A DNA stretch of 64,000 nt, from assembly GCA_016926235.1 (NCBI GenBank), contig JAFGOZ010000371.1, positions 1 through 64,000 of the forward strand, given 5' to 3'. The notes beneath the pieces are model-generated. The model searched no databases. It saw nothing but the letters and a program-made list of their open reading frames with translations, and was not told the origin of the DNA. The position numbers and the translations under genes are program-made. The stretch comes from Bacteroidales bacterium (lineage in GTDB: Bacteria; Bacteroidota; Bacteroidia; Bacteroidales; UBA10428). Below are positions 1-64,000 of the stretch, piece by piece. How positions within the stretch are numbered: position 1 is the stretch's first letter; each line of letters opens with the position of its first letter.

Positions 1-81
1 ATGATTATAAACTACAATCATCCGCTCAGGTAAAAGCTTCGTGGATGTTCCATCTGACCATTAAAAATAAATTATAAACAG

Positions 82-3000
82 ATGAAAAAAACAGTATTCC
101 TGTTCATGTTGTTAGCAGTATTTTGTACTGTCCAAGCTACAATAAATGTAGTTACCTTAACAACAGATGATGCTGATAATCCAACAACCGGGATGTTACG
201 CTATTGGATCGAAAATGCTAATGACGGAGACACCATAATATTTACTGTTGGCACAGTGAACCTTGATACTACTATAAGGATTAGCGGAGGAGTAATTACT
301 ATTGATGGGGGTGATGGTGTTATTATTGATGCTGGCAGTAATGGCAGGGTTTTTAGTATTAGTTCCTATGACTATGATGATGTAACAATTAAGAATTTAA
401 TAATTCAAAATGGCCGTTTAGAGGGCGCTACTTCTATGGGAGGGGGCATGTATGTCTTTGTTAATGGGGGCAGTTTATTAGTTGATAATTGTATTTTCAA
501 AAATAATGTTGCTGTTGCAAGCATTGACGGGCAAGGTGGAGGTTTAAGAACAGATGGGGGAATCTTTCAGAATTGTTACTTTCTAAACAATTCTGTGACT
601 GGCACAGCAACCGCACTAGGAGGAGGTGGTATTCTAGCGATAGGTGGAATATTTATAAACTGTGTAATAGCTGGGAATAATGCACGTTTTGGAGGAGGGG
701 TATACTCAACAACTTTATCAGAATTTTTAAATTGTACCATTACCCAAAATGCTGCTTCTGAGAGTAATTCAGGAGGAGGGGTATACTGCGAAGATAATTG
801 TTCTTTTAACAACACGATTATCTATAATAATACAAGCAATCTTGTACATCAAAACATTATAAATTATTTAAATTCAAGTAGTTTTTCACATTGTGCAGTT
901 GAAAGTTCGAATTCACTTGTTGGAACTAACGGTAATATTGGACTTTCATCTACTCCTTTTATACATACAGGAGAGGATAGCCTTTGTTTACATTCAACAT
1001 CGAGTTGTATTGATGCAGGATCAACATCTGGTCTGACAATTTTAGATGTGGATATTGCCGGTAATCCTAGAATCAACGGAGATGATATTGATATTGGAGC
1101 TTATGAGTACCAGATTCCATTATTTGATGATATTACTGTAAATAATAGTAGCCTAGATCCTGATACTGAGTATAGCCTTCCCTGGGCAATTATACATGCC
1201 GCAGATGGATGCAATATAACCTTTGGAGGTAACTTTACTATTACTTTAAATAATGAGTTAGACATAAGTAAAGGTATCACTATTGATGGCACCGGACATA
1301 CTATTGTACTGGATGGAAACAATCATAACAGAATATTTGATATATTACTTGGGGCAAATGATACGATGATCCTGAGAAATTTAATAATTCAAAATGGTCA
1401 TTCTTTTTACAATGGCGGAGGCATAAATTGTAATAATGATATGAATAGCATGATATTTGTTATTAATTGTGTTTTTGATAATAACTCAAGTGAGATATGG
1501 ACGGGGGGTGGTATTTATATACAAAATAATGGTGTAATTACCAATTGTACATTTGTTGACAATTCATCTTATGAATATGGAGGTGGAGTAGTAGTTGAAA
1601 ACGACGGAATTATCATAAATACTCTATTCTATAATAATAATGCTGCTTTTGTTCCCAGCGCATATAGTAACAATTGTACATTTATTAACTGCGCATCCAA
1701 TTCACCTCTGGATGGTAGTGAACTAAGAATTTGGTCGAATCCTTTTATTGGCGGAATAGGTAATGATAGGTTTCAGTTAGTTGCTGGATCAAATTGTGCA
1801 AATGCCGGATCATTAAGTTTGTCAGGATTGATGTTGCCATCAGTTGACTTAATAGGAAATTCAAGAATTCAAAATGATACAATTGATATAGGGGCATATG
1901 AATGCAATTATTATTCGGTACCAGCACCAACTTTATATTCAAATATTGTAGTTACAAATAATAGCTTTGATGGAAATGTATCAAATAGTATTATATGGGC
2001 ATTAGCACATGCAGATAACAATTGTACAATAACTTTTGATGATGATTATGCTATCGACTTTACAAATGAAATATATCTTGGCGATAAAAGCCTCACAATT
2101 GACGGAACAGGACACTCAATTGTGTTCAATGGGGGGAATAATAACCGGTTAATAAATATAAATGGAAGTTCTGACAAAAAGGTAAAACTGGAATTATTAA
2201 CAATGCAAAATGGAAGCTGTAATGAAGGAGGCGGAGCTTTAATTATAAAGTCAGTTTCGGGTTTTAGAATAAGGATTAACAAATGTTATTTTCTTAATAA
2301 TACATCAATGAGAGGAGGAGCTTTGAGGATTTTAGACTATGAGGACACTTCGTTGGTTTTAACTAATTGTATATTCAAAGGGAATAACGCCACAGATCGG
2401 GGAGGAGCTTTCTACTCAGCTTCATCTGGTGGAGGTTGGGTGGGTAATTATTATGTAAATTGCACTTTTACTGAAAACACATCACTTTTAAATGGTAGTG
2501 GAGGATTCGCAACAGGAAGTAATATATTTTGCAATTGTCTGTTTTATAATAATATATCTCAGGATGGTACTAGTGTAGATTTATATAATGGAGCTGATAT
2601 CAGGTATTGTGCTGCTGATGCACAATTAAATGGTAATAACAATATAAGGTTGTATTATTCTCCTTTTACCGGTACAAACTTACATTTAAGCAGTAACTCT
2701 TATTGTTGCAATGCAGGAACCCCCGATACTACTGGTTTATTTCTTTCTTCTTCTGATTTTGAAGGCAATTCAAGAATTATAAATGATACAATTGATATTG
2801 GTGCAATTGAAAGTAATTTTTACAGTATTCCACCACCCGAAAAATATGATACAATAATTGTCATAAATGACAGCTTTGATATGTCAGTTCCTTATAGTTT
2901 ACCATGGGCATTGCAGCATATTGGAGATAGTGGGATGATTACATTTAATGGAGATTATCAGATAGATGTATCTTCAAAAATATGTTTGGGAGCCTATAGT

Positions 3001-4698
3001 ATTACCATTGATGGAGGTGATAACCACATAATTCTTGATGGAGGTGATAGTATACAAATTGTGGAGATTGAGCGTGGTTATACCTCCGTGCTACTGAAAA
3101 ACCTTGTTTTTCAAAGAGGTCACGGATATTGGGGTGGAGCTTTATCACGGCCAATTAATACTTTTTCAACAGAAGTAAACGTAATGAATTGTTTGTTTTA
3201 TAAAAATTCAGCTGATTCAAGGGGAGGGGCAGTACATTTTTACAATGAAAAAACGGATTTTTACAATTGTGTATTTTTGAATAACCACTCTGAAGGAAAC
3301 GGAGGTGCATTGTTTGTTGACGAGGGAAATTTTTTTAATTGTACATTTGTTAATAATACATCGAAATTTGCCGGTGGAGCTGCATATGTTCTTAATCCGA
3401 CATACTTTGTAAATACCGTGTTTTATGGTAATACTACAGGAAACAGTCAAAGTAAGGATGTGACAATTTCAGGTGGGACATTTAAATATTGTGCTGCTAT
3501 GGATGATATTACTGGTGTGGGTGAAGGGAATATTCTTTTAACATCATATCCTTTTGAAGGAGGCGGTACATTATATGATAGTTTAATGCTTATATCAGGA
3601 TCAGTTTTAATAAATGCCGGGAATCCGGATCTCACAGACCTTTCTTTACCAAGTTCAGACTTTAGGGGAATAAACAGGGTAGTGGGCGATACAATTGATA
3701 TAGGTGCCTATGAATACTATGATCATATAATTGAAACCTATCCGGGAATCCATGGACACATTGAACCGGAGTTAGCTTATGTGTTGGATAGACGAGATCA
3801 GGATATGTTGATAATCCCGGATAATGGTTTTCAGGTTGATTCAGTATGGGTAGATGACACGGCTACTACTGCGTGCACTTCGTATACTTTTGAGAATGTT
3901 GTAATGAATCATACGATAGCTGCAAGTTTTTTGCCTGATACATTTACACTCAGGGTCATAACTAATGGAAATGGAATGGTAACCCCGAGTAATATTATTG
4001 TTACATACATGGATACAACAACATTAAATATATATCCATATGTTGGTTATCGCATTTCAAGGATTGAATATATGGGTCTTGATTTAATGGAACAGTTAGT
4101 GGAAGTAGAGGGTTCGTATTATATACTAAAAATAACCGATGTCTATACCAATGATACGTTATTTATAGATTTTGATCGAATTACATACAGATTGGTATCA
4201 ACAGTTGTTGGTCTAGGAGGTGCGAAACCTGCTGATACAACTGTATACTTTGGTGATCCTGCAAAAATAAGGTTTACTCCTGCACATGGATATAAAATTG
4301 ATTATATCGTCGATGATACCGTAAATATTATGGATGCTCTAATTGATTATGGATACTACTTTATCTATTCTATTGGCCATGTCTATAAAGATTATAACAT
4401 TTTGGTTGTTTTTACTTCATCGACAAGTATTGGATCCGATGATATAAGCCTGATTAACATTTTACCAAATCCGGCAAAGGCTTATGTATGGATTACTATT
4501 CCGAATGATATGGTTTCGGAAGATCTTCTTTTAAAGGTTTATAATATTAATGGAGAAAACATTCTATCAAAAACTGCAGTTAACTCCGAGATCAAGGTAG
4601 ATTTATCAGGTTATAAAAGTGGAGAGTATATAATAACTTTATATAATCAAGATACCGGATTCTTATATAGTAAGATTATTATCTTACAAAAAGAATAA
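82..4698 (+). CDS. Giant secreted beta-helix protein with T9SS sorting domain
   Basis: The 1538-residue protein begins with a signal peptide (hydrophobic residues 5-20) and is probably secreted and anchored on the cell surface. Four related modules of about 280-340 residues follow (roughly 20-345, 350-610, 625-915, 930-1215). Each has short Gly/Asn-rich rungs typical of right-handed parallel beta-helices and closes with a motif like DIGAYEY or DIGAIES, as in the choice-of-anchor Q/polymorphic outer membrane protein repeat families. Residues 1216-1450 resemble divergent InlB/Flg_new-type repeats. The last 80 residues, with NILPNPAK and a terminal beta-rich segment, match a type A T9SS C-terminal domain. 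Substrate or function is not evident; adhesion or polysaccharide binding is possible. Start chosen at the ATG directly before the signal peptide. Confidence 0.85.
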   Translation: MKKTVFLFMLLAVFCTVQATINVVTLTTDDADNPTTGMLRYWIENANDGDTIIFTVGTVNLDTTIRISGGVITIDGGDGVIIDAGSNGRVFSISSYDYDDVTIKNLIIQNGRLEGATSMGGGMYVFVNGGSLLVDNCIFKNNVAVASIDGQGGGLRTDGGIFQNCYFLNNSVTGTATALGGGGILAIGGIFINCVIAGNNARFGGGVYSTTLSEFLNCTITQNAASESNSGGGVYCEDNCSFNNTIIYNNTSNLVHQNIINYLNSSSFSHCAVESSNSLVGTNGNIGLSSTPFIHTGEDSLCLHSTSSCIDAGSTSGLTILDVDIAGNPRINGDDIDIGAYEYQIPLFDDITVNNSSLDPDTEYSLPWAIIHAADGCNITFGGNFTITLNNELDISKGITIDGTGHTIVLDGNNHNRIFDILLGANDTMILRNLIIQNGHSFYNGGGINCNNDMNSMIFVINCVFDNNSSEIWTGGGIYIQNNGVITNCTFVDNSSYEYGGGVVVENDGIIINTLFYNNNAAFVPSAYSNNCTFINCASNSPLDGSELRIWSNPFIGGIGNDRFQLVAGSNCANAGSLSLSGLMLPSVDLIGNSRIQNDTIDIGAYECNYYSVPAPTLYSNIVVTNNSFDGNVSNSIIWALAHADNNCTITFDDDYAIDFTNEIYLGDKSLTIDGTGHSIVFNGGNNNRLININGSSDKKVKLELLTMQNGSCNEGGGALIIKSVSGFRIRINKCYFLNNTSMRGGALRILDYEDTSLVLTNCIFKGNNATDRGGAFYSASSGGGWVGNYYVNCTFTENTSLLNGSGGFATGSNIFCNCLFYNNISQDGTSVDLYNGADIRYCAADAQLNGNNNIRLYYSPFTGTNLHLSSNSYCCNAGTPDTTGLFLSSSDFEGNSRIINDTIDIGAIESNFYSIPPPEKYDTIIVINDSFDMSVPYSLPWALQHIGDSGMITFNGDYQIDVSSKICLGAYSITIDGGDNHIILDGGDSIQIVEIERGYTSVLLKNLVFQRGHGYWGGALSRPINTFSTEVNVMNCLFYKNSADSRGGAVHFYNEKTDFYNCVFLNNHSEGNGGALFVDEGNFFNCTFVNNTSKFAGGAAYVLNPTYFVNTVFYGNTTGNSQSKDVTISGGTFKYCAAMDDITGVGEGNILLTSYPFEGGGTLYDSLMLISGSVLINAGNPDLTDLSLPSSDFRGINRVVGDTIDIGAYEYYDHIIETYPGIHGHIEPELAYVLDRRDQDMLIIPDNGFQVDSVWVDDTATTACTSYTFENVVMNHTIAASFLPDTFTLRVITNGNGMVTPSNIIVTYMDTTTLNIYPYVGYRISRIEYMGLDLMEQLVEVEGSYYILKITDVYTNDTLFIDFDRITYRLVSTVVGLGGAKPADTTVYFGDPAKIRFTPAHGYKIDYIVDDTVNIMDALIDYGYYFIYSIGHVYKDYNILVVFTSSTSIGSDDISLINILPNPAKAYVWITIPNDMVSEDLLLKVYNINGENILSKTAVNSEIKVDLSGYKSGEYIITLYNQDTGFLYSKIIILQKE

Positions 4699-4731
4699 TT
4701 GTCTTATAAAAATTTCTTAACAATAATTTAA

Positions 4732-4762
4732 TTTGAAATATCAAAAATTATCCGTAAACTTG
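4732..4762 (+). promoter_or_regulatory. Candidate his operon promoter
   Basis: A TTTG at 4732-4735 (-33-like) is followed after 19 bp by TAAACTTG at 4755-4762, one mismatch from the Bacteroidota -7 consensus TAnnTTTG. Transcription would start about 8-10 bp later, just upstream of the leader peptide ATG at 4781. Placement is consistent with the attenuator downstream; there is no experimental support. Confidence 0.5.
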
Positions 4763-4780
4763 CATGCCCAAATTACAATA

Positions 4781-4837
4781 ATGGAAAGTAAACTATATAA
4801 TATCAATCATCATTCACATCATGGCGGAATACGCTAG
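4781..4837 (+). CDS. hisL: his operon leader peptide
   Basis: This 18-codon reading frame encodes MESKLYNINHHSHHGGIR and ends in TAG. Four of five consecutive codons (4808-4822) are His (CAT CAT TCA CAT CAT), the hallmark of a translation-controlled his leader. It lies 256 bp upstream of hisG and directly upstream of an intrinsic terminator. A ribosome starved for histidyl-tRNA would stall on 4808-4822, covering the arm at 4800-4807 that otherwise pairs downstream. The ATG position is inferred from frame and spacing. Confidence 0.8.
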   Translation: MESKLYNINHHSHHGGIR

Positions 4838-4906
4838 TGGTATTTGATAGAAATTGATATAACTAAAATATTTGAAGGTTTGCAATTTCTGCAAACCTTT
4901 TTTATT
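4800..4906 (+). promoter_or_regulatory. his attenuator (pre-emptor, antiterminator, terminator)
   Basis: Three mutually exclusive helices are visible. Arm 1 ATATCAAT (4800-4807) is perfectly complementary to ATTGATAT (4853-4860). The overlapping arm AGAAATTG (4849-4856) is perfectly complementary to CAATTTCT (4883-4890). That second partner overlaps the 5' arm and loop of the terminator AAGGTTTGCA (4875-4884)/TGCAAACCTT (4890-4899), which has a 10-bp stem, 5-nt loop and a run of six T from 4898. A ribosome stalled on the His codons would block arm 1, allow the antiterminator and permit hisG transcription; free flow would favour arm 1 pairing and termination. This is inferred from complementarity only. 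Confidence 0.75.
4875..4906 (+). terminator. Intrinsic terminator of the his leader
   Basis: A 10-bp perfect stem (4875-4884/4890-4899) with loop ATTTC is followed by a T-rich tract (4898-4906). It lies upstream of hisG, not after a structural gene, which fits a role as attenuator. Confidence 0.8.
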
Positions 4907-4912
4907 GATTAA

Positions 4913-5064
4913 AAAATTCAAATTTGACTCCGGTAGGAAAAATAAACCTGTCTTTGCCCTTGGATCCCTAAAGGGGACAGATTTATTTTTCAATTTGCTC
5001 CCTTTAGGGAAAGGGGTAAACAAATTGAAAAATTAATTAAATAAAGTAGCCAAATTTGAATTTT
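4913..5064. repeat. Nested inverted-repeat element between his attenuator and hisG
   Basis: Several perfect or near-perfect inverted repeats are stacked here. The outer arms are AAAATTCAAATTTG (4913-4926) and its complement at 5051-5064 (14/14). A second pair is 4938-4952/4976-4990 (14/15). A third is 4985-4997/5021-5033 (13/13). Inside, CCCTAAAGGG (4966-4975) is the exact reverse complement of CCCTTTAGGG (5000-5009). The whole 152-bp unit resembles a small MITE or structured intergenic repeat, lying in the transcribed leader 28 bp before the hisG start. No coding potential is seen. Confidence 0.6.
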
Positions 5065-5092
5065 AAAAACATCTAAGGCTAAAAATATAAAA

Positions 5093-5950
5093 ATGACAGT
5101 TTTAAAAGTAGCGATACAAAAGTCAGGACGGCTAAGTGAAAAATCACTCGCCCTTATTACTGATTCAGGAATTAAAATGTCAAATAGTGACAGGAAACTC
5201 ATATCTGCTGCTTCAAATTTTCCTGTCGAGGTATTATATTTAAGAGATGATGATATCCCACAATACGTGGAAGATGGCGTGGCTGATGTAGGTATTGTGG
5301 GAGAAAATGTTGTAGCTGAAAAAAGCAAGGATATAAAAATTATTGAACGTCTTGGATTCTCCAGATGCCGCATGTCACTGGCTATTCCCAAAAGTGTGGA
5401 TTATAGGGATATTTCCTGGTTTATTGGAAAGCGCATAGCAACATCCTATCCGGTTATTTTACAAAAATTTTTAAAGGATAAGCATATTCAGGCAGAAATT
5501 CACGAAATTAGCGGTTCGGTTGAAATTGCACCCGGAATTGGATTGGCTGATGCCATTTTTGATATTGTAAGCTCTGGAAGCACGCTTATCAGCAATGGGT
5601 TGAGGGAGGTAGAGGTGGTTTTGAGATCCGAGGCAGTTGTTATTGGTGGCAATAATTTGCCATCAGATAAGATGAAAATTCTGGAAGAGTTGTTATTCCG
5701 CTTTAAGGCATTGCAGGAAGCAAAGAACAATAAATATATATTATTAAATGCTCCCAATGATAAGTTGAATGATATCATTGCTGTTTTGCCCGGAATGAAA
5801 AGCCCTACCATTATGCCTTTAGCTATGGATGGTTGGAGTTCATTACATTCTGTTGTAAATGAGGAGGATTTCTGGGAAGTAATAGGCAAACTGAAAGAGT
5901 TAGGTGCCCAGGGAATACTTGTTATTCCTATTGAAAAGATGATTGTTTGA
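5093..5950 (+). CDS. hisG: ATP phosphoribosyltransferase, long form
   Basis: The cytoplasmic enzyme catalyses the first step of histidine synthesis: ATP plus PRPP gives phosphoribosyl-ATP. The N-terminal motif KVAIQKSGRLSEKS and the segment DVGIVGENVV are typical of HisG. The PRPP-binding stretch is DIVSSGSTL (about residue 163). At 285 residues it is the long, hexameric form with a C-terminal ACT-like regulatory domain (about 210-285) for histidine feedback, so no HisZ is needed. It is the first structural gene after the attenuator and is followed directly by hisD. Confidence 0.95.
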   Translation: MTVLKVAIQKSGRLSEKSLALITDSGIKMSNSDRKLISAASNFPVEVLYLRDDDIPQYVEDGVADVGIVGENVVAEKSKDIKIIERLGFSRCRMSLAIPKSVDYRDISWFIGKRIATSYPVILQKFLKDKHIQAEIHEISGSVEIAPGIGLADAIFDIVSSGSTLISNGLREVEVVLRSEAVVIGGNNLPSDKMKILEELLFRFKALQEAKNNKYILLNAPNDKLNDIIAVLPGMKSPTIMPLAMDGWSSLHSVVNEEDFWEVIGKLKELGAQGILVIPIEKMIV

Positions 5951-5969
5951 TTTATTTAAAAAGCTAACT

Positions 5970-7283
5970 ATGAACGTAGTTAAGAATCCTAAAAGGGATA
6001 CATGGAAAAAATTACTTGCGCGGCCTGTTTTTGATGCTTCATCGTTGGAAGAAAATGTGAAGGCAATACTGGATGAAATCAAGCAAAACGGAGATAAAGC
6101 CGTAAAAGAGTATACTAAAAAGTTTGATAGCATTGAACTGGATGATCTTCGTGTATTTTCTAAAGAAATGGAGGATGCTCTTTATAAAGTGAGCGATGAG
6201 CTAAAGAAGGCTATTTTACTTGCAAAAAATAACATCGAAAGCTTCCACGTATTTCAACTAAACAACCCGATGAAGATCATTGAGTCCACACCTGGCGTGC
6301 AATGCTGGCAAAAGGCTGTACCCATTGAAAAAGTGGGATTATATGTCCCGGGAGGTACAGCACCTCTATTTTCTACGGTGTTGATGCTTGGGATACCTGC
6401 TAAAATAGCCGGTTGTAAAGAGATTATTTTATGCACACCACCCAACAAGGAAGGGAAAATTGATCCTGCCATACTGGTTGCTGCCAATGTAATTGGCATT
6501 GACCAGATCTTTAAAGTAGGAGGAGTGCAGGCAATAGCAGCCATGGCTTATGGAACAGATACTATACCTGGAGTTTATAAAATATTTGGTCCCGGAAATC
6601 AATATGTAACCACTGCCAAGATGCTTGTTAGCAGGGATAATGTTGCAATTGATATGCCGGCTGGACCTTCGGAAGTATTGGTGATGGCTGATGAAACATC
6701 CAATCCGGAGTTTATTGCTTACGATCTTCTCTCACAGGCTGAACACGGTACAGACAGCCAGGCAATACTGGTTACTAATAAAGAAAAGATTATTCCTGAA
6801 GTACAAAAGCAACTGGAATTAAAACTTAAAACACTTTCAAGAAAAGAGTTTGCAGCAAAATCGCTCGAAAATAGCAAGATCATTCTTATAGAGAATGAAG
6901 ATGATATGCTTGACCTGGTGAATGAGTATGCTCCTGAACACCTGATCATCTCAATGAAAAATGCAGATGACATTGCGACCCGGATTATTAATGCGGGATC
7001 TGTGTTTATTGGTAATAACACACCTGAAAGTGCTGGTGATTATGCATCAGGGACGAATCATACCCTTCCTACAAACGGTTGGGCTAAATCCATGAGCGGT
7101 GTGAATATGGAAAGTTATTTAAAGCGTATAACATTCCAGAAAATAAGCGAGTATGGCTTGTTTAACATTGGTGAAGCCATTGAAGTGATGGCAGCTACTG
7201 AAGGTCTGGATGCCCATAAGAATGCTGTCACCGTGCGTCTTGATGCTATTAAAAGTAAATTGAATAAAGAAGAAAATGTTTAA
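5970..7283 (+). CDS. hisD: Histidinol dehydrogenase
   Basis: HisD catalyses the last two steps, oxidising histidinol to histidine with NAD and Zn. Family motifs include GLYVPGGTAPLFSTVLM, IFGPGNQYVTTAK, DMPAGPSEV, SQAEHGTDSQ (with the catalytic/metal-binding Gln-His) and APEHL. The frame is open to a TTG at 5943 that would overlap hisG by 8 bp, but the ATG at 5970 gives the normal N-terminus (MNVVKNPKRDTW) and a 437-residue protein, so it is preferred. The hisC start overlaps its end by 8 bp, suggesting translational coupling. Confidence 0.95.
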   Translation: MNVVKNPKRDTWKKLLARPVFDASSLEENVKAILDEIKQNGDKAVKEYTKKFDSIELDDLRVFSKEMEDALYKVSDELKKAILLAKNNIESFHVFQLNNPMKIIESTPGVQCWQKAVPIEKVGLYVPGGTAPLFSTVLMLGIPAKIAGCKEIILCTPPNKEGKIDPAILVAANVIGIDQIFKVGGVQAIAAMAYGTDTIPGVYKIFGPGNQYVTTAKMLVSRDNVAIDMPAGPSEVLVMADETSNPEFIAYDLLSQAEHGTDSQAILVTNKEKIIPEVQKQLELKLKTLSRKEFAAKSLENSKIILIENEDDMLDLVNEYAPEHLIISMKNADDIATRIINAGSVFIGNNTPESAGDYASGTNHTLPTNGWAKSMSGVNMESYLKRITFQKISEYGLFNIGEAIEVMAATEGLDAHKNAVTVRLDAIKSKLNKEENV

Positions 7284-8325
7284 CATTGATGATATAGTAA
7301 GACCCAATATTAAGGGTTTGGTTCCTTATTCTTCTGCAAGGAATGAGTACACAGGAAAGAATGCGATTTTTCTGGACGCAAATGAGAATCCGTTTAATGC
7401 TCCATTAAATCGCTATCCTGATCCTTTACAGTTTGATCTGAAAAGAAAAATAAGCAGGATCAAAAATGTCGCTGTTGAGAAGATTTTTCTGGGAAATGGT
7501 AGTGATGAGCCTATCGACCTGTTGATAAGGGCATTTTGTGAACCGGGAGCGGATAACATAATATCCATTTCTCCATCCTATGGAATGTATGAGGTTTGTG
7601 CAGATATAAATAATATTGAATTCAGAAAAGTACTGCTTACTCCCGATTTTCAACTTGATGTTGAACCATTATTAAAGGTAGCTGATGCGAAGAGCAAAAT
7701 CCTTTTCCTTTGTTCACCTAATAATCCTACATCCAATTGTTTGAAAAGGGAAGATATGATTAAAGTAATTGAAGAATTCAAAGGATTAGTGGTTATTGAC
7801 GAAGCTTATATTGACTTTGCACCTTGCACCGGAATGCTTGATATTCTGGATAAATACAAAAACATGGTTATTCTTCATACCTTCTCAAAGGCCTGGGGAT
7901 TAGCCGGGATACGCCTGGGGATGTGTTTTGCTGATCCTCAGATTATTGATTATTTGAATAAGATCAAATATCCCTATAATATTAATATTCTTACACAGAA
8001 TAAAGCTTTTGAATTAATTGAAAATTATGAAAAAGAAAAAGATGGCTGGGTAAAAACCATTGTGGAATGGAGAGAACGTCTGATCAAGAAGATCGGGGAA
8101 AAGAAGTTCACCATACAGGTTTACCCATCGGATGCAAACTTCTTCATGGCTAAAATAGATGATCCGAAAAGGCTACTTACCTACCTGAGGGATCAGGGAA
8201 TTATTATTCGTGACCGTTCAAAGGTAGCATTGTGTGAAGGATGTCTGCGTTTTACTGTGGGAACACCCGAAGAAAATACATTGATGTTGGATAAGCTGGT
8301 TGAATATGAACGTTTAAATTATTAA
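7276..8325 (+). CDS. hisC: Histidinol-phosphate aminotransferase
   Basis: This PLP-dependent class I/II aminotransferase converts imidazole acetol phosphate to L-histidinol phosphate with glutamate. Visible motifs are the substrate and PLP pocket segment SPNNPTSN, the VIDEAYIDF strand, and the Schiff-base lysine in [15 protein letters not shown]. The length of 349 residues is normal. The start overlaps hisD by 8 bp and hisB starts 10 bp after the stop. Confidence 0.95.
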
Positions 8326-8335
8326 TTTCGCCGTA

Positions 8336-9460
8336 ATGAAAAAGGCACTTTTCATAGACCGTGACGGTACACTCATTTTAGAGCCGCCAGTAGATTTTCA
8401 GGTAGATTCCCTGGAAAAACTGGAGTTTTATCCCAAGGTATTCAGAAATCTCTATCAAATACGTACAAAACTTGATTTTGAACTGGTAATTGTTAGCAAT
8501 CAGGATGGCCTGGGTACGTCCTCGTTTCCAAAAGAGAGCTTTGAACGGCCACATAATAAAATGCTAAAAGCATTTGAAAACGAAGGAATTACTTTTGATG
8601 AAATATTAATCGATCCTTCAATGCCTGGAGAAAATGCCAATACGCGTAAGCCGGGAACAGGTATGTTTGGAAAATATATGAGTGGTGAATATGATTTGGC
8701 CGGATCATATGTGATTGGCGATCGTATCACCGATGTGCAGCTGGCAAAAAATCTGGGTGCAAAAGCTATTTATATTCAAAAGGAGGAAAGGAGCAAAGAA
8801 CTAAAAGAAAACGGACTTGAAGATACATGTGTTTTAATTACTGATGATTGGGACAAAATATTTGAATTTTTAAGTCTGACCTCACGCATTGCTGAATTGA
8901 AGCGTGAAACAAAGGAAACCAAAATTTCTATTAAGATTAATCTGGATGGCACCGGGAAAACAGATATTTCAACCGGCCTGGGCTTTTTTGACCACATGCT
9001 GGACCAAATAGGCAAACATTCAGGTATGGATTTTGAGATTATTACTAAAGGAGACCTGCATGTAGATGAGCACCACACCATTGAAGATACTGGCATTGCC
9101 CTTGGAGAAGTCATTTATAAAGCTCTTGGAGATAAGAGGGGCATTGAACGTTATGGTTTTTGTCTTCCCATGGACGATTGTCTGGCACAGGTAGTACTAG
9201 ACTTTGGTGGTCGTGGTTGGCTGGTATGGGATGTGGAATTGAAGAGGGAAAAAATCGGAGATATGCCTACTGAAATGTTTTACCATTTTTTCAAGTCTTT
9301 TTCAGATAGTGCAAAGTGCAACCTGAACATAAAAGCAGAAGGCGATAATGAACACCATAAAATGGAAGCTGTTTTTAAAGCACTTGCCCGTGCTATAAAA
9401 ATGGCTATAAGAAGAGATGTGTTTAATTACGAACTGCCTACTACAAAGGGTGTTCTATAA
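8336..9460 (+). CDS. hisB: Bifunctional histidinol-phosphatase/imidazoleglycerol-phosphate dehydratase
   Basis: The N-terminal 165 residues form a HAD-type histidinol phosphatase, with catalytic motif FIDRDGTLI near residues 6-14, SNQDGLGT, and [12 protein letters not shown]. From about residue 190 the dehydratase follows, with metal-binding motifs [19 protein letters not shown] and [10 protein letters not shown]. It therefore performs two non-consecutive pathway steps. The fusion is found in enterobacteria, Bacteroidota and some others. It lies in the middle of the his operon and is followed after 12 bp by purU rather than hisH. Confidence 0.95.
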
Positions 9461-9472
9461 TTTCATAAAGAA

Positions 9473-10345
9473 ATGAGTCAACAAAACGGAAAGAATACAG
9501 CTATTGTCTTAATGCACTGCCCGGATCAAAGAGGGATTGTGGCAAATGTTACCGAGTTTTTAAACTTCAACCACGGGAATATTCTTTACCTTGATCAACA
9601 TGTTGATCATGAAGAGAAGGTTTTTTTCATGAGAGTGGAATGGGAATTGGATGGTTTTCTGGTACCAGCGGATAAAATTGCGGATTACTTTCAAACTCAG
9701 ATAGCTGCAAAATACAATATGAAGTTCAACCTGTATTTTTCGAGTTATACACCCCGAATGGCACTTTTTGTTTCAAAAATGTCGCATTGCTTATTTGATA
9801 TTCTTTCCAGATATAAAGCAGGGGAATGGAATGTAGAAATACCATGTATTATATCCAATCATCCGGACCTTGAAGATGTTGCCAAAAATTTTAAAATACC
9901 ATTCTATATATTTCCAATTAACAAGGAAAATAAAAAGGAAATGGAGAAAAATGAATTGGAATTATTGAAAAAGCATAAAATCAATTTCTTTGTATTGGCA
10001 CGTTACATGCAAATTGTATCGGGTGATTTGATAAAACATTATCAGAATAAGATAATTAATATACACCATTCATTTTTACCTGCATTCCCTGGAGCAAAAC
10101 CCTATCACTCAGCTCACCAGAGAGGAGTGAAAATTATTGGTGCTACAAGTCACTATGTAACAGAAGAATTGGATGCCGGTCCGATAATTGAGCAGGATGT
10201 TGCTCGTATAACACATATGGATTCTATTGCAGATCTTGTAAGAAAAGGCCAGGATCTTGAAAAAATTGTTCTTTCCAGGGCGATATATGTACATCTTTTA
10301 CGCAAAAGTCTTGTCTATAATAATAAAACGATCATTTTTAGCTAG
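9473..10345 (+). CDS. purU: Formyltetrahydrofolate deformylase
   Basis: PurU hydrolyses 10-formyltetrahydrofolate to formate and tetrahydrofolate. An N-terminal ACT domain (about 10-85) is followed by a formyltransferase fold. The catalytic Asn-His pair is in NIHHSFLPAFPG, and the conserved Asp lies in LDAGPIIEQ. The length of 290 residues is normal. It sits between hisB and hisH with 12-bp and 8-bp gaps, so it is probably cotranscribed. Histidine synthesis releases AICAR, which needs 10-formyl-THF to re-enter purine synthesis, so linked control of one-carbon supply is conceivable but unproven. Confidence 0.9.
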   Translation: MSQQNGKNTAIVLMHCPDQRGIVANVTEFLNFNHGNILYLDQHVDHEEKVFFMRVEWELDGFLVPADKIADYFQTQIAAKYNMKFNLYFSSYTPRMALFVSKMSHCLFDILSRYKAGEWNVEIPCIISNHPDLEDVAKNFKIPFYIFPINKENKKEMEKNELELLKKHKINFFVLARYMQIVSGDLIKHYQNKIINIHHSFLPAFPGAKPYHSAHQRGVKIIGATSHYVTEELDAGPIIEQDVARITHMDSIADLVRKGQDLEKIVLSRAIYVHLLRKSLVYNNKTIIFS

Positions 10346-10353
10346 AGGTTGAT

Positions 10354-10935
10354 ATGAATATTGTAATTGTAAAATACAATGCAGGAAATATAAAATCCGT
10401 TGATTTTGCTTTACAGAGGCTTGGTATTCATGGGGAAATAACAAATGACCATGAAAAAATTCGCAAGGCTGATAAAGTAATATTTCCGGGAGTGGGAGAG
10501 GCAAGTACAACCATGAAGTATCTTAGGGAACACAAGCTTGATGTACTCTTAAAAGAATTGAAACAACCGGTATTGGGCATTTGCCTGGGTTTGCAGCTCA
10601 TGTGTACCTACTCGGAAGAAGGAAATACAGATTGCATAGGTATTTTTAATGAAAAAGTAAAGCGTTTCGAACCCAGATTAAAAGTTCCTCATATGGGATG
10701 GAATAGTCTGGGCAATCTTAGAACACCATTGTTTAAAGGGGATATTTCAGGACAATATGTGTATTTTGTTCACAGTTATTATGCTGAATTGGGGCCAAAT
10801 ACAATTGCAGAAACGGATTATATAAACACGTTTAGCTCAGCATTGCATAAGGACAATTTTTATGCCACACAGTTTCACCCTGAAAAAAGTGGCCCTGTGG
10901 GAGAAGGTATTTTAAAAAATTTTATAGAGTTATGA
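10354..10935 (+). CDS. hisH: Imidazole glycerol phosphate synthase, glutaminase subunit
   Basis: This class I glutamine amidotransferase supplies ammonia to HisF. The nucleophile is Cys77 in LGICLGLQLM, and the His-Glu of the triad is in QFHPEKSG near the C-terminus. At 193 residues it is the standard stand-alone HisH. The stop overlaps the hisA start in an ATGA. The hisF partner is two genes further on. Confidence 0.95.
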   Translation: MNIVIVKYNAGNIKSVDFALQRLGIHGEITNDHEKIRKADKVIFPGVGEASTTMKYLREHKLDVLLKELKQPVLGICLGLQLMCTYSEEGNTDCIGIFNEKVKRFEPRLKVPHMGWNSLGNLRTPLFKGDISGQYVYFVHSYYAELGPNTIAETDYINTFSSALHKDNFYATQFHPEKSGPVGEGILKNFIEL

Positions 10936-11651
10936 TTACGATTATCCCGGCAATTGATATAATCGGAGGCAAGTGTGTTCGCTTAACACAGGGAGAGTAT
11001 GATAGCGTAAAAACATATCACAACGATCCATTGGAGGTGGCTAAGGATTTTGAAAGCCATGGTATTAAACGATTACATCTGGTTGACCTGGATGGAGCAA
11101 AGCAAAAGAAAGTTGTAAATCAGAAGGTTCTGGAACGTATTACTTCCGGGACAAATCTGGTAGTAGATTTTGGGGGTGGAATAAAGAAAGAAGAAGATTT
11201 GAAATCCATTTTCAATGCTGGTGCGGCCTATGCAGTGGTTGGCAGTATGGCTGTAACAAACAATGAAATTTTTCGTAAATGGATTAATGATTTTGGTGGA
11301 GAGAAGTTTATTCTTGCTGCCGATGTTTTAAATAAAAAGATTGCAATTTCAGGATGGATGGAATCAACGGCAATCGATTTGATGGAATTTTTAAGACAAC
11401 AGATAACCAATGGTGTAAAAAAAGTATTATGTACAGATATTTCGAAAGACGGAATGCTTCAGGGCACTTCTGTTGATTTATATAAAGAGATAAAGGAAAC
11501 CTATCCTGAATTGTATCTTATCGCGAGTGGAGGAGTGACCGATGAAAGCGATATAACAGCATTAATTGATTACAATATTGACGGAGTAATAATAGGAAAA
11601 GCTATTTACGAAGGGAAGCTAAGATTATCAAAATTATTAAAATTTATTTAG
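10932..11651 (+). CDS. hisA: ProFAR isomerase (phosphoribosylformimino-AICAR-P isomerase)
   Basis: A 239-residue TIM barrel that catalyses the Amadori rearrangement of ProFAR to PRFAR. The start IPAIDIIGGKCVRLTQG carries the catalytic Asp, and VDFGGGIKKEED, CTDISKDGMLQG and IASGGVTDESD are the phosphate-binding and second catalytic Asp segments. It overlaps hisH by 4 bp and is followed after 4 bp by an unrecognised gene. Confidence 0.95.
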   Translation: MITIIPAIDIIGGKCVRLTQGEYDSVKTYHNDPLEVAKDFESHGIKRLHLVDLDGAKQKKVVNQKVLERITSGTNLVVDFGGGIKKEEDLKSIFNAGAAYAVVGSMAVTNNEIFRKWINDFGGEKFILAADVLNKKIAISGWMESTAIDLMEFLRQQITNGVKKVLCTDISKDGMLQGTSVDLYKEIKETYPELYLIASGGVTDESDITALIDYNIDGVIIGKAIYEGKLRLSKLLKFI

Positions 11652-11655
11652 TAGT

Positions 11656-12210
11656 ATGGAAGTAAAAGGAACAGCAGTGAAGACAATTGGGGAGTATGTA
11701 AAGAAGAATTATCCTAGTAAATATGATGAGTGGTTAAAATCGATGCCGGAAGAGTCCAGGTCATTGTTTGAAAAAGGGATATTGACAAATCAGTGGTATC
11801 CGGTACGTGAAGCAGCAATTGTACCAACAAAGAGAATTTGTGATATGTTTTTTGGAGGCATGTTGGAAGGAGCTTGGCAATCGGGAAGATATAGCGCTCA
11901 GGTAGCTCTTACAGGAATTTACAAATTATATGTGATGATGAGCAAACCAGCTCATATAATTGAGAGGGCATCAAGGGTGTTTTCTGCCTATTATTCGGAT
12001 TCAGATATTTCAGTTACTAATAAAACATCAAATTCAGTTGATTTTATAATATCGGAGTTCCCTCAACCAAATGAAGTGATTGAAAACCGCATTGCAGGAT
12101 GGATTGAAGCCGCCCTGGAATTATCCGGCTGTAAAAATGTAACAGTAAATATTGCCGAATCAAAGGCTAAAGGCCAGAGAAGAACAGTAATGAACCTTTC
12201 ATGGAATTAG
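11656..12210 (+). CDS. Unknown 184-residue protein embedded in the his operon
   Basis: No histidine pathway enzyme matches. The protein has no signal peptide or membrane segment, so it should be cytoplasmic. Overall pattern (an N-terminal helical half, the segment QWYPVREAA, the Gly-Ala-Trp-Gly-Arg region [16 protein letters not shown], and a C-terminal ferredoxin-like half) recalls the TIGR02265/DUF2378 family, itself related to V4R and heme-NO-binding-like folds; this assignment is tentative. It starts 4 bp after hisA and stops 1 bp before the hisF ATG, so it is almost certainly cotranscribed and coupled. It lacks the metal-binding motifs of HisI and does not look like a replacement for it. 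Confidence 0.8.
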
Positions 12211-12211
12211 C

Positions 12212-12967
12212 ATGTTAGCAAAAAGAATTATACCCTGCCTGGATGTTCGAGATGGACACACTGTGAAAGGGGTAAACTTTGTAAATATTCAGAATGTAGG
12301 TGATCCCGTTGAGTTGGGAGCATTATATGCGCAACAAGGTGCCGATGAGTTGGTTTATCTGGATATTACCGCAAGTCACGAAAAACGAAAAACATTTGAA
12401 GACTTGGTGAAACGTATTGCTGCTAATTTAAATATACCTTTTACTGTTGGAGGAGGCATTAGTGAGTTGAAAGATGCTGATATTCTGCTGAGTGCGGGAG
12501 CAGATAAAATTTCGATCAATTCATCTGCAGTAAAAAACCCTGATTTAGTAAATAAGATAGCTCAAAACTTTGGGAGTCAATTTGTAGTTGTTGCTATAGA
12601 TGCGAATTGGGAAGGAGATAAATGGATTGTTTATGTTAACGGAGGCCGCATTCCAACAGAAAAGGAATTATTCTCATGGGCAAGAGAAGTACAGGATAGA
12701 GGATGTGGTGAAATTTTATTTACTTCAATGAATCACGATGGTACAAAAAATGGTTTTGCCTGTGACGCATTGGCGCACTTATCCGAATCTCTTGATATTC
12801 CCGTAATTGCTTCAGGCGGGGCAGGGAATATGGATCATTTTGTTGATGTTTTTAAGGATGGAAAAGCGGATGCAGCTTTGGCCGCAAGCATTTTTCATTT
12901 TAAAGAAATTGCAATTCCTGATTTAAAATCGTACCTTGCTAATAGGAATATTTCTGTTCGAATATAA
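12212..12967 (+). CDS. hisF: Imidazole glycerol phosphate synthase, cyclase subunit
   Basis: HisF cyclises PRFAR with ammonia from HisH to give IGP and AICAR. The N-terminus [14 protein letters not shown] has the catalytic Asp, and the second catalytic Asp lies in [20 protein letters not shown] and IASGGAG bind the phosphates. Length of 251 residues is normal. The ATG follows the stop of the unknown gene by 1 bp. Confidence 0.95.
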
Positions 12968-12998
12968 TGTTTGACATTGAATATAAATTGTTTACAGG

Positions 12999-13337
12999 AT
13001 GAAAAAAGGAAATGGGAAGTCGAACAAGGATCTTGAATTTTTAGTTCAATTGCAAGACTTGATCGAAAAAAGGAAAAAGGAAATGCCCAAAGGCTCGTAT
13101 ACCACAAAACTTTTTAAAAAGGGGGTGAATAAAATAGCCAAAAAGCTGGGCGAAGAAACCATTGAATTAATCATTGAAGCTAAGGGTAAAGATGACCGGT
13201 TATTTAAGGAAGAAGCAGCTGACCTGCTATACCATTATCTTGTATTGCTGACGCAGAAAGGTTATCGCATTGAGGATATAGTTGAAGTACTTGCAAACAG
13301 GCATGTTCCAAATGAAAAGGAGGAGGTAATAGTATAA
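12999..13337 (+). CDS. hisE: Phosphoribosyl-ATP pyrophosphatase (HisE only)
   Basis: HisE removes pyrophosphate from PR-ATP. The helical MazG-like fold is recognised from GSYTTKLF, the metal-binding run KLGEETIELIIEAK and EEAADLLYHYLVLL. At 112 residues it holds only the HisE half: the cyclohydrolase HisI that is fused to it in many Bacteroidota is absent, and the 31-bp gap to hisF contains no remnant. It ends the operon, converging on a minus-strand gene 9 bp away. Confidence 0.9.
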   Translation: MKKGNGKSNKDLEFLVQLQDLIEKRKKEMPKGSYTTKLFKKGVNKIAKKLGEETIELIIEAKGKDDRLFKEEAADLLYHYLVLLTQKGYRIEDIVEVLANRHVPNEKEEVIV

Positions 13338-13350
13338 TTTTTTATACTAT
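13329..13350. terminator. Weak AT-rich hairpin between convergent genes
   Basis: ATAGTATA (13329-13336) pairs perfectly with TATACTAT (13343-13350), with a T-rich loop. The arms contain the stop codons of both hisE and the convergent cyclase gene. No GC pairs beyond two and no clear distal T run, so a bidirectional terminator role is only possible. Confidence 0.35.
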
Positions 13351-14645
13351 AGTTTATTAAGAAGCTTAAAGAATTCATCATTGGGAACAAGACACTTCCC
13401 ATTAACGGAGAGTTCTGGTTTGATGCCGGTCACAAAATACATGTCAATTTTACCTATATTTTTTGCTTCAACCTTACCTCTGTATACACAGTCAAAATAT
13501 TCTTTTACATGTTCGTGAGTTGCACCGGAAATATTTACCATGCCAACCTGTCCGGCAGCTTCCATGCGACTTGCAATGTTAACAGTAGTGCCCCAAACGT
13601 CATAAGCAAACTTAAATTTTCCAACAACCCCAGCTATAACTTCACCAGTGTGTATACCAACTCGTAATTCCCATACGGGTTCATTATTCAGTACTTTTTC
13701 GTCATTCATTTTATTCATATATTGCTGTATTTGCAGTCCGGCAAGCACAGCATTAATGGGATTACTTTTATTGCTCAAAGGTAAGCCACCTGCGCACATA
13801 TAAGCATCTCCAACTGTTTTGATCTTTTCCAGGTAATTTTCCTGGGCAATTTCATCAAATTTTACAAAGTATGAATCTAAAATATTGATAAGGTCTCGTG
13901 GAACAAGTCCTTTGCTAAGGGTTGAGAAACCCTTGAAGTCGGTGAACAATACCGATACCATCCGGTAATGTCTCGGTGAAGCTTTGCCTTTCGATTTTAG
14001 CTGACGGGCAACTTCAAAGGGTAGGATGTTCAATAATAGTGTCTCGGATTTTTGCTGCTCTTCTTCAATGGCTATTTTTTGGGTGTTAATTTCTTTCTTT
14101 TGTTCCTCAAGGGTGTGGTTGGCATCTTCCAGGTACTCTGTAAGTGAAAGCATGTCTTCATGCTTCTGGTTTAGCAATTCTTCTTTCTCTTGCGTGATCA
14201 AGGCCAGTCTGTTCAATTCTTCTACTTGTTCACTTATCTTTTTGTTTTGTTTTTTTACGGCTTGAAGTGAATGACTTAATTTTAATGCAGAATTAATACG
14301 TGATATAAGTTCTATTGAGTTAATTGGTTTGGAGATATAATCTACAGCGCCATTTTCAAAGGCTTCGCCCAGATTCTCAGGGGAAGCAAAAGCCGTAATC
14401 ATAAGGACTGGAATATCTTTTGTTTTATCATCTTCCTTTAGCACCTTTAATGCTTCCATACCAGTCATTTTTGGCATTTTCCAATCCATAAGGACAAGAT
14501 CTGGTATGTGGTTACGACACATATCTATTGCATCTGCACCACAAGTTGCAGTTAATAACTCATATTCACCGTTAATTGAGAGCATGTCTACAATTAACTG
14601 CAGGTTCACATCGATATCATCCACTATCAGTATTTTATCAGCCAT
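13347..14645 (-). CDS. Response regulator-class III adenylate cyclase
   Basis: Domains are a receiver (about 1-120, with phosphoacceptor Asp54 in LVLMDWKMP, ITAFAS and SKPIN), a coiled coil (about 125-205) and a class III cyclase catalytic domain (about 225-400). The metal-binding Asp residues are in LFTDFKGFS and KTVGDAYM; the purine-specifying Lys (IKTVGD) and Asp (AYDVWGTTVN) indicate ATP as substrate, and the Asn and Arg for transition state are in VNIASRME. It should make cAMP in response to phosphorylation by an unknown kinase. The frame opens at 14666, but the ATG at 14645 (MADKILIVDD) starts directly at the receiver and is preferred. Confidence 0.9.
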   Translation of the reverse strand: MADKILIVDDIDVNLQLIVDMLSINGEYELLTATCGADAIDMCRNHIPDLVLMDWKMPKMTGMEALKVLKEDDKTKDIPVLMITAFASPENLGEAFENGAVDYISKPINSIELISRINSALKLSHSLQAVKKQNKKISEQVEELNRLALITQEKEELLNQKHEDMLSLTEYLEDANHTLEEQKKEINTQKIAIEEEQQKSETLLLNILPFEVARQLKSKGKASPRHYRMVSVLFTDFKGFSTLSKGLVPRDLINILDSYFVKFDEIAQENYLEKIKTVGDAYMCAGGLPLSNKSNPINAVLAGLQIQQYMNKMNDEKVLNNEPVWELRVGIHTGEVIAGVVGKFKFAYDVWGTTVNIASRMEAAGQVGMVNISGATHEHVKEYFDCVYRGKVEAKNIGKIDMYFVTGIKPELSVNGKCLVPNDEFFKLLNKL

Positions 14646-14686
14646 AATTCGAAGGAAATTCTGCAAATTTGTTGCTGCTGATTGTT

Positions 14687-14728
14687 GTTTAAGTCAAATA
14701 CATTATCATTAATATATTTGATTTAAAC
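14687..14728. promoter_or_regulatory. Dyad upstream of the cyclase gene
   Basis: GTTTAAGTCAAATA (14687-14700) and TATTTGATTTAAAC (14715-14728) form an inverted repeat with 13 of 14 positions matched and a 14-bp centre. It lies 42 bp before the cyclase ATG at 14645, where an operator is expected. The regulator is unknown. Confidence 0.4.
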
Positions 14729-14910
14729 AGGAATAATTGAATTCACAACCAGTCGATCACTAATTTATTAACTGTTGAAAATAGATATTTTTTTCTTTAT
14801 TTGAATCATTTTATTCCATTTTCTTCTATATTTTACATTATTAATACAATATATTTAGATTTTATTATAGAGCAGATATTATAAAAACCATCATAAATAA
14901 TAGTATAAGC

Positions 14911-15801
14911 ATGATAAATTTTGCAGAAATACCAGATAAATTTTGTCAATATGATACATCTCAAATAGTTATATTACCAGTACCTTATGATGGTACATCC
15001 ACGTGGTTAAAAGGAGCCGATAAAGGTCCTGAAGCACTTATTGAATCATCCATTAATATGGAATGGTACGATATAGAAACAGAGATTGAACCTTATAAAA
15101 TGGGGATGTTTATTGATAAACCGCTTGAAGGATATATCAGACCGGAGGAATTGTTAAATCCGGTATATGATCGAGTCAGGACACATATTGAAAACCGGAA
15201 ATTTGTTTTTACACTTGGAGGAGAGCATTCTGTATGTTTAGGTGCAATAAAGGCTTATTTTGATATGTTTTCAAATCTTACAATAATACAATTTGATGCC
15301 CATACGGATCTTCGCCAGGAATATCTTGGAAGTAAATATAATCATGCATGTGTTATGGCTCGAATAAAAGATTTTACCAGCAATATTGTGCAAATTGGCA
15401 TTAGAAGCCTTGATATAACAGAAAAGAATGATATATTACCGGGCAGGATATTTTATGCTGAAAATATTGTTGGAAAAACTGATTGGCATGAAAGTTTATT
15501 AAGCCACTTAACGGATAATGTTTACATTACATTTGACCTGGATGTCTTTGATCCGTCAATAATGTCATCAACAGGAACTCCTGAGCCGGGAGGTATGCTT
15601 TGGTATGAGACCATCCAATTATTAAAGAAGATTATACAAAAGAAAAATCTAGTAGGTATGGATATTGTGGAGCTATGTCCAAATGCTGCAAATAAGGCCC
15701 CGGATTACCTGGCTGCAAAGCTACTTTATAAGGTTATGGCTTATTGGGGAGTGAAGAAAAGAAGTAGCAGTAGCAGTAGCAGTAGCAGTAGTTTTCTATA
15801 G
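14911..15801 (+). CDS. speB: Agmatinase-family ureohydrolase with poly-Ser tail
   Basis: A binuclear Mn enzyme of the arginase/agmatinase superfamily. Metal ligands are His106 (LGGEHS), Asp129, His131 and Asp133 (FDAHTD), and Asp209 and Asp211 (FDLDVFDPS). Agmatinase (agmatine to putrescine and urea) is the most likely activity by length and overall pattern; guanidinobutyrase or formiminoglutamase are less likely. After the natural C-terminus the gene runs into a hexanucleotide microsatellite that adds ten Ser residues plus Phe-Leu before the TAG stop. Confidence 0.85.
   Translation: MINFAEIPDKFCQYDTSQIVILPVPYDGTSTWLKGADKGPEALIESSINMEWYDIETEIEPYKMGMFIDKPLEGYIRPEELLNPVYDRVRTHIENRKFVFTLGGEHSVCLGAIKAYFDMFSNLTIIQFDAHTDLRQEYLGSKYNHACVMARIKDFTSNIVQIGIRSLDITEKNDILPGRIFYAENIVGKTDWHESLLSHLTDNVYITFDLDVFDPSIMSSTGTPEPGGMLWYETIQLLKKIIQKKNLVGMDIVELCPNAANKAPDYLAAKLLYKVMAYWGVKKRSSSSSSSSSSFL
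15763..15791 (+). repeat. AGTAGC microsatellite in the 3' end of speB
   Basis: AGTAGC is repeated 4.8 times without interruption. Each unit encodes Ser-Ser, so gain or loss of units changes the tail by two Ser and keeps the frame and the stop codon. Confidence 0.9.
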
Positions 15802-15834
15802 GCTATTTATAAATTAGCACATAGATTCTATTTA

Positions 15835-16266
15835 TCAATATGGGTGTATATTTTCAAGAAGCTTGAACCCTTTTATTTTCTTTTCAGTATTTTTTGAATT
15901 TTCGTGTATAATTATTGCAACAAATCTAACTTAATTATTATCAGGAGTATCCATAATCTTTACTATGTTATCTGCATCTGGATAGGATATTTCATCTATG
16001 GATATGGTATGTATGGTATCAGGATTTTGGTGTAGAGCTTATAATCCGACCAATTCTTCAATTTCCTGTTTTTTTCTTAATTATTGAGTTCCCTTAAAAA
16101 AATCTGTGTTTGCTGAATAGATGCGAAGTGGATAATCATTATAATCAATTTTGTTGAAGTATGAAATAGGCTAATATATTAAGCCAGATAGAATTCCTAT
16201 AAATGCTCCAATAACAAGCATTTTATCATTAAACTCCTACATATAATCTGGTTTCTTTTTTTTCAT
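15835..16266 (-). pseudogene. Decayed small membrane-anchored protein with five in-frame stops
   Basis: Reading the minus strand from the ATG at 16266 gives a protein-like frame of 143 codons with no frameshift, ended by TGA then TAA. It is interrupted at 16237-16239 (TAG), 16171-16173 (TAG), 16081-16083 (TAA), 16039-16041 (TAA) and 15931-15933 (TAA). The start is Lys-rich, followed by a hydrophobic segment (MLVIGAFIGILSGLIY) and a soluble part with SIDEISYPDADNIV. Family not recognised. All interruptions are TAR codons, consistent with CAR (Gln) to TAR transitions, though other origins are possible. No intact copy lies in the window. Confidence 0.6.
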
Positions 16267-16344
16267 GATTTGGTTGAGAATAAAAATTAGAATGGGAATT
16301 GTTTTCAGTTATTCATTAAATAAACCAAAGAACAAGAGAAAACT

Positions 16345-16611
16345 TTAAGGAAAGATATTATAAATATCTTTTCGATGCGCAAATCTTACAAACCAAACAA
16401 CACCATTCCTAATATTTAAACCTATCCTGTAATCTTATATCCTGATCCTATAATAGGATTTAAAACCTTTCAGCTTTTTCAGCCCTTTTATGTTTTTCAT
16501 GGTTTTAGCCGCCTCAATGCTATCAATGGTCTCTCCAATTTGTAATAGTATTACTTTATCAAGAATCTTTTTTATATCACGTTGAAAACTTGACTTGAAC
16601 CCGATTTTCAT
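16345..16611 (-). pseudogene. RelE/ParE-superfamily toxin with an internal stop
   Basis: The ATG overlaps the antitoxin stop in an ATGA. The product starts MKIGFKSSFQRDIKKIL and continues with IKGLKKLKGFKSYYRIR, typical of the RelE/ParE/YafQ fold. Codon 59 is TAA (16435-16437). The same frame then resumes with DYRIGLNIRNGVVWFVRF and AHRKDIYNIFP, the conserved C-terminal half of such toxins, and stops at 16345. A single nonsense change thus removes the last two strands and the catalytic/contact residues. An intact version would be 88 residues. Toxin activity is presumably lost. Confidence 0.75.
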
Positions 16612-16805
16612 CTTTTAAGTTCTTTGAGAATTGTTTTCTTTGATACTTCTTTTGTTTTAATACCTTCATTAATCATTAAACCCAAGGCATTGTCTTCTTT
16701 TTCTTCCTCATTCAGCACCCGATTTTTTATATGTATTTTTTTAAGCATATCTGCAACAAACTTCAATTCTTTTTTGTCCTTTGTTGTTACTATCAGAGTT
16801 TCCAT
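16608..16805 (-). CDS. Antitoxin of a RelE/ParE-type module
   Basis: A 65-residue Lys/Glu-rich protein whose first strand (TLIVTTKDKKELKFVADML) and helical C-terminus resemble short antitoxins found beside RelE/ParE-like toxins. Its stop codon overlaps the start of the toxin reading frame by 4 bp, the usual type II order. It appears intact although the toxin is interrupted. It would bind the toxin and repress its own promoter; the family cannot be named more precisely. Confidence 0.65.
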   Translation of the reverse strand: METLIVTTKDKKELKFVADMLKKIHIKNRVLNEEEKEDNALGLMINEGIKTKEVSKKTILKELKR

Positions 16806-17100
16806 TGGAATATAATATTTTTAAATTATAAATCTTTGGTTAAAGATACAAACAGTATGGATATCTTTCAACTGTTAAAATTAAGTACTGCGTATAAATT
16901 ATTACTAAAAAATATTCTTAAAAAATATAAGAAACCGCTTTATTCTTATTTTATTTTTTTTTGAAAATTTTAACTTTTGGTTAAGGCTAATGTGTTTAAT
17001 TTTTTCGGATATAAAAACATTTGAAAAATAATTGAATCCATATTGAATTAAAACTATTACTCAATTCTGTATTTGATATACTTTATCCATCATAAATCGT
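16806..17100. other. AT-rich intergenic region without visible gene
   Basis: About 295 bp of very AT-rich DNA between the antitoxin start and the M13 peptidase end. It must hold the antitoxin promoter (minus strand), but no clear TAnnTTTG element or repeat was found. Confidence 0.5.
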
Positions 17101-19140
17101 TTACCAAATCACTGCCCTCTTATCTTCAGGCAGGTACATTGCCATTTCTGAAGCGATGTGAAAAGCTTTATAAAATGCAGCGATATTAGGTAAGGGACCA
17201 TTTACTCTGAAACGACCAAGTGAATGTACATCAATTTTAGTCAGTTTTAAGGCTTCTTCTTCTCTTATGTTTTGTGCCCAAAGATGTGCATAGGCAAGGA
17301 AGAAACGTTGTGTCAGGGTAAATCCTTCTATAGTGTTTTGTTCTTCATCTTCGGAAAGAGTATTCATGAAAGCTGTGTAGGCGATATTTAACCCTCCAAG
17401 ATCGGCAATATTTTCACCCAAAGTAAGTTTTCCATCTGCATGAACACTGTCTGTTATTATGAATGAATTAAACTGGTCTACAAGTATTTGTGATCTTTCA
17501 TTGAATTTTTCATAATCAGAATCAGTCCACCAGTTATTTAGATTTCCATCCTTATCAAACTTTCTTCCCATATCGTCAAAACCGTGAGTCATTTCGTGGC
17601 CAATAACAACTCCGATAGCACCATAGTTTATGGCGTCATCGCCTTGTGCATAAAAAAACGGAGGTTGTAATATTCCGGCCGGGAATACAATTTCATTTCT
17701 CTGTGGACTATAATATGCATTTACTATTTGAGGTGGCATATGCCATTCGTTGGGATCAACAGGTTTTCCAACCTTATTCATTTCAAAAGTAAAATTAAAG
17801 TCGTTGGTTCTTAGTATGTTTGCAAAGTAAGAATCTGTGCCAATTTCCAGGGTGCTATAGTCCTTCCATTCATCAGGATATCCAATTTTCACCCCGAATG
17901 CTTCAAGTTTTTCAAGAGCTTTTGTTTTTGTTGAATCGCTCATCCATTCAAGCTTTTGAATTCTCTGTGCAAAGGCTGTTTTAAGGTTTTCCACAAGTTC
18001 CAGCATACGGTCTTTCGACTCTTGCGGGAAGTATTTCTCTACATATATTTGACCTACTGCTTCGCCCAGGGTGCTATTCGATTTCTCAAAAACTCTTTTC
18101 CAGAGAGGTTTTATTTCTTCTTTTCCTGAAAGAAACCTTCCATTGAAATCGAAATCTTCCTGAATGAAATTGTTACTAAGGAATGGTGCAGCATGGTCTA
18201 TAACTTTCCAGCTAAGGTACTGTTTCCAAATTTCTAATGGTTCTTCATTTATCATTTTGCTTATTTCTCTTATAAATTCTGGTTGAGCTACATTAATTTC
18301 ACCCGGATCATCCAAACCAACATACATAAAATATTCATCCCAGTTTAATGCAGGTGCTAATTCCTGCAACTCTTCCAGATTCATTTTGTGGTATGTTTTT
18401 TCAGGGTCCCTTCTGTCAAGTTTGCTCATAGAGGCTTTTGCCATGCGTGTTTCAAAGGCCATGCATTTTTGAGCAGCATCCCTAGCATTTTGTTCTGAAT
18501 ATCCGCTCAGGACAAACATGCGTCCAATATGTCCTACGTATTTTTCCCTGATTTCTTTAGAGCGTGCATCTTCTGCCAGGTAGTAATCAACCTCAGGTAA
18601 TCCGAGGCCCGACTGATACAATCCTGCAATATTCATTGTACTGTTTTTTTTATCGGGGGCAGCATATATTGAATAAACAGAAGTAAGGCCGCTAATGTGA
18701 TGTTTTGGAATTATTTTAACAATATCCTCCTTGTTCATACAATTATTGATCTCATCCAGATATTTTATTATGGGGGTATAACCAAGCTTTTCATTAGCTG
18801 AAGAATCAAGGGCTATTTTAAAATAGTCCATAACCTTTTGATTAACAGATCCTTTTTCGATTTTTTCATTTTTCAAATTTTCAATGAGGTCTTTCATTTG
18901 TTTAATATTCTCTTCCCTTAGTTTGTCAAAAGTTCCATACTGGCTTTGTTCTTTTGGCAGGGGATTTTTAAGCATCCATCCACCATTGGCATACTGGTAA
19001 AAATCTTTACCCGGATTGACTGTTTGATCAAAGTTTGTAGTATCAATATAAGTCATCATTGTACATTCAGTTTTTGATTTACAGCTATAACTCAGCATTA
19101 TTATAATACTAAGGGATAGGCTTATAATTATTGATTTCAT
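17101..19140 (-). CDS. M13 family (neprilysin/PepO-like) zinc metallopeptidase lipoprotein
   Basis: The N-terminus is a lipoprotein signal peptide (MLSYSCKSK, lipid-modified Cys at about 20), so it is exported and membrane-anchored. The long helical N-terminal domain (M13_N) is followed by the catalytic domain with zinc motif VIGHEMTHGFDD and the third ligand Glu in ENIADLGG. The substrate-binding NAYYSP and the terminal AVIW (in place of CxxW) fit family M13. At 679 residues it is full length. It would cleave small peptides outside the cytoplasm. It lies downstream of rocD on the same strand but is separated by a terminator. Confidence 0.92.
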   Translation of the reverse strand: MKSIIISLSLSIIIMLSYSCKSKTECTMMTYIDTTNFDQTVNPGKDFYQYANGGWMLKNPLPKEQSQYGTFDKLREENIKQMKDLIENLKNEKIEKGSVNQKVMDYFKIALDSSANEKLGYTPIIKYLDEINNCMNKEDIVKIIPKHHISGLTSVYSIYAAPDKKNSTMNIAGLYQSGLGLPEVDYYLAEDARSKEIREKYVGHIGRMFVLSGYSEQNARDAAQKCMAFETRMAKASMSKLDRRDPEKTYHKMNLEELQELAPALNWDEYFMYVGLDDPGEINVAQPEFIREISKMINEEPLEIWKQYLSWKVIDHAAPFLSNNFIQEDFDFNGRFLSGKEEIKPLWKRVFEKSNSTLGEAVGQIYVEKYFPQESKDRMLELVENLKTAFAQRIQKLEWMSDSTKTKALEKLEAFGVKIGYPDEWKDYSTLEIGTDSYFANILRTNDFNFTFEMNKVGKPVDPNEWHMPPQIVNAYYSPQRNEIVFPAGILQPPFFYAQGDDAINYGAIGVVIGHEMTHGFDDMGRKFDKDGNLNNWWTDSDYEKFNERSQILVDQFNSFIITDSVHADGKLTLGENIADLGGLNIAYTAFMNTLSEDEEQNTIEGFTLTQRFFLAYAHLWAQNIREEEALKLTKIDVHSLGRFRVNGPLPNIAAFYKAFHIASEMAMYLPEDKRAVIW

Positions 19141-19167
19141 AGTGCTTCAATTTAGGTTGAAAACAAA

Positions 19168-19192
19168 AGACCTCCTAAAAAGGAGGCCTTAA
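19168..19192 (-). terminator. Intrinsic terminator after rocD
   Basis: Read on the minus strand, the 8-bp stem AGGCCTCC/GGAGGTCT (19182-19189/19168-19175, one G-T pair) with a T-rich loop is followed by TTTTGTTTTC. It follows the rocD stop by about 27 bp and separates it from the peptidase gene. Confidence 0.75.
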
Positions 19193-19216
19193 ATTACTAT
19201 AATTTTAACAATTATT

Positions 19217-20428
19217 CTAAAAAAATTGTTCAAGTGTTTTCCTGATAATAGCAATAGCTTCTTTTAATTGAGCTTCAGTTATTACCAGAGGGGGTGCAAA
19301 ACGAATGATGTGGTCGTGGGTTGGCTTTGCTATAAGACCATTATCTTTCATGGCTACGCAAACATCCCATGCTGTCTTTCCGTTTTTAGGTTTAATTACA
19401 ACAGCATTTAAAAGCCCCTTACCTCTCACAAGTTCAACCATGTCAGATTTAATGGTCTTCATTTCATCGCGGAATAACTTACCCAGTTTTTCAGCATTCT
19501 CAGCAAGCTTTTCTTCTTTGAGAACTTTTAAAGCTTCGATGGCAACTTTACATGCTAACGGGTTTCCACCATATGTTGATCCGTGTTCACCGGGTTTGAT
19601 CGTAAGCATTATCTCATCATCGCAAAGTACGGCTGATACGGGATATACACCTCCGGATAGAGCTTTGCCAAGAATAAGGATGTCGGGTCTTACACCATCA
19701 TGATCGCAGGCAAGCATTTTACCTGTACGTGCCAATCCTGTTTGTACTTCATCTGCAATGAACAAAACGTTGTTCTTCTTGCATAAATCATATGCTTTCT
19801 TTATATATCCTTCATCAGGTACATATACACCTGCTTCTCCTTGAATTGGTTCAACTAAAAAACCAGCAACGTTAGGATCTTTAAGTTCTTTTTCTAATGC
19901 AGCTAAGTCATTATAAGGAATTTTTACAAATCCGGGGGTAAAAGGGCCGAATCCATCGTACGAATCAGGATCTGTTGACATTGATACAATGGTAATAGTA
20001 CGTCCATGAAAATTACCTTCGCAAACGATTATTTTAGCCTTGTTTTCAGGTATACCTTTTACTTTATATGCCCATTTCCTGCATAGTTTAAGCGCGGTTT
20101 CATCACCTTCGGCACCTGTATTCATCGGCAAAACTTTATCATAGCCAAAGAACTTGGTAACAAATTCTTCGTATTCGCCCAATGAACTTGAGTAAAATGC
20201 CCTTGAGGTAAGAGTCAACACATCAGCTTGCTTTATTAATGCACCAATAATTCTTGGATGGCAATGGCCCTGGTTCACTGCCGAATAAGCTGATAAAAAG
20301 TCGAAGTACTTCTTGCCTTCAACATCCCAAACGTAAACACCCTCACCTTTTTCCAGTACAACCGGCAGAGGGTGGTAATTATGCGCACCATATTTATCTT
20401 CACGCTTAATGTAATCTTGTGTATTCAT
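19217..20428 (-). CDS. rocD: Ornithine aminotransferase
   Basis: A class III PLP aminotransferase that transfers the delta-amino group of ornithine to 2-oxoglutarate, giving glutamate semialdehyde. Motifs are YKFKT-independent N-terminus [56 protein letters not shown] (PLP Asp) and the PLP lysine in [15 protein letters not shown]. The frame is open to 20461, but a -7 element at 20459-20466 overlaps that start, so the ATG at 20428 (403 residues) is chosen. It diverges from a nitroreductase gene. Confidence 0.92.
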
Positions 20429-20458
20429 TCTTTTTCTGCTTAATGTTTTAAATTTGTA

Positions 20459-20466
20459 CAAAAATA
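20459..20466 (-). promoter_or_regulatory. -7 element of the rocD promoter
   Basis: The minus strand reads TATTTTTG, an exact match to TAnnTTTG, 30 bp upstream of the rocD ATG at 20428. No clear TTG is seen at the -33 spacing. Its position rules out the longer rocD start. Confidence 0.55.
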
Positions 20467-20531
20467 TACATATTTTTTGATTTAATAGTATATTTATAAA
20501 AAAATAACGTAAAAATATAAATATTTTATAT

Positions 20532-21107
20532 ATGATATCAAAACAAGTTCTTCAACCAATACGCGACCGTTATAGTTCTGTATGCTTTTCAGAAAAACTA
20601 ATTGATGATACGAAAATTGAAGCCCTGTTTGAAGCAGCAAGATGGGCAGCCTCGGCCTATAATGACCAGCCCTGGAGATTCGTTTATGCAACTAAAAATG
20701 ATGAAAAAGCTTACAATGAGCTGTATTCGTTGCTCTTTGACGGGAACAAAGGATGGGCAGGTAAAGCACCTTTATTAATTTTGACAATTGCAAAAACCAT
20801 TTCTGATTATACAAAAAAAACGAATATTTATGCAATGCATGATACCGGTTTGGCAACCTCAAATCTTCTTTTGCAAGCAGTATCAATGGGATTACAAGTT
20901 CATACAATGGGGGGATTTGATAAAACACAAGCAATTATAAAGTTAAAAATCCCAAATGGGTTTGAACCGGTTACTATGATAGCTGTTGGTTATAAAGGGG
21001 ACATAAATGAGTTATCTGAAGAATTGAAGGATCGGGAAACTAAAATCAGAACAAGAAAGGAACTGGATAGTATTGTGTTTAAAGGAATTTTTGGGATAAG
21101 AAATTGA
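20532..21107 (+). CDS. Nitroreductase family protein
   Basis: An FMN-dependent oxidoreductase of 191 residues. The N-terminal [14 protein letters not shown] and the segment [17 protein letters not shown] are the typical FMN phosphate-binding and dimer regions, followed by [19 protein letters not shown]. Cytoplasmic; the natural substrate cannot be deduced. It is divergent from rocD, sharing a 100-bp intergenic region. Confidence 0.88.
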
Positions 21108-21152
21108 CATTACTTGAATTTTGACTCCTGACTCCTGAATTCAGATTTATTC

Positions 21153-23615
21153 TTAAAAATTTGCAGTCAGCCTTACATTAAACCTCCTGCCGGGAAGATA
21201 ATTAGGAACAGCTAATTGTTGAGGTATCCCTACTTGATTCGATACAGTTTTTATCCATAAATAGGACATAGTGTTGTTAAAGCCCATGAGGTTATATACT
21301 TCGGCAGTAAGCCAGATGGATTTAAAAAAGTTAATAGGATTATTATTTCCAATATTCTGATAATCACTCTTTAAAATTTTAGAAAAACCCAGATCCACTC
21401 GTCTGTAAGGATTCATTTTTAAATCGGAATCGTACCTTTTAAAATCAGGTACTGTCAGAGGTAATCTTGATCCGTATACAAAGTTCAAATGTACTTTATA
21501 CGTTGGATTTGTAGGTAAATAATCCTGGAAAAACATGCCAAAACTAACAAGCTGGTCTGTAGGCCTTGAAAAATTCCCAATATTTACCTTCTCGCCGTTT
21601 TGATCTATATAATAATCTCCCTTGATATCTTCTTTCGTGGACATTAGGGATAAGCTCATCCAGGACTCAGCATCTTTTACAAATTCACCATTTACTTTTA
21701 TATCGATACCGGCAGCATATCCTTTTGAAAGGTTCTCTGCAGCGTAAACAAGTTTTACATTATCAATCTTATATGGGATGAGGTCGTATAGGTATTTGTA
21801 ATAAAGTTCCGTAGTGAGCTTAAAAGGCCGGTTCCATGCTTCGAAGTAATAATCGTTTCCCAGAACAAAGTGAATAGATTTTTGGGATTTAATTTCTTTA
21901 TTGATTTCTGCCTGTGGATATCTTAGTTCTTTATAAAATGGTGGCTGGTAATAAAAACCTGTAGCAAAATAAAACATATAATCTTTGCTAGTATTGGGAA
22001 TATAGGATACTGACAGACGTGGGGTAATAATGAATTCTTCATTAAAATCCCAATAGTTGGATCGCACACCTGTTGTCAAAAGTATGTTGGAACTATCAAG
22101 TTCGAAAGTATAGGTATTTTGAATATATGAATTTATTCGTGAGGAAGTCATGTCGTTTTTTCCTCTGGAAACGCGGTATAGAATTACTTCATCCGCTGAA
22201 TAAGGAAGTGAATACCCGGTGGAATCTATCATTACCCATTCACTTAAACGGTCATCAATTATCTCGTATTTATAATCAACTCCCCATTTCAGTTTATTGT
22301 TCCCAATAAAATAGCTGCCCTTATGAGCAAATGAATAAATGTTGGCATATAGATAATTTCTGCCGTGATCAATCATACTGCCTACTCCTATATTCAGGAT
22401 ACTATCCCCGTAACTTTCAGAACCTATCGTGTTATCAAGCTGGTTTATCAGATATTGACCTTCAATGTCATAAGTTTCCATTTCTGAGGTGCTATAACCT
22501 GAGGCAATAAACTTGAGAAGCAGGTTTTCATTTGGTTTATAAATACCTGAGACAGCTCCGGTCATAGCTTCGTAACGGTCAATTTCATGGCCATCATAGT
22601 ATATTTTTAACTCAAGTGAATTCTTTATAGTCCCAAATTCAGTGTCGCGGGTTTCAGGTTTGAAGTAGAAAGCATTGCGTGAATAATTACCTAAAAAGTT
22701 CAACTCAAACTTTTTATTCACCTGGTATGTCATAAAGGTTTGAAAATCAGTAAATGAGGGCTGGTAATCCCCTGTTGTCTCCAAAGCATTTAACAGGTAT
22801 TTGGATGTTTTGTAACGGATCCCCGTATTATGGGTAAATTTGTAGTTTTTTGAGATACCTTCAATGTGGGCTGATCCTCCCAGTAAACTCATACCGACAT
22901 TGCCGCCGAATTCGCTGGGTCGTTTATATGTAATATCCAAAACGGATGACATCTTATCTCCGTAAATTGCATCAAAGCCACCAGCTGAAAATTGAACTCC
23001 GGCAACCATATCGGGATTGGTAAAACTTAGTCCTTCCTGTTGCCCGGACCGTATTAACAGAGGACGATACACTTCAATATCATTTACATATACAAGATTC
23101 TCATCAAAATTACCCCCCCTAACGGAGTACTGAGAAGATAGTTCATTGTTTGGTGAAACGGCAGAAAGAGTTTTCATAAAAGCTTCAAAGTTCCCCGATA
23201 TGTTTGGCAGGTTTTTGATTTCTTTCATGTCAATCCTTTCAATATTGCCTTCACGGGCATATTTTGAATTTATATAAACGGTTTGTAATTCTTCAAGAGT
23301 TGTTTCAAGAAAGATATTAATTTCTCTTCTTTCACCCGGTTTAAGATTAATACTTTGTTTGTCACTACTATATCCTATAAATGAATAAACGATTTCAAGA
23401 AACTCATTTGCCGGAATTTCAAGTTCGTAATATCCATTTTCATCTGTAATTGCCCCAATTGGTCTTCCACTTATGGTAACGTTGGCAGAGACGATGGGTT
23501 TACCATCAGGTTCTTTCACATTTCCATAGATAGTTGCTTTTTGCTGGCTAAGTAAACAACTTGTTGCAGTAATACAAAGAAAAAAGATTGATATACGTAG
23601 TTTAGTGCTCTTCAT
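21153..23615 (-). CDS. TonB-dependent receptor with CarboxypepD_reg domain
   Basis: Signal peptide (to about residue 24), then a carboxypeptidase-like regulatory beta-sandwich (about 28-115), a plug domain (about 120-225, with YSVRGGNFDENLVYVNDIEV) and a 22-strand-type barrel ending in a terminal Phe. Length 820 is typical of smaller Bacteroidota receptors. The ligand is not evident, and no SusD partner is adjacent. It stands alone between the nitroreductase and a small CarboxypepD protein. Confidence 0.9.
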   Translation of the reverse strand: MKSTKLRISIFFLCITATSCLLSQQKATIYGNVKEPDGKPIVSANVTISGRPIGAITDENGYYELEIPANEFLEIVYSFIGYSSDKQSINLKPGERREINIFLETTLEELQTVYINSKYAREGNIERIDMKEIKNLPNISGNFEAFMKTLSAVSPNNELSSQYSVRGGNFDENLVYVNDIEVYRPLLIRSGQQEGLSFTNPDMVAGVQFSAGGFDAIYGDKMSSVLDITYKRPSEFGGNVGMSLLGGSAHIEGISKNYKFTHNTGIRYKTSKYLLNALETTGDYQPSFTDFQTFMTYQVNKKFELNFLGNYSRNAFYFKPETRDTEFGTIKNSLELKIYYDGHEIDRYEAMTGAVSGIYKPNENLLLKFIASGYSTSEMETYDIEGQYLINQLDNTIGSESYGDSILNIGVGSMIDHGRNYLYANIYSFAHKGSYFIGNNKLKWGVDYKYEIIDDRLSEWVMIDSTGYSLPYSADEVILYRVSRGKNDMTSSRINSYIQNTYTFELDSSNILLTTGVRSNYWDFNEEFIITPRLSVSYIPNTSKDYMFYFATGFYYQPPFYKELRYPQAEINKEIKSQKSIHFVLGNDYYFEAWNRPFKLTTELYYKYLYDLIPYKIDNVKLVYAAENLSKGYAAGIDIKVNGEFVKDAESWMSLSLMSTKEDIKGDYYIDQNGEKVNIGNFSRPTDQLVSFGMFFQDYLPTNPTYKVHLNFVYGSRLPLTVPDFKRYDSDLKMNPYRRVDLGFSKILKSDYQNIGNNNPINFFKSIWLTAEVYNLMGFNNTMSYLWIKTVSNQVGIPQQLAVPNYLPGRRFNVRLTANF

Positions 23616-23758
23616 CCATCAAATTCGTAGACTATAATAACTCGGATATGAAAAAAAAATTGCACACGAATATGGCAATTATTTTAAGAATATTCAAAAA
23701 TAATTGGTGTTTAAATAGTTTGAAGGTTACTGAAAATTTTCAAAGTGATTGGAGAAAT

Positions 23759-24436
23759 TTATTTATTTTTTCTTTTAAACTTGCCTTCTTTTATCATTTT
23801 TATAAGATTGGCCCATGCTACATAATTTAAAAGAGGATTACTCATCCAATTGTTAAAGCTCGGTGTCATCATTCCTTTGTACGATGCATTGTATTGTTGC
23901 ATAGCTGTAATATTACGATAACACAGATCAGGATCCGGGGCAGCATTTAAATCAATATAATCGGTAAAGAGCTGAGCCTTAATAATTTCAAAATTTTTAA
24001 GTGCTCTGTCCATGTCCGACTCAGGGAGTTCAAGATTTACGAATGCTTCCTTGAATTCCTCATAATTTTTCCAGGGATAAATTTCTACTACGCTAAGATA
24101 TATGGTATCAGTAACTAATCTTACCTCTATAGGATAGTGTATATCTTCCAGATTAGCAGGTATGGTTACTCCTGTTTGCTTATATCCAACCGAACGAAAT
24201 ATTATAGTATCGTTTGTTTCTGCTACAAAAGAGAACATACCCTTATGGTCGGCAATGGTTCCTTTACCCTTGTTAAGTATTATAATATGAACAAAGGGTA
24301 CCTGGTAGCCTTCCTCGTTTGTGATAATACCCGATACTTCAATCAATTGTTTTTTTTCTTCCTGTGAAATAATATCAGGAGCGAAAGAGAGAAAAAATAA
24401 AAAGAATACAGTATACTTCACTAATTTTCGTTTCAC
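23759..24436 (-). CDS. Exported CarboxypepD_reg-like domain protein
   Basis: A signal peptide (to about residue 24) is followed by one CarboxypepD_reg-like domain (about 33-110, VSGIITNEEGYQVPFVHI to IIFRSVGYK), then a helical C-terminal region of about 100 residues ending in Lys-rich sequence. Similar stand-alone proteins are common in Bacteroidota periplasm and their role is unknown. It is 63 bp downstream of an outer-membrane barrel gene on the same strand and may be cotranscribed. Confidence 0.8.
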   Translation of the reverse strand: MKRKLVKYTVFFLFFLSFAPDIISQEEKKQLIEVSGIITNEEGYQVPFVHIIILNKGKGTIADHKGMFSFVAETNDTIIFRSVGYKQTGVTIPANLEDIHYPIEVRLVTDTIYLSVVEIYPWKNYEEFKEAFVNLELPESDMDRALKNFEIIKAQLFTDYIDLNAAPDPDLCYRNITAMQQYNASYKGMMTPSFNNWMSNPLLNYVAWANLIKMIKEGKFKRKNK

Positions 24437-24498
24437 AAATTTCGGTTTAAAAATGGTAAATTATTTTGGTTTCTTAATTATTATAAGGTTAAGAAACG

Positions 24499-25611
24499 TT
24501 AAAAAACTTCATAAAGGCCCACATATATTCCGGTCTGGTTGTCAGTTCCATATCCAAAATCAGCCCTAAACCTGAATGCGGGGTTATTCAGCAGTACAAA
24601 TCGTATACCACTTCCGATGCAATATCTAATATATTTTAGATCAAAGTCTGATATTTCCCGGCTAACCCTTCCTGTTCCTGAAAATACTACCAATCCAAAA
24701 GATTTGCTAATCATTTGACGATATTCTGCCTGAATAAATGCCATTTTGTGATCAATGTAGCGGTTTGCCAGTATTCCTCTTAATCTTGATTCTCCTCCCA
24801 GGTGGGTTAAATAATAAAGCGGAACGGTTTCGCCAAAGAGTAATGTGGTTTTGAATTGAAGGGCCAGAGTAGATTTTTGTGATTTCAATGGAAAATATTT
24901 CCGTATATCAAAATAATACCTTTGAAAAGCTATATCATTTATAAATTCCGGTCTGTACAGATAGTATGTGTGTAAATAAAATCCTGTTCTCGGGTTAATT
25001 GCATTATTTCGCTTATCTATGAGGAGAGCAGGTCCGATCCCGAAATTTGTAACATCAATTGGTACATAAGCACTATCTGATTCCAGTTGCCCTCCTTCAA
25101 TAATTTCATCATTTACGATATTTCCAACTTCAAATATAATTCCGGTTTGCAGATGATAAGTAATCCTTCGCATGTATGATGTAGTAAAACGGAAAATTTT
25201 TTGGTTGTAAATTTCATGTTTGCTATCTGTAAAATTTCCTATTCCATAATAGTAATCAGGAAATTTCGAAAGTTCCAGGCGGGCGTCAATATAGTTACGG
25301 TTTAAATAAAATTGTGAGGTTGTAACAAATCGTATTTGATTTTTCAGGGAATAAATAAAGAAAGGATTTATCTGGTTGATCTCAGTTCCCGGATTTGATA
25401 AGTAGTTTGATTTGTTTGGTAAGAAGATAAATCCTCCAAGGCCAAACATCAGGCTTGTTTCAGGTGTATAACCAAGTATTGGATGTGCTGCAACAGTAAC
25501 TTTTTTTATAGTATCCAAATTGGACATTACCTGGGCATCCAATGTAAAGTTAATTGCAAAAAAAAATGTAAAAAAGGGTATACTAAATTTAATCAATTTG
25601 CCTGTCTTCAT
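24499..25611 (-). CDS. BamA/TamA-family outer membrane barrel without POTRA domains
   Basis: A signal peptide (to about 26) is directly followed by a beta-barrel of about 340 residues with the surface-antigen (D15/Omp85) pattern. Visible signs are RNNAINPRTGFYLHTYY, LGGESRLRGILANRY (the L6 VRGY-like motif) and a terminal Phe. No POTRA domain precedes the barrel, so it belongs to the short patatin-like/ShlB-unlike group of Omp85 barrels of unknown function rather than BamA itself. Confidence 0.8.
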   Translation of the reverse strand: MKTGKLIKFSIPFFTFFFAINFTLDAQVMSNLDTIKKVTVAAHPILGYTPETSLMFGLGGFIFLPNKSNYLSNPGTEINQINPFFIYSLKNQIRFVTTSQFYLNRNYIDARLELSKFPDYYYGIGNFTDSKHEIYNQKIFRFTTSYMRRITYHLQTGIIFEVGNIVNDEIIEGGQLESDSAYVPIDVTNFGIGPALLIDKRNNAINPRTGFYLHTYYLYRPEFINDIAFQRYYFDIRKYFPLKSQKSTLALQFKTTLLFGETVPLYYLTHLGGESRLRGILANRYIDHKMAFIQAEYRQMISKSFGLVVFSGTGRVSREISDFDLKYIRYCIGSGIRFVLLNNPAFRFRADFGYGTDNQTGIYVGLYEVF

Positions 25612-25659
25612 ATTGCAATATTAGATGATACTTGTTTAAATACAAAGGAATACCATTAA

Positions 25660-25765
25660 ATTATGAAAGAAGAGAGACGAATGACAAAAGACGTGGTACG
25701 AAAGATGAGGGACGAGGGACGAAAAATGGAGGATGTGTATAGTGTCAGGCAGAGAGGGCAATAAT
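25660..25765. repeat. Purine-rich low-complexity intergenic tract
   Basis: Repeating units such as GACGAATGACAAAAGACG, GAGGGACGAGGGACGA and GGCAGAGAGGGC fill this stretch between the Omp85 barrel and the wzc-like gene. Similar G+A-rich text appears at 31622-31700 and, in pyrimidine form, at 21112-21140 and 39115-39170. No coding potential is visible. Confidence 0.5.
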
Positions 25766-25832
25766 AGTAGCAACGGTAGTGACATTTCGTTTTAGATCGA
25801 GTGTACTCGGTCAGTCATCGGACTGCGTTCTT

Positions 25833-28217
<2,385 letters not shown>

Positions 28218-28239
28218 AGGATGGTACAGGCCTTTTTAT

Positions 28240-29019
28240 TTACTGGAGCACCGAATAGGCAGTGACACCGACTAAAAGCAAAGTAACAAGGGTTTGATAG
28301 GGGAATGTGCTGTAAGCGCCTGATTTTCCACCCCTGGGTGAAACGTATACCACGTCATTAGGCATCAGGTAATAGTATTCTGATTGCAAGATGCTATTAT
28401 CGGTCAGGTTTAAGTAGTGCATTTCTGAACCACTTTCAGTTTGCCTTACCAGGATAACCTTTTTGCTTTTACCATATTCCCCTATACCTCCAGCCATACC
28501 AATGGCCTGGAATATGTTAACCTGTTCTTTGTCAATGGTAAAGTTGCCCGGATTATTTACTTCACCAAGCACAGCTACCTGGAAGTTAACTAATTTAACA
28601 ACTACGGTGGTTTCTTTGAAATACTGGTTCAATGCTTTTTGTATATCATTTTTTACAGATTCTATGGTCATTCCTTTAACATAAAGCTTATCAATAAATG
28701 AGAAGTTTATATACCCGTCTTCATCAACTGTATAGCTGTTTAAATACAGATAGGTTGGGGTGAAATTTATCGGAAAATCCGTTTGGAAGAATTTACTTGT
28801 TTGCGGATCGACACTGTATACCTTTATGTAAAGGTTATCCCCCGGCTGCAATTTGTAATTGTATACATTTGCTTTCTTTGATTGGAACTCATAAGTCCCT
28901 TTCATGCTTTTTTCTTGGAGCAATTTAACTTTTCTTTGTGAAACACATGATGAAAGGACAAGCATCAACACCAATATTTTCACCCCGGTGCTTGCGAATT
29001 TAGATATTTGTGTTCTCAT
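28240..29019 (-). CDS. Wza-like polysaccharide export lipoprotein
   Basis: Lipoprotein signal peptide with lipobox LVLSSC (Cys about 25), followed by a Poly_export domain (about 52-145, YNYKLQPGDNLYIKVYS) and an SLBB domain (about 145-230, VAVLGEVNNPGNFTIDKE). A hydrophobic C-terminal segment (TLVTLLLVGVTAYSVL) matches the membrane-spanning helix region of Wza homologues. It should form the outer-membrane channel for exopolysaccharide, in operon with the autokinase 22 bp downstream. Confidence 0.92.
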   Translation of the reverse strand: MRTQISKFASTGVKILVLMLVLSSCVSQRKVKLLQEKSMKGTYEFQSKKANVYNYKLQPGDNLYIKVYSVDPQTSKFFQTDFPINFTPTYLYLNSYTVDEDGYINFSFIDKLYVKGMTIESVKNDIQKALNQYFKETTVVVKLVNFQVAVLGEVNNPGNFTIDKEQVNIFQAIGMAGGIGEYGKSKKVILVRQTESGSEMHYLNLTDNSILQSEYYYLMPNDVVYVSPRGGKSGAYSTFPYQTLVTLLLVGVTAYSVLQ

Positions 29020-29055
29020 AGTTATAGTTTTTAATTTTTATATCAGTTTTTTGTT

Positions 29056-31032
29056 TTATTTGTTTTTATTGACAGCATCTTTAACCTTTACCCTTTCCCC
29101 ATTCTGGTGGGCAACAATAAAAGCGCCTTTTATACCACAGTCCTCCTTAAACTGTTTGGCCTCTTCAAATGATTTTCCTATGTCGACCCTGTATCTAAAC
29201 CATCCACCAGAGCTGGTTTCTATAATGGTTTTGTTGCCATCGTATAACAGGCTTAAATTGTTCATTGTGATCGGTGCGCGGCTGGCCGCTATTTGCACGC
29301 CAAATATAATGTCATTATCCGGTTTAATTTCAGCATATCTTACAACACTCGCGGAGGGTTTGTTCATTGCCTGGTATAAATCCAGCTTCCTTCCATTCAT
29401 ATAGGCAACAATAAATGCGTCTTTTACACCCGATTGGGCTTTCAGGTCTACTGCCTGCTGATAGGAAGCCATATTTCCTATGGAATATTTATACCATCCT
29501 TCTTCCTGCGTCAGGTCAACCCTTTCAAAACCATTATATATTCCAATAATTTCATCGTTTGAAAGCTGGTTTTTGGTAGCGGCAATCTGTACTTTAAAAA
29601 TTATCTGGCCCGAAGGTGCGTATGATGCTTCCCTGTCAGTAGTTTTGGCAGAAGCCATATCCATTTTTTGGCCATTTTTATAGGCAACAATAAAAGCATC
29701 ATAAACCCCGCAGCCATTTCTAAAGGTGTTGGCTTCGGCATAGGAATTAAAATCACCGATTGAATATTTATACCAGCCGTTTTCACTGATCATTTCAACC
29801 GTATTATTACCATAGTATATTTTTCGTAATGTACTTTGGTTTAATGGGTGCTTGTCAGCGGCTATCTGCACCCTGTATATAATACCGCTTCCCGAGTAAA
29901 TATCCGTAGGGCTGACATCCCTGGTATAATCATTATTATTATCGGTTGGTTGTGTGGATTGGTCGATATAGGTTGTCCCGTCATGATAGGTTTGATCCTT
30001 TGTTTCATCAGAAGGGGGTACATAGGTGTTTTTATCCGTATAGTCGTAGGTTTCGGTTTGGGCCTGATTGTCGTTGTATGTATTCTGGTCTGTTTGATCA
30101 GCCGGTACATCGGTAATATTTGTGACATCCGTAACATCGGCGGGAATGGTTTCAGGGGCAGGTGTTATCCCCAGCTGATAATTGTCCCATGCTGTCTGAA
30201 GGGTTGTCATATCCCAGGCTTGTAAATTAAAATCTGAACCCTGGGGTATCTCATTATTTTGAAGTTTTCGGATAATTTCTATCTGATATTCATCAAAAAC
30301 AATGCCTGATTTGGGGGTATCCGGCCCCGGGGCATAAGTATAAGCCTCCGGCTGTGTCTGGACAGGGGGGCCAAATCCTGTGTTATCCGGTTGGTAGGTT
30401 TCTACCGTTTCTACAGGTTGTTCATAAGTAACAGCAGGTTCTTCATAGGTTATGGCTGCAATCGTATTGACATTCATATAGGCTTCAATCGCTTTTTCCT
30501 GGTGTTCAAGGCCTTTGAGTTCTGCTTCCTGTGCCTCCAGGTACTTCAGGTACACATCCAACTGGCTGTCACTGTTTTTTGCATCGGATTTAAGCTGGTT
30601 GGCTTTATAAAACTCTTCATTTGCTTGTTCTTCAAGAAGTTTTGGGTAGGTGAGCGATGTTTCGTCACCCTGGTAGCCTTTCAGGAATTCGTCAATTTTT
30701 TCCCTGTATACGTTGTATTCTACTTCATTGGCTTTTTGGTTCAGCTCCAGGGCTTCTATTTGCAAACTAACAGCCTTTTCTTCCAGTTTGGTTATTTTCT
30801 TCTGGTCGGCGCTTTCCATTGCCTGCAACTCGCTTATTTGTAGATATATAGCATTTGCCTCTTCCACTTTTATATTGGCATCATCATTATATTCATCCGC
30901 TTTCTCGAGTTTTTTCTTTTCCCCATCCGTTAGGTAGGGGTCAACCTGTCGTACTGCCCATAATGGCAGTTGGCTGGTAGAATACATAACGATACTTGCT
31001 ACAATTACTATTTTCCTAAGTTCTCTCCTCAT
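29056..31032 (-). CDS. Exported coiled-coil protein with three SPOR-like repeats
   Basis: A signal peptide (to about 26, with the mature start AVRQVDPYLTDGEK) is followed by helical coiled-coil sequence (about 35-200), a low-complexity Thr/Pro/Gln/Asp-rich linker (about 205-370), and three similar repeats (about 375-455, 470-550, 570-650). Each repeat contains the pattern VQIAAxK and GWYKYSIG (or GWFRYRVD) and AFIVAYxNG, characteristic of SPOR domains that bind denuded peptidoglycan. It is the first gene of the export operon, 36 bp before the Wza-like gene, suggesting a periplasmic scaffold that ties the exporter to the cell wall. That role is inferred. Confidence 0.85.
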   Translation of the reverse strand: MRRELRKIVIVASIVMYSTSQLPLWAVRQVDPYLTDGEKKKLEKADEYNDDANIKVEEANAIYLQISELQAMESADQKKITKLEEKAVSLQIEALELNQKANEVEYNVYREKIDEFLKGYQGDETSLTYPKLLEEQANEEFYKANQLKSDAKNSDSQLDVYLKYLEAQEAELKGLEHQEKAIEAYMNVNTIAAITYEEPAVTYEQPVETVETYQPDNTGFGPPVQTQPEAYTYAPGPDTPKSGIVFDEYQIEIIRKLQNNEIPQGSDFNLQAWDMTTLQTAWDNYQLGITPAPETIPADVTDVTNITDVPADQTDQNTYNDNQAQTETYDYTDKNTYVPPSDETKDQTYHDGTTYIDQSTQPTDNNNDYTRDVSPTDIYSGSGIIYRVQIAADKHPLNQSTLRKIYYGNNTVEMISENGWYKYSIGDFNSYAEANTFRNGCGVYDAFIVAYKNGQKMDMASAKTTDREASYAPSGQIIFKVQIAATKNQLSNDEIIGIYNGFERVDLTQEEGWYKYSIGNMASYQQAVDLKAQSGVKDAFIVAYMNGRKLDLYQAMNKPSASVVRYAEIKPDNDIIFGVQIAASRAPITMNNLSLLYDGNKTIIETSSGGWFRYRVDIGKSFEEAKQFKEDCGIKGAFIVAHQNGERVKVKDAVNKNK

Positions 31033-31199
31033 TCTATAATTATATATCTCTTTATTCTATAGTGTTAATTTACATCATTTCATCCATTAATTCAAGTTTT
31101 TTTCCACTTTTTTCCTGAATCCCGCTAGGTAAGTCAGCTTTCACAACAGCTAAATTTAATAAAATGAATTATATTATCTTTAAAAAATATTAAAAAAAA

Positions 31200-31622
31200 A
31201 TGATTTCTATTATGATTAAACAAATAAGTTTTTCATTATCAGGATATTCCAGGGGGTTTCATTTGATAACCCGCGAAGTTGAAAAGCAATTAGGGGAATT
31301 GCCCGGGACAGGGATGCTAAATATTCTTATAAAACATACATCGGCTGGAATAACCCTGAACGAGAATGCAGATCCTTCTGTGCGCGCAGATTTCGAATCT
31401 TTTTTTAATAAGCTTGTACCTGAAAATGCCCCCTATTTTGTACATACCCTGGAAGGCAGCGATGATATGCCTGCTCACCTTAAAGCTTCAATTATAGGGC
31501 AGTCTATTACAATACCTATTACAAACAACAGGTTAAACCTGGGCACATGGCAGGGAATTTACTATTGTGAGTTTAGAAATTATGGTGGGAACAGGACGTT
31601 TGTGTGTACGGTATATAGTTAA
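31200..31622 (+). CDS. YjbQ/UPF0047 family protein
   Basis: The 140-residue single-domain protein carries the family signature HTSAGITLNENADPSVRADF followed by GSDDMPAHLKASIIG and LGTWQGIYYCEFR. Members are annotated as secondary thiamine-phosphate synthases from weak in vitro complementation; the physiological role is unsettled. The ATG at 31212 (MIKQISFSL) is an alternative start that better matches family N-termini. Monocistronic by position. Confidence 0.88.
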   Translation: MISIMIKQISFSLSGYSRGFHLITREVEKQLGELPGTGMLNILIKHTSAGITLNENADPSVRADFESFFNKLVPENAPYFVHTLEGSDDMPAHLKASIIGQSITIPITNNRLNLGTWQGIYYCEFRNYGGNRTFVCTVYS

Positions 31623-31815
31623 GGGGAGGATGGGTGAAGGAGACGGGAGGAAGGAGAAGGGAGGGGGTGAGGTGAATGAGAGTGGCAGTGGCAGCGGCAG
31701 GGTGGGACTGCCTTGCGTTAATGGTTGATGAAAATTGATTTTTTTTTTAGATTATAATAATTAGAAATCGTATTTTTAGGAGAGATTTAAATTAAACCAG
31801 TAAAACCTTTCAGTC

Positions 31816-33333
31816 ATGTTCAATGAATCGGACATCCAGCAGCTTCAGCGCAGAAATATTCCCATTGACGCAGCCAACCAGCAGATTGAGCGAATATTAT
31901 CAGGGTTTAAAGCCCCCAAATTGTTTAAACCCGCCTTGGCCAAAGCAGGGGTGTTAATCCTGGGTGAGGCTGAAATTCAAAGTAATGCAAAGTATTATGA
32001 TAAATACAAAGGTAACCTTAAGATTGCAAAATTTGTTCCTGCTTCAGGGGCAGCTTCAAGAATGTTTAAAGAAGTTAATGATTTTTTATTGAACAACAAG
32101 GCTTCTGAGTCTATTGACAAACTTATCGACGGGCTTGAAAAGTTGCCATTTTATGAAAACCTTGAAAAAATATTTGAACGGGAAGGAAAAGATATCCGAC
32201 AGCTTAAAAAGGACCAAGCCTGCAAAGAAATTTTAAACAGGATTATAGATAGCAAGGGACTAAGCCTGGGTAACAAGCCAAAGGCCATGATCCCTTTTCA
32301 CAAGTATGGCGGTATTGTAAAAACTGCGTTTGAAGAGCAGATAAATGTAGCTGTGAAGTATGCCGTACAGGCAGACAAACAGGTGAACCTGCATTTTACC
32401 CTTTCACCCGAGCATATTGAGATGGGCGAATCATTGGCAGCAGAATTGAAACCACACTATGAGAAAAAATTTGATGTGAAGGTCAATATAACATTTTCCA
32501 TACAAAGCCCGGCTACCGATACACTGGCCATTGACAAGGAGGAAGAAATTGTAAGGACTTCTGACAACCAGCTATTACTGAGGCCTGGCGGGCATGGCGC
32601 TTTGCTTGAAAACCTCAATGCGGTGACTGCCGATATTATTTTTATCCAAAATATCGATAACGTTTCTTACGAGAAGGAACCCGATATCAATACATTATAT
32701 AAAAAAGCGCTGGCTGGCATTTTATTAAACTACCAGAAAAAAATTACAAATTTCCTGCATAAATTGAACCGTCAACGTATTAAAAACGATGCTTTTTTGA
32801 TGGAAGTAACATACTTTCTTAAAAATAAGCTTTGTTTTATTCCTCCTGACAGTTATAATGCCCTGGAGCCTGATGATAAACTGGAGTATCTGATAAAGAT
32901 ACTCAACAGGCCTTCGCGTGTATGCGGTATGGTTAGAAATACGGGTGAGCCGGGTGGCGGCCCGTTTTGGGTAACGAACGATGATGGTTCTTGTTCCCTT
33001 CAAATTATTGAGGCATCCCAGGTCGACACATCGGACCTGGAGCAGAAAAACATCCTTGAAAGCTCATCGCACTTTAATCCGGTTGATATAGTATGCTACC
33101 TGCAAGACATGAATGGAAGAAAGTTTGACCTGTGTAAACACAGAAATCCGGAAACGGGGATTATTACATCCAAAACCTATGATGGCAAAGAAATAAAAAT
33201 CCTTGAACATCCGGGATTATGGAACGGGGGTATGTGGGAATGGAACACTATTTTCGTGGAGGTGCCTCTTGAAACCTTTAGTCCGGTCAAAACGGTAAAT
33301 GATTTATTGCGGCCTGCACATCAACCGGTATAG
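31816..33333 (+). CDS. DUF4301 family protein
   Basis: A cytoplasmic 505-residue protein with the Bacteroidota-specific DUF4301 pattern: FVPASGAASRMFKEVNDFL near residue 75, LRPGGHGALLENLN, VCGMVRNTGEPGGGPFWV, and NGGMWEWNTIFVEVP near the end. The GASGxxSRM-like and GGHGALL segments recall nucleotidyltransferase/phosphosugar-binding enzymes, but no activity is established for the family. No operon partner: it lies between a low-complexity tract and a 240-bp gap. Confidence 0.85.
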   Translation: MFNESDIQQLQRRNIPIDAANQQIERILSGFKAPKLFKPALAKAGVLILGEAEIQSNAKYYDKYKGNLKIAKFVPASGAASRMFKEVNDFLLNNKASESIDKLIDGLEKLPFYENLEKIFEREGKDIRQLKKDQACKEILNRIIDSKGLSLGNKPKAMIPFHKYGGIVKTAFEEQINVAVKYAVQADKQVNLHFTLSPEHIEMGESLAAELKPHYEKKFDVKVNITFSIQSPATDTLAIDKEEEIVRTSDNQLLLRPGGHGALLENLNAVTADIIFIQNIDNVSYEKEPDINTLYKKALAGILLNYQKKITNFLHKLNRQRIKNDAFLMEVTYFLKNKLCFIPPDSYNALEPDDKLEYLIKILNRPSRVCGMVRNTGEPGGGPFWVTNDDGSCSLQIIEASQVDTSDLEQKNILESSSHFNPVDIVCYLQDMNGRKFDLCKHRNPETGIITSKTYDGKEIKILEHPGLWNGGMWEWNTIFVEVPLETFSPVKTVNDLLRPAHQPV

Positions 33334-33373
33334 TTATTTATTAAGGGTCCCACAATCCTATATTTAATGTTTG

Positions 33374-33517
33374 TTTAAGGTTTATTTAAGGTTAAGCCGC
33401 GAGATAATGCCGTGAGAAATATAGAATTTTTTATAAAAACCAGATTATTAAATTGTTATTTTTAAAAGAGAAATATTTGCCGGGTGATAATTTCATTTAA
33501 ATTTAAGGTTTATTTAA
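33374..33517. repeat. Two copies of a 16-bp direct repeat
   Basis: TTTAAGGTTTATTTAA occurs at 33374-33389 and 33502-33517. The first copy continues as a TTTAAGG duplicate at 11-bp spacing (33374-33380, 33385-33391 reading TTTAAGG), the layout of OmpR/PhoB-type direct-repeat sites. They lie upstream of the 113-residue gene and could be activator sites. Confidence 0.45.
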
Positions 33518-33539
33518 ATATTTTATTGTCTGCAGCAAG

Positions 33540-33547
33540 TATTTTTG
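33540..33547 (+). promoter_or_regulatory. -7 element of the small CarboxypepD gene
   Basis: TATTTTTG matches TAnnTTTG exactly and lies 26 bp upstream of the ATG at 33574. There is no good TTG at -33 spacing, which fits an activated promoter with the upstream direct repeats as activator sites. Confidence 0.5.
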
Positions 33548-33573
33548 TACTATACAAATTTAATTAGGACATT

Positions 33574-33915
33574 ATGAAAGCTTTATTATTATCCATCCTG
33601 ATTATTTCGGGAATCCACAACAATCCTGTGGAAAACTCTCCAAGTGATGCAAATGCATACACCATTTCGGGTATTGTGGTTGATAAGCTTACGGGAGAAG
33701 CATTGACAGGTGTTATGATTGAAATAGAAGGGATGGATAAACTTGTTTATACAGACTTTGATGGTAAGTTTGAATTAAATGGCTTGCCTAAAGGTGAAGT
33801 TAAAATTTCCTCATCATTGATTTCCTACAAAACAATAGAGGATTATATAATTAATGTAAATGAAAAATCTTCTGGGGAAAAGGCCCTTGTTGTAGAATTA
33901 GAGTTGATGAAATAA
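33574..33915 (+). CDS. Small exported CarboxypepD_reg-like protein
   Basis: This 113-residue protein has a short hydrophobic N-terminus (MKALLLSILIISGIH) and one CarboxypepD_reg-like domain (about 30-100, ISGIVVDKLTGEALTGVMIEIE, then FDGKFELNGLPKG). In TonB receptors this domain sits before the plug; here it stands alone. Function is unknown. It converges on the MORN-type gene across a shared terminator. Confidence 0.8.
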   Translation: MKALLLSILIISGIHNNPVENSPSDANAYTISGIVVDKLTGEALTGVMIEIEGMDKLVYTDFDGKFELNGLPKGEVKISSSLISYKTIEDYIINVNEKSSGEKALVVELELMK

Positions 33916-33950
33916 CTATTTATTAGTCCGTCTACATATTGAATTAAAAA

Positions 33951-33974
33951 AAAGGCCTGCTTAGTAGGCCTTTT
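33951..33974. terminator. Bidirectional terminator between convergent genes
   Basis: AAAGGCCT (33951-33958) and AGGCCTTT (33966-33973) form a perfect 8-bp stem with a 7-nt loop, with A and T runs on either side, so it can act in both directions. The loop and distal arm overlap the stop codon of the minus-strand MORN-type gene (33961-33963). Confidence 0.8.
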
Positions 33975-34431
33975 CTGATATAAGATCCCCATTATCATCA
34001 AATTTTTTCCATGTGCCTGTTTTTTCACCGTTTGAATAAGTCATGTCGTAAATCAATACTCCCTGGTTATTCCAAATAAACCATTTTCCATCCTTTTTGT
34101 CTTTGTTCCAGTTTGCCTCGGCTAATTTATGCCCCAAGCTGTCAAAAGTGCTCCAGTTTCCATGCAATTTGCCATAAGAAAAATTCATAACTTCATGTAT
34201 CTGGCCATTCGCGAAGTAGGTGGTCACGGTCCCATTTTTTACCCCGTTTTTTAATTGCATTACGAGTTTTACAGCCCCATTTTCATAGTACTCTACATAG
34301 TTCCCTGTATAAGGGCTCTCGTAGTTATTGTCAGAATAATAGATGCCGTCTTCACCAAGGGCAATTTCTTGTGAATAGCCCACGCAGAGGGTGAAAACCA
34401 TAATTAAGATAATATTTATCAAGCTTTTCAT
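33961..34431 (-). CDS. Exported MORN_2-repeat (YwqK-like) protein
   Basis: Signal peptide (to about residue 21), followed by about five MORN_2-type repeats with the pattern YxxGxxxGxWxxYxxxG (for example GNYVEYYENGAVK, GTVTTYFANGQIHE, GNWSTFDSLGHK, GKWFIWNNQGVL, GTWKKFDDNGDL). Such proteins are automatically labelled YwqK antitoxins, but here the export signal and the absence of a toxin gene argue against that. The upstream four-repeat Pho-box-like array suggests phosphate-responsive expression. Confidence 0.75.
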   Translation of the reverse strand: MKSLINIILIMVFTLCVGYSQEIALGEDGIYYSDNNYESPYTGNYVEYYENGAVKLVMQLKNGVKNGTVTTYFANGQIHEVMNFSYGKLHGNWSTFDSLGHKLAEANWNKDKKDGKWFIWNNQGVLIYDMTYSNGEKTGTWKKFDDNGDLISEKAY

Positions 34432-34485
34432 AATTGTAAATTATTAAAGTGTCTTTACTTATTTTAATGTAAATTTAAGAAAAAA

Positions 34486-34540
34486 GTTTCAAAAAGTTAA
34501 CATAAAATTAACATTAAAGTAACAATTAGTTAACATAAAT
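34486..34540. promoter_or_regulatory. Pho-box-like array, four 7-bp repeats at 11-bp spacing
   Basis: Plus-strand repeats GTTAACA (34497-34503), ATTAACA (34508-34514), AGTAACA (34519-34525) and GTTAACA (34530-34536) are spaced exactly 11 bp apart, sharing TAACA with the arrays upstream of the porin and pstS. On the minus strand they read as TGTTAAC-type repeats, with a fifth degenerate copy TGAAACT (34486-34492), then TAAATTTA (34471-34478), one base from TAnnTTTG, then the MORN gene start at 34431. The direction of control is therefore more probably toward the MORN gene; the TonB receptor has its own promoter 190 bp away. Confidence 0.65.
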
Positions 34541-34705
34541 CCGGCCCCTCCGTTTTTTAATGTTTATAATGCATTTAATATCAAGCGGATCAGGATTATT
34601 CCATGTATCAAAATTACAACATTCGTTTGAATAAATTTACCCTTTCTTTACTTAATGAATCATTAACCTGGTAATTATACTTAAGTAATTTTTAAGACTG
34701 GCTTA

Positions 34706-34736
34706 TTGCCTCAGTAACATGTGCCTGATACATTTG
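34706..34736 (+). promoter_or_regulatory. Promoter of the TonB receptor/lipoprotein pair
   Basis: TTG at 34706-34708 and, 20 bp later, TACATTTG at 34729-34736 match the Bacteroidota -33 and -7 elements exactly. The ATG is 26 bp further at 34763. Confidence 0.65.
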
Positions 34737-34762
34737 TCCTATAAATTTAGCGCACGAGGCAT

Positions 34763-37552
34763 ATGATGAAAAGATTGAGTTTAGTATTGATTGTTGTTTT
34801 AATTAGTTTTCAGGCCCTGTATTCTTTTTCACAAACCACAATAAGTGGTAAAGTAACGGATTCACAAACCGGTGAAGAACTTGCAGGGGCTGCCATCGTT
34901 GTAAAGGGTACGACCAAGGGCACTATTACTGATTTGGATGGGAATTATGTATTAACAGGTCTAACCCCGGGCAAACATGTTATTCAATGCTCCTTTGTTT
35001 CTTTTACACCAAAAGAGGAGGAGATACATGCCAATGGTGAAGAAATTGTCCTCGATTTTAACCTCGCAATTGAAGATGTGAGCCTTGAAACGGTTGAAGT
35101 AATCGCAAAAAAGAACCGGGAATCTGAAAACCTTTTATTATTGGAACAAAGAAATGCAAACATTATTGTAGAGAACATTGGTGCAGGTGAATTGTCGCGT
35201 AAAGGTGCAGGTGATGTTGCTGCAGGTGTTAAAAAGGTTACCGGGATCTCAATGATGGGCTCGCGACAATTGTTCGTGCGGGGTTTAGGTGACCGGTATA
35301 ACAGTGTACAATCGAATAAACTGCCCTTGCCATCACCTGATCCTCAAAAGAAAGTGATGAAACTGGATTTGTTTCCATCAGACATAGTGCAGGTGTTGGA
35401 AGTAAATAAGGTGTTTAGTGTACGGAATTATGCTGACTATTCAGGCGCACTGATAAATATTGAAACCAAAGATTATCCGCAGGATCCGTTTCTTAATATT
35501 AGCATCGGGGGCGGTTATAATACAAACAGTACCTTACAACCTTTTTACAGGATTGAAGCCGAAGGCAACACCTTCATGGGCCTTGATGTTAAAAAAAGAA
35601 ACGAACTTACCCCTTTCAATTATAAGGAAGTAAACCGTCTCATGGAAATTGGCGATGATTTTCATCTCCCCAGCTATAATTATTCAAATAAGGAGGCGCT
35701 TCCAAATATTGACCTTGGCTTTACCGGCGGACGAAGGTTCCGTCTTGGGCCAGGACAATTAGGTGTTTTAGTGGCTACTTCATTCCAAAATGAATATGAG
35801 TATTATCCTGACGTAATAGATATTAATACCAACAGGGAAAATGGACAGAAAACCCGTTTTGTAAACCAGGAGTATTCGTACAACACATATTTTACAAACC
35901 TCGCAAGTATTACCTACGATCATACGAAGGATCTCAGGTTTAAGTATGACCTCGTGTTTTTAAATAATGGCGAGGATGGGTTTAAAGAAAAGAAAGGCAG
36001 CAACCTGGACTGGCCTGACGCGGATGACAGTGAATATATTACCAGGCTCGCGCATTATATCAACTATAGGCTCTTATCCCATCAATTATCAGGGTACTAT
36101 CATTTACCCGGCAATAAATGGAAACTACAGTGGGCAGGCAGTTTGAGCGATGCAGGTTATAATGTGCCCGACCGGAGGGAGGTCATTTATCATGAAACAT
36201 CTGCCGGGCGATGGGAATATATGACACTTAACAACGGTAATGATACCAAACGCATAATTGTTGAACAGGATGCTAAAGATTATAACTTCTCGTTGAATAT
36301 GTCTTATTTGCTCAATGATGACAAGGGCGAGCTTGTATTTGGAGGTGCAACCAACTATAAAAAACTGGATTATTACTCATACTTCTTTGGTTACGAATTT
36401 GACCTGGATGAAAATAGGATTGTAAACCTTGATATCTCTGATCCAAATACATACCTGACCTCGCGCTATGTAATAGATATTAATGCGAATACCTCAGATG
36501 ATATGGGATATAAAGGCAGCCGTTCTATTTACTCCGGGTTTGCAGATTTTGTATACGCCTTGACATCAAAATGGACTTTAAATGCCGGTGTACGCGCTGA
36601 GATTGCTGAAATGATGATAGAATCCAATACCATTGAAATAGATAATGATGAAGAACAATTCATTTTTAATGATGTTGATTTTTTCCCGGCTTTAAATCTC
36701 AAATGCAGCCTTACAGAAAAGACAAATCTGCGCTTTGCGGCCAGCAGGACTGTTATCAGGCCGAGTTTTTATGAAAAGACTTCGGCCCGGCTTCTTCACG
36801 AACCCGGTGATTATGCCACGTTTGGCAATCCATATACAAAGGATAATGTTAAACCAAGCGACAGTACCTATCTTGAAAATTCTTACAGCAACAATATAGA
36901 CCTGAAATGGGAATGGTTCCCGTCTCCTGGTGAACTTATTGCAATAGGGGTATATGGGAAACAAATAATAGAACCTATCGAGAGCGTCAGCCGCCTGATG
37001 GGAGGCACGGACCTGATATATACGTTTGAAAACTTTCCTGATAATGCGTATGCTGCGGGTATTGAGTTTGAAGTAAAAAAGAAAATAAGGGACCTTTTTA
37101 TAGGCTTTAACGCTTCCTATATCTACACCCATTTAAAGATACCTGAAGGGCGTTATGAAAACCAACGCGAGCGTTCCCTGCAGGGGGCGTCACCTTACCT
37201 GGTTAATGCTGATTTAGGGTATGTGCTGAACTATGGCGCAGAGAAACAACAAAAATGCTATGCAGGGATTGTTTATAATGTTTATGGGAAAAGATTGTAC
37301 CGCGTTGGCGTTTCAGGAGGTGGTAACCAATATGAATTGCCTGTGAACAGCCTGGATTTGATTATAAAAAACAAACTCAGCAACAAATTGGATATAAATA
37401 TTAGCATCAAAAATATTCTGGACCCCGATATAACCATTATACAAGAAGTGTATGAAGATGAATTACATCCCGACGTAAAGACGAAAGACCAGGTAATACA
37501 TCAATACAATAAAGGAATAACGGTGAAACTGGGTTTTGCATACAAATTTTAA
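34763..37552 (+). CDS. TonB-dependent receptor with CarboxypepD_reg domain
   Basis: Signal peptide (to about 24), CarboxypepD_reg domain (about 27-110, ISGKVTDSQTGEELAGAAI), plug (about 125-240, with GISMMGSRQLFVRGLGDRYN) and a barrel ending in Phe. It has 929 residues. The plug resembles receptors paired with a beta-helix-like lipoprotein rather than SusC. The lipoprotein gene starts 48 bp downstream and both are probably one transcript. Substrate unknown. Confidence 0.92.
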   Translation: MMKRLSLVLIVVLISFQALYSFSQTTISGKVTDSQTGEELAGAAIVVKGTTKGTITDLDGNYVLTGLTPGKHVIQCSFVSFTPKEEEIHANGEEIVLDFNLAIEDVSLETVEVIAKKNRESENLLLLEQRNANIIVENIGAGELSRKGAGDVAAGVKKVTGISMMGSRQLFVRGLGDRYNSVQSNKLPLPSPDPQKKVMKLDLFPSDIVQVLEVNKVFSVRNYADYSGALINIETKDYPQDPFLNISIGGGYNTNSTLQPFYRIEAEGNTFMGLDVKKRNELTPFNYKEVNRLMEIGDDFHLPSYNYSNKEALPNIDLGFTGGRRFRLGPGQLGVLVATSFQNEYEYYPDVIDINTNRENGQKTRFVNQEYSYNTYFTNLASITYDHTKDLRFKYDLVFLNNGEDGFKEKKGSNLDWPDADDSEYITRLAHYINYRLLSHQLSGYYHLPGNKWKLQWAGSLSDAGYNVPDRREVIYHETSAGRWEYMTLNNGNDTKRIIVEQDAKDYNFSLNMSYLLNDDKGELVFGGATNYKKLDYYSYFFGYEFDLDENRIVNLDISDPNTYLTSRYVIDINANTSDDMGYKGSRSIYSGFADFVYALTSKWTLNAGVRAEIAEMMIESNTIEIDNDEEQFIFNDVDFFPALNLKCSLTEKTNLRFAASRTVIRPSFYEKTSARLLHEPGDYATFGNPYTKDNVKPSDSTYLENSYSNNIDLKWEWFPSPGELIAIGVYGKQIIEPIESVSRLMGGTDLIYTFENFPDNAYAAGIEFEVKKKIRDLFIGFNASYIYTHLKIPEGRYENQRERSLQGASPYLVNADLGYVLNYGAEKQQKCYAGIVYNVYGKRLYRVGVSGGGNQYELPVNSLDLIIKNKLSNKLDINISIKNILDPDITIIQEVYEDELHPDVKTKDQVIHQYNKGITVKLGFAYKF

Positions 37553-37600
37553 TTTTTATTATAACACGAAAACTAAATTTTTAATTAAAAACAAAAAGAG

Positions 37601-38827
37601 ATGAAAAAGATTAATTTACATTTGATTTTCGCATTATTAGTAGGTTTTGGCCTGGTACTGTCATCATGTAAGGACGACGATGACCCGGAGGGCCCACAAA
37701 CAACGGATGCGCTTTCAGGTAACATTACAAAAGATGTAATAGTAGATGGGAACGCTACCTTAAGCGGTGAAGTGCATGTGAAGAGCGGTGTTACCCTGAC
37801 TATTAAGGCCGGATCTGTTATTACAGCGGATGCAAGCGATTTGTCATATCTTTTAATTGAACAAGGAGCGAAAATTATGGCTGAAGGAACAGCTGATAAG
37901 CCTATCATTTTTACTGCCTCATCTAAAGAAACGGGTGCATGGGGAGGTATCCACATTTGTGGCAAGGCATCTATAAACAGTGGTGCAACCGGTACTTCAG
38001 AAATCGGGGATGCTATTTATGGCGGGACCGATGATAATGATAATTCCGGAACACTTAAGTATTGTATTGTTGAGTATTCAGGAACAACCCTTGACCCTGA
38101 ACACGAAGCTAACGGTATTTCTTTTTACGGTGTTGGGAATGGCACAACTGTAGATTATATTGAAATATATGTTGGACAGGATGACGGAATTGAATTCTTT
38201 GGCGGGACTGTAGATGTCAAACACGTAATTGTATATGCAGCTGAAGACGATAGTTACGACTGGACAGAAGGCTGGAGAGGAAGAGGCCAATACCTGATAG
38301 CTATACAGGGCGCAAAAGGCGACAGGGGTATTGAAGGTGACAACCTTGGGAGTAACAATACTGCTACTCCTTATGCAAGTCCTGTGATGTCGCAGGTTAC
38401 TTTAATAGGTGATGGTGATGCTGATAACTATGGTATGAAACTTCGCGAAGGGACCAAAGGGAAATTCTATAACTTTATTGTAACTGGTTTTGACAAGAGA
38501 AGTATCCACGTTGAGCACGATCAAACTTTATTAAATGTAATTGACGGTTCATTGCTGGTTGATTATTCCTTTGTAAATGACAGTGTATCGGATGCAGGTA
38601 TTAAGTATTCAGCTACTGAAGGTTCAGATAAACCGGCAAATCTTACAGACTATCAATTTGAAAAATCTGCAAATATACACCTGCTTGATTTACGCACAGG
38701 TGTTAGTGCATCTACTACATATACCGGCGGCAAAGATGTAAGCACCATGGATAGTTGGTTCGAGAGTTCAACTACTATTGGCGCTGGCAGCAGCTGGGCC
38801 ACCTGGAGCAACACTTTGGGTAAATAG
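37601..38827 (+). CDS. Lipoprotein with beta-helix-like repeats, partner of the TonB receptor
   Basis: Lipoprotein signal with lipobox VLSSC (Cys about 23) followed by an Asp-rich linker (KDDDDPEG). The body has strand-rich repeats (VHVKSGVTLTIKAGSVI, AEGTADKPIIFTAS, GTTVDYIEIYVGQDDGIEFFGG) of a parallel beta-helix type. The Asp-rich exported linker is typical of surface lipoproteins. It lies directly downstream of a TonB receptor, as SusD does with SusC, although it is not SusD. It is likely the surface binding partner of that receptor. Confidence 0.8.
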   Translation: MKKINLHLIFALLVGFGLVLSSCKDDDDPEGPQTTDALSGNITKDVIVDGNATLSGEVHVKSGVTLTIKAGSVITADASDLSYLLIEQGAKIMAEGTADKPIIFTASSKETGAWGGIHICGKASINSGATGTSEIGDAIYGGTDDNDNSGTLKYCIVEYSGTTLDPEHEANGISFYGVGNGTTVDYIEIYVGQDDGIEFFGGTVDVKHVIVYAAEDDSYDWTEGWRGRGQYLIAIQGAKGDRGIEGDNLGSNNTATPYASPVMSQVTLIGDGDADNYGMKLREGTKGKFYNFIVTGFDKRSIHVEHDQTLLNVIDGSLLVDYSFVNDSVSDAGIKYSATEGSDKPANLTDYQFEKSANIHLLDLRTGVSASTTYTGGKDVSTMDSWFESSTTIGAGSSWATWSNTLGK

Positions 38828-38860
38828 GTTTGGTTAGCAACCAGATAATTTATGGTTAGA

Positions 38861-38887
38861 AAGCTGCCTTCGGGTAGCTTTTTTTTT
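38861..38887 (+). terminator. Intrinsic terminator after the receptor/lipoprotein pair
   Basis: AAGCTGCC (38861-38868), tetraloop TTCG and GGTAGCTT (38873-38880) form an 8-bp stem with one G-T pair, followed by nine T. It is 34 bp after the lipoprotein stop. Confidence 0.9.
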
Positions 38888-38939
38888 GTTTATAACTAAA
38901 ACAATGGAAGGGCAAATTGCCTTTTAATTGCCCGTAGTG

Positions 38940-39170
38940 CAACCTAATATCTCCCGCCCCGACGGGGTAGTTTTTACCAAAATCAAGCTTTTCTTAAACC
39001 AAACTAAGTATTTCTATACATTATCCCGTCGGGGCAGGATAGTATTGCACAACCTCTGTCAGCCTGCCTGAAGGTAGGGCAGGCTGACAGGATTTATCAA
39101 TCCTCAGGCTCACACTTCTACGGTCTTCCGTCTTCCGACTCCCGGCCCTGGTCTTCTGGCTCCTCAAAAA
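38940..39170. repeat. Palindromic and low-complexity intergenic repeats
   Basis: GCCCCGACGGG (38954-38964) recurs as its reverse complement CCCGTCGGGGC (39025-39035). A long hairpin CTGTCAGCCTGCC (39056-39068)/GGCAGGCTGACAG (39078-39090) follows without a T run. Beyond it is pyrimidine-rich text with CTTCCG and GGCTCC repeats to 39170. These look like GC-rich intergenic repeat elements in an otherwise AT-rich genome. Nothing coding is seen. Confidence 0.55.
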
Positions 39171-39242
39171 AATTGTTATGATTTATTCAATGTAAAGATT
39201 AAATTTGTCTTTATTAAATCAAAATTTAACCTTTACTTTTTC

Positions 39243-39950
39243 ATGGCAAATCTGAATGAATACAAAATCCTTATCGTGGATGATGAGGAAGATATTGTAG
39301 AATTCCTATCGTATAATATACAAAAAGAAGGTTACCGGGTCTTTGGGGCCCGGAATGGGCTTTCCGCTATCGAATTGGCGCGCAAAGAATTGCCTCACCT
39401 GATACTTATGGATGTGATGATGCCCGAGATGGATGGAATTGAAACATGTGAAGAGCTCAGGAAAATAGCTGCATTAAATAATACTATAATTGCTTTCCTA
39501 ACAGCCAGGGGAGAGGATTATTCGCAAATTGCCGGTTTTGAAGCAGGAGGGGATGATTATATTACAAAGCCTATTAAACCAAAAGTTTTAATTAGCAGAA
39601 TTAAGGCTTTGCTTAAACGGGTAAAAGACATTGAAGTAAATGCAGGTGCAGAACCAGCTGAATTAATTATTGAACGGGACGGGTTGATCATAAACAGGGA
39701 GAAATACATGGTTTACAAGAATGGGGAGGAGCTTGTTCTTCCCAAAAAAGAGTTTGAATTGTTGGCGCTTTTAATTAATAAACCAGGAAAAGTTTTTTCA
39801 AGGGATGAAATCTTCAATACGATTTGGGGTGAAGATATTATCGTAGGTGACAGGACTATTGATGTCCATATAAGAAAACTTCGCGAAAAAATTGGAGAGG
39901 AACGCATTGAAACGGTAAAAGGAGTAGGGTACAGGTATACCGAAAAGTAA
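39243..39950 (+). CDS. OmpR/PhoB-family response regulator
   Basis: Receiver domain (about 1-125) with phosphoacceptor Asp in HLILMDVMMPEMDG, acidic pair in VDDEEDIVEFL and the Lys in DYITKPIKP; winged-helix domain (about 140-235) with DIIVGDRTIDVHIRKLREKI. Length 235. It closely resembles the PhoB-type regulator at 58714 but has no adjacent partner kinase on its strand. A role in the phosphate response is possible but not shown. Confidence 0.9.
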   Translation: MANLNEYKILIVDDEEDIVEFLSYNIQKEGYRVFGARNGLSAIELARKELPHLILMDVMMPEMDGIETCEELRKIAALNNTIIAFLTARGEDYSQIAGFEAGGDDYITKPIKPKVLISRIKALLKRVKDIEVNAGAEPAELIIERDGLIINREKYMVYKNGEELVLPKKEFELLALLINKPGKVFSRDEIFNTIWGEDIIVGDRTIDVHIRKLREKIGEERIETVKGVGYRYTEK

Positions 39951-39992
39951 TCACCTGTTACGAATTTTCAATTCGTTATTATCCTTTCTGTT

Positions 39993-40226
39993 TCAGGCTA
40001 AGGTCTTAGAATTTATCAGGCTTTGAATATCATCCGCGTAGGTTTTTTCATGTTTTACAAAAAAATCATATAAATCCGCTACGGCCTCATCCATTGTAAG
40101 CTGTTTATATCTGTATAATTGCCGAACAGAATTAATCCTCATTTTTAGCGTGGTACTTTTTATATCTGGATAGGTATTGCTTTTTATCAGATGGATCCAT
40201 TCCTTCTTGTTTTTATCCGGTATCAT
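39993..40226 (-). CDS. Hypothetical protein, 77 residues
   Basis: A helix-rich, charged small protein (IHLIKSNTYPDIKSTTLKM, then YKQLTMDEAVADLYDFF) with no signal peptide or recognised family. It is 49 bp downstream of the 331-residue gene on the same strand, so it may be cotranscribed. Codon use is like the neighbours. The evidence is limited to an open frame and operon position. Confidence 0.5.
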   Translation of the reverse strand: MIPDKNKKEWIHLIKSNTYPDIKSTTLKMRINSVRQLYRYKQLTMDEAVADLYDFFVKHEKTYADDIQSLINSKTLA

Positions 40227-40275
40227 TTTTATTTGGTTATTTCAAATGTTTTAAATTCATTTTTATCTAATCCTT

Positions 40276-41271
40276 TTAACTGCTTTTATTTGAGGTTATT
40301 GGTTTTGGTTTTATCATTGCAGGTTTTTTCATGGTTGTGGGTTTCGTTTTTGGGGTAACCTTTGTTTCAGCGCTTTTTGTTTCTGGGGCGGTTGTTTTTT
40401 CTGCTTCCGTATAGGATTCAACAGTACCTGCTATCTCATTGGTCAATTTTGTTTTTTCTTTGTTTTCTGCTTTTTCTGCTTTCTCTGCTACTGGTTTTTT
40501 AGTTACTGCCTGTTGTTCTTTCATTTTAGCTTTTTGTTTTTTATCCTTCTTATCGTCCTTCCTGGATTCTTTTTCTGTAATTACCCTGCTTTCCCTGTAT
40601 TTCTTTACAAATTCTTTATCTGTCGTTTCAAATAGGGTTATGAGTTTATCCAGCTTGTAATTTAAAAGGTTATCATTTGCTTTTACCATTTTATTAATTT
40701 GTTTCCTGCACTTATTGAGATAACTTATGGAGTCTCTTAATTGCAATACCGAATCGATGTAACGTTTTATGTTCTTTTTAAGTTCTTCAATCATATCCTG
40801 TGTTAACCCATAGGAATGGATACTTTCTTTAACTTTCTCCTTTTTGTTTTTCACAATAAGTTTATCAGCAGTTTTAACCGATTTATCATAGGCCGTTTTT
40901 GCAGATTTCCATATGGTTTTACATTTGCTGATTAATTCCGAATCTTTAACCTTGGATAATTTTTCAGCAGTAAAACCTAATTTTTTCGCCAGGTTTTCAT
41001 TATCAGTATCGTAGGCATAAACCTGAAGCACGGAGCATACAGGAACCGCCGAATTTATTAATATTTCCTTTCTGTTTATTTTTTCCATTAAGACAGGTGT
41101 TATATCTGTGGCATCTTCTTTTTTCAAGTTTGTTAAAACCTCGTTGTTTGCGAAGAACCCATCTATGGTATTCTTAAATTCCGGGATCCCGTCCCATTTA
41201 GGGCTTCCTTCCTTTAATTGTCCCTGTACTTTAAAGTACATTTCGGTTTTCCTGTTTTGTTTATCTTTCAT
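40276..41271 (-). CDS. Hypothetical coiled-coil protein with low-complexity tail
   Basis: A 331-residue, Lys-rich protein without signal peptide. The first 240 residues are predicted mostly helical with coiled-coil character, and the last 90 are a repetitive Lys/Glu/Ala/Thr/Pro segment (EKAEKAENKEK, KVTPKTKPTTMKKPAMIKPKP). No family recognised. It lies downstream of the hybrid histidine kinase (56-bp gap), so an accessory role is possible. Confidence 0.65.
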   Translation of the reverse strand: MKDKQNRKTEMYFKVQGQLKEGSPKWDGIPEFKNTIDGFFANNEVLTNLKKEDATDITPVLMEKINRKEILINSAVPVCSVLQVYAYDTDNENLAKKLGFTAEKLSKVKDSELISKCKTIWKSAKTAYDKSVKTADKLIVKNKKEKVKESIHSYGLTQDMIEELKKNIKRYIDSVLQLRDSISYLNKCRKQINKMVKANDNLLNYKLDKLITLFETTDKEFVKKYRESRVITEKESRKDDKKDKKQKAKMKEQQAVTKKPVAEKAEKAENKEKTKLTNEIAGTVESYTEAEKTTAPETKSAETKVTPKTKPTTMKKPAMIKPKPITSNKSS

Positions 41272-41327
41272 AATTGAATTTTTATTTGTTATTTAATTTC
41301 TTTTCAGATGAATACATGGTTTGCCAT

Positions 41328-43367
41328 TTATCTTTGTTTTACAGGCATTTCCAGGAAGTAGTTGATCTTTTCAAGGATCACTTCTTTTAAAATAGGTTTG
41401 ATTATAAAATCGTTTCCGCCGGCCTGCATAGCTTCGTCTATGAAACTTTTTAAGGCATATGCCGGCTCTACGATGATTGGTACTTCAGTATCCAGTTTCC
41501 TTATTTTTCTTATTGTTTCTATCCCGTTTAATCCCGGCATGCCAATATTTATTAGTATCAGGTTAATATTAGGATAATCGGTAAATATCTTTAATGCCTC
41601 GTTGCCATCGCATGCCCTTATTACCAGCGCTCCGGTTGGTTTAAGTATGGCCTGTAGCAATTCAAAGCTGGCATCATTGTTTTCTACTAAGAGTATCGTA
41701 CGGTCATCAAATTCAAACTTCTTTTGGATGGGTGTTTCGTCCGTTTGATGCCCTTCTTCAACAAGGGTAACAGGTAATGTAACCTTAAATGTTGAGCCGG
41801 TGCCAGGTTCAGATACAAGGGATATTTTTCCTCCCATCAATTCAATCAATTGTTTCGATATAGCCAGTCCTAGACCGGCTCCTCCATAATGGCTGTGTAT
41901 CGAATTATCAGCTTGGGCAAAGCGTTCAAATATTTTTTCCTGCTTATCGGATGGTATCCCGATCCCGGTATCCCTGATCTTAATAATAAGGTTGTTGTTT
42001 TCGAATCCATATATTATGCCTACGCTTCCATGGGAGGTGAATTTAATGGCATTTCCTATAAGGTTATTGATTATCTGGCTTAAACGCTGTTTATCAGTAA
42101 GCGTAACCAGATTTTGCATGTATTCCGATTGCAAAAATATTTTTAATCCGGGCTTGACCTTTTCAATAATATGTTTGAATTGTTCATAAATATCTTCAAG
42201 TAGCTTGTGGATGTCTACATCGTTATTGTGGATTTCAATTTTCCCGGCTTCTATTTTGGTAAAATCAATAAGGTCATTGATGATTTTTATAAGGATTTCA
42301 CTGCTTTGCCTTATCTGGTTTATGAATTGTTTTTTTTCTTCCTCATTTTGATACCTGGGATCGGCCAGAAGTTCAGAAAACCCCAGTATGCCATTGAGCG
42401 GGGTCCTGATCTCATGGCTTACATTTGCCAGGAACGCGCTTTTTTCTTTGTCTTGTTTTTCTGCTTTCTCTTTTTCTTTTTTCAGGTTTCTAATGTAATC
42501 TTTGCGATGGGTGATATCAATAATTATGCCGAGGTAACCGTTTTTGGAAGGTTCGTGGTTTATACGGTTTATTGACATAAAGGCAGGGAAGGTATTTCCA
42601 TCTTTTCTTTTTGCTTCAAACTCAATGAAGCCAGATTTGGTATCCCCTGTTATGGATGCTTTTTCAGTTAACAGGTTAAACAAGTTCAGGATACTGAAGT
42701 CATCTTCACCATCGCCTATATCGTATTGAAACTTATCCAGGAAATACGGGTTTGCATATACTATTTTACCATCAACATCGGCTTCGAATACCCCAATTGG
42801 TAAACACTCCAAAAGGCAATGATAATGGATCCTTTCAAAATTTAGGAGTTCTATTACTTCATCTTTGTTTCGAATTATTTGTCGGATATAAAACCCAAGT
42901 TTCTCAAATTGCATCAGGAAATGTTGTATTTCTGATGATTCACCTTTGAAATCAATGTTTATTTGCCATTTGGATTTGTTCTCCAGGAACCTTGATATCT
43001 TGTCAGATAGTTTTTTTAATGGCCTTGTTATATGCTGAGACAATAAAACGCCGATTAGTAAAGTAAAAAGAAAGAGTGAAATCCCTGAATAGATGTAAAA
43101 CCTGTTTAATGACGCCATAACAAGCATCCTAAGGTTCCCAAGGTTTTCTTGTATCGCAAGCAAATTTTCTCCTGTGGTGTTTTTAAGGCCATCAAATGGT
43201 TTTGGTTGTGATACCTGTACCTGATATTTTTGTATTGTATTGGACAGTTCGTCAATCCTTGTTATATCCTGAATATAAAAACGACTGCCAAAGATTAAAA
43301 TACTTGCAGCTACAAGCAACTCAAAAAACAGTGATAAAAGTATACGGTTCCTCAGTGGTCTAAGCAT
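41328..43367 (-). CDS. Hybrid sensor histidine kinase with degenerate receiver
   Basis: Two membrane helices (about 9-29 and 93-115) bracket a short periplasmic part; HAMP (about 115-165), PAS (about 180-300), HisKA with the phosphoacceptor His in NVSHEIRTPL, HATPase_c with DTGIGIPSDKQ and GGAGLGLAISKQL. The C-terminal receiver lacks key residues: Asn607 replaces the phosphoacceptor Asp (LINIGMPGLNG), the acidic pair is Glu-Asn (VENNDAS), and the Thr position is Pro (VEPAYA). The Lys in FIIKP remains. The receiver is thus probably a non-phosphorylatable interaction domain. It has no adjacent cognate regulator. Confidence 0.9.
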   Translation of the reverse strand: MLRPLRNRILLSLFFELLVAASILIFGSRFYIQDITRIDELSNTIQKYQVQVSQPKPFDGLKNTTGENLLAIQENLGNLRMLVMASLNRFYIYSGISLFLFTLLIGVLLSQHITRPLKKLSDKISRFLENKSKWQINIDFKGESSEIQHFLMQFEKLGFYIRQIIRNKDEVIELLNFERIHYHCLLECLPIGVFEADVDGKIVYANPYFLDKFQYDIGDGEDDFSILNLFNLLTEKASITGDTKSGFIEFEAKRKDGNTFPAFMSINRINHEPSKNGYLGIIIDITHRKDYIRNLKKEKEKAEKQDKEKSAFLANVSHEIRTPLNGILGFSELLADPRYQNEEEKKQFINQIRQSSEILIKIINDLIDFTKIEAGKIEIHNNDVDIHKLLEDIYEQFKHIIEKVKPGLKIFLQSEYMQNLVTLTDKQRLSQIINNLIGNAIKFTSHGSVGIIYGFENNNLIIKIRDTGIGIPSDKQEKIFERFAQADNSIHSHYGGAGLGLAISKQLIELMGGKISLVSEPGTGSTFKVTLPVTLVEEGHQTDETPIQKKFEFDDRTILLVENNDASFELLQAILKPTGALVIRACDGNEALKIFTDYPNINLILINIGMPGLNGIETIRKIRKLDTEVPIIVEPAYALKSFIDEAMQAGGNDFIIKPILKEVILEKINYFLEMPVKQR

Positions 43368-43547
43368 TTTGTTTATCTCCTAATACATCAATAATCCTTT
43401 TAAAGTTCCCTGTTTTATCTTAAGTTTAGCTTAATTTATCCTTAAGAAAACCTAATGTTAATAAGTTTTTATTCAGCCGGGCCATAGATCTTTGATATTC
43501 AAAAAGATGGCCATGCGCAAGGATGCAAGTCGGCGTCGGGTATATTT

Positions 43548-45296
43548 TTAGTTCGAGATAGCAGCCTGGTGTTTGAAGTGTAAGTCAATAACCTTGCCAA
43601 AAGGAGGGCGGAGGCCAATTAACAGGACATCATCTGTTTGTTCAAGGTTGCCTTTCCATTCCTCAAAAATTGAATTATATATTTCTCCCTGCAATTTCAT
43701 TGGTTTCGAAGAATGGTTAAGCAGCATATCTTTGAAATATTTTGACCGGAATTTTTGACGGGATTGCTCTCCAAACTGGTCAACAAATCCATCTGAGAAA
43801 ATATAAATTGAGTCTGAACTATCAATTTTTAAAATATTACTTGTAAAAGGCCTGTTTCCTTTGATATCCAACCCTATAGGTATTTTGTCCCCAGGTATAT
43901 GTTCCAGGTCATTATTCCTTATTATATATAATGGACGTTTTGCCCCTGCAAATTCAATGACCTCTTTTTTATGGTCAAAAATAAGAAGGGCCATGTCCAT
44001 TCCGTCGTTTGATTTATCAATGCAGCCTTCGGTTTGTAATGTTTCGAGTAATCGTTCCCTTAAGAGGTTAAGTATTTTGTCAGCCTGATAATTGTTTTTT
44101 CTAAGAATAATTTCATTCAGTAAGGCATTGCCCAACATGCTCATAAATGCCCCCGGAACACCATGGCCTGTGCAATCTACAAGTGCCAATACACTTATTT
44201 CTTCCTCTTCAATATGTTTAAACCAGTAAAAATCACCACTAACTACAGCTTTGGGTTTCCAGATTATAAAACTGTCAGGAAAAACATCCATGATAGTGTT
44301 TTTATTGGGCAGAAATGCCTCTTGTATTTTTTTTGCATATACTATACTGTCAAGGATACTTTTGTTTTGTTTTTCTATTATTTCACTTTTTATCAGGACC
44401 TCGTCCCTCTGGGCCAATATTTCTTCATTTTGTTCTTTTATATGTTCATTCTGTGCCTGTATCTGCCGGGTCCTCTTAACGATATTGTCCTCAAGAAAGT
44501 TGATCTGGTTCCATACCTCTTTTCGCAGGATCAAAAAATTATCTGCCAGCTTTCCAATTTCATCTTTCCTTTTCCTTATAGTTAACGGTTCCATGTCGGT
44601 GAACTTACTTTTAACAAAAGCAGATATAGTATCGGAGAGCATGATAATCCTGTTTGTGGTGCGTTTGGAAATGATTATGCTTAATAATATACCTGCAATT
44701 AATATAACAAATGCAGTCAATTCGAATGCACGTTTCATTTGGTTTGCCAGATGCATTCTTCGGTTTATAGTATCATCGGTAATTTGTGAAATTTCACTTA
44801 ATATGGTATTCTTTTTATTATCCAGTTCGGACTTTAAACCGGTCAGTTCTTCGGTTATAAGGTTGCCTGCCGGTAATTCATTTTTATGATTTTGTTGAAG
44901 CGTATTAATGATCGTATTAAAGTCTTCCTGGTATTGGCCTATAATAGTATTTACTTCGTTTAACTCATGAAATATACCGAATTCATTAATAACAGGGGAA
45001 TTCAATAATGTATTTATCTCATTTTTTATAGTTGACATATACATCCTGTGTTCTTCGAGGTATGTACTATAGTTTGTGTGGTAAAAGAGATCGTTGTTTG
45101 CATCATATATAAAAAAATCGTTTATCGTTATAGCATCCTTAAGCAGGTGTACCTGAACTGTTTTTACTGTACTGTTGAAATGGTTTATCTTGTTTATCTT
45201 TTTATTATATAGTAAGTTTAGTATAGCAATGAACCCATACAACACAATCAGGCTTAATAAAACAGCCAATACCTTAATTCTTATACTCTTCCTCAT
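43548..45296 (-). CDS. Membrane sensor with SpoIIE-type PP2C phosphatase domain
   Basis: Membrane helices at about 8-29 and 191-213 enclose a helical periplasmic sensor; HAMP-like (about 213-265) and a coiled coil (about 265-315, IKEQNEEILAQRDEVL) lead to a SpoIIE/PP2C domain (about 340-575). Metal-binding residues lie in VSGDFYW, LVDCTGHGVPGAFMS, FSDGFVDQ and EQTDDVLL. Such proteins dephosphorylate anti-anti-sigma factors or serine-phosphorylated targets in partner switching. No STAS or RsbW-like partner is seen nearby. It is 180 bp upstream of the hybrid kinase, same strand. Confidence 0.9.
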   Translation of the reverse strand: MRKSIRIKVLAVLLSLIVLYGFIAILNLLYNKKINKINHFNSTVKTVQVHLLKDAITINDFFIYDANNDLFYHTNYSTYLEEHRMYMSTIKNEINTLLNSPVINEFGIFHELNEVNTIIGQYQEDFNTIINTLQQNHKNELPAGNLITEELTGLKSELDNKKNTILSEISQITDDTINRRMHLANQMKRAFELTAFVILIAGILLSIIISKRTTNRIIMLSDTISAFVKSKFTDMEPLTIRKRKDEIGKLADNFLILRKEVWNQINFLEDNIVKRTRQIQAQNEHIKEQNEEILAQRDEVLIKSEIIEKQNKSILDSIVYAKKIQEAFLPNKNTIMDVFPDSFIIWKPKAVVSGDFYWFKHIEEEEISVLALVDCTGHGVPGAFMSMLGNALLNEIILRKNNYQADKILNLLRERLLETLQTEGCIDKSNDGMDMALLIFDHKKEVIEFAGAKRPLYIIRNNDLEHIPGDKIPIGLDIKGNRPFTSNILKIDSSDSIYIFSDGFVDQFGEQSRQKFRSKYFKDMLLNHSSKPMKLQGEIYNSIFEEWKGNLEQTDDVLLIGLRPPFGKVIDLHFKHQAAISN

Positions 45297-45760
45297 GCTT
45301 AATCAATTTATAATGCCACAAATTTTTGAATGAACTATATCTGCAAAGTAAAGAAGTGGGGCAGATATTGCGATTAACTTGATATTAAGATAAAATTAGG
45401 TTTTGGTTACGTATTTGAACATGTTAAAATCTCAAGATTCCAATAGCTTTTACGTCGTTTCATTATGTTTTGAACTGACTTAAATGTCATCGGATGAATT
45501 TATAGCAAAGTCATAATTAACATAACATGGGTTAAATCTTAATTTGTTATGCAAATATTATAAATGGCATATATTTTCATCTTGAGGCAGTTAAAAAAAA
45601 TATTCAATTTAAATATTAAATTAACACAAAACATACATTAAAATATCCATCCCATCAAGCTTCTTCATTCATAACATTCAGGCAAAATTGATTTTTACAT
45701 AACACCTCAGGGAACGCTTCTTAATAGTTTAGCACCGTCTAATTTTTAATAAAATATAAT
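45297..45760. other. Regulatory intergenic region before the phosphatase/phytase cluster
   Basis: About 460 bp of AT-rich DNA between divergent genes, without coding potential. ATTAACA (45620-45626), CAAA and ACATACA (45631-45637) are at 11-bp spacing, as in the Pho-box-like arrays, but the flanking copies are poor (TTAAATA, AATATCC). It may be a weak or degenerate array. No clean -7 element was found. Confidence 0.35.
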
Positions 45761-46762
45761 ATGATGAAAAGATTTTTACTAAGCCTGAGTGCATTATTTA
45801 TTGGGGTGTTCCTGTTCCAGGTGAATGCCCAAACAACATTGGAGATACCTATTATTGCCACTGGTGGTACTGATAGTGTAGATGTTGAGTATTCAGATCC
45901 GGATACAGTTATCTGGATTGTTGTTCCACTGTCATCTGATGATGCAGAACAAGAGAATGATGAGATCGATTCTTATTTTGACGATGACCTTGATTTGGGC
46001 TGGGAAGGGGCGCCTGATGCCATGAATACGGTTAATCTGGGTTTAAGGTTTCAGAACGTGACCATCCCTAAAGGTGCGACCATTGATTCAGCATACCTGA
46101 TTTTATGTTCGCATGAAGCTCGCGAAGCTATTTTGGATGCAGCCTTAATAACAATTAAAGGCGAAGCATCTGACAGCGCTATGACTTATGATGTGGATAC
46201 CTTTTTAATTACCGATCGTACAAAAACTACAGCTACAGTAACCTGGGCAGATAGTACAGCCTGGGGGCTTTATACATATCATAAAAGCGCCGATATATCT
46301 TCAATAATCCAGGAAATCATTGACCGCCCGGGTTGGAATACGGGTAATCCCATAAGCCTTATATTAACAGGCGAAGACCAGGGCCCCAGTGATTATTTAA
46401 ATTCAAGGGAAATAGAAGCCTTCGAAAACATAGCTGATCCGGGTGATGGCGGCGATGGACAAAACCATCCGGAGAGAAGGCCCAAACTCAGGATAGTTTA
46501 TAATACGGCAACGCGCGTTAACCAATATGGATTATCCCGTTTAGCTGTTTATCCAAACCCGGCAAGGGACATATTTCATATCTCGGTAATTGATAAATCG
46601 GAAATCTCTATTGTTGACATTACAGGGAAAGAAGTAATGAATTTTGTAGCAGAAAAGAATTCTACAACAACGGTAAATGTTAGTAATTTACATAGTGGAA
46701 TGTATTTTGTCAAAGCTGTTCAAAACAATAATAGCCTGACTTGTAAGGTAATTGTTAAATAG
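45761..46762 (+). CDS. Secreted DNRLRE-like protein with T9SS type A sorting domain
   Basis: Signal peptide (to about 23, FQVNAQ), then a beta-sandwich resembling DNRLRE/CBM-type domains (about 45-240, with LGLRFQNVTIPKGATIDSAYL), and a C-terminal sorting domain (about 255-333) starting RLAVYPNPARD and ending VKAVQNNNSLTCKVIVK. It should be exported by type IX secretion and held at the surface. The gene precedes the TonB receptor, acid phosphatase and phytase genes. A terminator-like hairpin follows it. Confidence 0.8.
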   Translation: MMKRFLLSLSALFIGVFLFQVNAQTTLEIPIIATGGTDSVDVEYSDPDTVIWIVVPLSSDDAEQENDEIDSYFDDDLDLGWEGAPDAMNTVNLGLRFQNVTIPKGATIDSAYLILCSHEAREAILDAALITIKGEASDSAMTYDVDTFLITDRTKTTATVTWADSTAWGLYTYHKSADISSIIQEIIDRPGWNTGNPISLILTGEDQGPSDYLNSREIEAFENIADPGDGGDGQNHPERRPKLRIVYNTATRVNQYGLSRLAVYPNPARDIFHISVIDKSEISIVDITGKEVMNFVAEKNSTTTVNVSNLHSGMYFVKAVQNNNSLTCKVIVK

Positions 46763-46774
46763 AGATTTGGTTAA

Positions 46775-46843
46775 AACTGTCCATTAAAATTGGCTATAAT
46801 ATTGATTTCTTTTAACTGATTTAGTGGACAGTTCTTTTTTTTT
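46775..46843 (+). terminator. Long-loop terminator or attenuator before the TonB receptor
   Basis: A 14-bp stem (46775-46788/46820-46833, one G-T pair) encloses a 31-nt loop and is followed by C and nine T (46835-46843). It ends 37 bp before the receptor start, and an additional promoter may lie inside (TAATATTG at 46797-46804). It should reduce read-through from the T9SS gene into the receptor gene. Confidence 0.65.
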
Positions 46844-46880
46844 GCATGAGGAGATTACAGGTTTTTATGAAGATAACAGA

Positions 46881-49778
46881 ATGAATATGATACCATCCAT
46901 TAAAAAAATACTTTTATTAATAGCGTTTTTTTTACAAATAATAAGCCATGGATTTTCACAAGGAAATTATAAAGTTTCAGGCGTTGTAACCGATGGAGAG
47001 ACAGGTGAATATTTGCCTGGTGCAACAGTGGCTGTGGAAAGTACAACTATTGGTACCGTCACGGATTTAAATGGCCGCTTTACTTTAAAATATAATCGTA
47101 ATGCTTTTAACCTTACCGTGTCTTTTATTAGTTATGAACAAGTGGTAATTCCTGTTAACCTCTCAGGGGGGCATAACGGGGATATTGAAATTAAGTTACA
47201 AAAGAAAAGCACATTAATTGATGAGGTTCAGATAGTGGGAGAAACTGATGGGCAGGTAAAAGCCATGCTTAATCAAAAAAATGCAGAGAATATCAAAAAC
47301 ATAGTTTCTTCAGAGCAGATCGAACAATTCCCGGACATGAATGCAGCAGAAGTGGTGCAAAGGATACCTGGAATAACTCTTCAAAGGGATCAGGGTGAGG
47401 GAAGGTTTGTGCAGCTCCGGGGAACACCGCCCGAACTGACAAACTTTAGTATAAATGGTGAACAGATACCTTCACCGGAGGGAAATGTAAGATACGTGGG
47501 GCTGGATGTAATTTCGGCAGACCAGATAGAGACCATTGAGGTTACCAAGGTTATGACTCCCGATATGGATGGGGACGGCATAGCAGGAAATGTAAATATA
47601 GTAACTAAAACTGCCAATGGAAAAGAACCCGAAATAAAGGTCTCTGCCGCTGGCGGATATAATAATTTAAGAGAAAGGGATAATTACCAGTTTCAATTTG
47701 CATTCGGACAAAGAACAGGAAAATTTGGTTTCAATATAAATGGTAACTATTATGTCAATAATCAGGGCTCTGATAACATGGAATTTAAATATGTAAAAAG
47801 TACATTCTGGGGTAGCACTGATGAGGGAGTTGATAATTATCACGTTCAATACAGGGATTATCAACTCAGGTATTATGAAATAACAAGACAACGAATTGGT
47901 CTTAGTTCAACCTGGGATTATAATTTTAACGATAAGTCGTACCTATATTTAAGGGGTATGTATAACAGCTTTAAGGATGATGAATTGCGACGTAGGGTGG
48001 TATATGATCTGGATGACGCTGTCTCGGAAGATTATTATTTGTATGGAGGTATTAAACGGGATGTAAGGGACAGAATTAAAAACCAGGACATTACTTCTAT
48101 AAATCTTGGGGGCGAGCATGATTTAAATTGGTTATTAATTGATTATGAGGGGGCTTACGCAATTGCAAAAGAAACTCAACCTGAGAGAGTTGAAGCATCA
48201 TTTGATAACCCCGGACAGGCAATTGCAATGAAAATTGACAGGAGTGATCCTGACTGGCCTGTAATATACTTTCCTGAACCGTCAGATTCTGTATATGCTA
48301 TTAATTATGCCGAATATGATTTTGATGATATCCTTTTCGAACAATCAGAGATTATTGATAATAACCTTACTGCTAAAGTAAATATTAAAATTCCTTATAA
48401 ATTAAGTACTCAAAAAGGATATTTTAAACTTGGTGGAAAATACAGGACCAAAGAAAAAGTCAGGGATGCGAAGGCAAATATATATGATGCATATTTTACT
48501 ACTTCACGGACCTATCCGGGTCAGGGGCCTGAGATATCTTTTTTGGATTTTGACGATGGTTTTATTGAAAACAATTTGTTAAATCATGGCTATACCATTG
48601 ACCATATACCTGATCCGGTTAAAATCAGAGATTTCTATGAATACTATTCTCAGTTTTTTATTTTAGATCGTACCGATACCAAGAAACACTCTTTCGGGAC
48701 AGATTATAAAGCCAATGAGGATATATTTGCGTTTTATGGAATGATACGGCATGATATTGGCAGGTTGATGATTCTGGGAGGTTTGAGATATGAGAAAACG
48801 GTTATCGATTATGAAGGAAGAAGAGTTGTTGTTGATTTCAGAAATAATTTTCAGGAACTTGACACTCTGACTGACAGCAGGGAACATGAATTCTACCTGC
48901 CAAACCTGCAGTTGAAATATACTATTAATGGTAATACAAATTTTCGCTTGTCATATACGAGTACCTATTCCAGACCAAACTTTGAAGATATTTTACCCTA
49001 CAGGGACGAAGATGATAGAGAAATAAAATATGGAAACCCGGACCTGAAATATCCCACTTCTTCAAATTATGATCTTCTGGCGGAACATTACATTTCTGAA
49101 GGGGGGATATTTTCAGGGGGTGTCTTTTATAAAGATATTAAGGATTTTGTGTTTTATTATAAACGTTTTGGGCGTGAAGGTGAGCACACAGGCTCATTTA
49201 GTCCCCGGGAAATAACCAAAGCTATAAATGGTAAAAGGGCTGAGGTTTTTGGTGCTGAATTACAGAGTCAGTTTAAGTTTACATATCTCCCCGGTTTTTT
49301 AAGCAATTTTGGGGTTTATTGTAATTACACATATACGTATTCTGAAGCATTTATTAATAAAAGGATTCCTGTAAACAGTCTTACTTCTGTTATAATTTTC
49401 GGAGAGGATAGCCTCGGTACTTTTATTAATGAAAATGAAGAAGAAAAAATTAAGCTGCCTGGTCAGGCGAAACATACAGCAAATCTTGCTTTGTTTTATG
49501 ATTCAAAAAAGTTTTATGCAAAATTAACTGCAAACTATCATGATTCATTTCTTCATTCCCTTGGGGCAGATAAGGATTTGGATGAATACTATGCTGCCGG
49601 CTGGCATCTGGATTTTACAGCACATTATTTAATAACTCCGAAATTAACTGTATTTGCTGATTTTATTAATCTTACCAATGCTCCTTTAAAATATTATTTA
49701 GGAAGCCCGGACAGGTTATTACAGCAGGAATTTTACTCCTGGTGGGCACGTGTAGGATTGAAACTGGAAATCAATTAA
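46881..49778 (+). CDS. TonB-dependent receptor of the phosphatase/phytase cluster
   Basis: Signal peptide (IKKILLLIAFFLQIISHGFSQ), CarboxypepD_reg domain (about 30-110, VSGVVTDGETGEYLPGATV), plug (about 120-235, RIPGITLQRDQGEGRFVQLRG, then SADQIETIEVTKVMTPDMDG) and a barrel. The TPDMDGDGIAG segment is of the TIGR01782-like receptor class. The frame is open to 46824, inside the terminator hairpin, but the ATG at 46881 gives a proper signal peptide (965 residues). Neighbours suggest import of organic phosphate, phytate or a breakdown product. Confidence 0.88.
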   Translation: MNMIPSIKKILLLIAFFLQIISHGFSQGNYKVSGVVTDGETGEYLPGATVAVESTTIGTVTDLNGRFTLKYNRNAFNLTVSFISYEQVVIPVNLSGGHNGDIEIKLQKKSTLIDEVQIVGETDGQVKAMLNQKNAENIKNIVSSEQIEQFPDMNAAEVVQRIPGITLQRDQGEGRFVQLRGTPPELTNFSINGEQIPSPEGNVRYVGLDVISADQIETIEVTKVMTPDMDGDGIAGNVNIVTKTANGKEPEIKVSAAGGYNNLRERDNYQFQFAFGQRTGKFGFNINGNYYVNNQGSDNMEFKYVKSTFWGSTDEGVDNYHVQYRDYQLRYYEITRQRIGLSSTWDYNFNDKSYLYLRGMYNSFKDDELRRRVVYDLDDAVSEDYYLYGGIKRDVRDRIKNQDITSINLGGEHDLNWLLIDYEGAYAIAKETQPERVEASFDNPGQAIAMKIDRSDPDWPVIYFPEPSDSVYAINYAEYDFDDILFEQSEIIDNNLTAKVNIKIPYKLSTQKGYFKLGGKYRTKEKVRDAKANIYDAYFTTSRTYPGQGPEISFLDFDDGFIENNLLNHGYTIDHIPDPVKIRDFYEYYSQFFILDRTDTKKHSFGTDYKANEDIFAFYGMIRHDIGRLMILGGLRYEKTVIDYEGRRVVVDFRNNFQELDTLTDSREHEFYLPNLQLKYTINGNTNFRLSYTSTYSRPNFEDILPYRDEDDREIKYGNPDLKYPTSSNYDLLAEHYISEGGIFSGGVFYKDIKDFVFYYKRFGREGEHTGSFSPREITKAINGKRAEVFGAELQSQFKFTYLPGFLSNFGVYCNYTYTYSEAFINKRIPVNSLTSVIIFGEDSLGTFINENEEEKIKLPGQAKHTANLALFYDSKKFYAKLTANYHDSFLHSLGADKDLDEYYAAGWHLDFTAHYLITPKLTVFADFINLTNAPLKYYLGSPDRLLQQEFYSWWARVGLKLEIN

Positions 49779-49789
49779 AACTTAAAATT

Positions 49790-50809
49790 ATGACTTCAAT
49801 TAGACGTATTTTATTTTCCCCCGGAACAGCATGGATTATTTGTTTGGTTACATTTGTATTATTGCTGAAATGTGGCATGAATAATAGCATGCCTAACGAT
49901 CAAAGTTATGATACTTTAATTATTAAACCCGATGACAGCGATCTCTCTTTTATTATATTCGGCGATTGGGGAAGAAACGCTTATTACTACCAGGATGATG
50001 TGGCTAAAGCCATGGGTGAGTTTTGTGATAGTTTTGGCGGTGTGGATTTTATTATTTCGTGTGGGGATAATTTTCAGACAAACGGGGTTGCCAGCATAGC
50101 AGATCCTCTATGGAATAGCAGTTTTGAAAATGTATACACACATCCATCCCTTCTTGTTGACTGGTATCCGGTACTTGGTAACCATGATTACAAGGGGAAT
50201 ACAAATGCTGAAATTCAATATTCGTCCATTAGCAGGAGATGGCGTATGACAGATAATTATTATTCAATCGACAGGCAAATAAATGATAGTGTTGCGGCGA
50301 AGTTTCTTTTTATTGATACCTCTCCTTTAATTGATTATTATCACGGCAAGCCCGAAACGTACCCTGATGTCGTGAAACAGGACACAGCCAAACAAATGCA
50401 ATGGATTCGTGAAACATTAAAGAATGTGGATGAGGAATGGATTTTTGCCATTGGACATCATCCTGTTTTTTCCGGAAGTCCTGCACACGGGAACACGGAT
50501 GACCTGATTGAAAAGCTAAAACCAGTATTTGACAGAAGTGCTTTAGACTTTTATTTTTGTGGTCATGATCATGACTTCCAGCATATAAAAGCAACAGGTT
50601 CACATGTTGAATATTTTGTTACAGGTACCGGTTCACAAATAAGGGAAACAGGAATTACTGAAAATACAGTTTTCAGCCTTGCACAGCCTGGTTTTACTGT
50701 AGTAATACTTCAAGGTACCCGGTTATATCTGCATTTTCTAGATATTAAGGGGAATATTAAATATTCGATAGAAAGATCTGTATTTAAAGCAACAAATAAT
50801 ATTTTGTAA
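49790..50809 (+). CDS. TRAP-like acid phosphatase (metallophosphoesterase)
   Basis: An N-terminal hydrophobic segment (to about 30, LLLKCG, a non-canonical lipobox) exports it. The five metal-binding blocks are FGDWGRN, CGDNFQTNG, LGNHDYKG, IGHHPVFSG and CGHDHDFQH, as in type 5 (tartrate-resistant) acid phosphatases. The block GDNFY of ACP5 reads GDNFQ here (Gln96), so the Fe-tyrosinate ligand is missing. Length is 339 residues. The ATG at 49790 is preferred to an upstream in-frame start at 49742. The preceding receptor stop overlaps that longer start; phytase follows after 11 bp. Confidence 0.85.
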   Translation: MTSIRRILFSPGTAWIICLVTFVLLLKCGMNNSMPNDQSYDTLIIKPDDSDLSFIIFGDWGRNAYYYQDDVAKAMGEFCDSFGGVDFIISCGDNFQTNGVASIADPLWNSSFENVYTHPSLLVDWYPVLGNHDYKGNTNAEIQYSSISRRWRMTDNYYSIDRQINDSVAAKFLFIDTSPLIDYYHGKPETYPDVVKQDTAKQMQWIRETLKNVDEEWIFAIGHHPVFSGSPAHGNTDDLIEKLKPVFDRSALDFYFCGHDHDFQHIKATGSHVEYFVTGTGSQIRETGITENTVFSLAQPGFTVVILQGTRLYLHFLDIKGNIKYSIERSVFKATNNIL

Positions 50810-50820
50810 ATTGCATAAAT

Positions 50821-51975
50821 ATGAATTCAAAATATAATATTAAAATATTTTGCCTTTTGCTCTTGTATGTTAGCGCATGTAATGAGGCAAAGAAAACAAA
50901 CACCATGGATGCTGACATAGATAGTATTGAACTAATGCAAATGCAAGAAAAGTATGAGGATTCAATAGAATGGGTATATTCGAAAAATTTGCAGGCAGGA
51001 ATAAAAAATAATATAACTGCAGATATAGAAACCCAGCCCGTTGAATCTTTAAATGGAGATGATGCTGCAGACGATCCGGCTATTTGGATAAATGAAAAAG
51101 ACCCTTCACGAAGCCTGGTTTTGGGTACGAATAAAAAAGCAGGGCTTTATGTGTATGATCTGGAAGGCGATCTAGTGGCTTATCGCAAAATTGGCAGGGT
51201 GAATAATGTAGATATACGAGATGGATTTCTATTATGGGAAAAAGAAGTGGCCATTGTTGCAGCAAGCAACAGAAGCAATAATTGTATATCATTATTATAT
51301 ATTGATAAGGCCACCGGAGAAATTTCGGATACAATAAAAAATATTCCATCGGATGTGGATGAAGTATATGGTGTTTGTCTTTATAAAGACATAAAAAACA
51401 ATACGTTTTATGTGTTTGTAAATGGGAAGGGCGGATGGATCGAACAGTGGCTTATAGCAGGAGGTAGTCAAATAAGCGCTCATCTGGTAAGGACATTTAC
51501 GGTTGGCAGCCAGCCGGAAGGCATGGTTGTTAATGACAAGAATGGCATGCTATACATTGGTGTTGAAGACGAAGGGATTTTCAAGTTTTCAGCCGATCCT
51601 GCCAATATTATTGAAATGGTCAAACTTCCGGGCAGTGACTCTACAAATGCAAATATTGCTTATGATATTGAAGGAATTGCCTTATTTTCCTATAAAGAAT
51701 TTGATTATTTAATTGCATCCAGCCAGGGAAATTATTCTTACACTTTATTTAAATTAGGGAAAACAGATCAATATATAACAAGTTTTACAATATATGATGG
51801 GATCATTGACGGTGTTGAAGAAACAGATGGGCTGGATGTGGCTGTTTCAGCTTTAAGCAGTCGTTTTCCTGAAGGCTTATTGGTGGTTCAGGACGGCTTT
51901 AATTATAATGGAGATACATTAGTAAACCAAAACTTCAAGTTTATATCCATTGAAAAGTTGTTAAAGCTATTGTAA
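50821..51975 (+). CDS. Beta-propeller 3-phytase-like lipoprotein
   Basis: Lipoprotein signal with Cys at about 20 (LLLYVSAC). The mature part matches the BPP phytase pattern: DDAADDPAIWINEKDPSRS, VLGTNKKAGLYVYDLEG, VNNVDIR, DEVYGVCLYKDIKNN, SQPEGMVVNDKNG and the Asp/Glu-rich blade (DIEGIALFSY, EETDGLDVAV) that would bind calcium. It should remove phosphate from inositol hexakisphosphate outside the cytoplasm. Last gene of the receptor-phosphatase-phytase unit, 11 bp behind the phosphatase. Confidence 0.85.
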   Translation: MNSKYNIKIFCLLLLYVSACNEAKKTNTMDADIDSIELMQMQEKYEDSIEWVYSKNLQAGIKNNITADIETQPVESLNGDDAADDPAIWINEKDPSRSLVLGTNKKAGLYVYDLEGDLVAYRKIGRVNNVDIRDGFLLWEKEVAIVAASNRSNNCISLLYIDKATGEISDTIKNIPSDVDEVYGVCLYKDIKNNTFYVFVNGKGGWIEQWLIAGGSQISAHLVRTFTVGSQPEGMVVNDKNGMLYIGVEDEGIFKFSADPANIIEMVKLPGSDSTNANIAYDIEGIALFSYKEFDYLIASSQGNYSYTLFKLGKTDQYITSFTIYDGIIDGVEETDGLDVAVSALSSRFPEGLLVVQDGFNYNGDTLVNQNFKFISIEKLLKLL

Positions 51976-52503
51976 AGTGAAATTGACAGAAATTATTGCA
52001 TTCTGACCGGGCCTAATTGATTAAAACAAAAAAGCCATAATGGATAAATTATTGTCTTTAACTCCAAAGGACTCCAGAGGAATCATATGTCTGTATAAGT
52101 TAGTTATTACGAAATAAAACCGGCGCAAGCATTTTGTATCAATGAAATATTAATCCTCACGTGCGACGGAAGGCAGGAATGCTTGTTATCTTAACTGATG
52201 TTTGATTTCGCAAATCAAGAGGACTTAACGTGAGCACTTCTTTTTAGAAAGTCTCACAATTCAGAATATTATTTATCAATAATTCCAGTATAAAACAACG
52301 TTATATGCTACGTTAATATTCTCACCAATAAAGTTCACTATATATAAAAATATTCTTCAATTATAAAATAATGTGCTAATTGAATTATATAGTAATGATA
52401 GAAATGATTATAAAAATGAATAATATTTAGTTATTATTTATTTAATTATAGTGTAAAATTTATGTTAACAACTATATATCAATATGTTATTCTTTAACCT
52501 AAA
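51976..52503. other. Non-coding intergenic region with small hairpins
   Basis: About 530 bp without coding potential. CTCACGT (around 52158) recurs as its complement ACGTGAG (around 52230), and inside it TTGATTT-CGC-AAATCAA forms a short hairpin. CAAGCATT and AATGCTTG form another weak pair. These may be remnants or a structured RNA, but none is strong enough to name. The phosphate-regulated porin promoter follows. Confidence 0.35.
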
Positions 52504-52560
52504 TGTAACATAAATGTAATATTAATGAAATCCAAATGTAATAGAAAAGAAATAATATTG
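52504..52560 (+). promoter_or_regulatory. Pho-box-like array and promoter of the porin gene
   Basis: TGTAACA (52504-52510), TGTAATA (52515-52521), TGAAATC (52526-52532) and TGTAATA (52537-52543) are spaced exactly 11 bp apart with AT-rich 4-bp spacers. Nine bp further lies TAATATTG (52553-52560). The ATG is at 52586. This layout, with direct repeats replacing the -33 element, is that of PhoB-activated promoters. Confidence 0.75.
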
Positions 52561-52585
52561 TATTATAATTTTAAACCAACTATCA

Positions 52586-53605
52586 ATGAAGAAATTAGGA
52601 GTATCCCTTATTGTAACAATTTTGTTATCAGCCGCTCTTTTCGCCCAGGATAGCGAGGAGAAACCGGAATTTAAGCCCTCAGGCAAGCCATATGCCAATA
52701 TTTTCAGTAATTTTAATGTAATAAGTTACGATGGCAATACCGATTATGGTTTCGATATTACCAGGGCATATCTGGGTTATAGTTATAATTTTAGCGAACA
52801 CTTTTCCGGGAAAGTGAACATTGATGTAGGCGCCCCGGAAGTCTATATTAATGACTCAGTAGATGGATCTACGAACTTAGACCTCACCGCTTACTTAAAG
52901 ATAGCATCCCTAACGTATAAGTACGACAAACTTACGGTAGACTTTGGAATGATTGGGCTTAAACAGTTTAAGGTTGCCGAAGGCTTTTGGGGCCACCGCT
53001 ATATTTACAAATCATTTCAGGATGCATCAAAAATGGGTTATAGCGCAGATTTGGGTATGAGTGTTGCTTATGATATCATAGATCAGCTAAGTGTGGATTT
53101 TACTGTGACAAATGGCGAAGGGTATAAATCATTACAGGCCGACAGCCTGCTAAAATATGCTGCAGGCATAACAGGAAAACCTGTCGAAGGGCTTGTTTTG
53201 CGGGTTTATTATGATATGATGGGTGAAAAAGACATGCAGTCGACATTTTCTGCTTTTGCCGGATATGCGGATGATAAAATAAGCATAGGGGCTGAATATG
53301 ATTTTCAGATGAACAATAAAGTTGAAAAAGGCAAGGATCTTTCAGGTATCTCGGCTTATGCATCTTATCAGCTAACCGATATGATCGAAGTATTTGGAAG
53401 GTATGATAACCTCTCTTCCGTAAAACTTGACGGGGCTGATGATCCATGGAATATTAAAAAAGATGGCCAGGCCATTATAGGGGGTGCGGAGTTTAATCTA
53501 GCCAAAGGTGTGAAAATTGCCCCTAACTACCAAGGATGGATTTCTTCCAGGAATGGAGAAAAAGCGAAATCGGGTTTCTTTATTAACCTGGACCTGAAGT
53601 TTTAA
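52586..53605 (+). CDS. Outer membrane porin of the phosphate island
   Basis: Signal peptide (to about 20, SAALFAQ) followed by about 16 amphipathic strands ending in a terminal Phe (FFINLDLKF). Segments such as GFDITRAYLGYSYNFSEHFSGKV recall phosphate-selective porins (OprP/OprO-like), without the recognisable Lys ladder. It is 89 bp upstream of pstS and shares the same type of operator, so it probably lets phosphate or phosphate esters across the outer membrane. Confidence 0.8.
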   Translation: MKKLGVSLIVTILLSAALFAQDSEEKPEFKPSGKPYANIFSNFNVISYDGNTDYGFDITRAYLGYSYNFSEHFSGKVNIDVGAPEVYINDSVDGSTNLDLTAYLKIASLTYKYDKLTVDFGMIGLKQFKVAEGFWGHRYIYKSFQDASKMGYSADLGMSVAYDIIDQLSVDFTVTNGEGYKSLQADSLLKYAAGITGKPVEGLVLRVYYDMMGEKDMQSTFSAFAGYADDKISIGAEYDFQMNNKVEKGKDLSGISAYASYQLTDMIEVFGRYDNLSSVKLDGADDPWNIKKDGQAIIGGAEFNLAKGVKIAPNYQGWISSRNGEKAKSGFFINLDLKF

Positions 53606-53608
53606 GCT

Positions 53609-53665
53609 TGTAACATTATTGTAATGAATTTGTAACATGGCAGTAATTTTAAATATATATGATTG
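53609..53665 (+). promoter_or_regulatory. Pho-box-like array and promoter of pstS
   Basis: TGTAACA (53609-53615), TGTAATG (53620-53626), TGTAACA (53631-53637) and AGTAATT (53642-53648) are spaced exactly 11 bp apart, and TATGATTG (53658-53665) follows after 9 bp. The ATG is at 53695. The geometry is identical to the porin array, including the TAnnATTG element. Confidence 0.8.
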
Positions 53666-53694
53666 TAAAGTATTTTAAACCAAATTTATAACAG

Positions 53695-54756
53695 ATGAAA
53701 AAGATTTTAGTACTACTCGTAGCAGTTGCATTGATTGCATCCTGTAAAAATTCGGGTCAAAAAACGGCTGATGAAAGTAAAAAAGTAACTTTGACGGCAG
53801 CCGGGGCAACATTTCCTATGCCTTTTTATAACCAGGTGTTTAAAAATTACACGGAAGAAACAGGCATACTTCTTACATACGGGGGCATAGGTTCAGGAGG
53901 CGGTATCCGCAGCCTGAAAGACAAGGTCGTGGATTTTGGTGCTACAGACGCTTATCTGGAAGATGATAAAATAGGTGAAATGCCGGCAGAAATAGTACAT
54001 ATCCCCACTTGCCTGGGGGCCGTTGTAATAGCTTACAACCTGGACAACGTGGAAGGGTTAAAACTGACCCCGGAATTGCTTGAAGGGATCTTCCTGGGTG
54101 AAATAACAAAGTGGGACGATCCTAAAATGAAGGCCAATAACCCTGAAATTACATTACCTGATATGAATATTACCGTAATGCACCGTTCGGACGGAAGTGG
54201 TACTACTCACATCTTTAGTGACTATATGTGTAAGGTCAGCCCGAAATGGGAAGAAAAGGTAGGCCGAGGTAAAGCATTGGAGTGGCCGGTGGGTATCGGA
54301 TCTAAAGGTAACCCGGGTGTTGCCGGTGCAATTCAACAGACAAAAGGCTCTATTGGTTACATTGGTTCCGAATATGCACTTGCACAAAGTATCCCGATGG
54401 TCCAATTGATGAATAAAGCTGGTAAATATATTGCGCCGACTGTTGAAAGTATCAGTGCGGCCGCAAAGGGCGAATTACCTGCTGACACCAGGGTTATGCT
54501 TACCAATCCCGATTTTGAGGATGCATATCCAATCAGTGGTTTTACCTGGATTATTCTTTACAAGGAACAGGCATATGATGGCCGTTCTGAAGCCCAGGCA
54601 CTGGAGACAGTTAAATTTCTGGATTGGCTGATTAGTGCGGATGCACAAGCTGTTACATCGCAGGTTAATTATTCTCCGCTTCCTGAAGAAATGGTGGCTA
54701 ACGCTAAAAAGATTCTTAGATCGATTACCTACGATGGTAAAGCATTATTGCAATAA
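53695..54756 (+). CDS. pstS: Phosphate-binding lipoprotein PstS
   Basis: Lipoprotein signal with Cys at about 17 (LIASC). The periplasmic-binding fold has the PstS motifs TAAGATFPMPFYNQVF, GGIGSGGGIRSLKD, FGATDAY, HRSDGSGTTHIFSDYM and VGSKGNPGVAG-like GIGSKGNPGVAG that form the phosphate site. Length 353. It delivers phosphate to PstCA. Genes pstC, pstA, pstB and phoU follow in order; a 297-bp gap with hairpins separates pstC. Confidence 0.95.
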   Translation: MKKILVLLVAVALIASCKNSGQKTADESKKVTLTAAGATFPMPFYNQVFKNYTEETGILLTYGGIGSGGGIRSLKDKVVDFGATDAYLEDDKIGEMPAEIVHIPTCLGAVVIAYNLDNVEGLKLTPELLEGIFLGEITKWDDPKMKANNPEITLPDMNITVMHRSDGSGTTHIFSDYMCKVSPKWEEKVGRGKALEWPVGIGSKGNPGVAGAIQQTKGSIGYIGSEYALAQSIPMVQLMNKAGKYIAPTVESISAAAKGELPADTRVMLTNPDFEDAYPISGFTWIILYKEQAYDGRSEAQALETVKFLDWLISADAQAVTSQVNYSPLPEEMVANAKKILRSITYDGKALLQ

Positions 54757-55053
54757 AAATTTATAAAAAGTAGCTGAGATGTTTGTAAACAGGAAAAAGA
54801 TTAGAAGATTTTCGTCGAAGATTTTTAAAAATCTTTTAAGGGCAATGAAATTCAAGGAGAATTTCATTGGCCCTCCTGTTTCCTGCCTGGTATTTCCTGA
54901 ACTAAAAGAACAAAGGAATAATCATCTTTCCGGCAAAGGGCTTAAAGATATATATAATGGATTTTTTACATTTATGGAAGACGTTAGTTTGAATTAATAA
55001 GTGGAATGTAGTATTAACTTTTGGCGAAAAGATTCATTTAATATTGAGAATAA
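54757..55053 (+). promoter_or_regulatory. pstS-pstC intercistronic region with hairpins
   Basis: AAGATTTTTAAAAATCTT (54818-54835) is a perfect palindrome. Next, a stem of GGGC-AATGAAATTC (54840-54853) and GAATTTCATTGGCCC (54859-54873) with a one-base bulge and loop AAGGA forms a strong hairpin. There is no T run, so it is more likely an mRNA stabiliser or processing site that leaves pstS in excess over pstC than a true terminator. An open frame of 72 codons across it (54779-54997) looks spurious. Confidence 0.5.
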
Positions 55054-55947
55054 ATGAGTTACAACTCAAAAAATAGGATCTTGTCCTTGTTTTCATCCAG
55101 TGAGAAGGTTACCCGGGTATTATTGATGATTGCATCGGCCTTGATATTATTGGTTGCAGGGGGCATGGTTTTTTCATTGGTGGGCGGTACGTTTCCGGTT
55201 TTTAAAGAGTTTGGCTTCCGCTTCATTTTTTCATCCGGCTGGAACCCTTCCGAAGGCAGGGAAGAATATGGCGCTTTGCCATTTATCATTGGTACCCTGT
55301 GGACATCCATACTGGCACTCCTCTTAAGCATCCCTTTGTCTTTTTCCACATCGTTATTCCTGGGAGAATATTACAGGGGGACCCGGTTGGCCGGCATCTT
55401 CGGGACTATGGTCGATTTACTGGCCGGTATCCCTTCCATCGTTTTTGGACTTTGGGGTTTCTACGTTCTTAAGCCCCTGGTTGCCGATATTGGTTTAAAT
55501 GAAACGGGATATGGCATCTTTACTTCGGCGCTTATTTTATCCATTATGATTGTGCCTTATGCAACCTCGCTGAGCAGTGAGATCATTTCGATGGTGCCTG
55601 TTGATCTGAAAGAAGCGGCGTATTCGATGGGGGCAACCCGGATAGAAGTTGTCCGGAATGTTGTTATACCCAATGCCCGTTCGGGTATTGTAGCAGGATA
55701 TATTTTGGCATTTGGCCGCGCTATTGGTGAAACCATGGCCGTTACCATGCTTATCGGGAATGCCAATAAAATACCGGGCGGCTTTTTTGATATGGGCAAT
55801 ACCATGGCCAGTGTTATTGCCAACCAGTTTGGCGAGGCCGATGGCCTGAAACTTAGCGCCCTTATTGCTATTGGTCTTTTACTGTTTCTTATAACGGCTA
55901 TTATCAACTTCATCGGGAAGATGATAATTAAGAGGTTTAGTATATAA
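55054..55947 (+). CDS. pstC: Phosphate ABC transporter permease PstC
   Basis: Inner-membrane permease with six predicted helices. The family signature IVPYATSLSSEIISMVP and the EAA loop DLKEAAYSMGATRIEVVRNVVIPNARSGIVAG couple it to PstB. GRAIGETMAVTMLIG is the typical PstC segment. Length 297. It pairs with PstA, from which it is separated by a 204-bp repeat element. Confidence 0.95.
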   Translation: MSYNSKNRILSLFSSSEKVTRVLLMIASALILLVAGGMVFSLVGGTFPVFKEFGFRFIFSSGWNPSEGREEYGALPFIIGTLWTSILALLLSIPLSFSTSLFLGEYYRGTRLAGIFGTMVDLLAGIPSIVFGLWGFYVLKPLVADIGLNETGYGIFTSALILSIMIVPYATSLSSEIISMVPVDLKEAAYSMGATRIEVVRNVVIPNARSGIVAGYILAFGRAIGETMAVTMLIGNANKIPGGFFDMGNTMASVIANQFGEADGLKLSALIAIGLLLFLITAIINFIGKMIIKRFSI

Positions 55948-55974
55948 ATTATATGAATATAAAATCATTTATAA

Positions 55975-56110
55975 AAGGTTTCACGCAAAGGCCACTAAGC
56001 TTTTTAACGCAAAGATCGCAAAGCAAAACAACGCAAAGCTCCCAAAGATTCAATAATATGATCTTTGCGCTCTTTGTGAAAACCTTTGTGGCCCTTGCGT
56101 GAAACAAAAG
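55975..56110. repeat. Imperfect palindromic CGCAAAG repeat between pstC and pstA
   Basis: GTTTCACGCAAAGGCCAC near 55978 is matched by its near complement GTGGCCCTTGCGTGAAAC ending near 56104. Between them the words CGCAAAG and CTTTGCG occur repeatedly in both orientations. It contains no open frame. The text resembles a widespread intergenic repeat of Bacteroidota, inserted in an otherwise compact operon. Confidence 0.65.
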
Positions 56111-56151
56111 ACTTTTAGTGTAAATCAATTTTCCTTTAAAAATAAAAGTAT

Positions 56152-57036
56152 TTGAGAACGAAATTAAAACATACCAACACAAAGGGAAGGATAAAGAAGG
56201 ATAAGTTTGCCTTGATTACCATTATCAGCTTCACCGTCATCACGATTTTACCCCTGGTATTAATTATAGGTAAACTGGTGGTAAAGGGTATCGGGCAGAT
56301 TAATATTGATTTTTTTACCAGGACTACCCCCAATACCCTGGAGGCTATGGTGGCTTTAGCTAATGATGAACGCATACCGGGAGGTATTTTAAACGGTATA
56401 ACTGGTAGTTTGTATATGTTGCTGATTGCCTCTGCAATTGCTATTCCGGTTGGGATACTTACAGGTGTGTTTCTTTCTGAAAACCCAAATAAAAGATACT
56501 CCAATATAGTGCGCGATGTGGCAGATGTTTTACAGGGAGTGCCTTCCATCGTAATGGGCATTATTGCTTACATGTGGATAGTGAAGCATATAACGCATGG
56601 TTTTTCAGCGCTTGCAGGGAGTGTGGCCCTGGCCATCATGATGTTGCCTCTTATAATCCGTTCTACCGAAGAAACTATGAAGATGATACCTGCATCTATT
56701 CGGGAAGCCGGGTTTGCATTGGGGATACCTTATCATAAAATCATTTTCAGGATATTGCTGCCATCAGGAATGAGCGGGTTGCTAACTGGTATTTTGTTGG
56801 CCATATCGCGTATCCTGGGAGAAACAGCGCCTCTGATGATGACCGCGCTGGGAAGCTCCGTGGTTAATTTTAATGCCGGCAAACCAACCAGTTCTGTGCC
56901 GCTTCTGATCTGGGAATTCTATAATGACCCGAACATGATCAGCTTAATATGGGGTTCGTCCCTGTTCCTCATGTTTATTATACTGGGTTTAAATATAACA
57001 GCGAAGCGGATAGCTAAAAAATGGAAAATACAATAA
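56152..57036 (+). CDS. pstA: Phosphate ABC transporter permease PstA
   Basis: Second permease, with six helices. EAA loop [29 protein letters not shown] and the motif [16 protein letters not shown] identify PstA. Length 294. The frame has no ATG before residue 64, and a TAA lies three codons upstream of 56152, so TTG at 56152 is the only reasonable start; it gives [19 protein letters not shown] before the first helix. It ends 1 bp before the pstB ATG. Confidence 0.93.
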
Positions 57037-57037
57037 C

Positions 57038-57823
57038 ATGAATGAAGCGATTAAAGATATAAAGGATACTATACTTTCCATTCAGAATTTGTCCATATCG
57101 TATGGCAACAATGGTAATTTTGCAGTAAAAGATGTTTCGGTGGAGATAAAAAAGAATGCCATTACTGCAATTATGGGCCCGTCAGGTTGTGGAAAAAGCA
57201 CTTTGTTGAGGGGGATCAACCGTATGCACGAATTATATTCTAATACGCAGACACTGGGCAAAATATATCTCAATAAAGACGATATCATGGCCATGAACCC
57301 TATAAAGCTCAGGAGAAGGATAGGCATGGTCTTTCAGCGGCCAAACCCATTTCCTACAATGAGCATTTATGATAATGTGATAGCGGGTTATAAACTGAAT
57401 GGGATTAAGCTTAAAAAATCAAAGCGCGACGATATAGTGGAACAATCCCTTCATGATGTTGCCCTTTGGGACGAAGTAAAAGATTCGCTTTTTCAGCGGG
57501 GTACATTTTTGTCGGGGGGCCAGCAACAGCGGCTTTGCATAGCCAGGGCCCTTGCTTATAAACCTGAAATTATCCTGCTGGATGAGCCCACATCGGCACT
57601 GGACCCTATAGCCACTGCAAAAATTGAAGACTTACTGGTCGAATTGAAAAACAATTATACCATAGTGCTTGTGACACATAACATGACACAAGCTGCCCGT
57701 ATTTCGGATTATTCAATTTTTATGTACCTTGGTGAATTAGTTGAGTATGGAAAAACCCAAAAGATGTTTACCAATCCTACAGATAAAAGGACAGAAGAGT
57801 ACCTGACAGGTAAATTTGGTTAA
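57038..57823 (+). CDS. pstB: Phosphate ABC transporter ATPase PstB
   Basis: Cytoplasmic ATPase with Walker [11 protein letters not shown]-loop [20 protein letters not shown] signature [15 protein letters not shown], Walker [13 protein letters not shown] and H-loop VLVTHNM. The [13 protein letters not shown] motif is diagnostic of PstB. Length 261. It starts 1 bp after pstA. A terminator separates it from phoU. Confidence 0.96.
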
Positions 57824-57932
57824 AAAGTGCGCCAGGGAGAGCAACGCCAATTGCCGCGTTGTGCCTACCGGAAAAAGGGTTGGTTACGATTTGTAAACTC
57901 CCATTTTCCTGGCTTTGCAAACCTTGTACTTG

Positions 57933-57955
57933 AGTCCTCTTATTGAGGGCTTTTT
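57933..57955 (+). terminator. Intrinsic terminator between pstB and phoU
   Basis: AGTCCTC (57933-57939) pairs with GAGGGCT (57945-57951, one G-T pair) around a 5-nt loop, then TTTTT (57951-57955). It lies 110 bp after the pstB stop and 33 bp before the phoU start, so phoU expression would depend on partial read-through or its own promoter. Confidence 0.7.
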
Positions 57956-57987
57956 GAAGTAACAAATGATTATTAAATATTCAAGAT

Positions 57988-58695
57988 ATGAGCATTAAAA
58001 AAGAACAAGCAATAAAAGATGTAAAAACAGGTTTTGAAAATTTTTCAAACCTGATCCTGCTCCAGCTCAAATTGCTTCAAAACATTGTCAACTCCCGTTC
58101 ACATGAGATTCCCGATAACCTTTACAAGCAGATAAAGAAAAATGAAAGGGAAATAGATAAATTTGAAGTGAAAGTAAGCGAGGATGTTATAAACACCATT
58201 GTTTTATACAACCCGGTAGCCAGTGAACTAAGGCAACTTATGGCATGTTACCGCATGTCCGTAAACCTGGAACGTATCGGCGACCTGGTGCTGAATATCG
58301 TGAAATTCATGCGAAAAATCGAGGACAACAAATTGTACGGCGATTTTGTGGATGCGATTGACAATATTTTATTAAGTACGCTAAGCATGGTTGAAAAATC
58401 GCTGCTTTCATTCGCCAATGAAGATATTGAAACGGCCATCTGGACTATTAAGAACGAAGAGATTGTTGACGATTTACACCATGCTTTTATAAAAAACGTG
58501 ATTAAGAAGACCTATCCCACGGAGAAATCGCAGGCCAAGCTTTCCACGTTTTTGTATATGAAGAGTATTGTTTCAAATATTGAACGTATAGCGGATAATG
58601 CCACAGATATAGCCGAGGCAACTATATATTCATTGGAGGGCAAGGATGTACGGCATAAAAGTATTAAAAGCATTGACAAAGAGATGAAGCCTTAA
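57988..58695 (+). CDS. phoU: Phosphate signalling complex protein PhoU
   Basis: A 235-residue all-helical protein of two PhoU repeats (about 10-95 and 120-210), with the metal-binding helices NTIVLYNPVASELRQLMAC, RIGDLVLNIVKF and SNIERIADNATDIAEA. PhoU links Pst transport to the PhoR kinase and keeps the Pho response off when phosphate is plentiful. It is 18 bp upstream of the PhoB-type regulator. Confidence 0.95.
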   Translation: MSIKKEQAIKDVKTGFENFSNLILLQLKLLQNIVNSRSHEIPDNLYKQIKKNEREIDKFEVKVSEDVINTIVLYNPVASELRQLMACYRMSVNLERIGDLVLNIVKFMRKIEDNKLYGDFVDAIDNILLSTLSMVEKSLLSFANEDIETAIWTIKNEEIVDDLHHAFIKNVIKKTYPTEKSQAKLSTFLYMKSIVSNIERIADNATDIAEATIYSLEGKDVRHKSIKSIDKEMKP

Positions 58696-58713
58696 AAACC
58701 AATATCTAAAAAA

Positions 58714-59400
58714 ATGAAGAATTACAAAATACTTGTGGTGGATGATGAGGAGGATCTGTGCGAAATCCTGAAATTTAACCTTGAAAGCGAAGGGTTCAGG
58801 GTAGATGTGGCGTATTCGGCGGAAGAAGCACTCACCAGGAAGATTGAGAAATTTCATTTATTGATACTGGATATTATGATGGGCAAGATGTCAGGGTTTA
58901 AGCTGGCTGAGAAGATCAGGAAGGAACGGAAACTATCGGTACCCATCATTTTCCTCACGGCCAAGGATACCGAGAATGATACCCTCACAGGTTTTAGCTT
59001 AGGGGCCGATGATTATATTTCCAAACCTTTTTCAATCAGGGAAGTCATTGCCCGCGTGAAGGCGGTTTTAAAAAGGACAACGTCTGCCGTGAAAGAAGAG
59101 AAAAAACTGGTGGTGAAGGATATGAAGATAGACCTGGTAAAAAAGAAAATTGAGATTAAAGGCAAGACTATAAGTTTTACAAAGAAGGAATTTGAAATAC
59201 TGCAACTGTTAATTGAAAACCAGGGCAGGATTTTTACCCGTGAAGAGATACTCGACTACGTTTGGAAAGACGATGTAGTGGTAGTTAACAGGACCGTTGA
59301 TGTAAATATGGCCCGCATCCGAAAAAAGATCGGCCATTATAGTAAAGCGGTGGTAAGCAGGTCGGGTTACGGGTATTGCTTTGACACAACTAACCTTTAA
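58714..59400 (+). CDS. phoB: PhoB-type response regulator
   Basis: Receiver (about 1-120) with acidic pair VDDEEDLCEIL, phosphoacceptor Asp in LLILDIMMGKMSG, Thr in FLTAKD and Lys in DYISKPFS, then a winged-helix DNA-binding domain (about 135-228, with VVVVNRTVDVNMARIRKKI). It should bind the 11-bp-spaced repeats upstream of the porin and pstS. Gene order pst-phoU-phoB-phoR supports the PhoB assignment; direct recognition is not shown. Confidence 0.9.
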   Translation: MKNYKILVVDDEEDLCEILKFNLESEGFRVDVAYSAEEALTRKIEKFHLLILDIMMGKMSGFKLAEKIRKERKLSVPIIFLTAKDTENDTLTGFSLGADDYISKPFSIREVIARVKAVLKRTTSAVKEEKKLVVKDMKIDLVKKKIEIKGKTISFTKKEFEILQLLIENQGRIFTREEILDYVWKDDVVVVNRTVDVNMARIRKKIGHYSKAVVSRSGYGYCFDTTNL

Positions 59401-59413
59401 AAAATGAAGTAAC

Positions 59414-61180
59414 ATGATTAAGAGATCAACATACAGGACGAAGCTGTTTATTTACTTTTTCATCACATTTATCGTTTTTATCGCGGCTATTACCTCGTTT
59501 CAGTACAAGAGGGAAAAGCAGTATAAAGAAAAAGAGCTGGAGAGTATCCTAAATGACTATTCGGAGTTTGTGAATAGTTATATGGTACACAACAATATAG
59601 TTGAAACAAGCAATTACGCCCTGATCGATTCTTTTATAAAAATCCAGCCCCGCAAAGATATACGGATCACCGTAATCGATATGGATGGGGTGGTACAGTA
59701 TGACAGTTATTACGGGAAATATTGGGAAATGGAGAACCACAAATTAAGGCCGGAGGTACAGGAAGCCCTTTATTCGGGTACAGGATCCAGTATCAGGCAT
59801 TCCAAATCAACGCGCATTGACTACTATTACTATGCCAAACTATATAAAAATTACTTTGTCAGGGCTGCCGTGGTATATACCATGAGCATTGAGGAATTTT
59901 TAAAAGCCGAGAGCATATTTATTTACTTCATCATCCTTACTTTTATCATTATGATCCTCCTCCTGGTATATGTTTCGGACAGGATGGGGCGTTCCATATC
60001 TGCATTAAAGGATTTTGCTGTAAAGGCAGGAAAGAACGAGGCCATTGACACCCGGGTGAAATTCCCCGAAAACGAGCTGGGCATTATTGGGGACCAGATC
60101 CTTACAATTTATGACAACCAGAAAAGGTTAAACGCTGAGCTCCGCAACGAGAAGGAAAAACTGATACACCACCTGCAGATTTCCATGGAGGGCATTGCCA
60201 TTTTTTCTAAAACACATGAGAAAATACTTGCCAACAACCACTTTATACAATACCTCAACCTCATCTCGGACATACCCGCTATCAACCCCGTTAACGTGTT
60301 GAAGGTTGAAGAAATGAAGCCCATAGGTGACTTTGTAAATACCTATTTAAGTGATAAAGTGGAGATATTTGAAAAGAACCTGCCTATTAAAAGGCTTTCT
60401 ATCAATAAAAACAAACTCTACTTTGAGGTACAGTGCATTATTTTTCAGGACAAGAGCTATGAAATATCGATAATCGATGTTACCAAAGCTGAAAGACGAC
60501 GCATACTGAAACAACAGATGACATCGAATATAGCTCATGAATTAAGGACCCCGGTCACTTCCATCAAAGGGTACCTGGAGACTATTTTGGCTGCAGATGA
60601 TATTGAGCCTGAGAAACAAAAGTATTTTCTGGAAAAAGCGAATAACCAGATTGACCGTTTATCCGAACTGATAAGGGACATTTCCATAATAACCAAGATT
60701 GAGGAAGCTTCGCCCTTATATACACTGGAAGATATAAACCTGGAAATATTGATCAAGGATGTGATCGAGAACCTCCAGTCGAAAGTGGATGCAGTAGAAG
60801 CCAGGATTGAGATAAATGTTGACCACGATACGATAATCAAAGGCAATAAAGAGCTGGTATACTCCATATTCCAGAACCTCCTTGAAAATGCCCTGAACTA
60901 TGCCGGGGAAAAGGTTACAATACGTATAGACAAATACCTGGAAGATGAAAACAATGTTTTCTTTTCTTTCTCGGATACTGGGGTGGGCATTGATGAGGAA
61001 CACCAGGCGCGGGTATTCGAACGGTTTTATCGTATAGACAAAGGCCGTGCCCGCAAGCATGGGGGCACAGGGTTAGGGCTTGCTATCGTGAAAAATGCAG
61101 TGCAATTCCACCGCGGCGATATTTCCGTAAAAACCCGCAAAGGCGGTGGTGCGGAATTTTTGTTCAGCCTGGCGAAATAA
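59414..61180 (+). CDS. phoR: PhoR-type sensor histidine kinase
   Basis: Membrane helices at about 11-29 and 167-187 enclose a periplasmic domain of about 135 residues, followed by a HAMP-like segment, a PAS-like region (about 240-355), HisKA with His375 in TSNIAHELRTPVTS, and HATPase_c with DTGVGIDEEHQ and GGTGLGLAIVKNA. It would autophosphorylate and control the PhoB-type regulator encoded 14 bp upstream. In E. coli PhoR has little periplasmic sequence, so the large domain here is notable. Confidence 0.9.
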   Translation: MIKRSTYRTKLFIYFFITFIVFIAAITSFQYKREKQYKEKELESILNDYSEFVNSYMVHNNIVETSNYALIDSFIKIQPRKDIRITVIDMDGVVQYDSYYGKYWEMENHKLRPEVQEALYSGTGSSIRHSKSTRIDYYYYAKLYKNYFVRAAVVYTMSIEEFLKAESIFIYFIILTFIIMILLLVYVSDRMGRSISALKDFAVKAGKNEAIDTRVKFPENELGIIGDQILTIYDNQKRLNAELRNEKEKLIHHLQISMEGIAIFSKTHEKILANNHFIQYLNLISDIPAINPVNVLKVEEMKPIGDFVNTYLSDKVEIFEKNLPIKRLSINKNKLYFEVQCIIFQDKSYEISIIDVTKAERRRILKQQMTSNIAHELRTPVTSIKGYLETILAADDIEPEKQKYFLEKANNQIDRLSELIRDISIITKIEEASPLYTLEDINLEILIKDVIENLQSKVDAVEARIEINVDHDTIIKGNKELVYSIFQNLLENALNYAGEKVTIRIDKYLEDENNVFFSFSDTGVGIDEEHQARVFERFYRIDKGRARKHGGTGLGLAIVKNAVQFHRGDISVKTRKGGGAEFLFSLAK

Positions 61181-61335
61181 CATCCTGAAGGCGCAGGGAC
61201 CAGGGTTTTTATATGTCCCGGGAAAAAGGCTAATGAAGTATTATTGTGCATGCAGGGATTTTTGCCTTCAAAGCCGTGATACCTCATATTTCTTCACTCT
61301 TCACTAACTTTTTTGGACCATAGGGCACGAGGCTT

Positions 61336-62184
61336 TCATCTGCTGTTTTGAAACTCCTCAAACATCATATTAAAAAGTACCTTATTATTAAACTCATAGT
61401 CAGTAGAGCCACTCTCTTCTATTGAACAAACAATGTCATCCCGGTAATTGAATAGCTTCCATGCCCCTTCATCGTATTCAAGGGTGGTTAGGTTTTCGAT
61501 CCAGTCACCGGAATTAAGATAGCGTATCTTTCTGCCTGATTTATCCGTGATTATTTTATCCACAGGTTGATGTATATGACCGCACACAACATTATCAAAG
61601 CCTCTTTGAATAGCATAATCGGCAACGGTTTCCTCGTATTTATTAATGTATTTTACTGCCGTTTTAACATTATCTTTTATTCGCTTTGAGAGGGAAACAT
61701 TACCCCTGCCAAAAAACCTGCTAACCCTGTTTATAAATAAATTCAACGAAATAAGCGCATCATAGCCAATGGCGCCGAGTTTTGCAAGCCATTTTGAATG
61801 CTGGATGATAATATCAAACACATCTCCGTGAAAGAAGATCACTTTTTGATCACCGAGTAAAAGTTCCAGTTTATTTTGAATATGAAGGCGCCCCATTTTC
61901 AATCCGTCAAATCTTCGTAAAGTCTCGTCGTGGTTGCCGGTAATGTAATATACCTTCGTCCCTTTAGAGGCAAAATTTAAAACTTGCTTTACAACTTTCA
62001 TATGTGGTTTGGGCCAGTAGCGTTTTTTAAACTGCCACATATCGATGATATCCCCGTTTAACACCAATGTTTCAGGTTTTATGCTGCTCAGGTACCTGGC
62101 TAATTCCTTGGCATGACAACCATGGGTTCCAAGGTGGATATCTGAAAGCACAACCAGTTCAATTTTTCGACGATAATTACTCAT
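61336..62184 (-). CDS. UDP-2,3-diacylglucosamine diphosphatase-like phosphoesterase
   Basis: Calcineurin-like metal-binding motifs are SDIHLGTHG, LNGDIIDMW, TGNHDETL, FFHGDVFD and VCGHIHQPV. The pattern DIHLG plus GDIIDMW with an N-terminal KIELVVLSDIH is typical of LpxH/YbbF-like enzymes that cleave UDP-diacylglucosamine in lipid A synthesis. Length from the ATG at 62184 is 282 residues; the frame is open to 62223, but that start adds only a low-complexity lead. LpxH identity is likely but the paralogue cannot be settled by sequence alone. Confidence 0.75.
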   Translation of the reverse strand: MSNYRRKIELVVLSDIHLGTHGCHAKELARYLSSIKPETLVLNGDIIDMWQFKKRYWPKPHMKVVKQVLNFASKGTKVYYITGNHDETLRRFDGLKMGRLHIQNKLELLLGDQKVIFFHGDVFDIIIQHSKWLAKLGAIGYDALISLNLFINRVSRFFGRGNVSLSKRIKDNVKTAVKYINKYEETVADYAIQRGFDNVVCGHIHQPVDKIITDKSGRKIRYLNSGDWIENLTTLEYDEGAWKLFNYRDDIVCSIEESGSTDYEFNNKVLFNMMFEEFQNSR

Positions 62185-62223
62185 TTTTTCGGTATTAATA
62201 TTAAAATTATTGATAAACAACAA

Positions 62224-64000
<1,777 letters not shown>

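Follow-up and report, generated by a model that had tools for sequence, protein, structure and literature searches.

In the 64,000-nucleotide stretch of Bacteroidales DNA analysed here (the window), the arrays of four 7-mers ahead of a porin-like gene and of pstS are, with high probability, Pho boxes that have a group-specific consensus near KGTAAYA and are locked to the Bacteroidota promoter. Our overall explanation, which is built on sequence comparison and to which we assign a probability of about 0.87, is that these two arrays would be bound by PhoB and that a third would be an upstream array of receptor and lipoprotein genes. All three, each comprising four 7-mers at exact 11-bp steps, had been proposed in the original prediction, and both direct reading and scoring found them to be present. 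The porin-pst-pho region has the following features:

52504..52543, + strand: predicted porin Pho-box array, four 7-mers at 11-bp steps, array part 35.5 bits
52553..52560, + strand: porin -7 element TAATATTG, 9 bp past the last 7-mer of the array, 7.2 bits
52586..53605, + strand: porin-like gene, 339 aa, without Pfam family
53609..53648, + strand: predicted pstS Pho-box array, four 7-mers at 11-bp steps, array part 34.1 bits
53658..53665, + strand: pstS -7 element TATGATTG, 9 bp past the last 7-mer of the array, 6.0 bits
53695..54756, + strand: pstS (TIGR00975)
55054..58695, + strand: two permease genes, an ABC ATPase gene and phoU, read from their domains as pstC, pstA, pstB and phoU
58714..59400, + strand: phoB (NF053854 equivalog, 343.6 bits, cut-off 270)
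59414..61180, + strand: histidine kinase gene, read as phoR

The units of the porin array are TGTAACA, TGTAATA, TGAAATC and TGTAATA (starts 52504, 52515, 52526 and 52537), the third being weak, while those of the pstS array are TGTAACA, TGTAATG, TGTAACA and AGTAATT (starts 53609, 53620, 53631 and 53642), with a weak fourth. At both, the last repeat and TAnnATTG are separated by exactly 9 bp, as had been claimed. A matrix whose training sites came solely from other genomes gives 42.6 bits to the porin site and 40.1 bits to the pstS site, against 17.9 bits for the best of 40 shuffled windows. Both sites have the 7-bp direct repeats and 4-bp spacers by which a Pho box is recognized. They do not match the E. 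coli consensus CTGTCAT, their unit being KGTAAYA; this mismatch does not exclude them from the Pho-box family because the consensus varies between species, according to the available part of a review (PMC4415409). Domain matches indicate that pstS is followed in turn by genes for two permeases, an ABC ATPase and PhoU, and then by those for a response regulator and a histidine kinase. Relatives of the porin-like gene stand ahead of pstS in many genomes; a query of the genome collection with the porin-like protein itself gave no relative. Just upstream of the porin (45761-51975) lies a phosphorus cluster encoding a T9SS-sorted protein, a TonB-dependent receptor (TIGR01782), a metallophosphoesterase and a phytase (PF02333). 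Relaxed scoring found no array upstream of this cluster, and none ahead of the genes at 45761 and 39243 or of the phytase (relaxed P 0.55 to 0.63).

The regulator at 58714, previously described as PhoB-type, is identified as a Bacteroidota PhoB by its score above the cut-off of NF053854, which is NCBI's equivalog model for that protein. A second PhoB-like regulator (39243-39950) reaches 212 bits on the same model, under the cut-off of 270; it sits behind the receptor and lipoprotein genes considered below, and its relatives neighbour relatives of that receptor at two loci (L088, L090). The recognition helix of PhoB relatives, of which 62 distinct ones were compared, reads R-T/N-V-D-V-N-I-A/T-R-L-R-K-K; one of two positions is N in 52 of them and the other is A or T in 53. 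In E. coli PhoB these two positions are occupied by H and R, a difference that would fit a changed operator consensus.

We collected 80 pstS loci of related Bacteroidota and counted pairs of near-identical 7-mers in the 78 whose upstream stretch is 150 bp or longer. Such pairs number 269 at the 11-bp spacing, against 57.6 +/- 13.2 in shuffles, and 151 at the 22-bp spacing, against 52.2 +/- 10.3; spacings of 7 and 14 bp are also raised in this set (168 and 151). On 69 non-redundant pstS stretches, de novo EM set to a unit of 11 bp yielded a T-G-T-A-A-C-A-T-T-like unit; units of 12, 14 and 15 bp outscored 11 in likelihood, which may be explained by porin coding sequence that the stretches still contained. 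For a genome-wide scan we used a pattern of four TGTAAY at 11-bp steps with at most 3 mismatches on 38 related whole genomes, which go back to 39 loci picked from the 80 once their pstS upstreams had been viewed, so that the sample is not blind. The pattern gave 112 matches (68 forward and 44 reverse) against 9 for the backwards control, and 29 of the 38 genomes were matched, the other nine having no match. The 112 rows comprise 27 that are 11-bp tandem repeats, all in four genomes (G001-G004), and 85 that are non-tandem. Merging overlaps by hand reduced the rows to 85 distinct sites, from which 12 tandem-repeat ones were removed by hand to leave 73; an automatic tandem filter also caught real sites and was for this reason not used. 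The tandem repeats, of the TTGTAATTCAG / TGTCATTCAAT kind, mimic Pho-box arrays with their 11-bp period and lie at G001:C12, G002:C237/C152/C206/C461/C525, G003:C179/C421 and G004:C195/C21/C129/C188; some of them are contained in the loci L134, L135, L163, L171 and L201.

A phosphate or pho-linked gene lies downstream of 56 of the 73 distinct non-tandem sites, which is the enrichment at phosphate genes that the original prediction had proposed to look for. The genes concerned are the window's porin type (17), pstS (13), the small CarboxypepD_reg gene (12, two of them hand-assigned), the TonB receptor (2), a PlcP-like gene (2), PHO4 (1), the lipoprotein (2, one of them weak at 46 bits), alkaline phosphatase (2, one of them taken from an identical copy), Porin_O_P (2) and proteins that are porin-like by eye and have no Pfam match (3). 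Seventeen sites have no assigned phosphate-linked gene, including a perfect match (G025:C156), which itself lacks a -7 element. Draconibacterium orientale (L046 = G029) has 3 sites in its 5.1-Mb genome, and all of them fall within a 14.3-kb part of the pst-pho region. A single site was found in each of eight genomes; it is a porin or pstS site in seven of them (G005, where it has no Pfam match, G015, G016, G022, G023, G032 and G038); the sole site of the eighth, G019, is neither and has no assigned phosphate-linked gene.

The scan pattern stopped at the last repeat and the -7 element TAnnTTTG was not part of the search. Among 71 distinct sites TAnnTTTG (matching in 5 or more of its 6 letters) stands at offset 9 in 50, against 0 to 3 sites at each other offset from 0 to 30, and offset 9 accounts for all 16 perfect matches. 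In the matrix made from 42 non-redundant sites, which were chosen by the gene behind them, the -7 part reads T31 A36 n T27 T36 T42 T40 G39. The same TAnnTTTG is the sigma-A element of Flavobacterium psychrophilum, where it lies at -12 to -5, in the accessible portion of the report on that organism (PMC9723704). This geometry bears on the suggestion that the arrays are AT-rich periodic DNA or curvature with no regulator involved, which could appeal to the AT-richness of the array regions and to the box-like 11-bp tandem repeats in G001-G004. It is contradicted by the fixed 9-bp distance to the -7 element, by the sense-strand bias of the sites, by their association with phosphate genes and by the excess of the arrays over dinucleotide shuffles, and we consider it highly improbable. 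Chance or AT-richness as the source of the arrays was likewise rejected by the shuffles and the backwards control pattern. The array sequences, their departure from chance, the constant distance to the -7 element and the link to phosphate genes across genomes are matters of direct observation.

From these sequences we infer PhoB binding, activation and a phosphate response at the arrays. If it acts as known PhoB does, the phosphorylated product of 58714-59400 would occupy the four head-to-tail units as two dimers. As a TAnnTTTG-type -7 element follows the porin array and the pstS array at a distance of 9 bp, PhoB would act in place of a missing upstream promoter contact, which is how we interpret the fixed 9-bp geometry. 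Low phosphate would then lead to transcription of the porin gene, and of pstS together with the genes behind it.

A class-wide sample, in which PstS was sought in 198 genomes, matched in 70 and returned 30 loci, allowed the breadth of this signal to be gauged. With the relaxed unit at spacing 11 in the sense orientation, 7 of the 30 upstream regions reach at least 23 of 28; at other spacings there are none at 8-10, one at 12 and none at 13-15, and neither the antisense orientation nor the shuffles give any. The class-wide units are looser and KTTAACA-like, for example GTTAATA and CTTAACA, and the trained matrix finds a sense site of at least 15 bits in five of the 30 (L245, L246, L247, L258 and L261), the matrix site of a further locus (L260) being on the wrong strand. 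EM on the class-wide set finished in an A-rich optimum. Of 296 phylum genomes, 41 contain a strict three-unit pattern with free spacers and 22, by a count of the rows, its control. Given these results, TGTAAY proper is a trait of the wider relatives of the window and does not clearly extend to the whole phylum. The proposal of a lineage-specific Pho box is borne out for the porin and pstS arrays by the scan enrichment and the PhoB model.

The third array lies in the intergenic region between a MORN gene and a TonB-dependent receptor, with the following features around it:

33574..33915, + strand: small CarboxypepD_reg protein gene, whose relatives mostly have a Pho box
33961..34431, - strand: MORN_2 protein gene, divergent from the receptor, not likely a direct target
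34496..34535, + the better strand: third array, four NTTAACA/AGTAACA 7-mers at 11-bp steps, no -7 element after it
34680..34719, + strand: weaker array ahead of the receptor, 9.9 bits including the -7 part
34729..34736, + strand: receptor -7 element TACATTTG, 8.5 bits
34763..37552, + strand: TonB-dependent receptor with CarboxypepD_reg domain
37601..38827, + strand: lipoprotein-like protein, predicted beta-helix, after the receptor in nearly all relatives examined

This array had been placed at 34497 and is indeed present, starting one base earlier, but its units GTTAACA, ATTAACA, AGTAACA and GTTAACA (starts 34496, 34507, 34518 and 34529) are nearer to NTTAACA than to the TGTAACA attributed to it. 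The relaxed consensus gives it 26 of 28 on the + strand, a value that none of 3000 shuffles of the 331-bp intergenic region reach, and in this region spacings of 8-10 and 12-15 score at most 21. The - strand scores 23 (P 0.011), mostly as an echo of the palindrome GTTAAC. With the trained matrix the array part has 11.3 bits (0.1 to 0.2 expected per window) and the -7 part -10 bits, the -7 position 9 bp after the last unit being occupied by CCCCTCCG.

The original prediction had made the MORN gene a new Pho member through this array. The + strand of the array faces the receptor gene at 34763, ending 227 bp upstream of it, and a box directly upstream was found in 0 of 19 MORN relatives, on which ground MORN was rejected as a direct target. 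It could be argued that the MORN gene uses this array as a Pho box of its own, acting on the - strand: the array lies 64 bp ahead of the MORN start, MORN relatives accompany a pho-linked cassette, and the - strand has the relaxed score given above. That score is lower than the one on the + strand and largely the palindrome echo, the trained matrix gives the - strand just -0.7 and 5.0 in two registers with no -7 element at 9 bp, and the relatives have no such box, all of which makes this improbable. Since MORN relatives travel with the pho-linked cassette, phosphate control of MORN is possible through operon membership in other genomes or through the shared intergenic region here.

We consider the third array to be most likely, from its sequence context, an upstream PhoB array of the receptor and beta-helix lipoprotein genes (34763-38827), this function being the weakest step of our overall explanation. 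Searches of 38 and of 140 genomes gave receptor relatives in 23 and 29 of them, respectively, and a box (at least 10 bits, within 300 bp before the start) precedes 32 of 47 distinct loci, against 0 of 47 for the antisense box and 0 of 47 for the coding control; after removal of redundancy the count is 27 of 42. Two members of this set (L085 and L094) were training sites, and its start codons were chosen by script. The boxes differ in their promoter linkage: at eight loci (L081, L204, L209, L211 and L214-L217) the box lies 111-231 bp upstream with a weak -7 element, at L084 it lies 243 bp upstream of the receptor relative without one, and at L085, L086 and L090 it lies 140-178 bp upstream with a good one. 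The third array resembles the eight-locus group by place only, with CCCCTCCG at its -7 position, and positional homology to that group stays a candidate.

The weaker array at 34680 has the layout CTTAAGTAATT TTTAAGACTGG CTTATTGCCTC AGTAACATGTG CCTGA TACATTTG, and at its 9.9 bits the matrix expects 0.025 to 0.075 per window. Its CTTATTG unit (34702-34708) ends 20 bp ahead of the -7 element TACATTTG, and CTTATCG or CTTATCT was counted by eye exactly 20 bp before TAnnTTTG at six loci (L082, L087, L091, L093, L097 and L098), all of which score below 10 bits with the matrix. This distance is one 11-bp step beyond the usual 9 bp. In our reading, 34496 would be the upstream PhoB array and 34680 a weaker promoter-linked array of the same receptor and lipoprotein genes, with its CTTATTG unit one 11-bp step further from the -7 element than usual. 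An Rfam search of 33300-35000 gave no match.

An alternative is that the third array belongs to another OmpR/PhoB-family regulator, such as that at 39243 behind the receptor and lipoprotein genes. The protein encoded there is PhoB-like yet under the PhoB cut-off, its relatives adjoin receptor relatives in L088 and L090, and the units of the array are NTTAACA rather than TGTAAYA. Against this, similar NTTAACA units are used in the class-wide PstS upstreams, and receptor relatives lie beside phoR in several loci and have boxes with PhoB-type units, so that we regard such an assignment as unlikely and retain PhoB as the probable regulator of the third array.

The receptor relatives recur in a conserved neighbourhood, with the order phoB-phoR-receptor-lipoprotein-(lipoprotein)-MORN-CarboxypepD_reg at L164, L165, L232 and L233 and the alternative order receptor-lipoprotein-phoB-phoR at L229, L230 and L234. 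The structure model of the lipoprotein (37601-38827) is all-beta (mean pLDDT 68.1, residues 31-230 mostly above 80), and among solved structures it matches a pectate lyase best (E 5.9e-4, TM 0.54 by target and 0.29 by query); on account of this model and match its fold is likely a beta-helix. Among relatives of the small CarboxypepD_reg gene, 19 of 22 have an upstream box of at least 15 bits, about half of these being training sites. No array was found before the window's own copy at 33574 (relaxed P 0.85), where just TATTTTTG is left (33543-33550 region). A further candidate, which was not part of the original prediction, lies beyond phoR:

61336..62223, - strand: PlcP-like metallophosphoesterase gene
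62309..62348, - strand: degenerate four-unit array ahead of the PlcP-like gene, relaxed P 0.007, array 3.3 bits

The units of this array, read on the - strand from 62348 to 62309, are CCTAAT, TTTAAG, ATTAAT and GTTAAT, and the matrix finds no -7 element at 9 bp. The PlcP-like product is about 56% identical to those of genes behind two scan matches, and two of its four relatives score at least 10 bits upstream, both being training sites. Going by its sequence, the array is possibly a fourth Pho site. Tentatively, and with somewhat less than even odds, we suggest that a group-specific operator locked at 9 bp, with a second position one 11-bp step out, would serve an outer-membrane cassette near phoBR (TonB receptor, beta-helix lipoprotein, MORN protein and CarboxypepD_reg protein, inherited beside phoBR) that may constitute an uncharacterised phosphorus-uptake machine of Bacteroidota.

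The E. coli Pho box is placed close upstream of a core promoter element, and likewise the porin and pstS arrays. In the accessible text of the above review (PMC4415409) it has the consensus CTGTCAT and consists of 11-nt direct repeats, each with seven conserved and four less conserved positions; the porin and pstS arrays share the 11-nt direct repeats but have KGTAAYA in place of CTGTCAT, and four units. They also differ in standing 9 bp from a TAnnTTTG -7 element and not at a sigma-70 -10. The PhoP box of Streptomyces coelicolor, as covered in the same available part, resembles them in its direct repeats and PhoB-family regulator and differs in its GTTCACC unit, the consensus differing by group (PMC4415409). 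Closer to the window, Bacteroides fragilis PhoB gel-shifts a 512-bp pstC promoter fragment, which makes it comparable as a Bacteroidota PhoB at a pst promoter, the likeness being one of fragment binding, with neither site nor consensus given in the accessible portion of that report (PMC3547664). For Flavobacterium johnsoniae, the portion available of a study of low phosphate describes a large response, including a phytase-linked receptor, induction of PlcP and others, and induction of Fjoh_0545/0546, a receptor and a pectin-lyase-like lipoprotein (IPR011050) that belong to the PhoBR operon (PMC8115612). The latter pair is likened to the receptor and lipoprotein genes of the window by description, not by sequence, and that portion gives no operator and mentions neither motif nor promoter (PMC8115612). 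In the open-access literature searched, which omits most subscription papers, we found no Bacteroidota Pho-box consensus.

Variation of the consensus between groups is already established. A consensus combined with a fixed promoter geometry would permit prediction of the Pho regulon from sequence in Bacteroidota, and the finding ties a little-studied cassette of receptor, lipoprotein, MORN and CarboxypepD genes to phosphate control.
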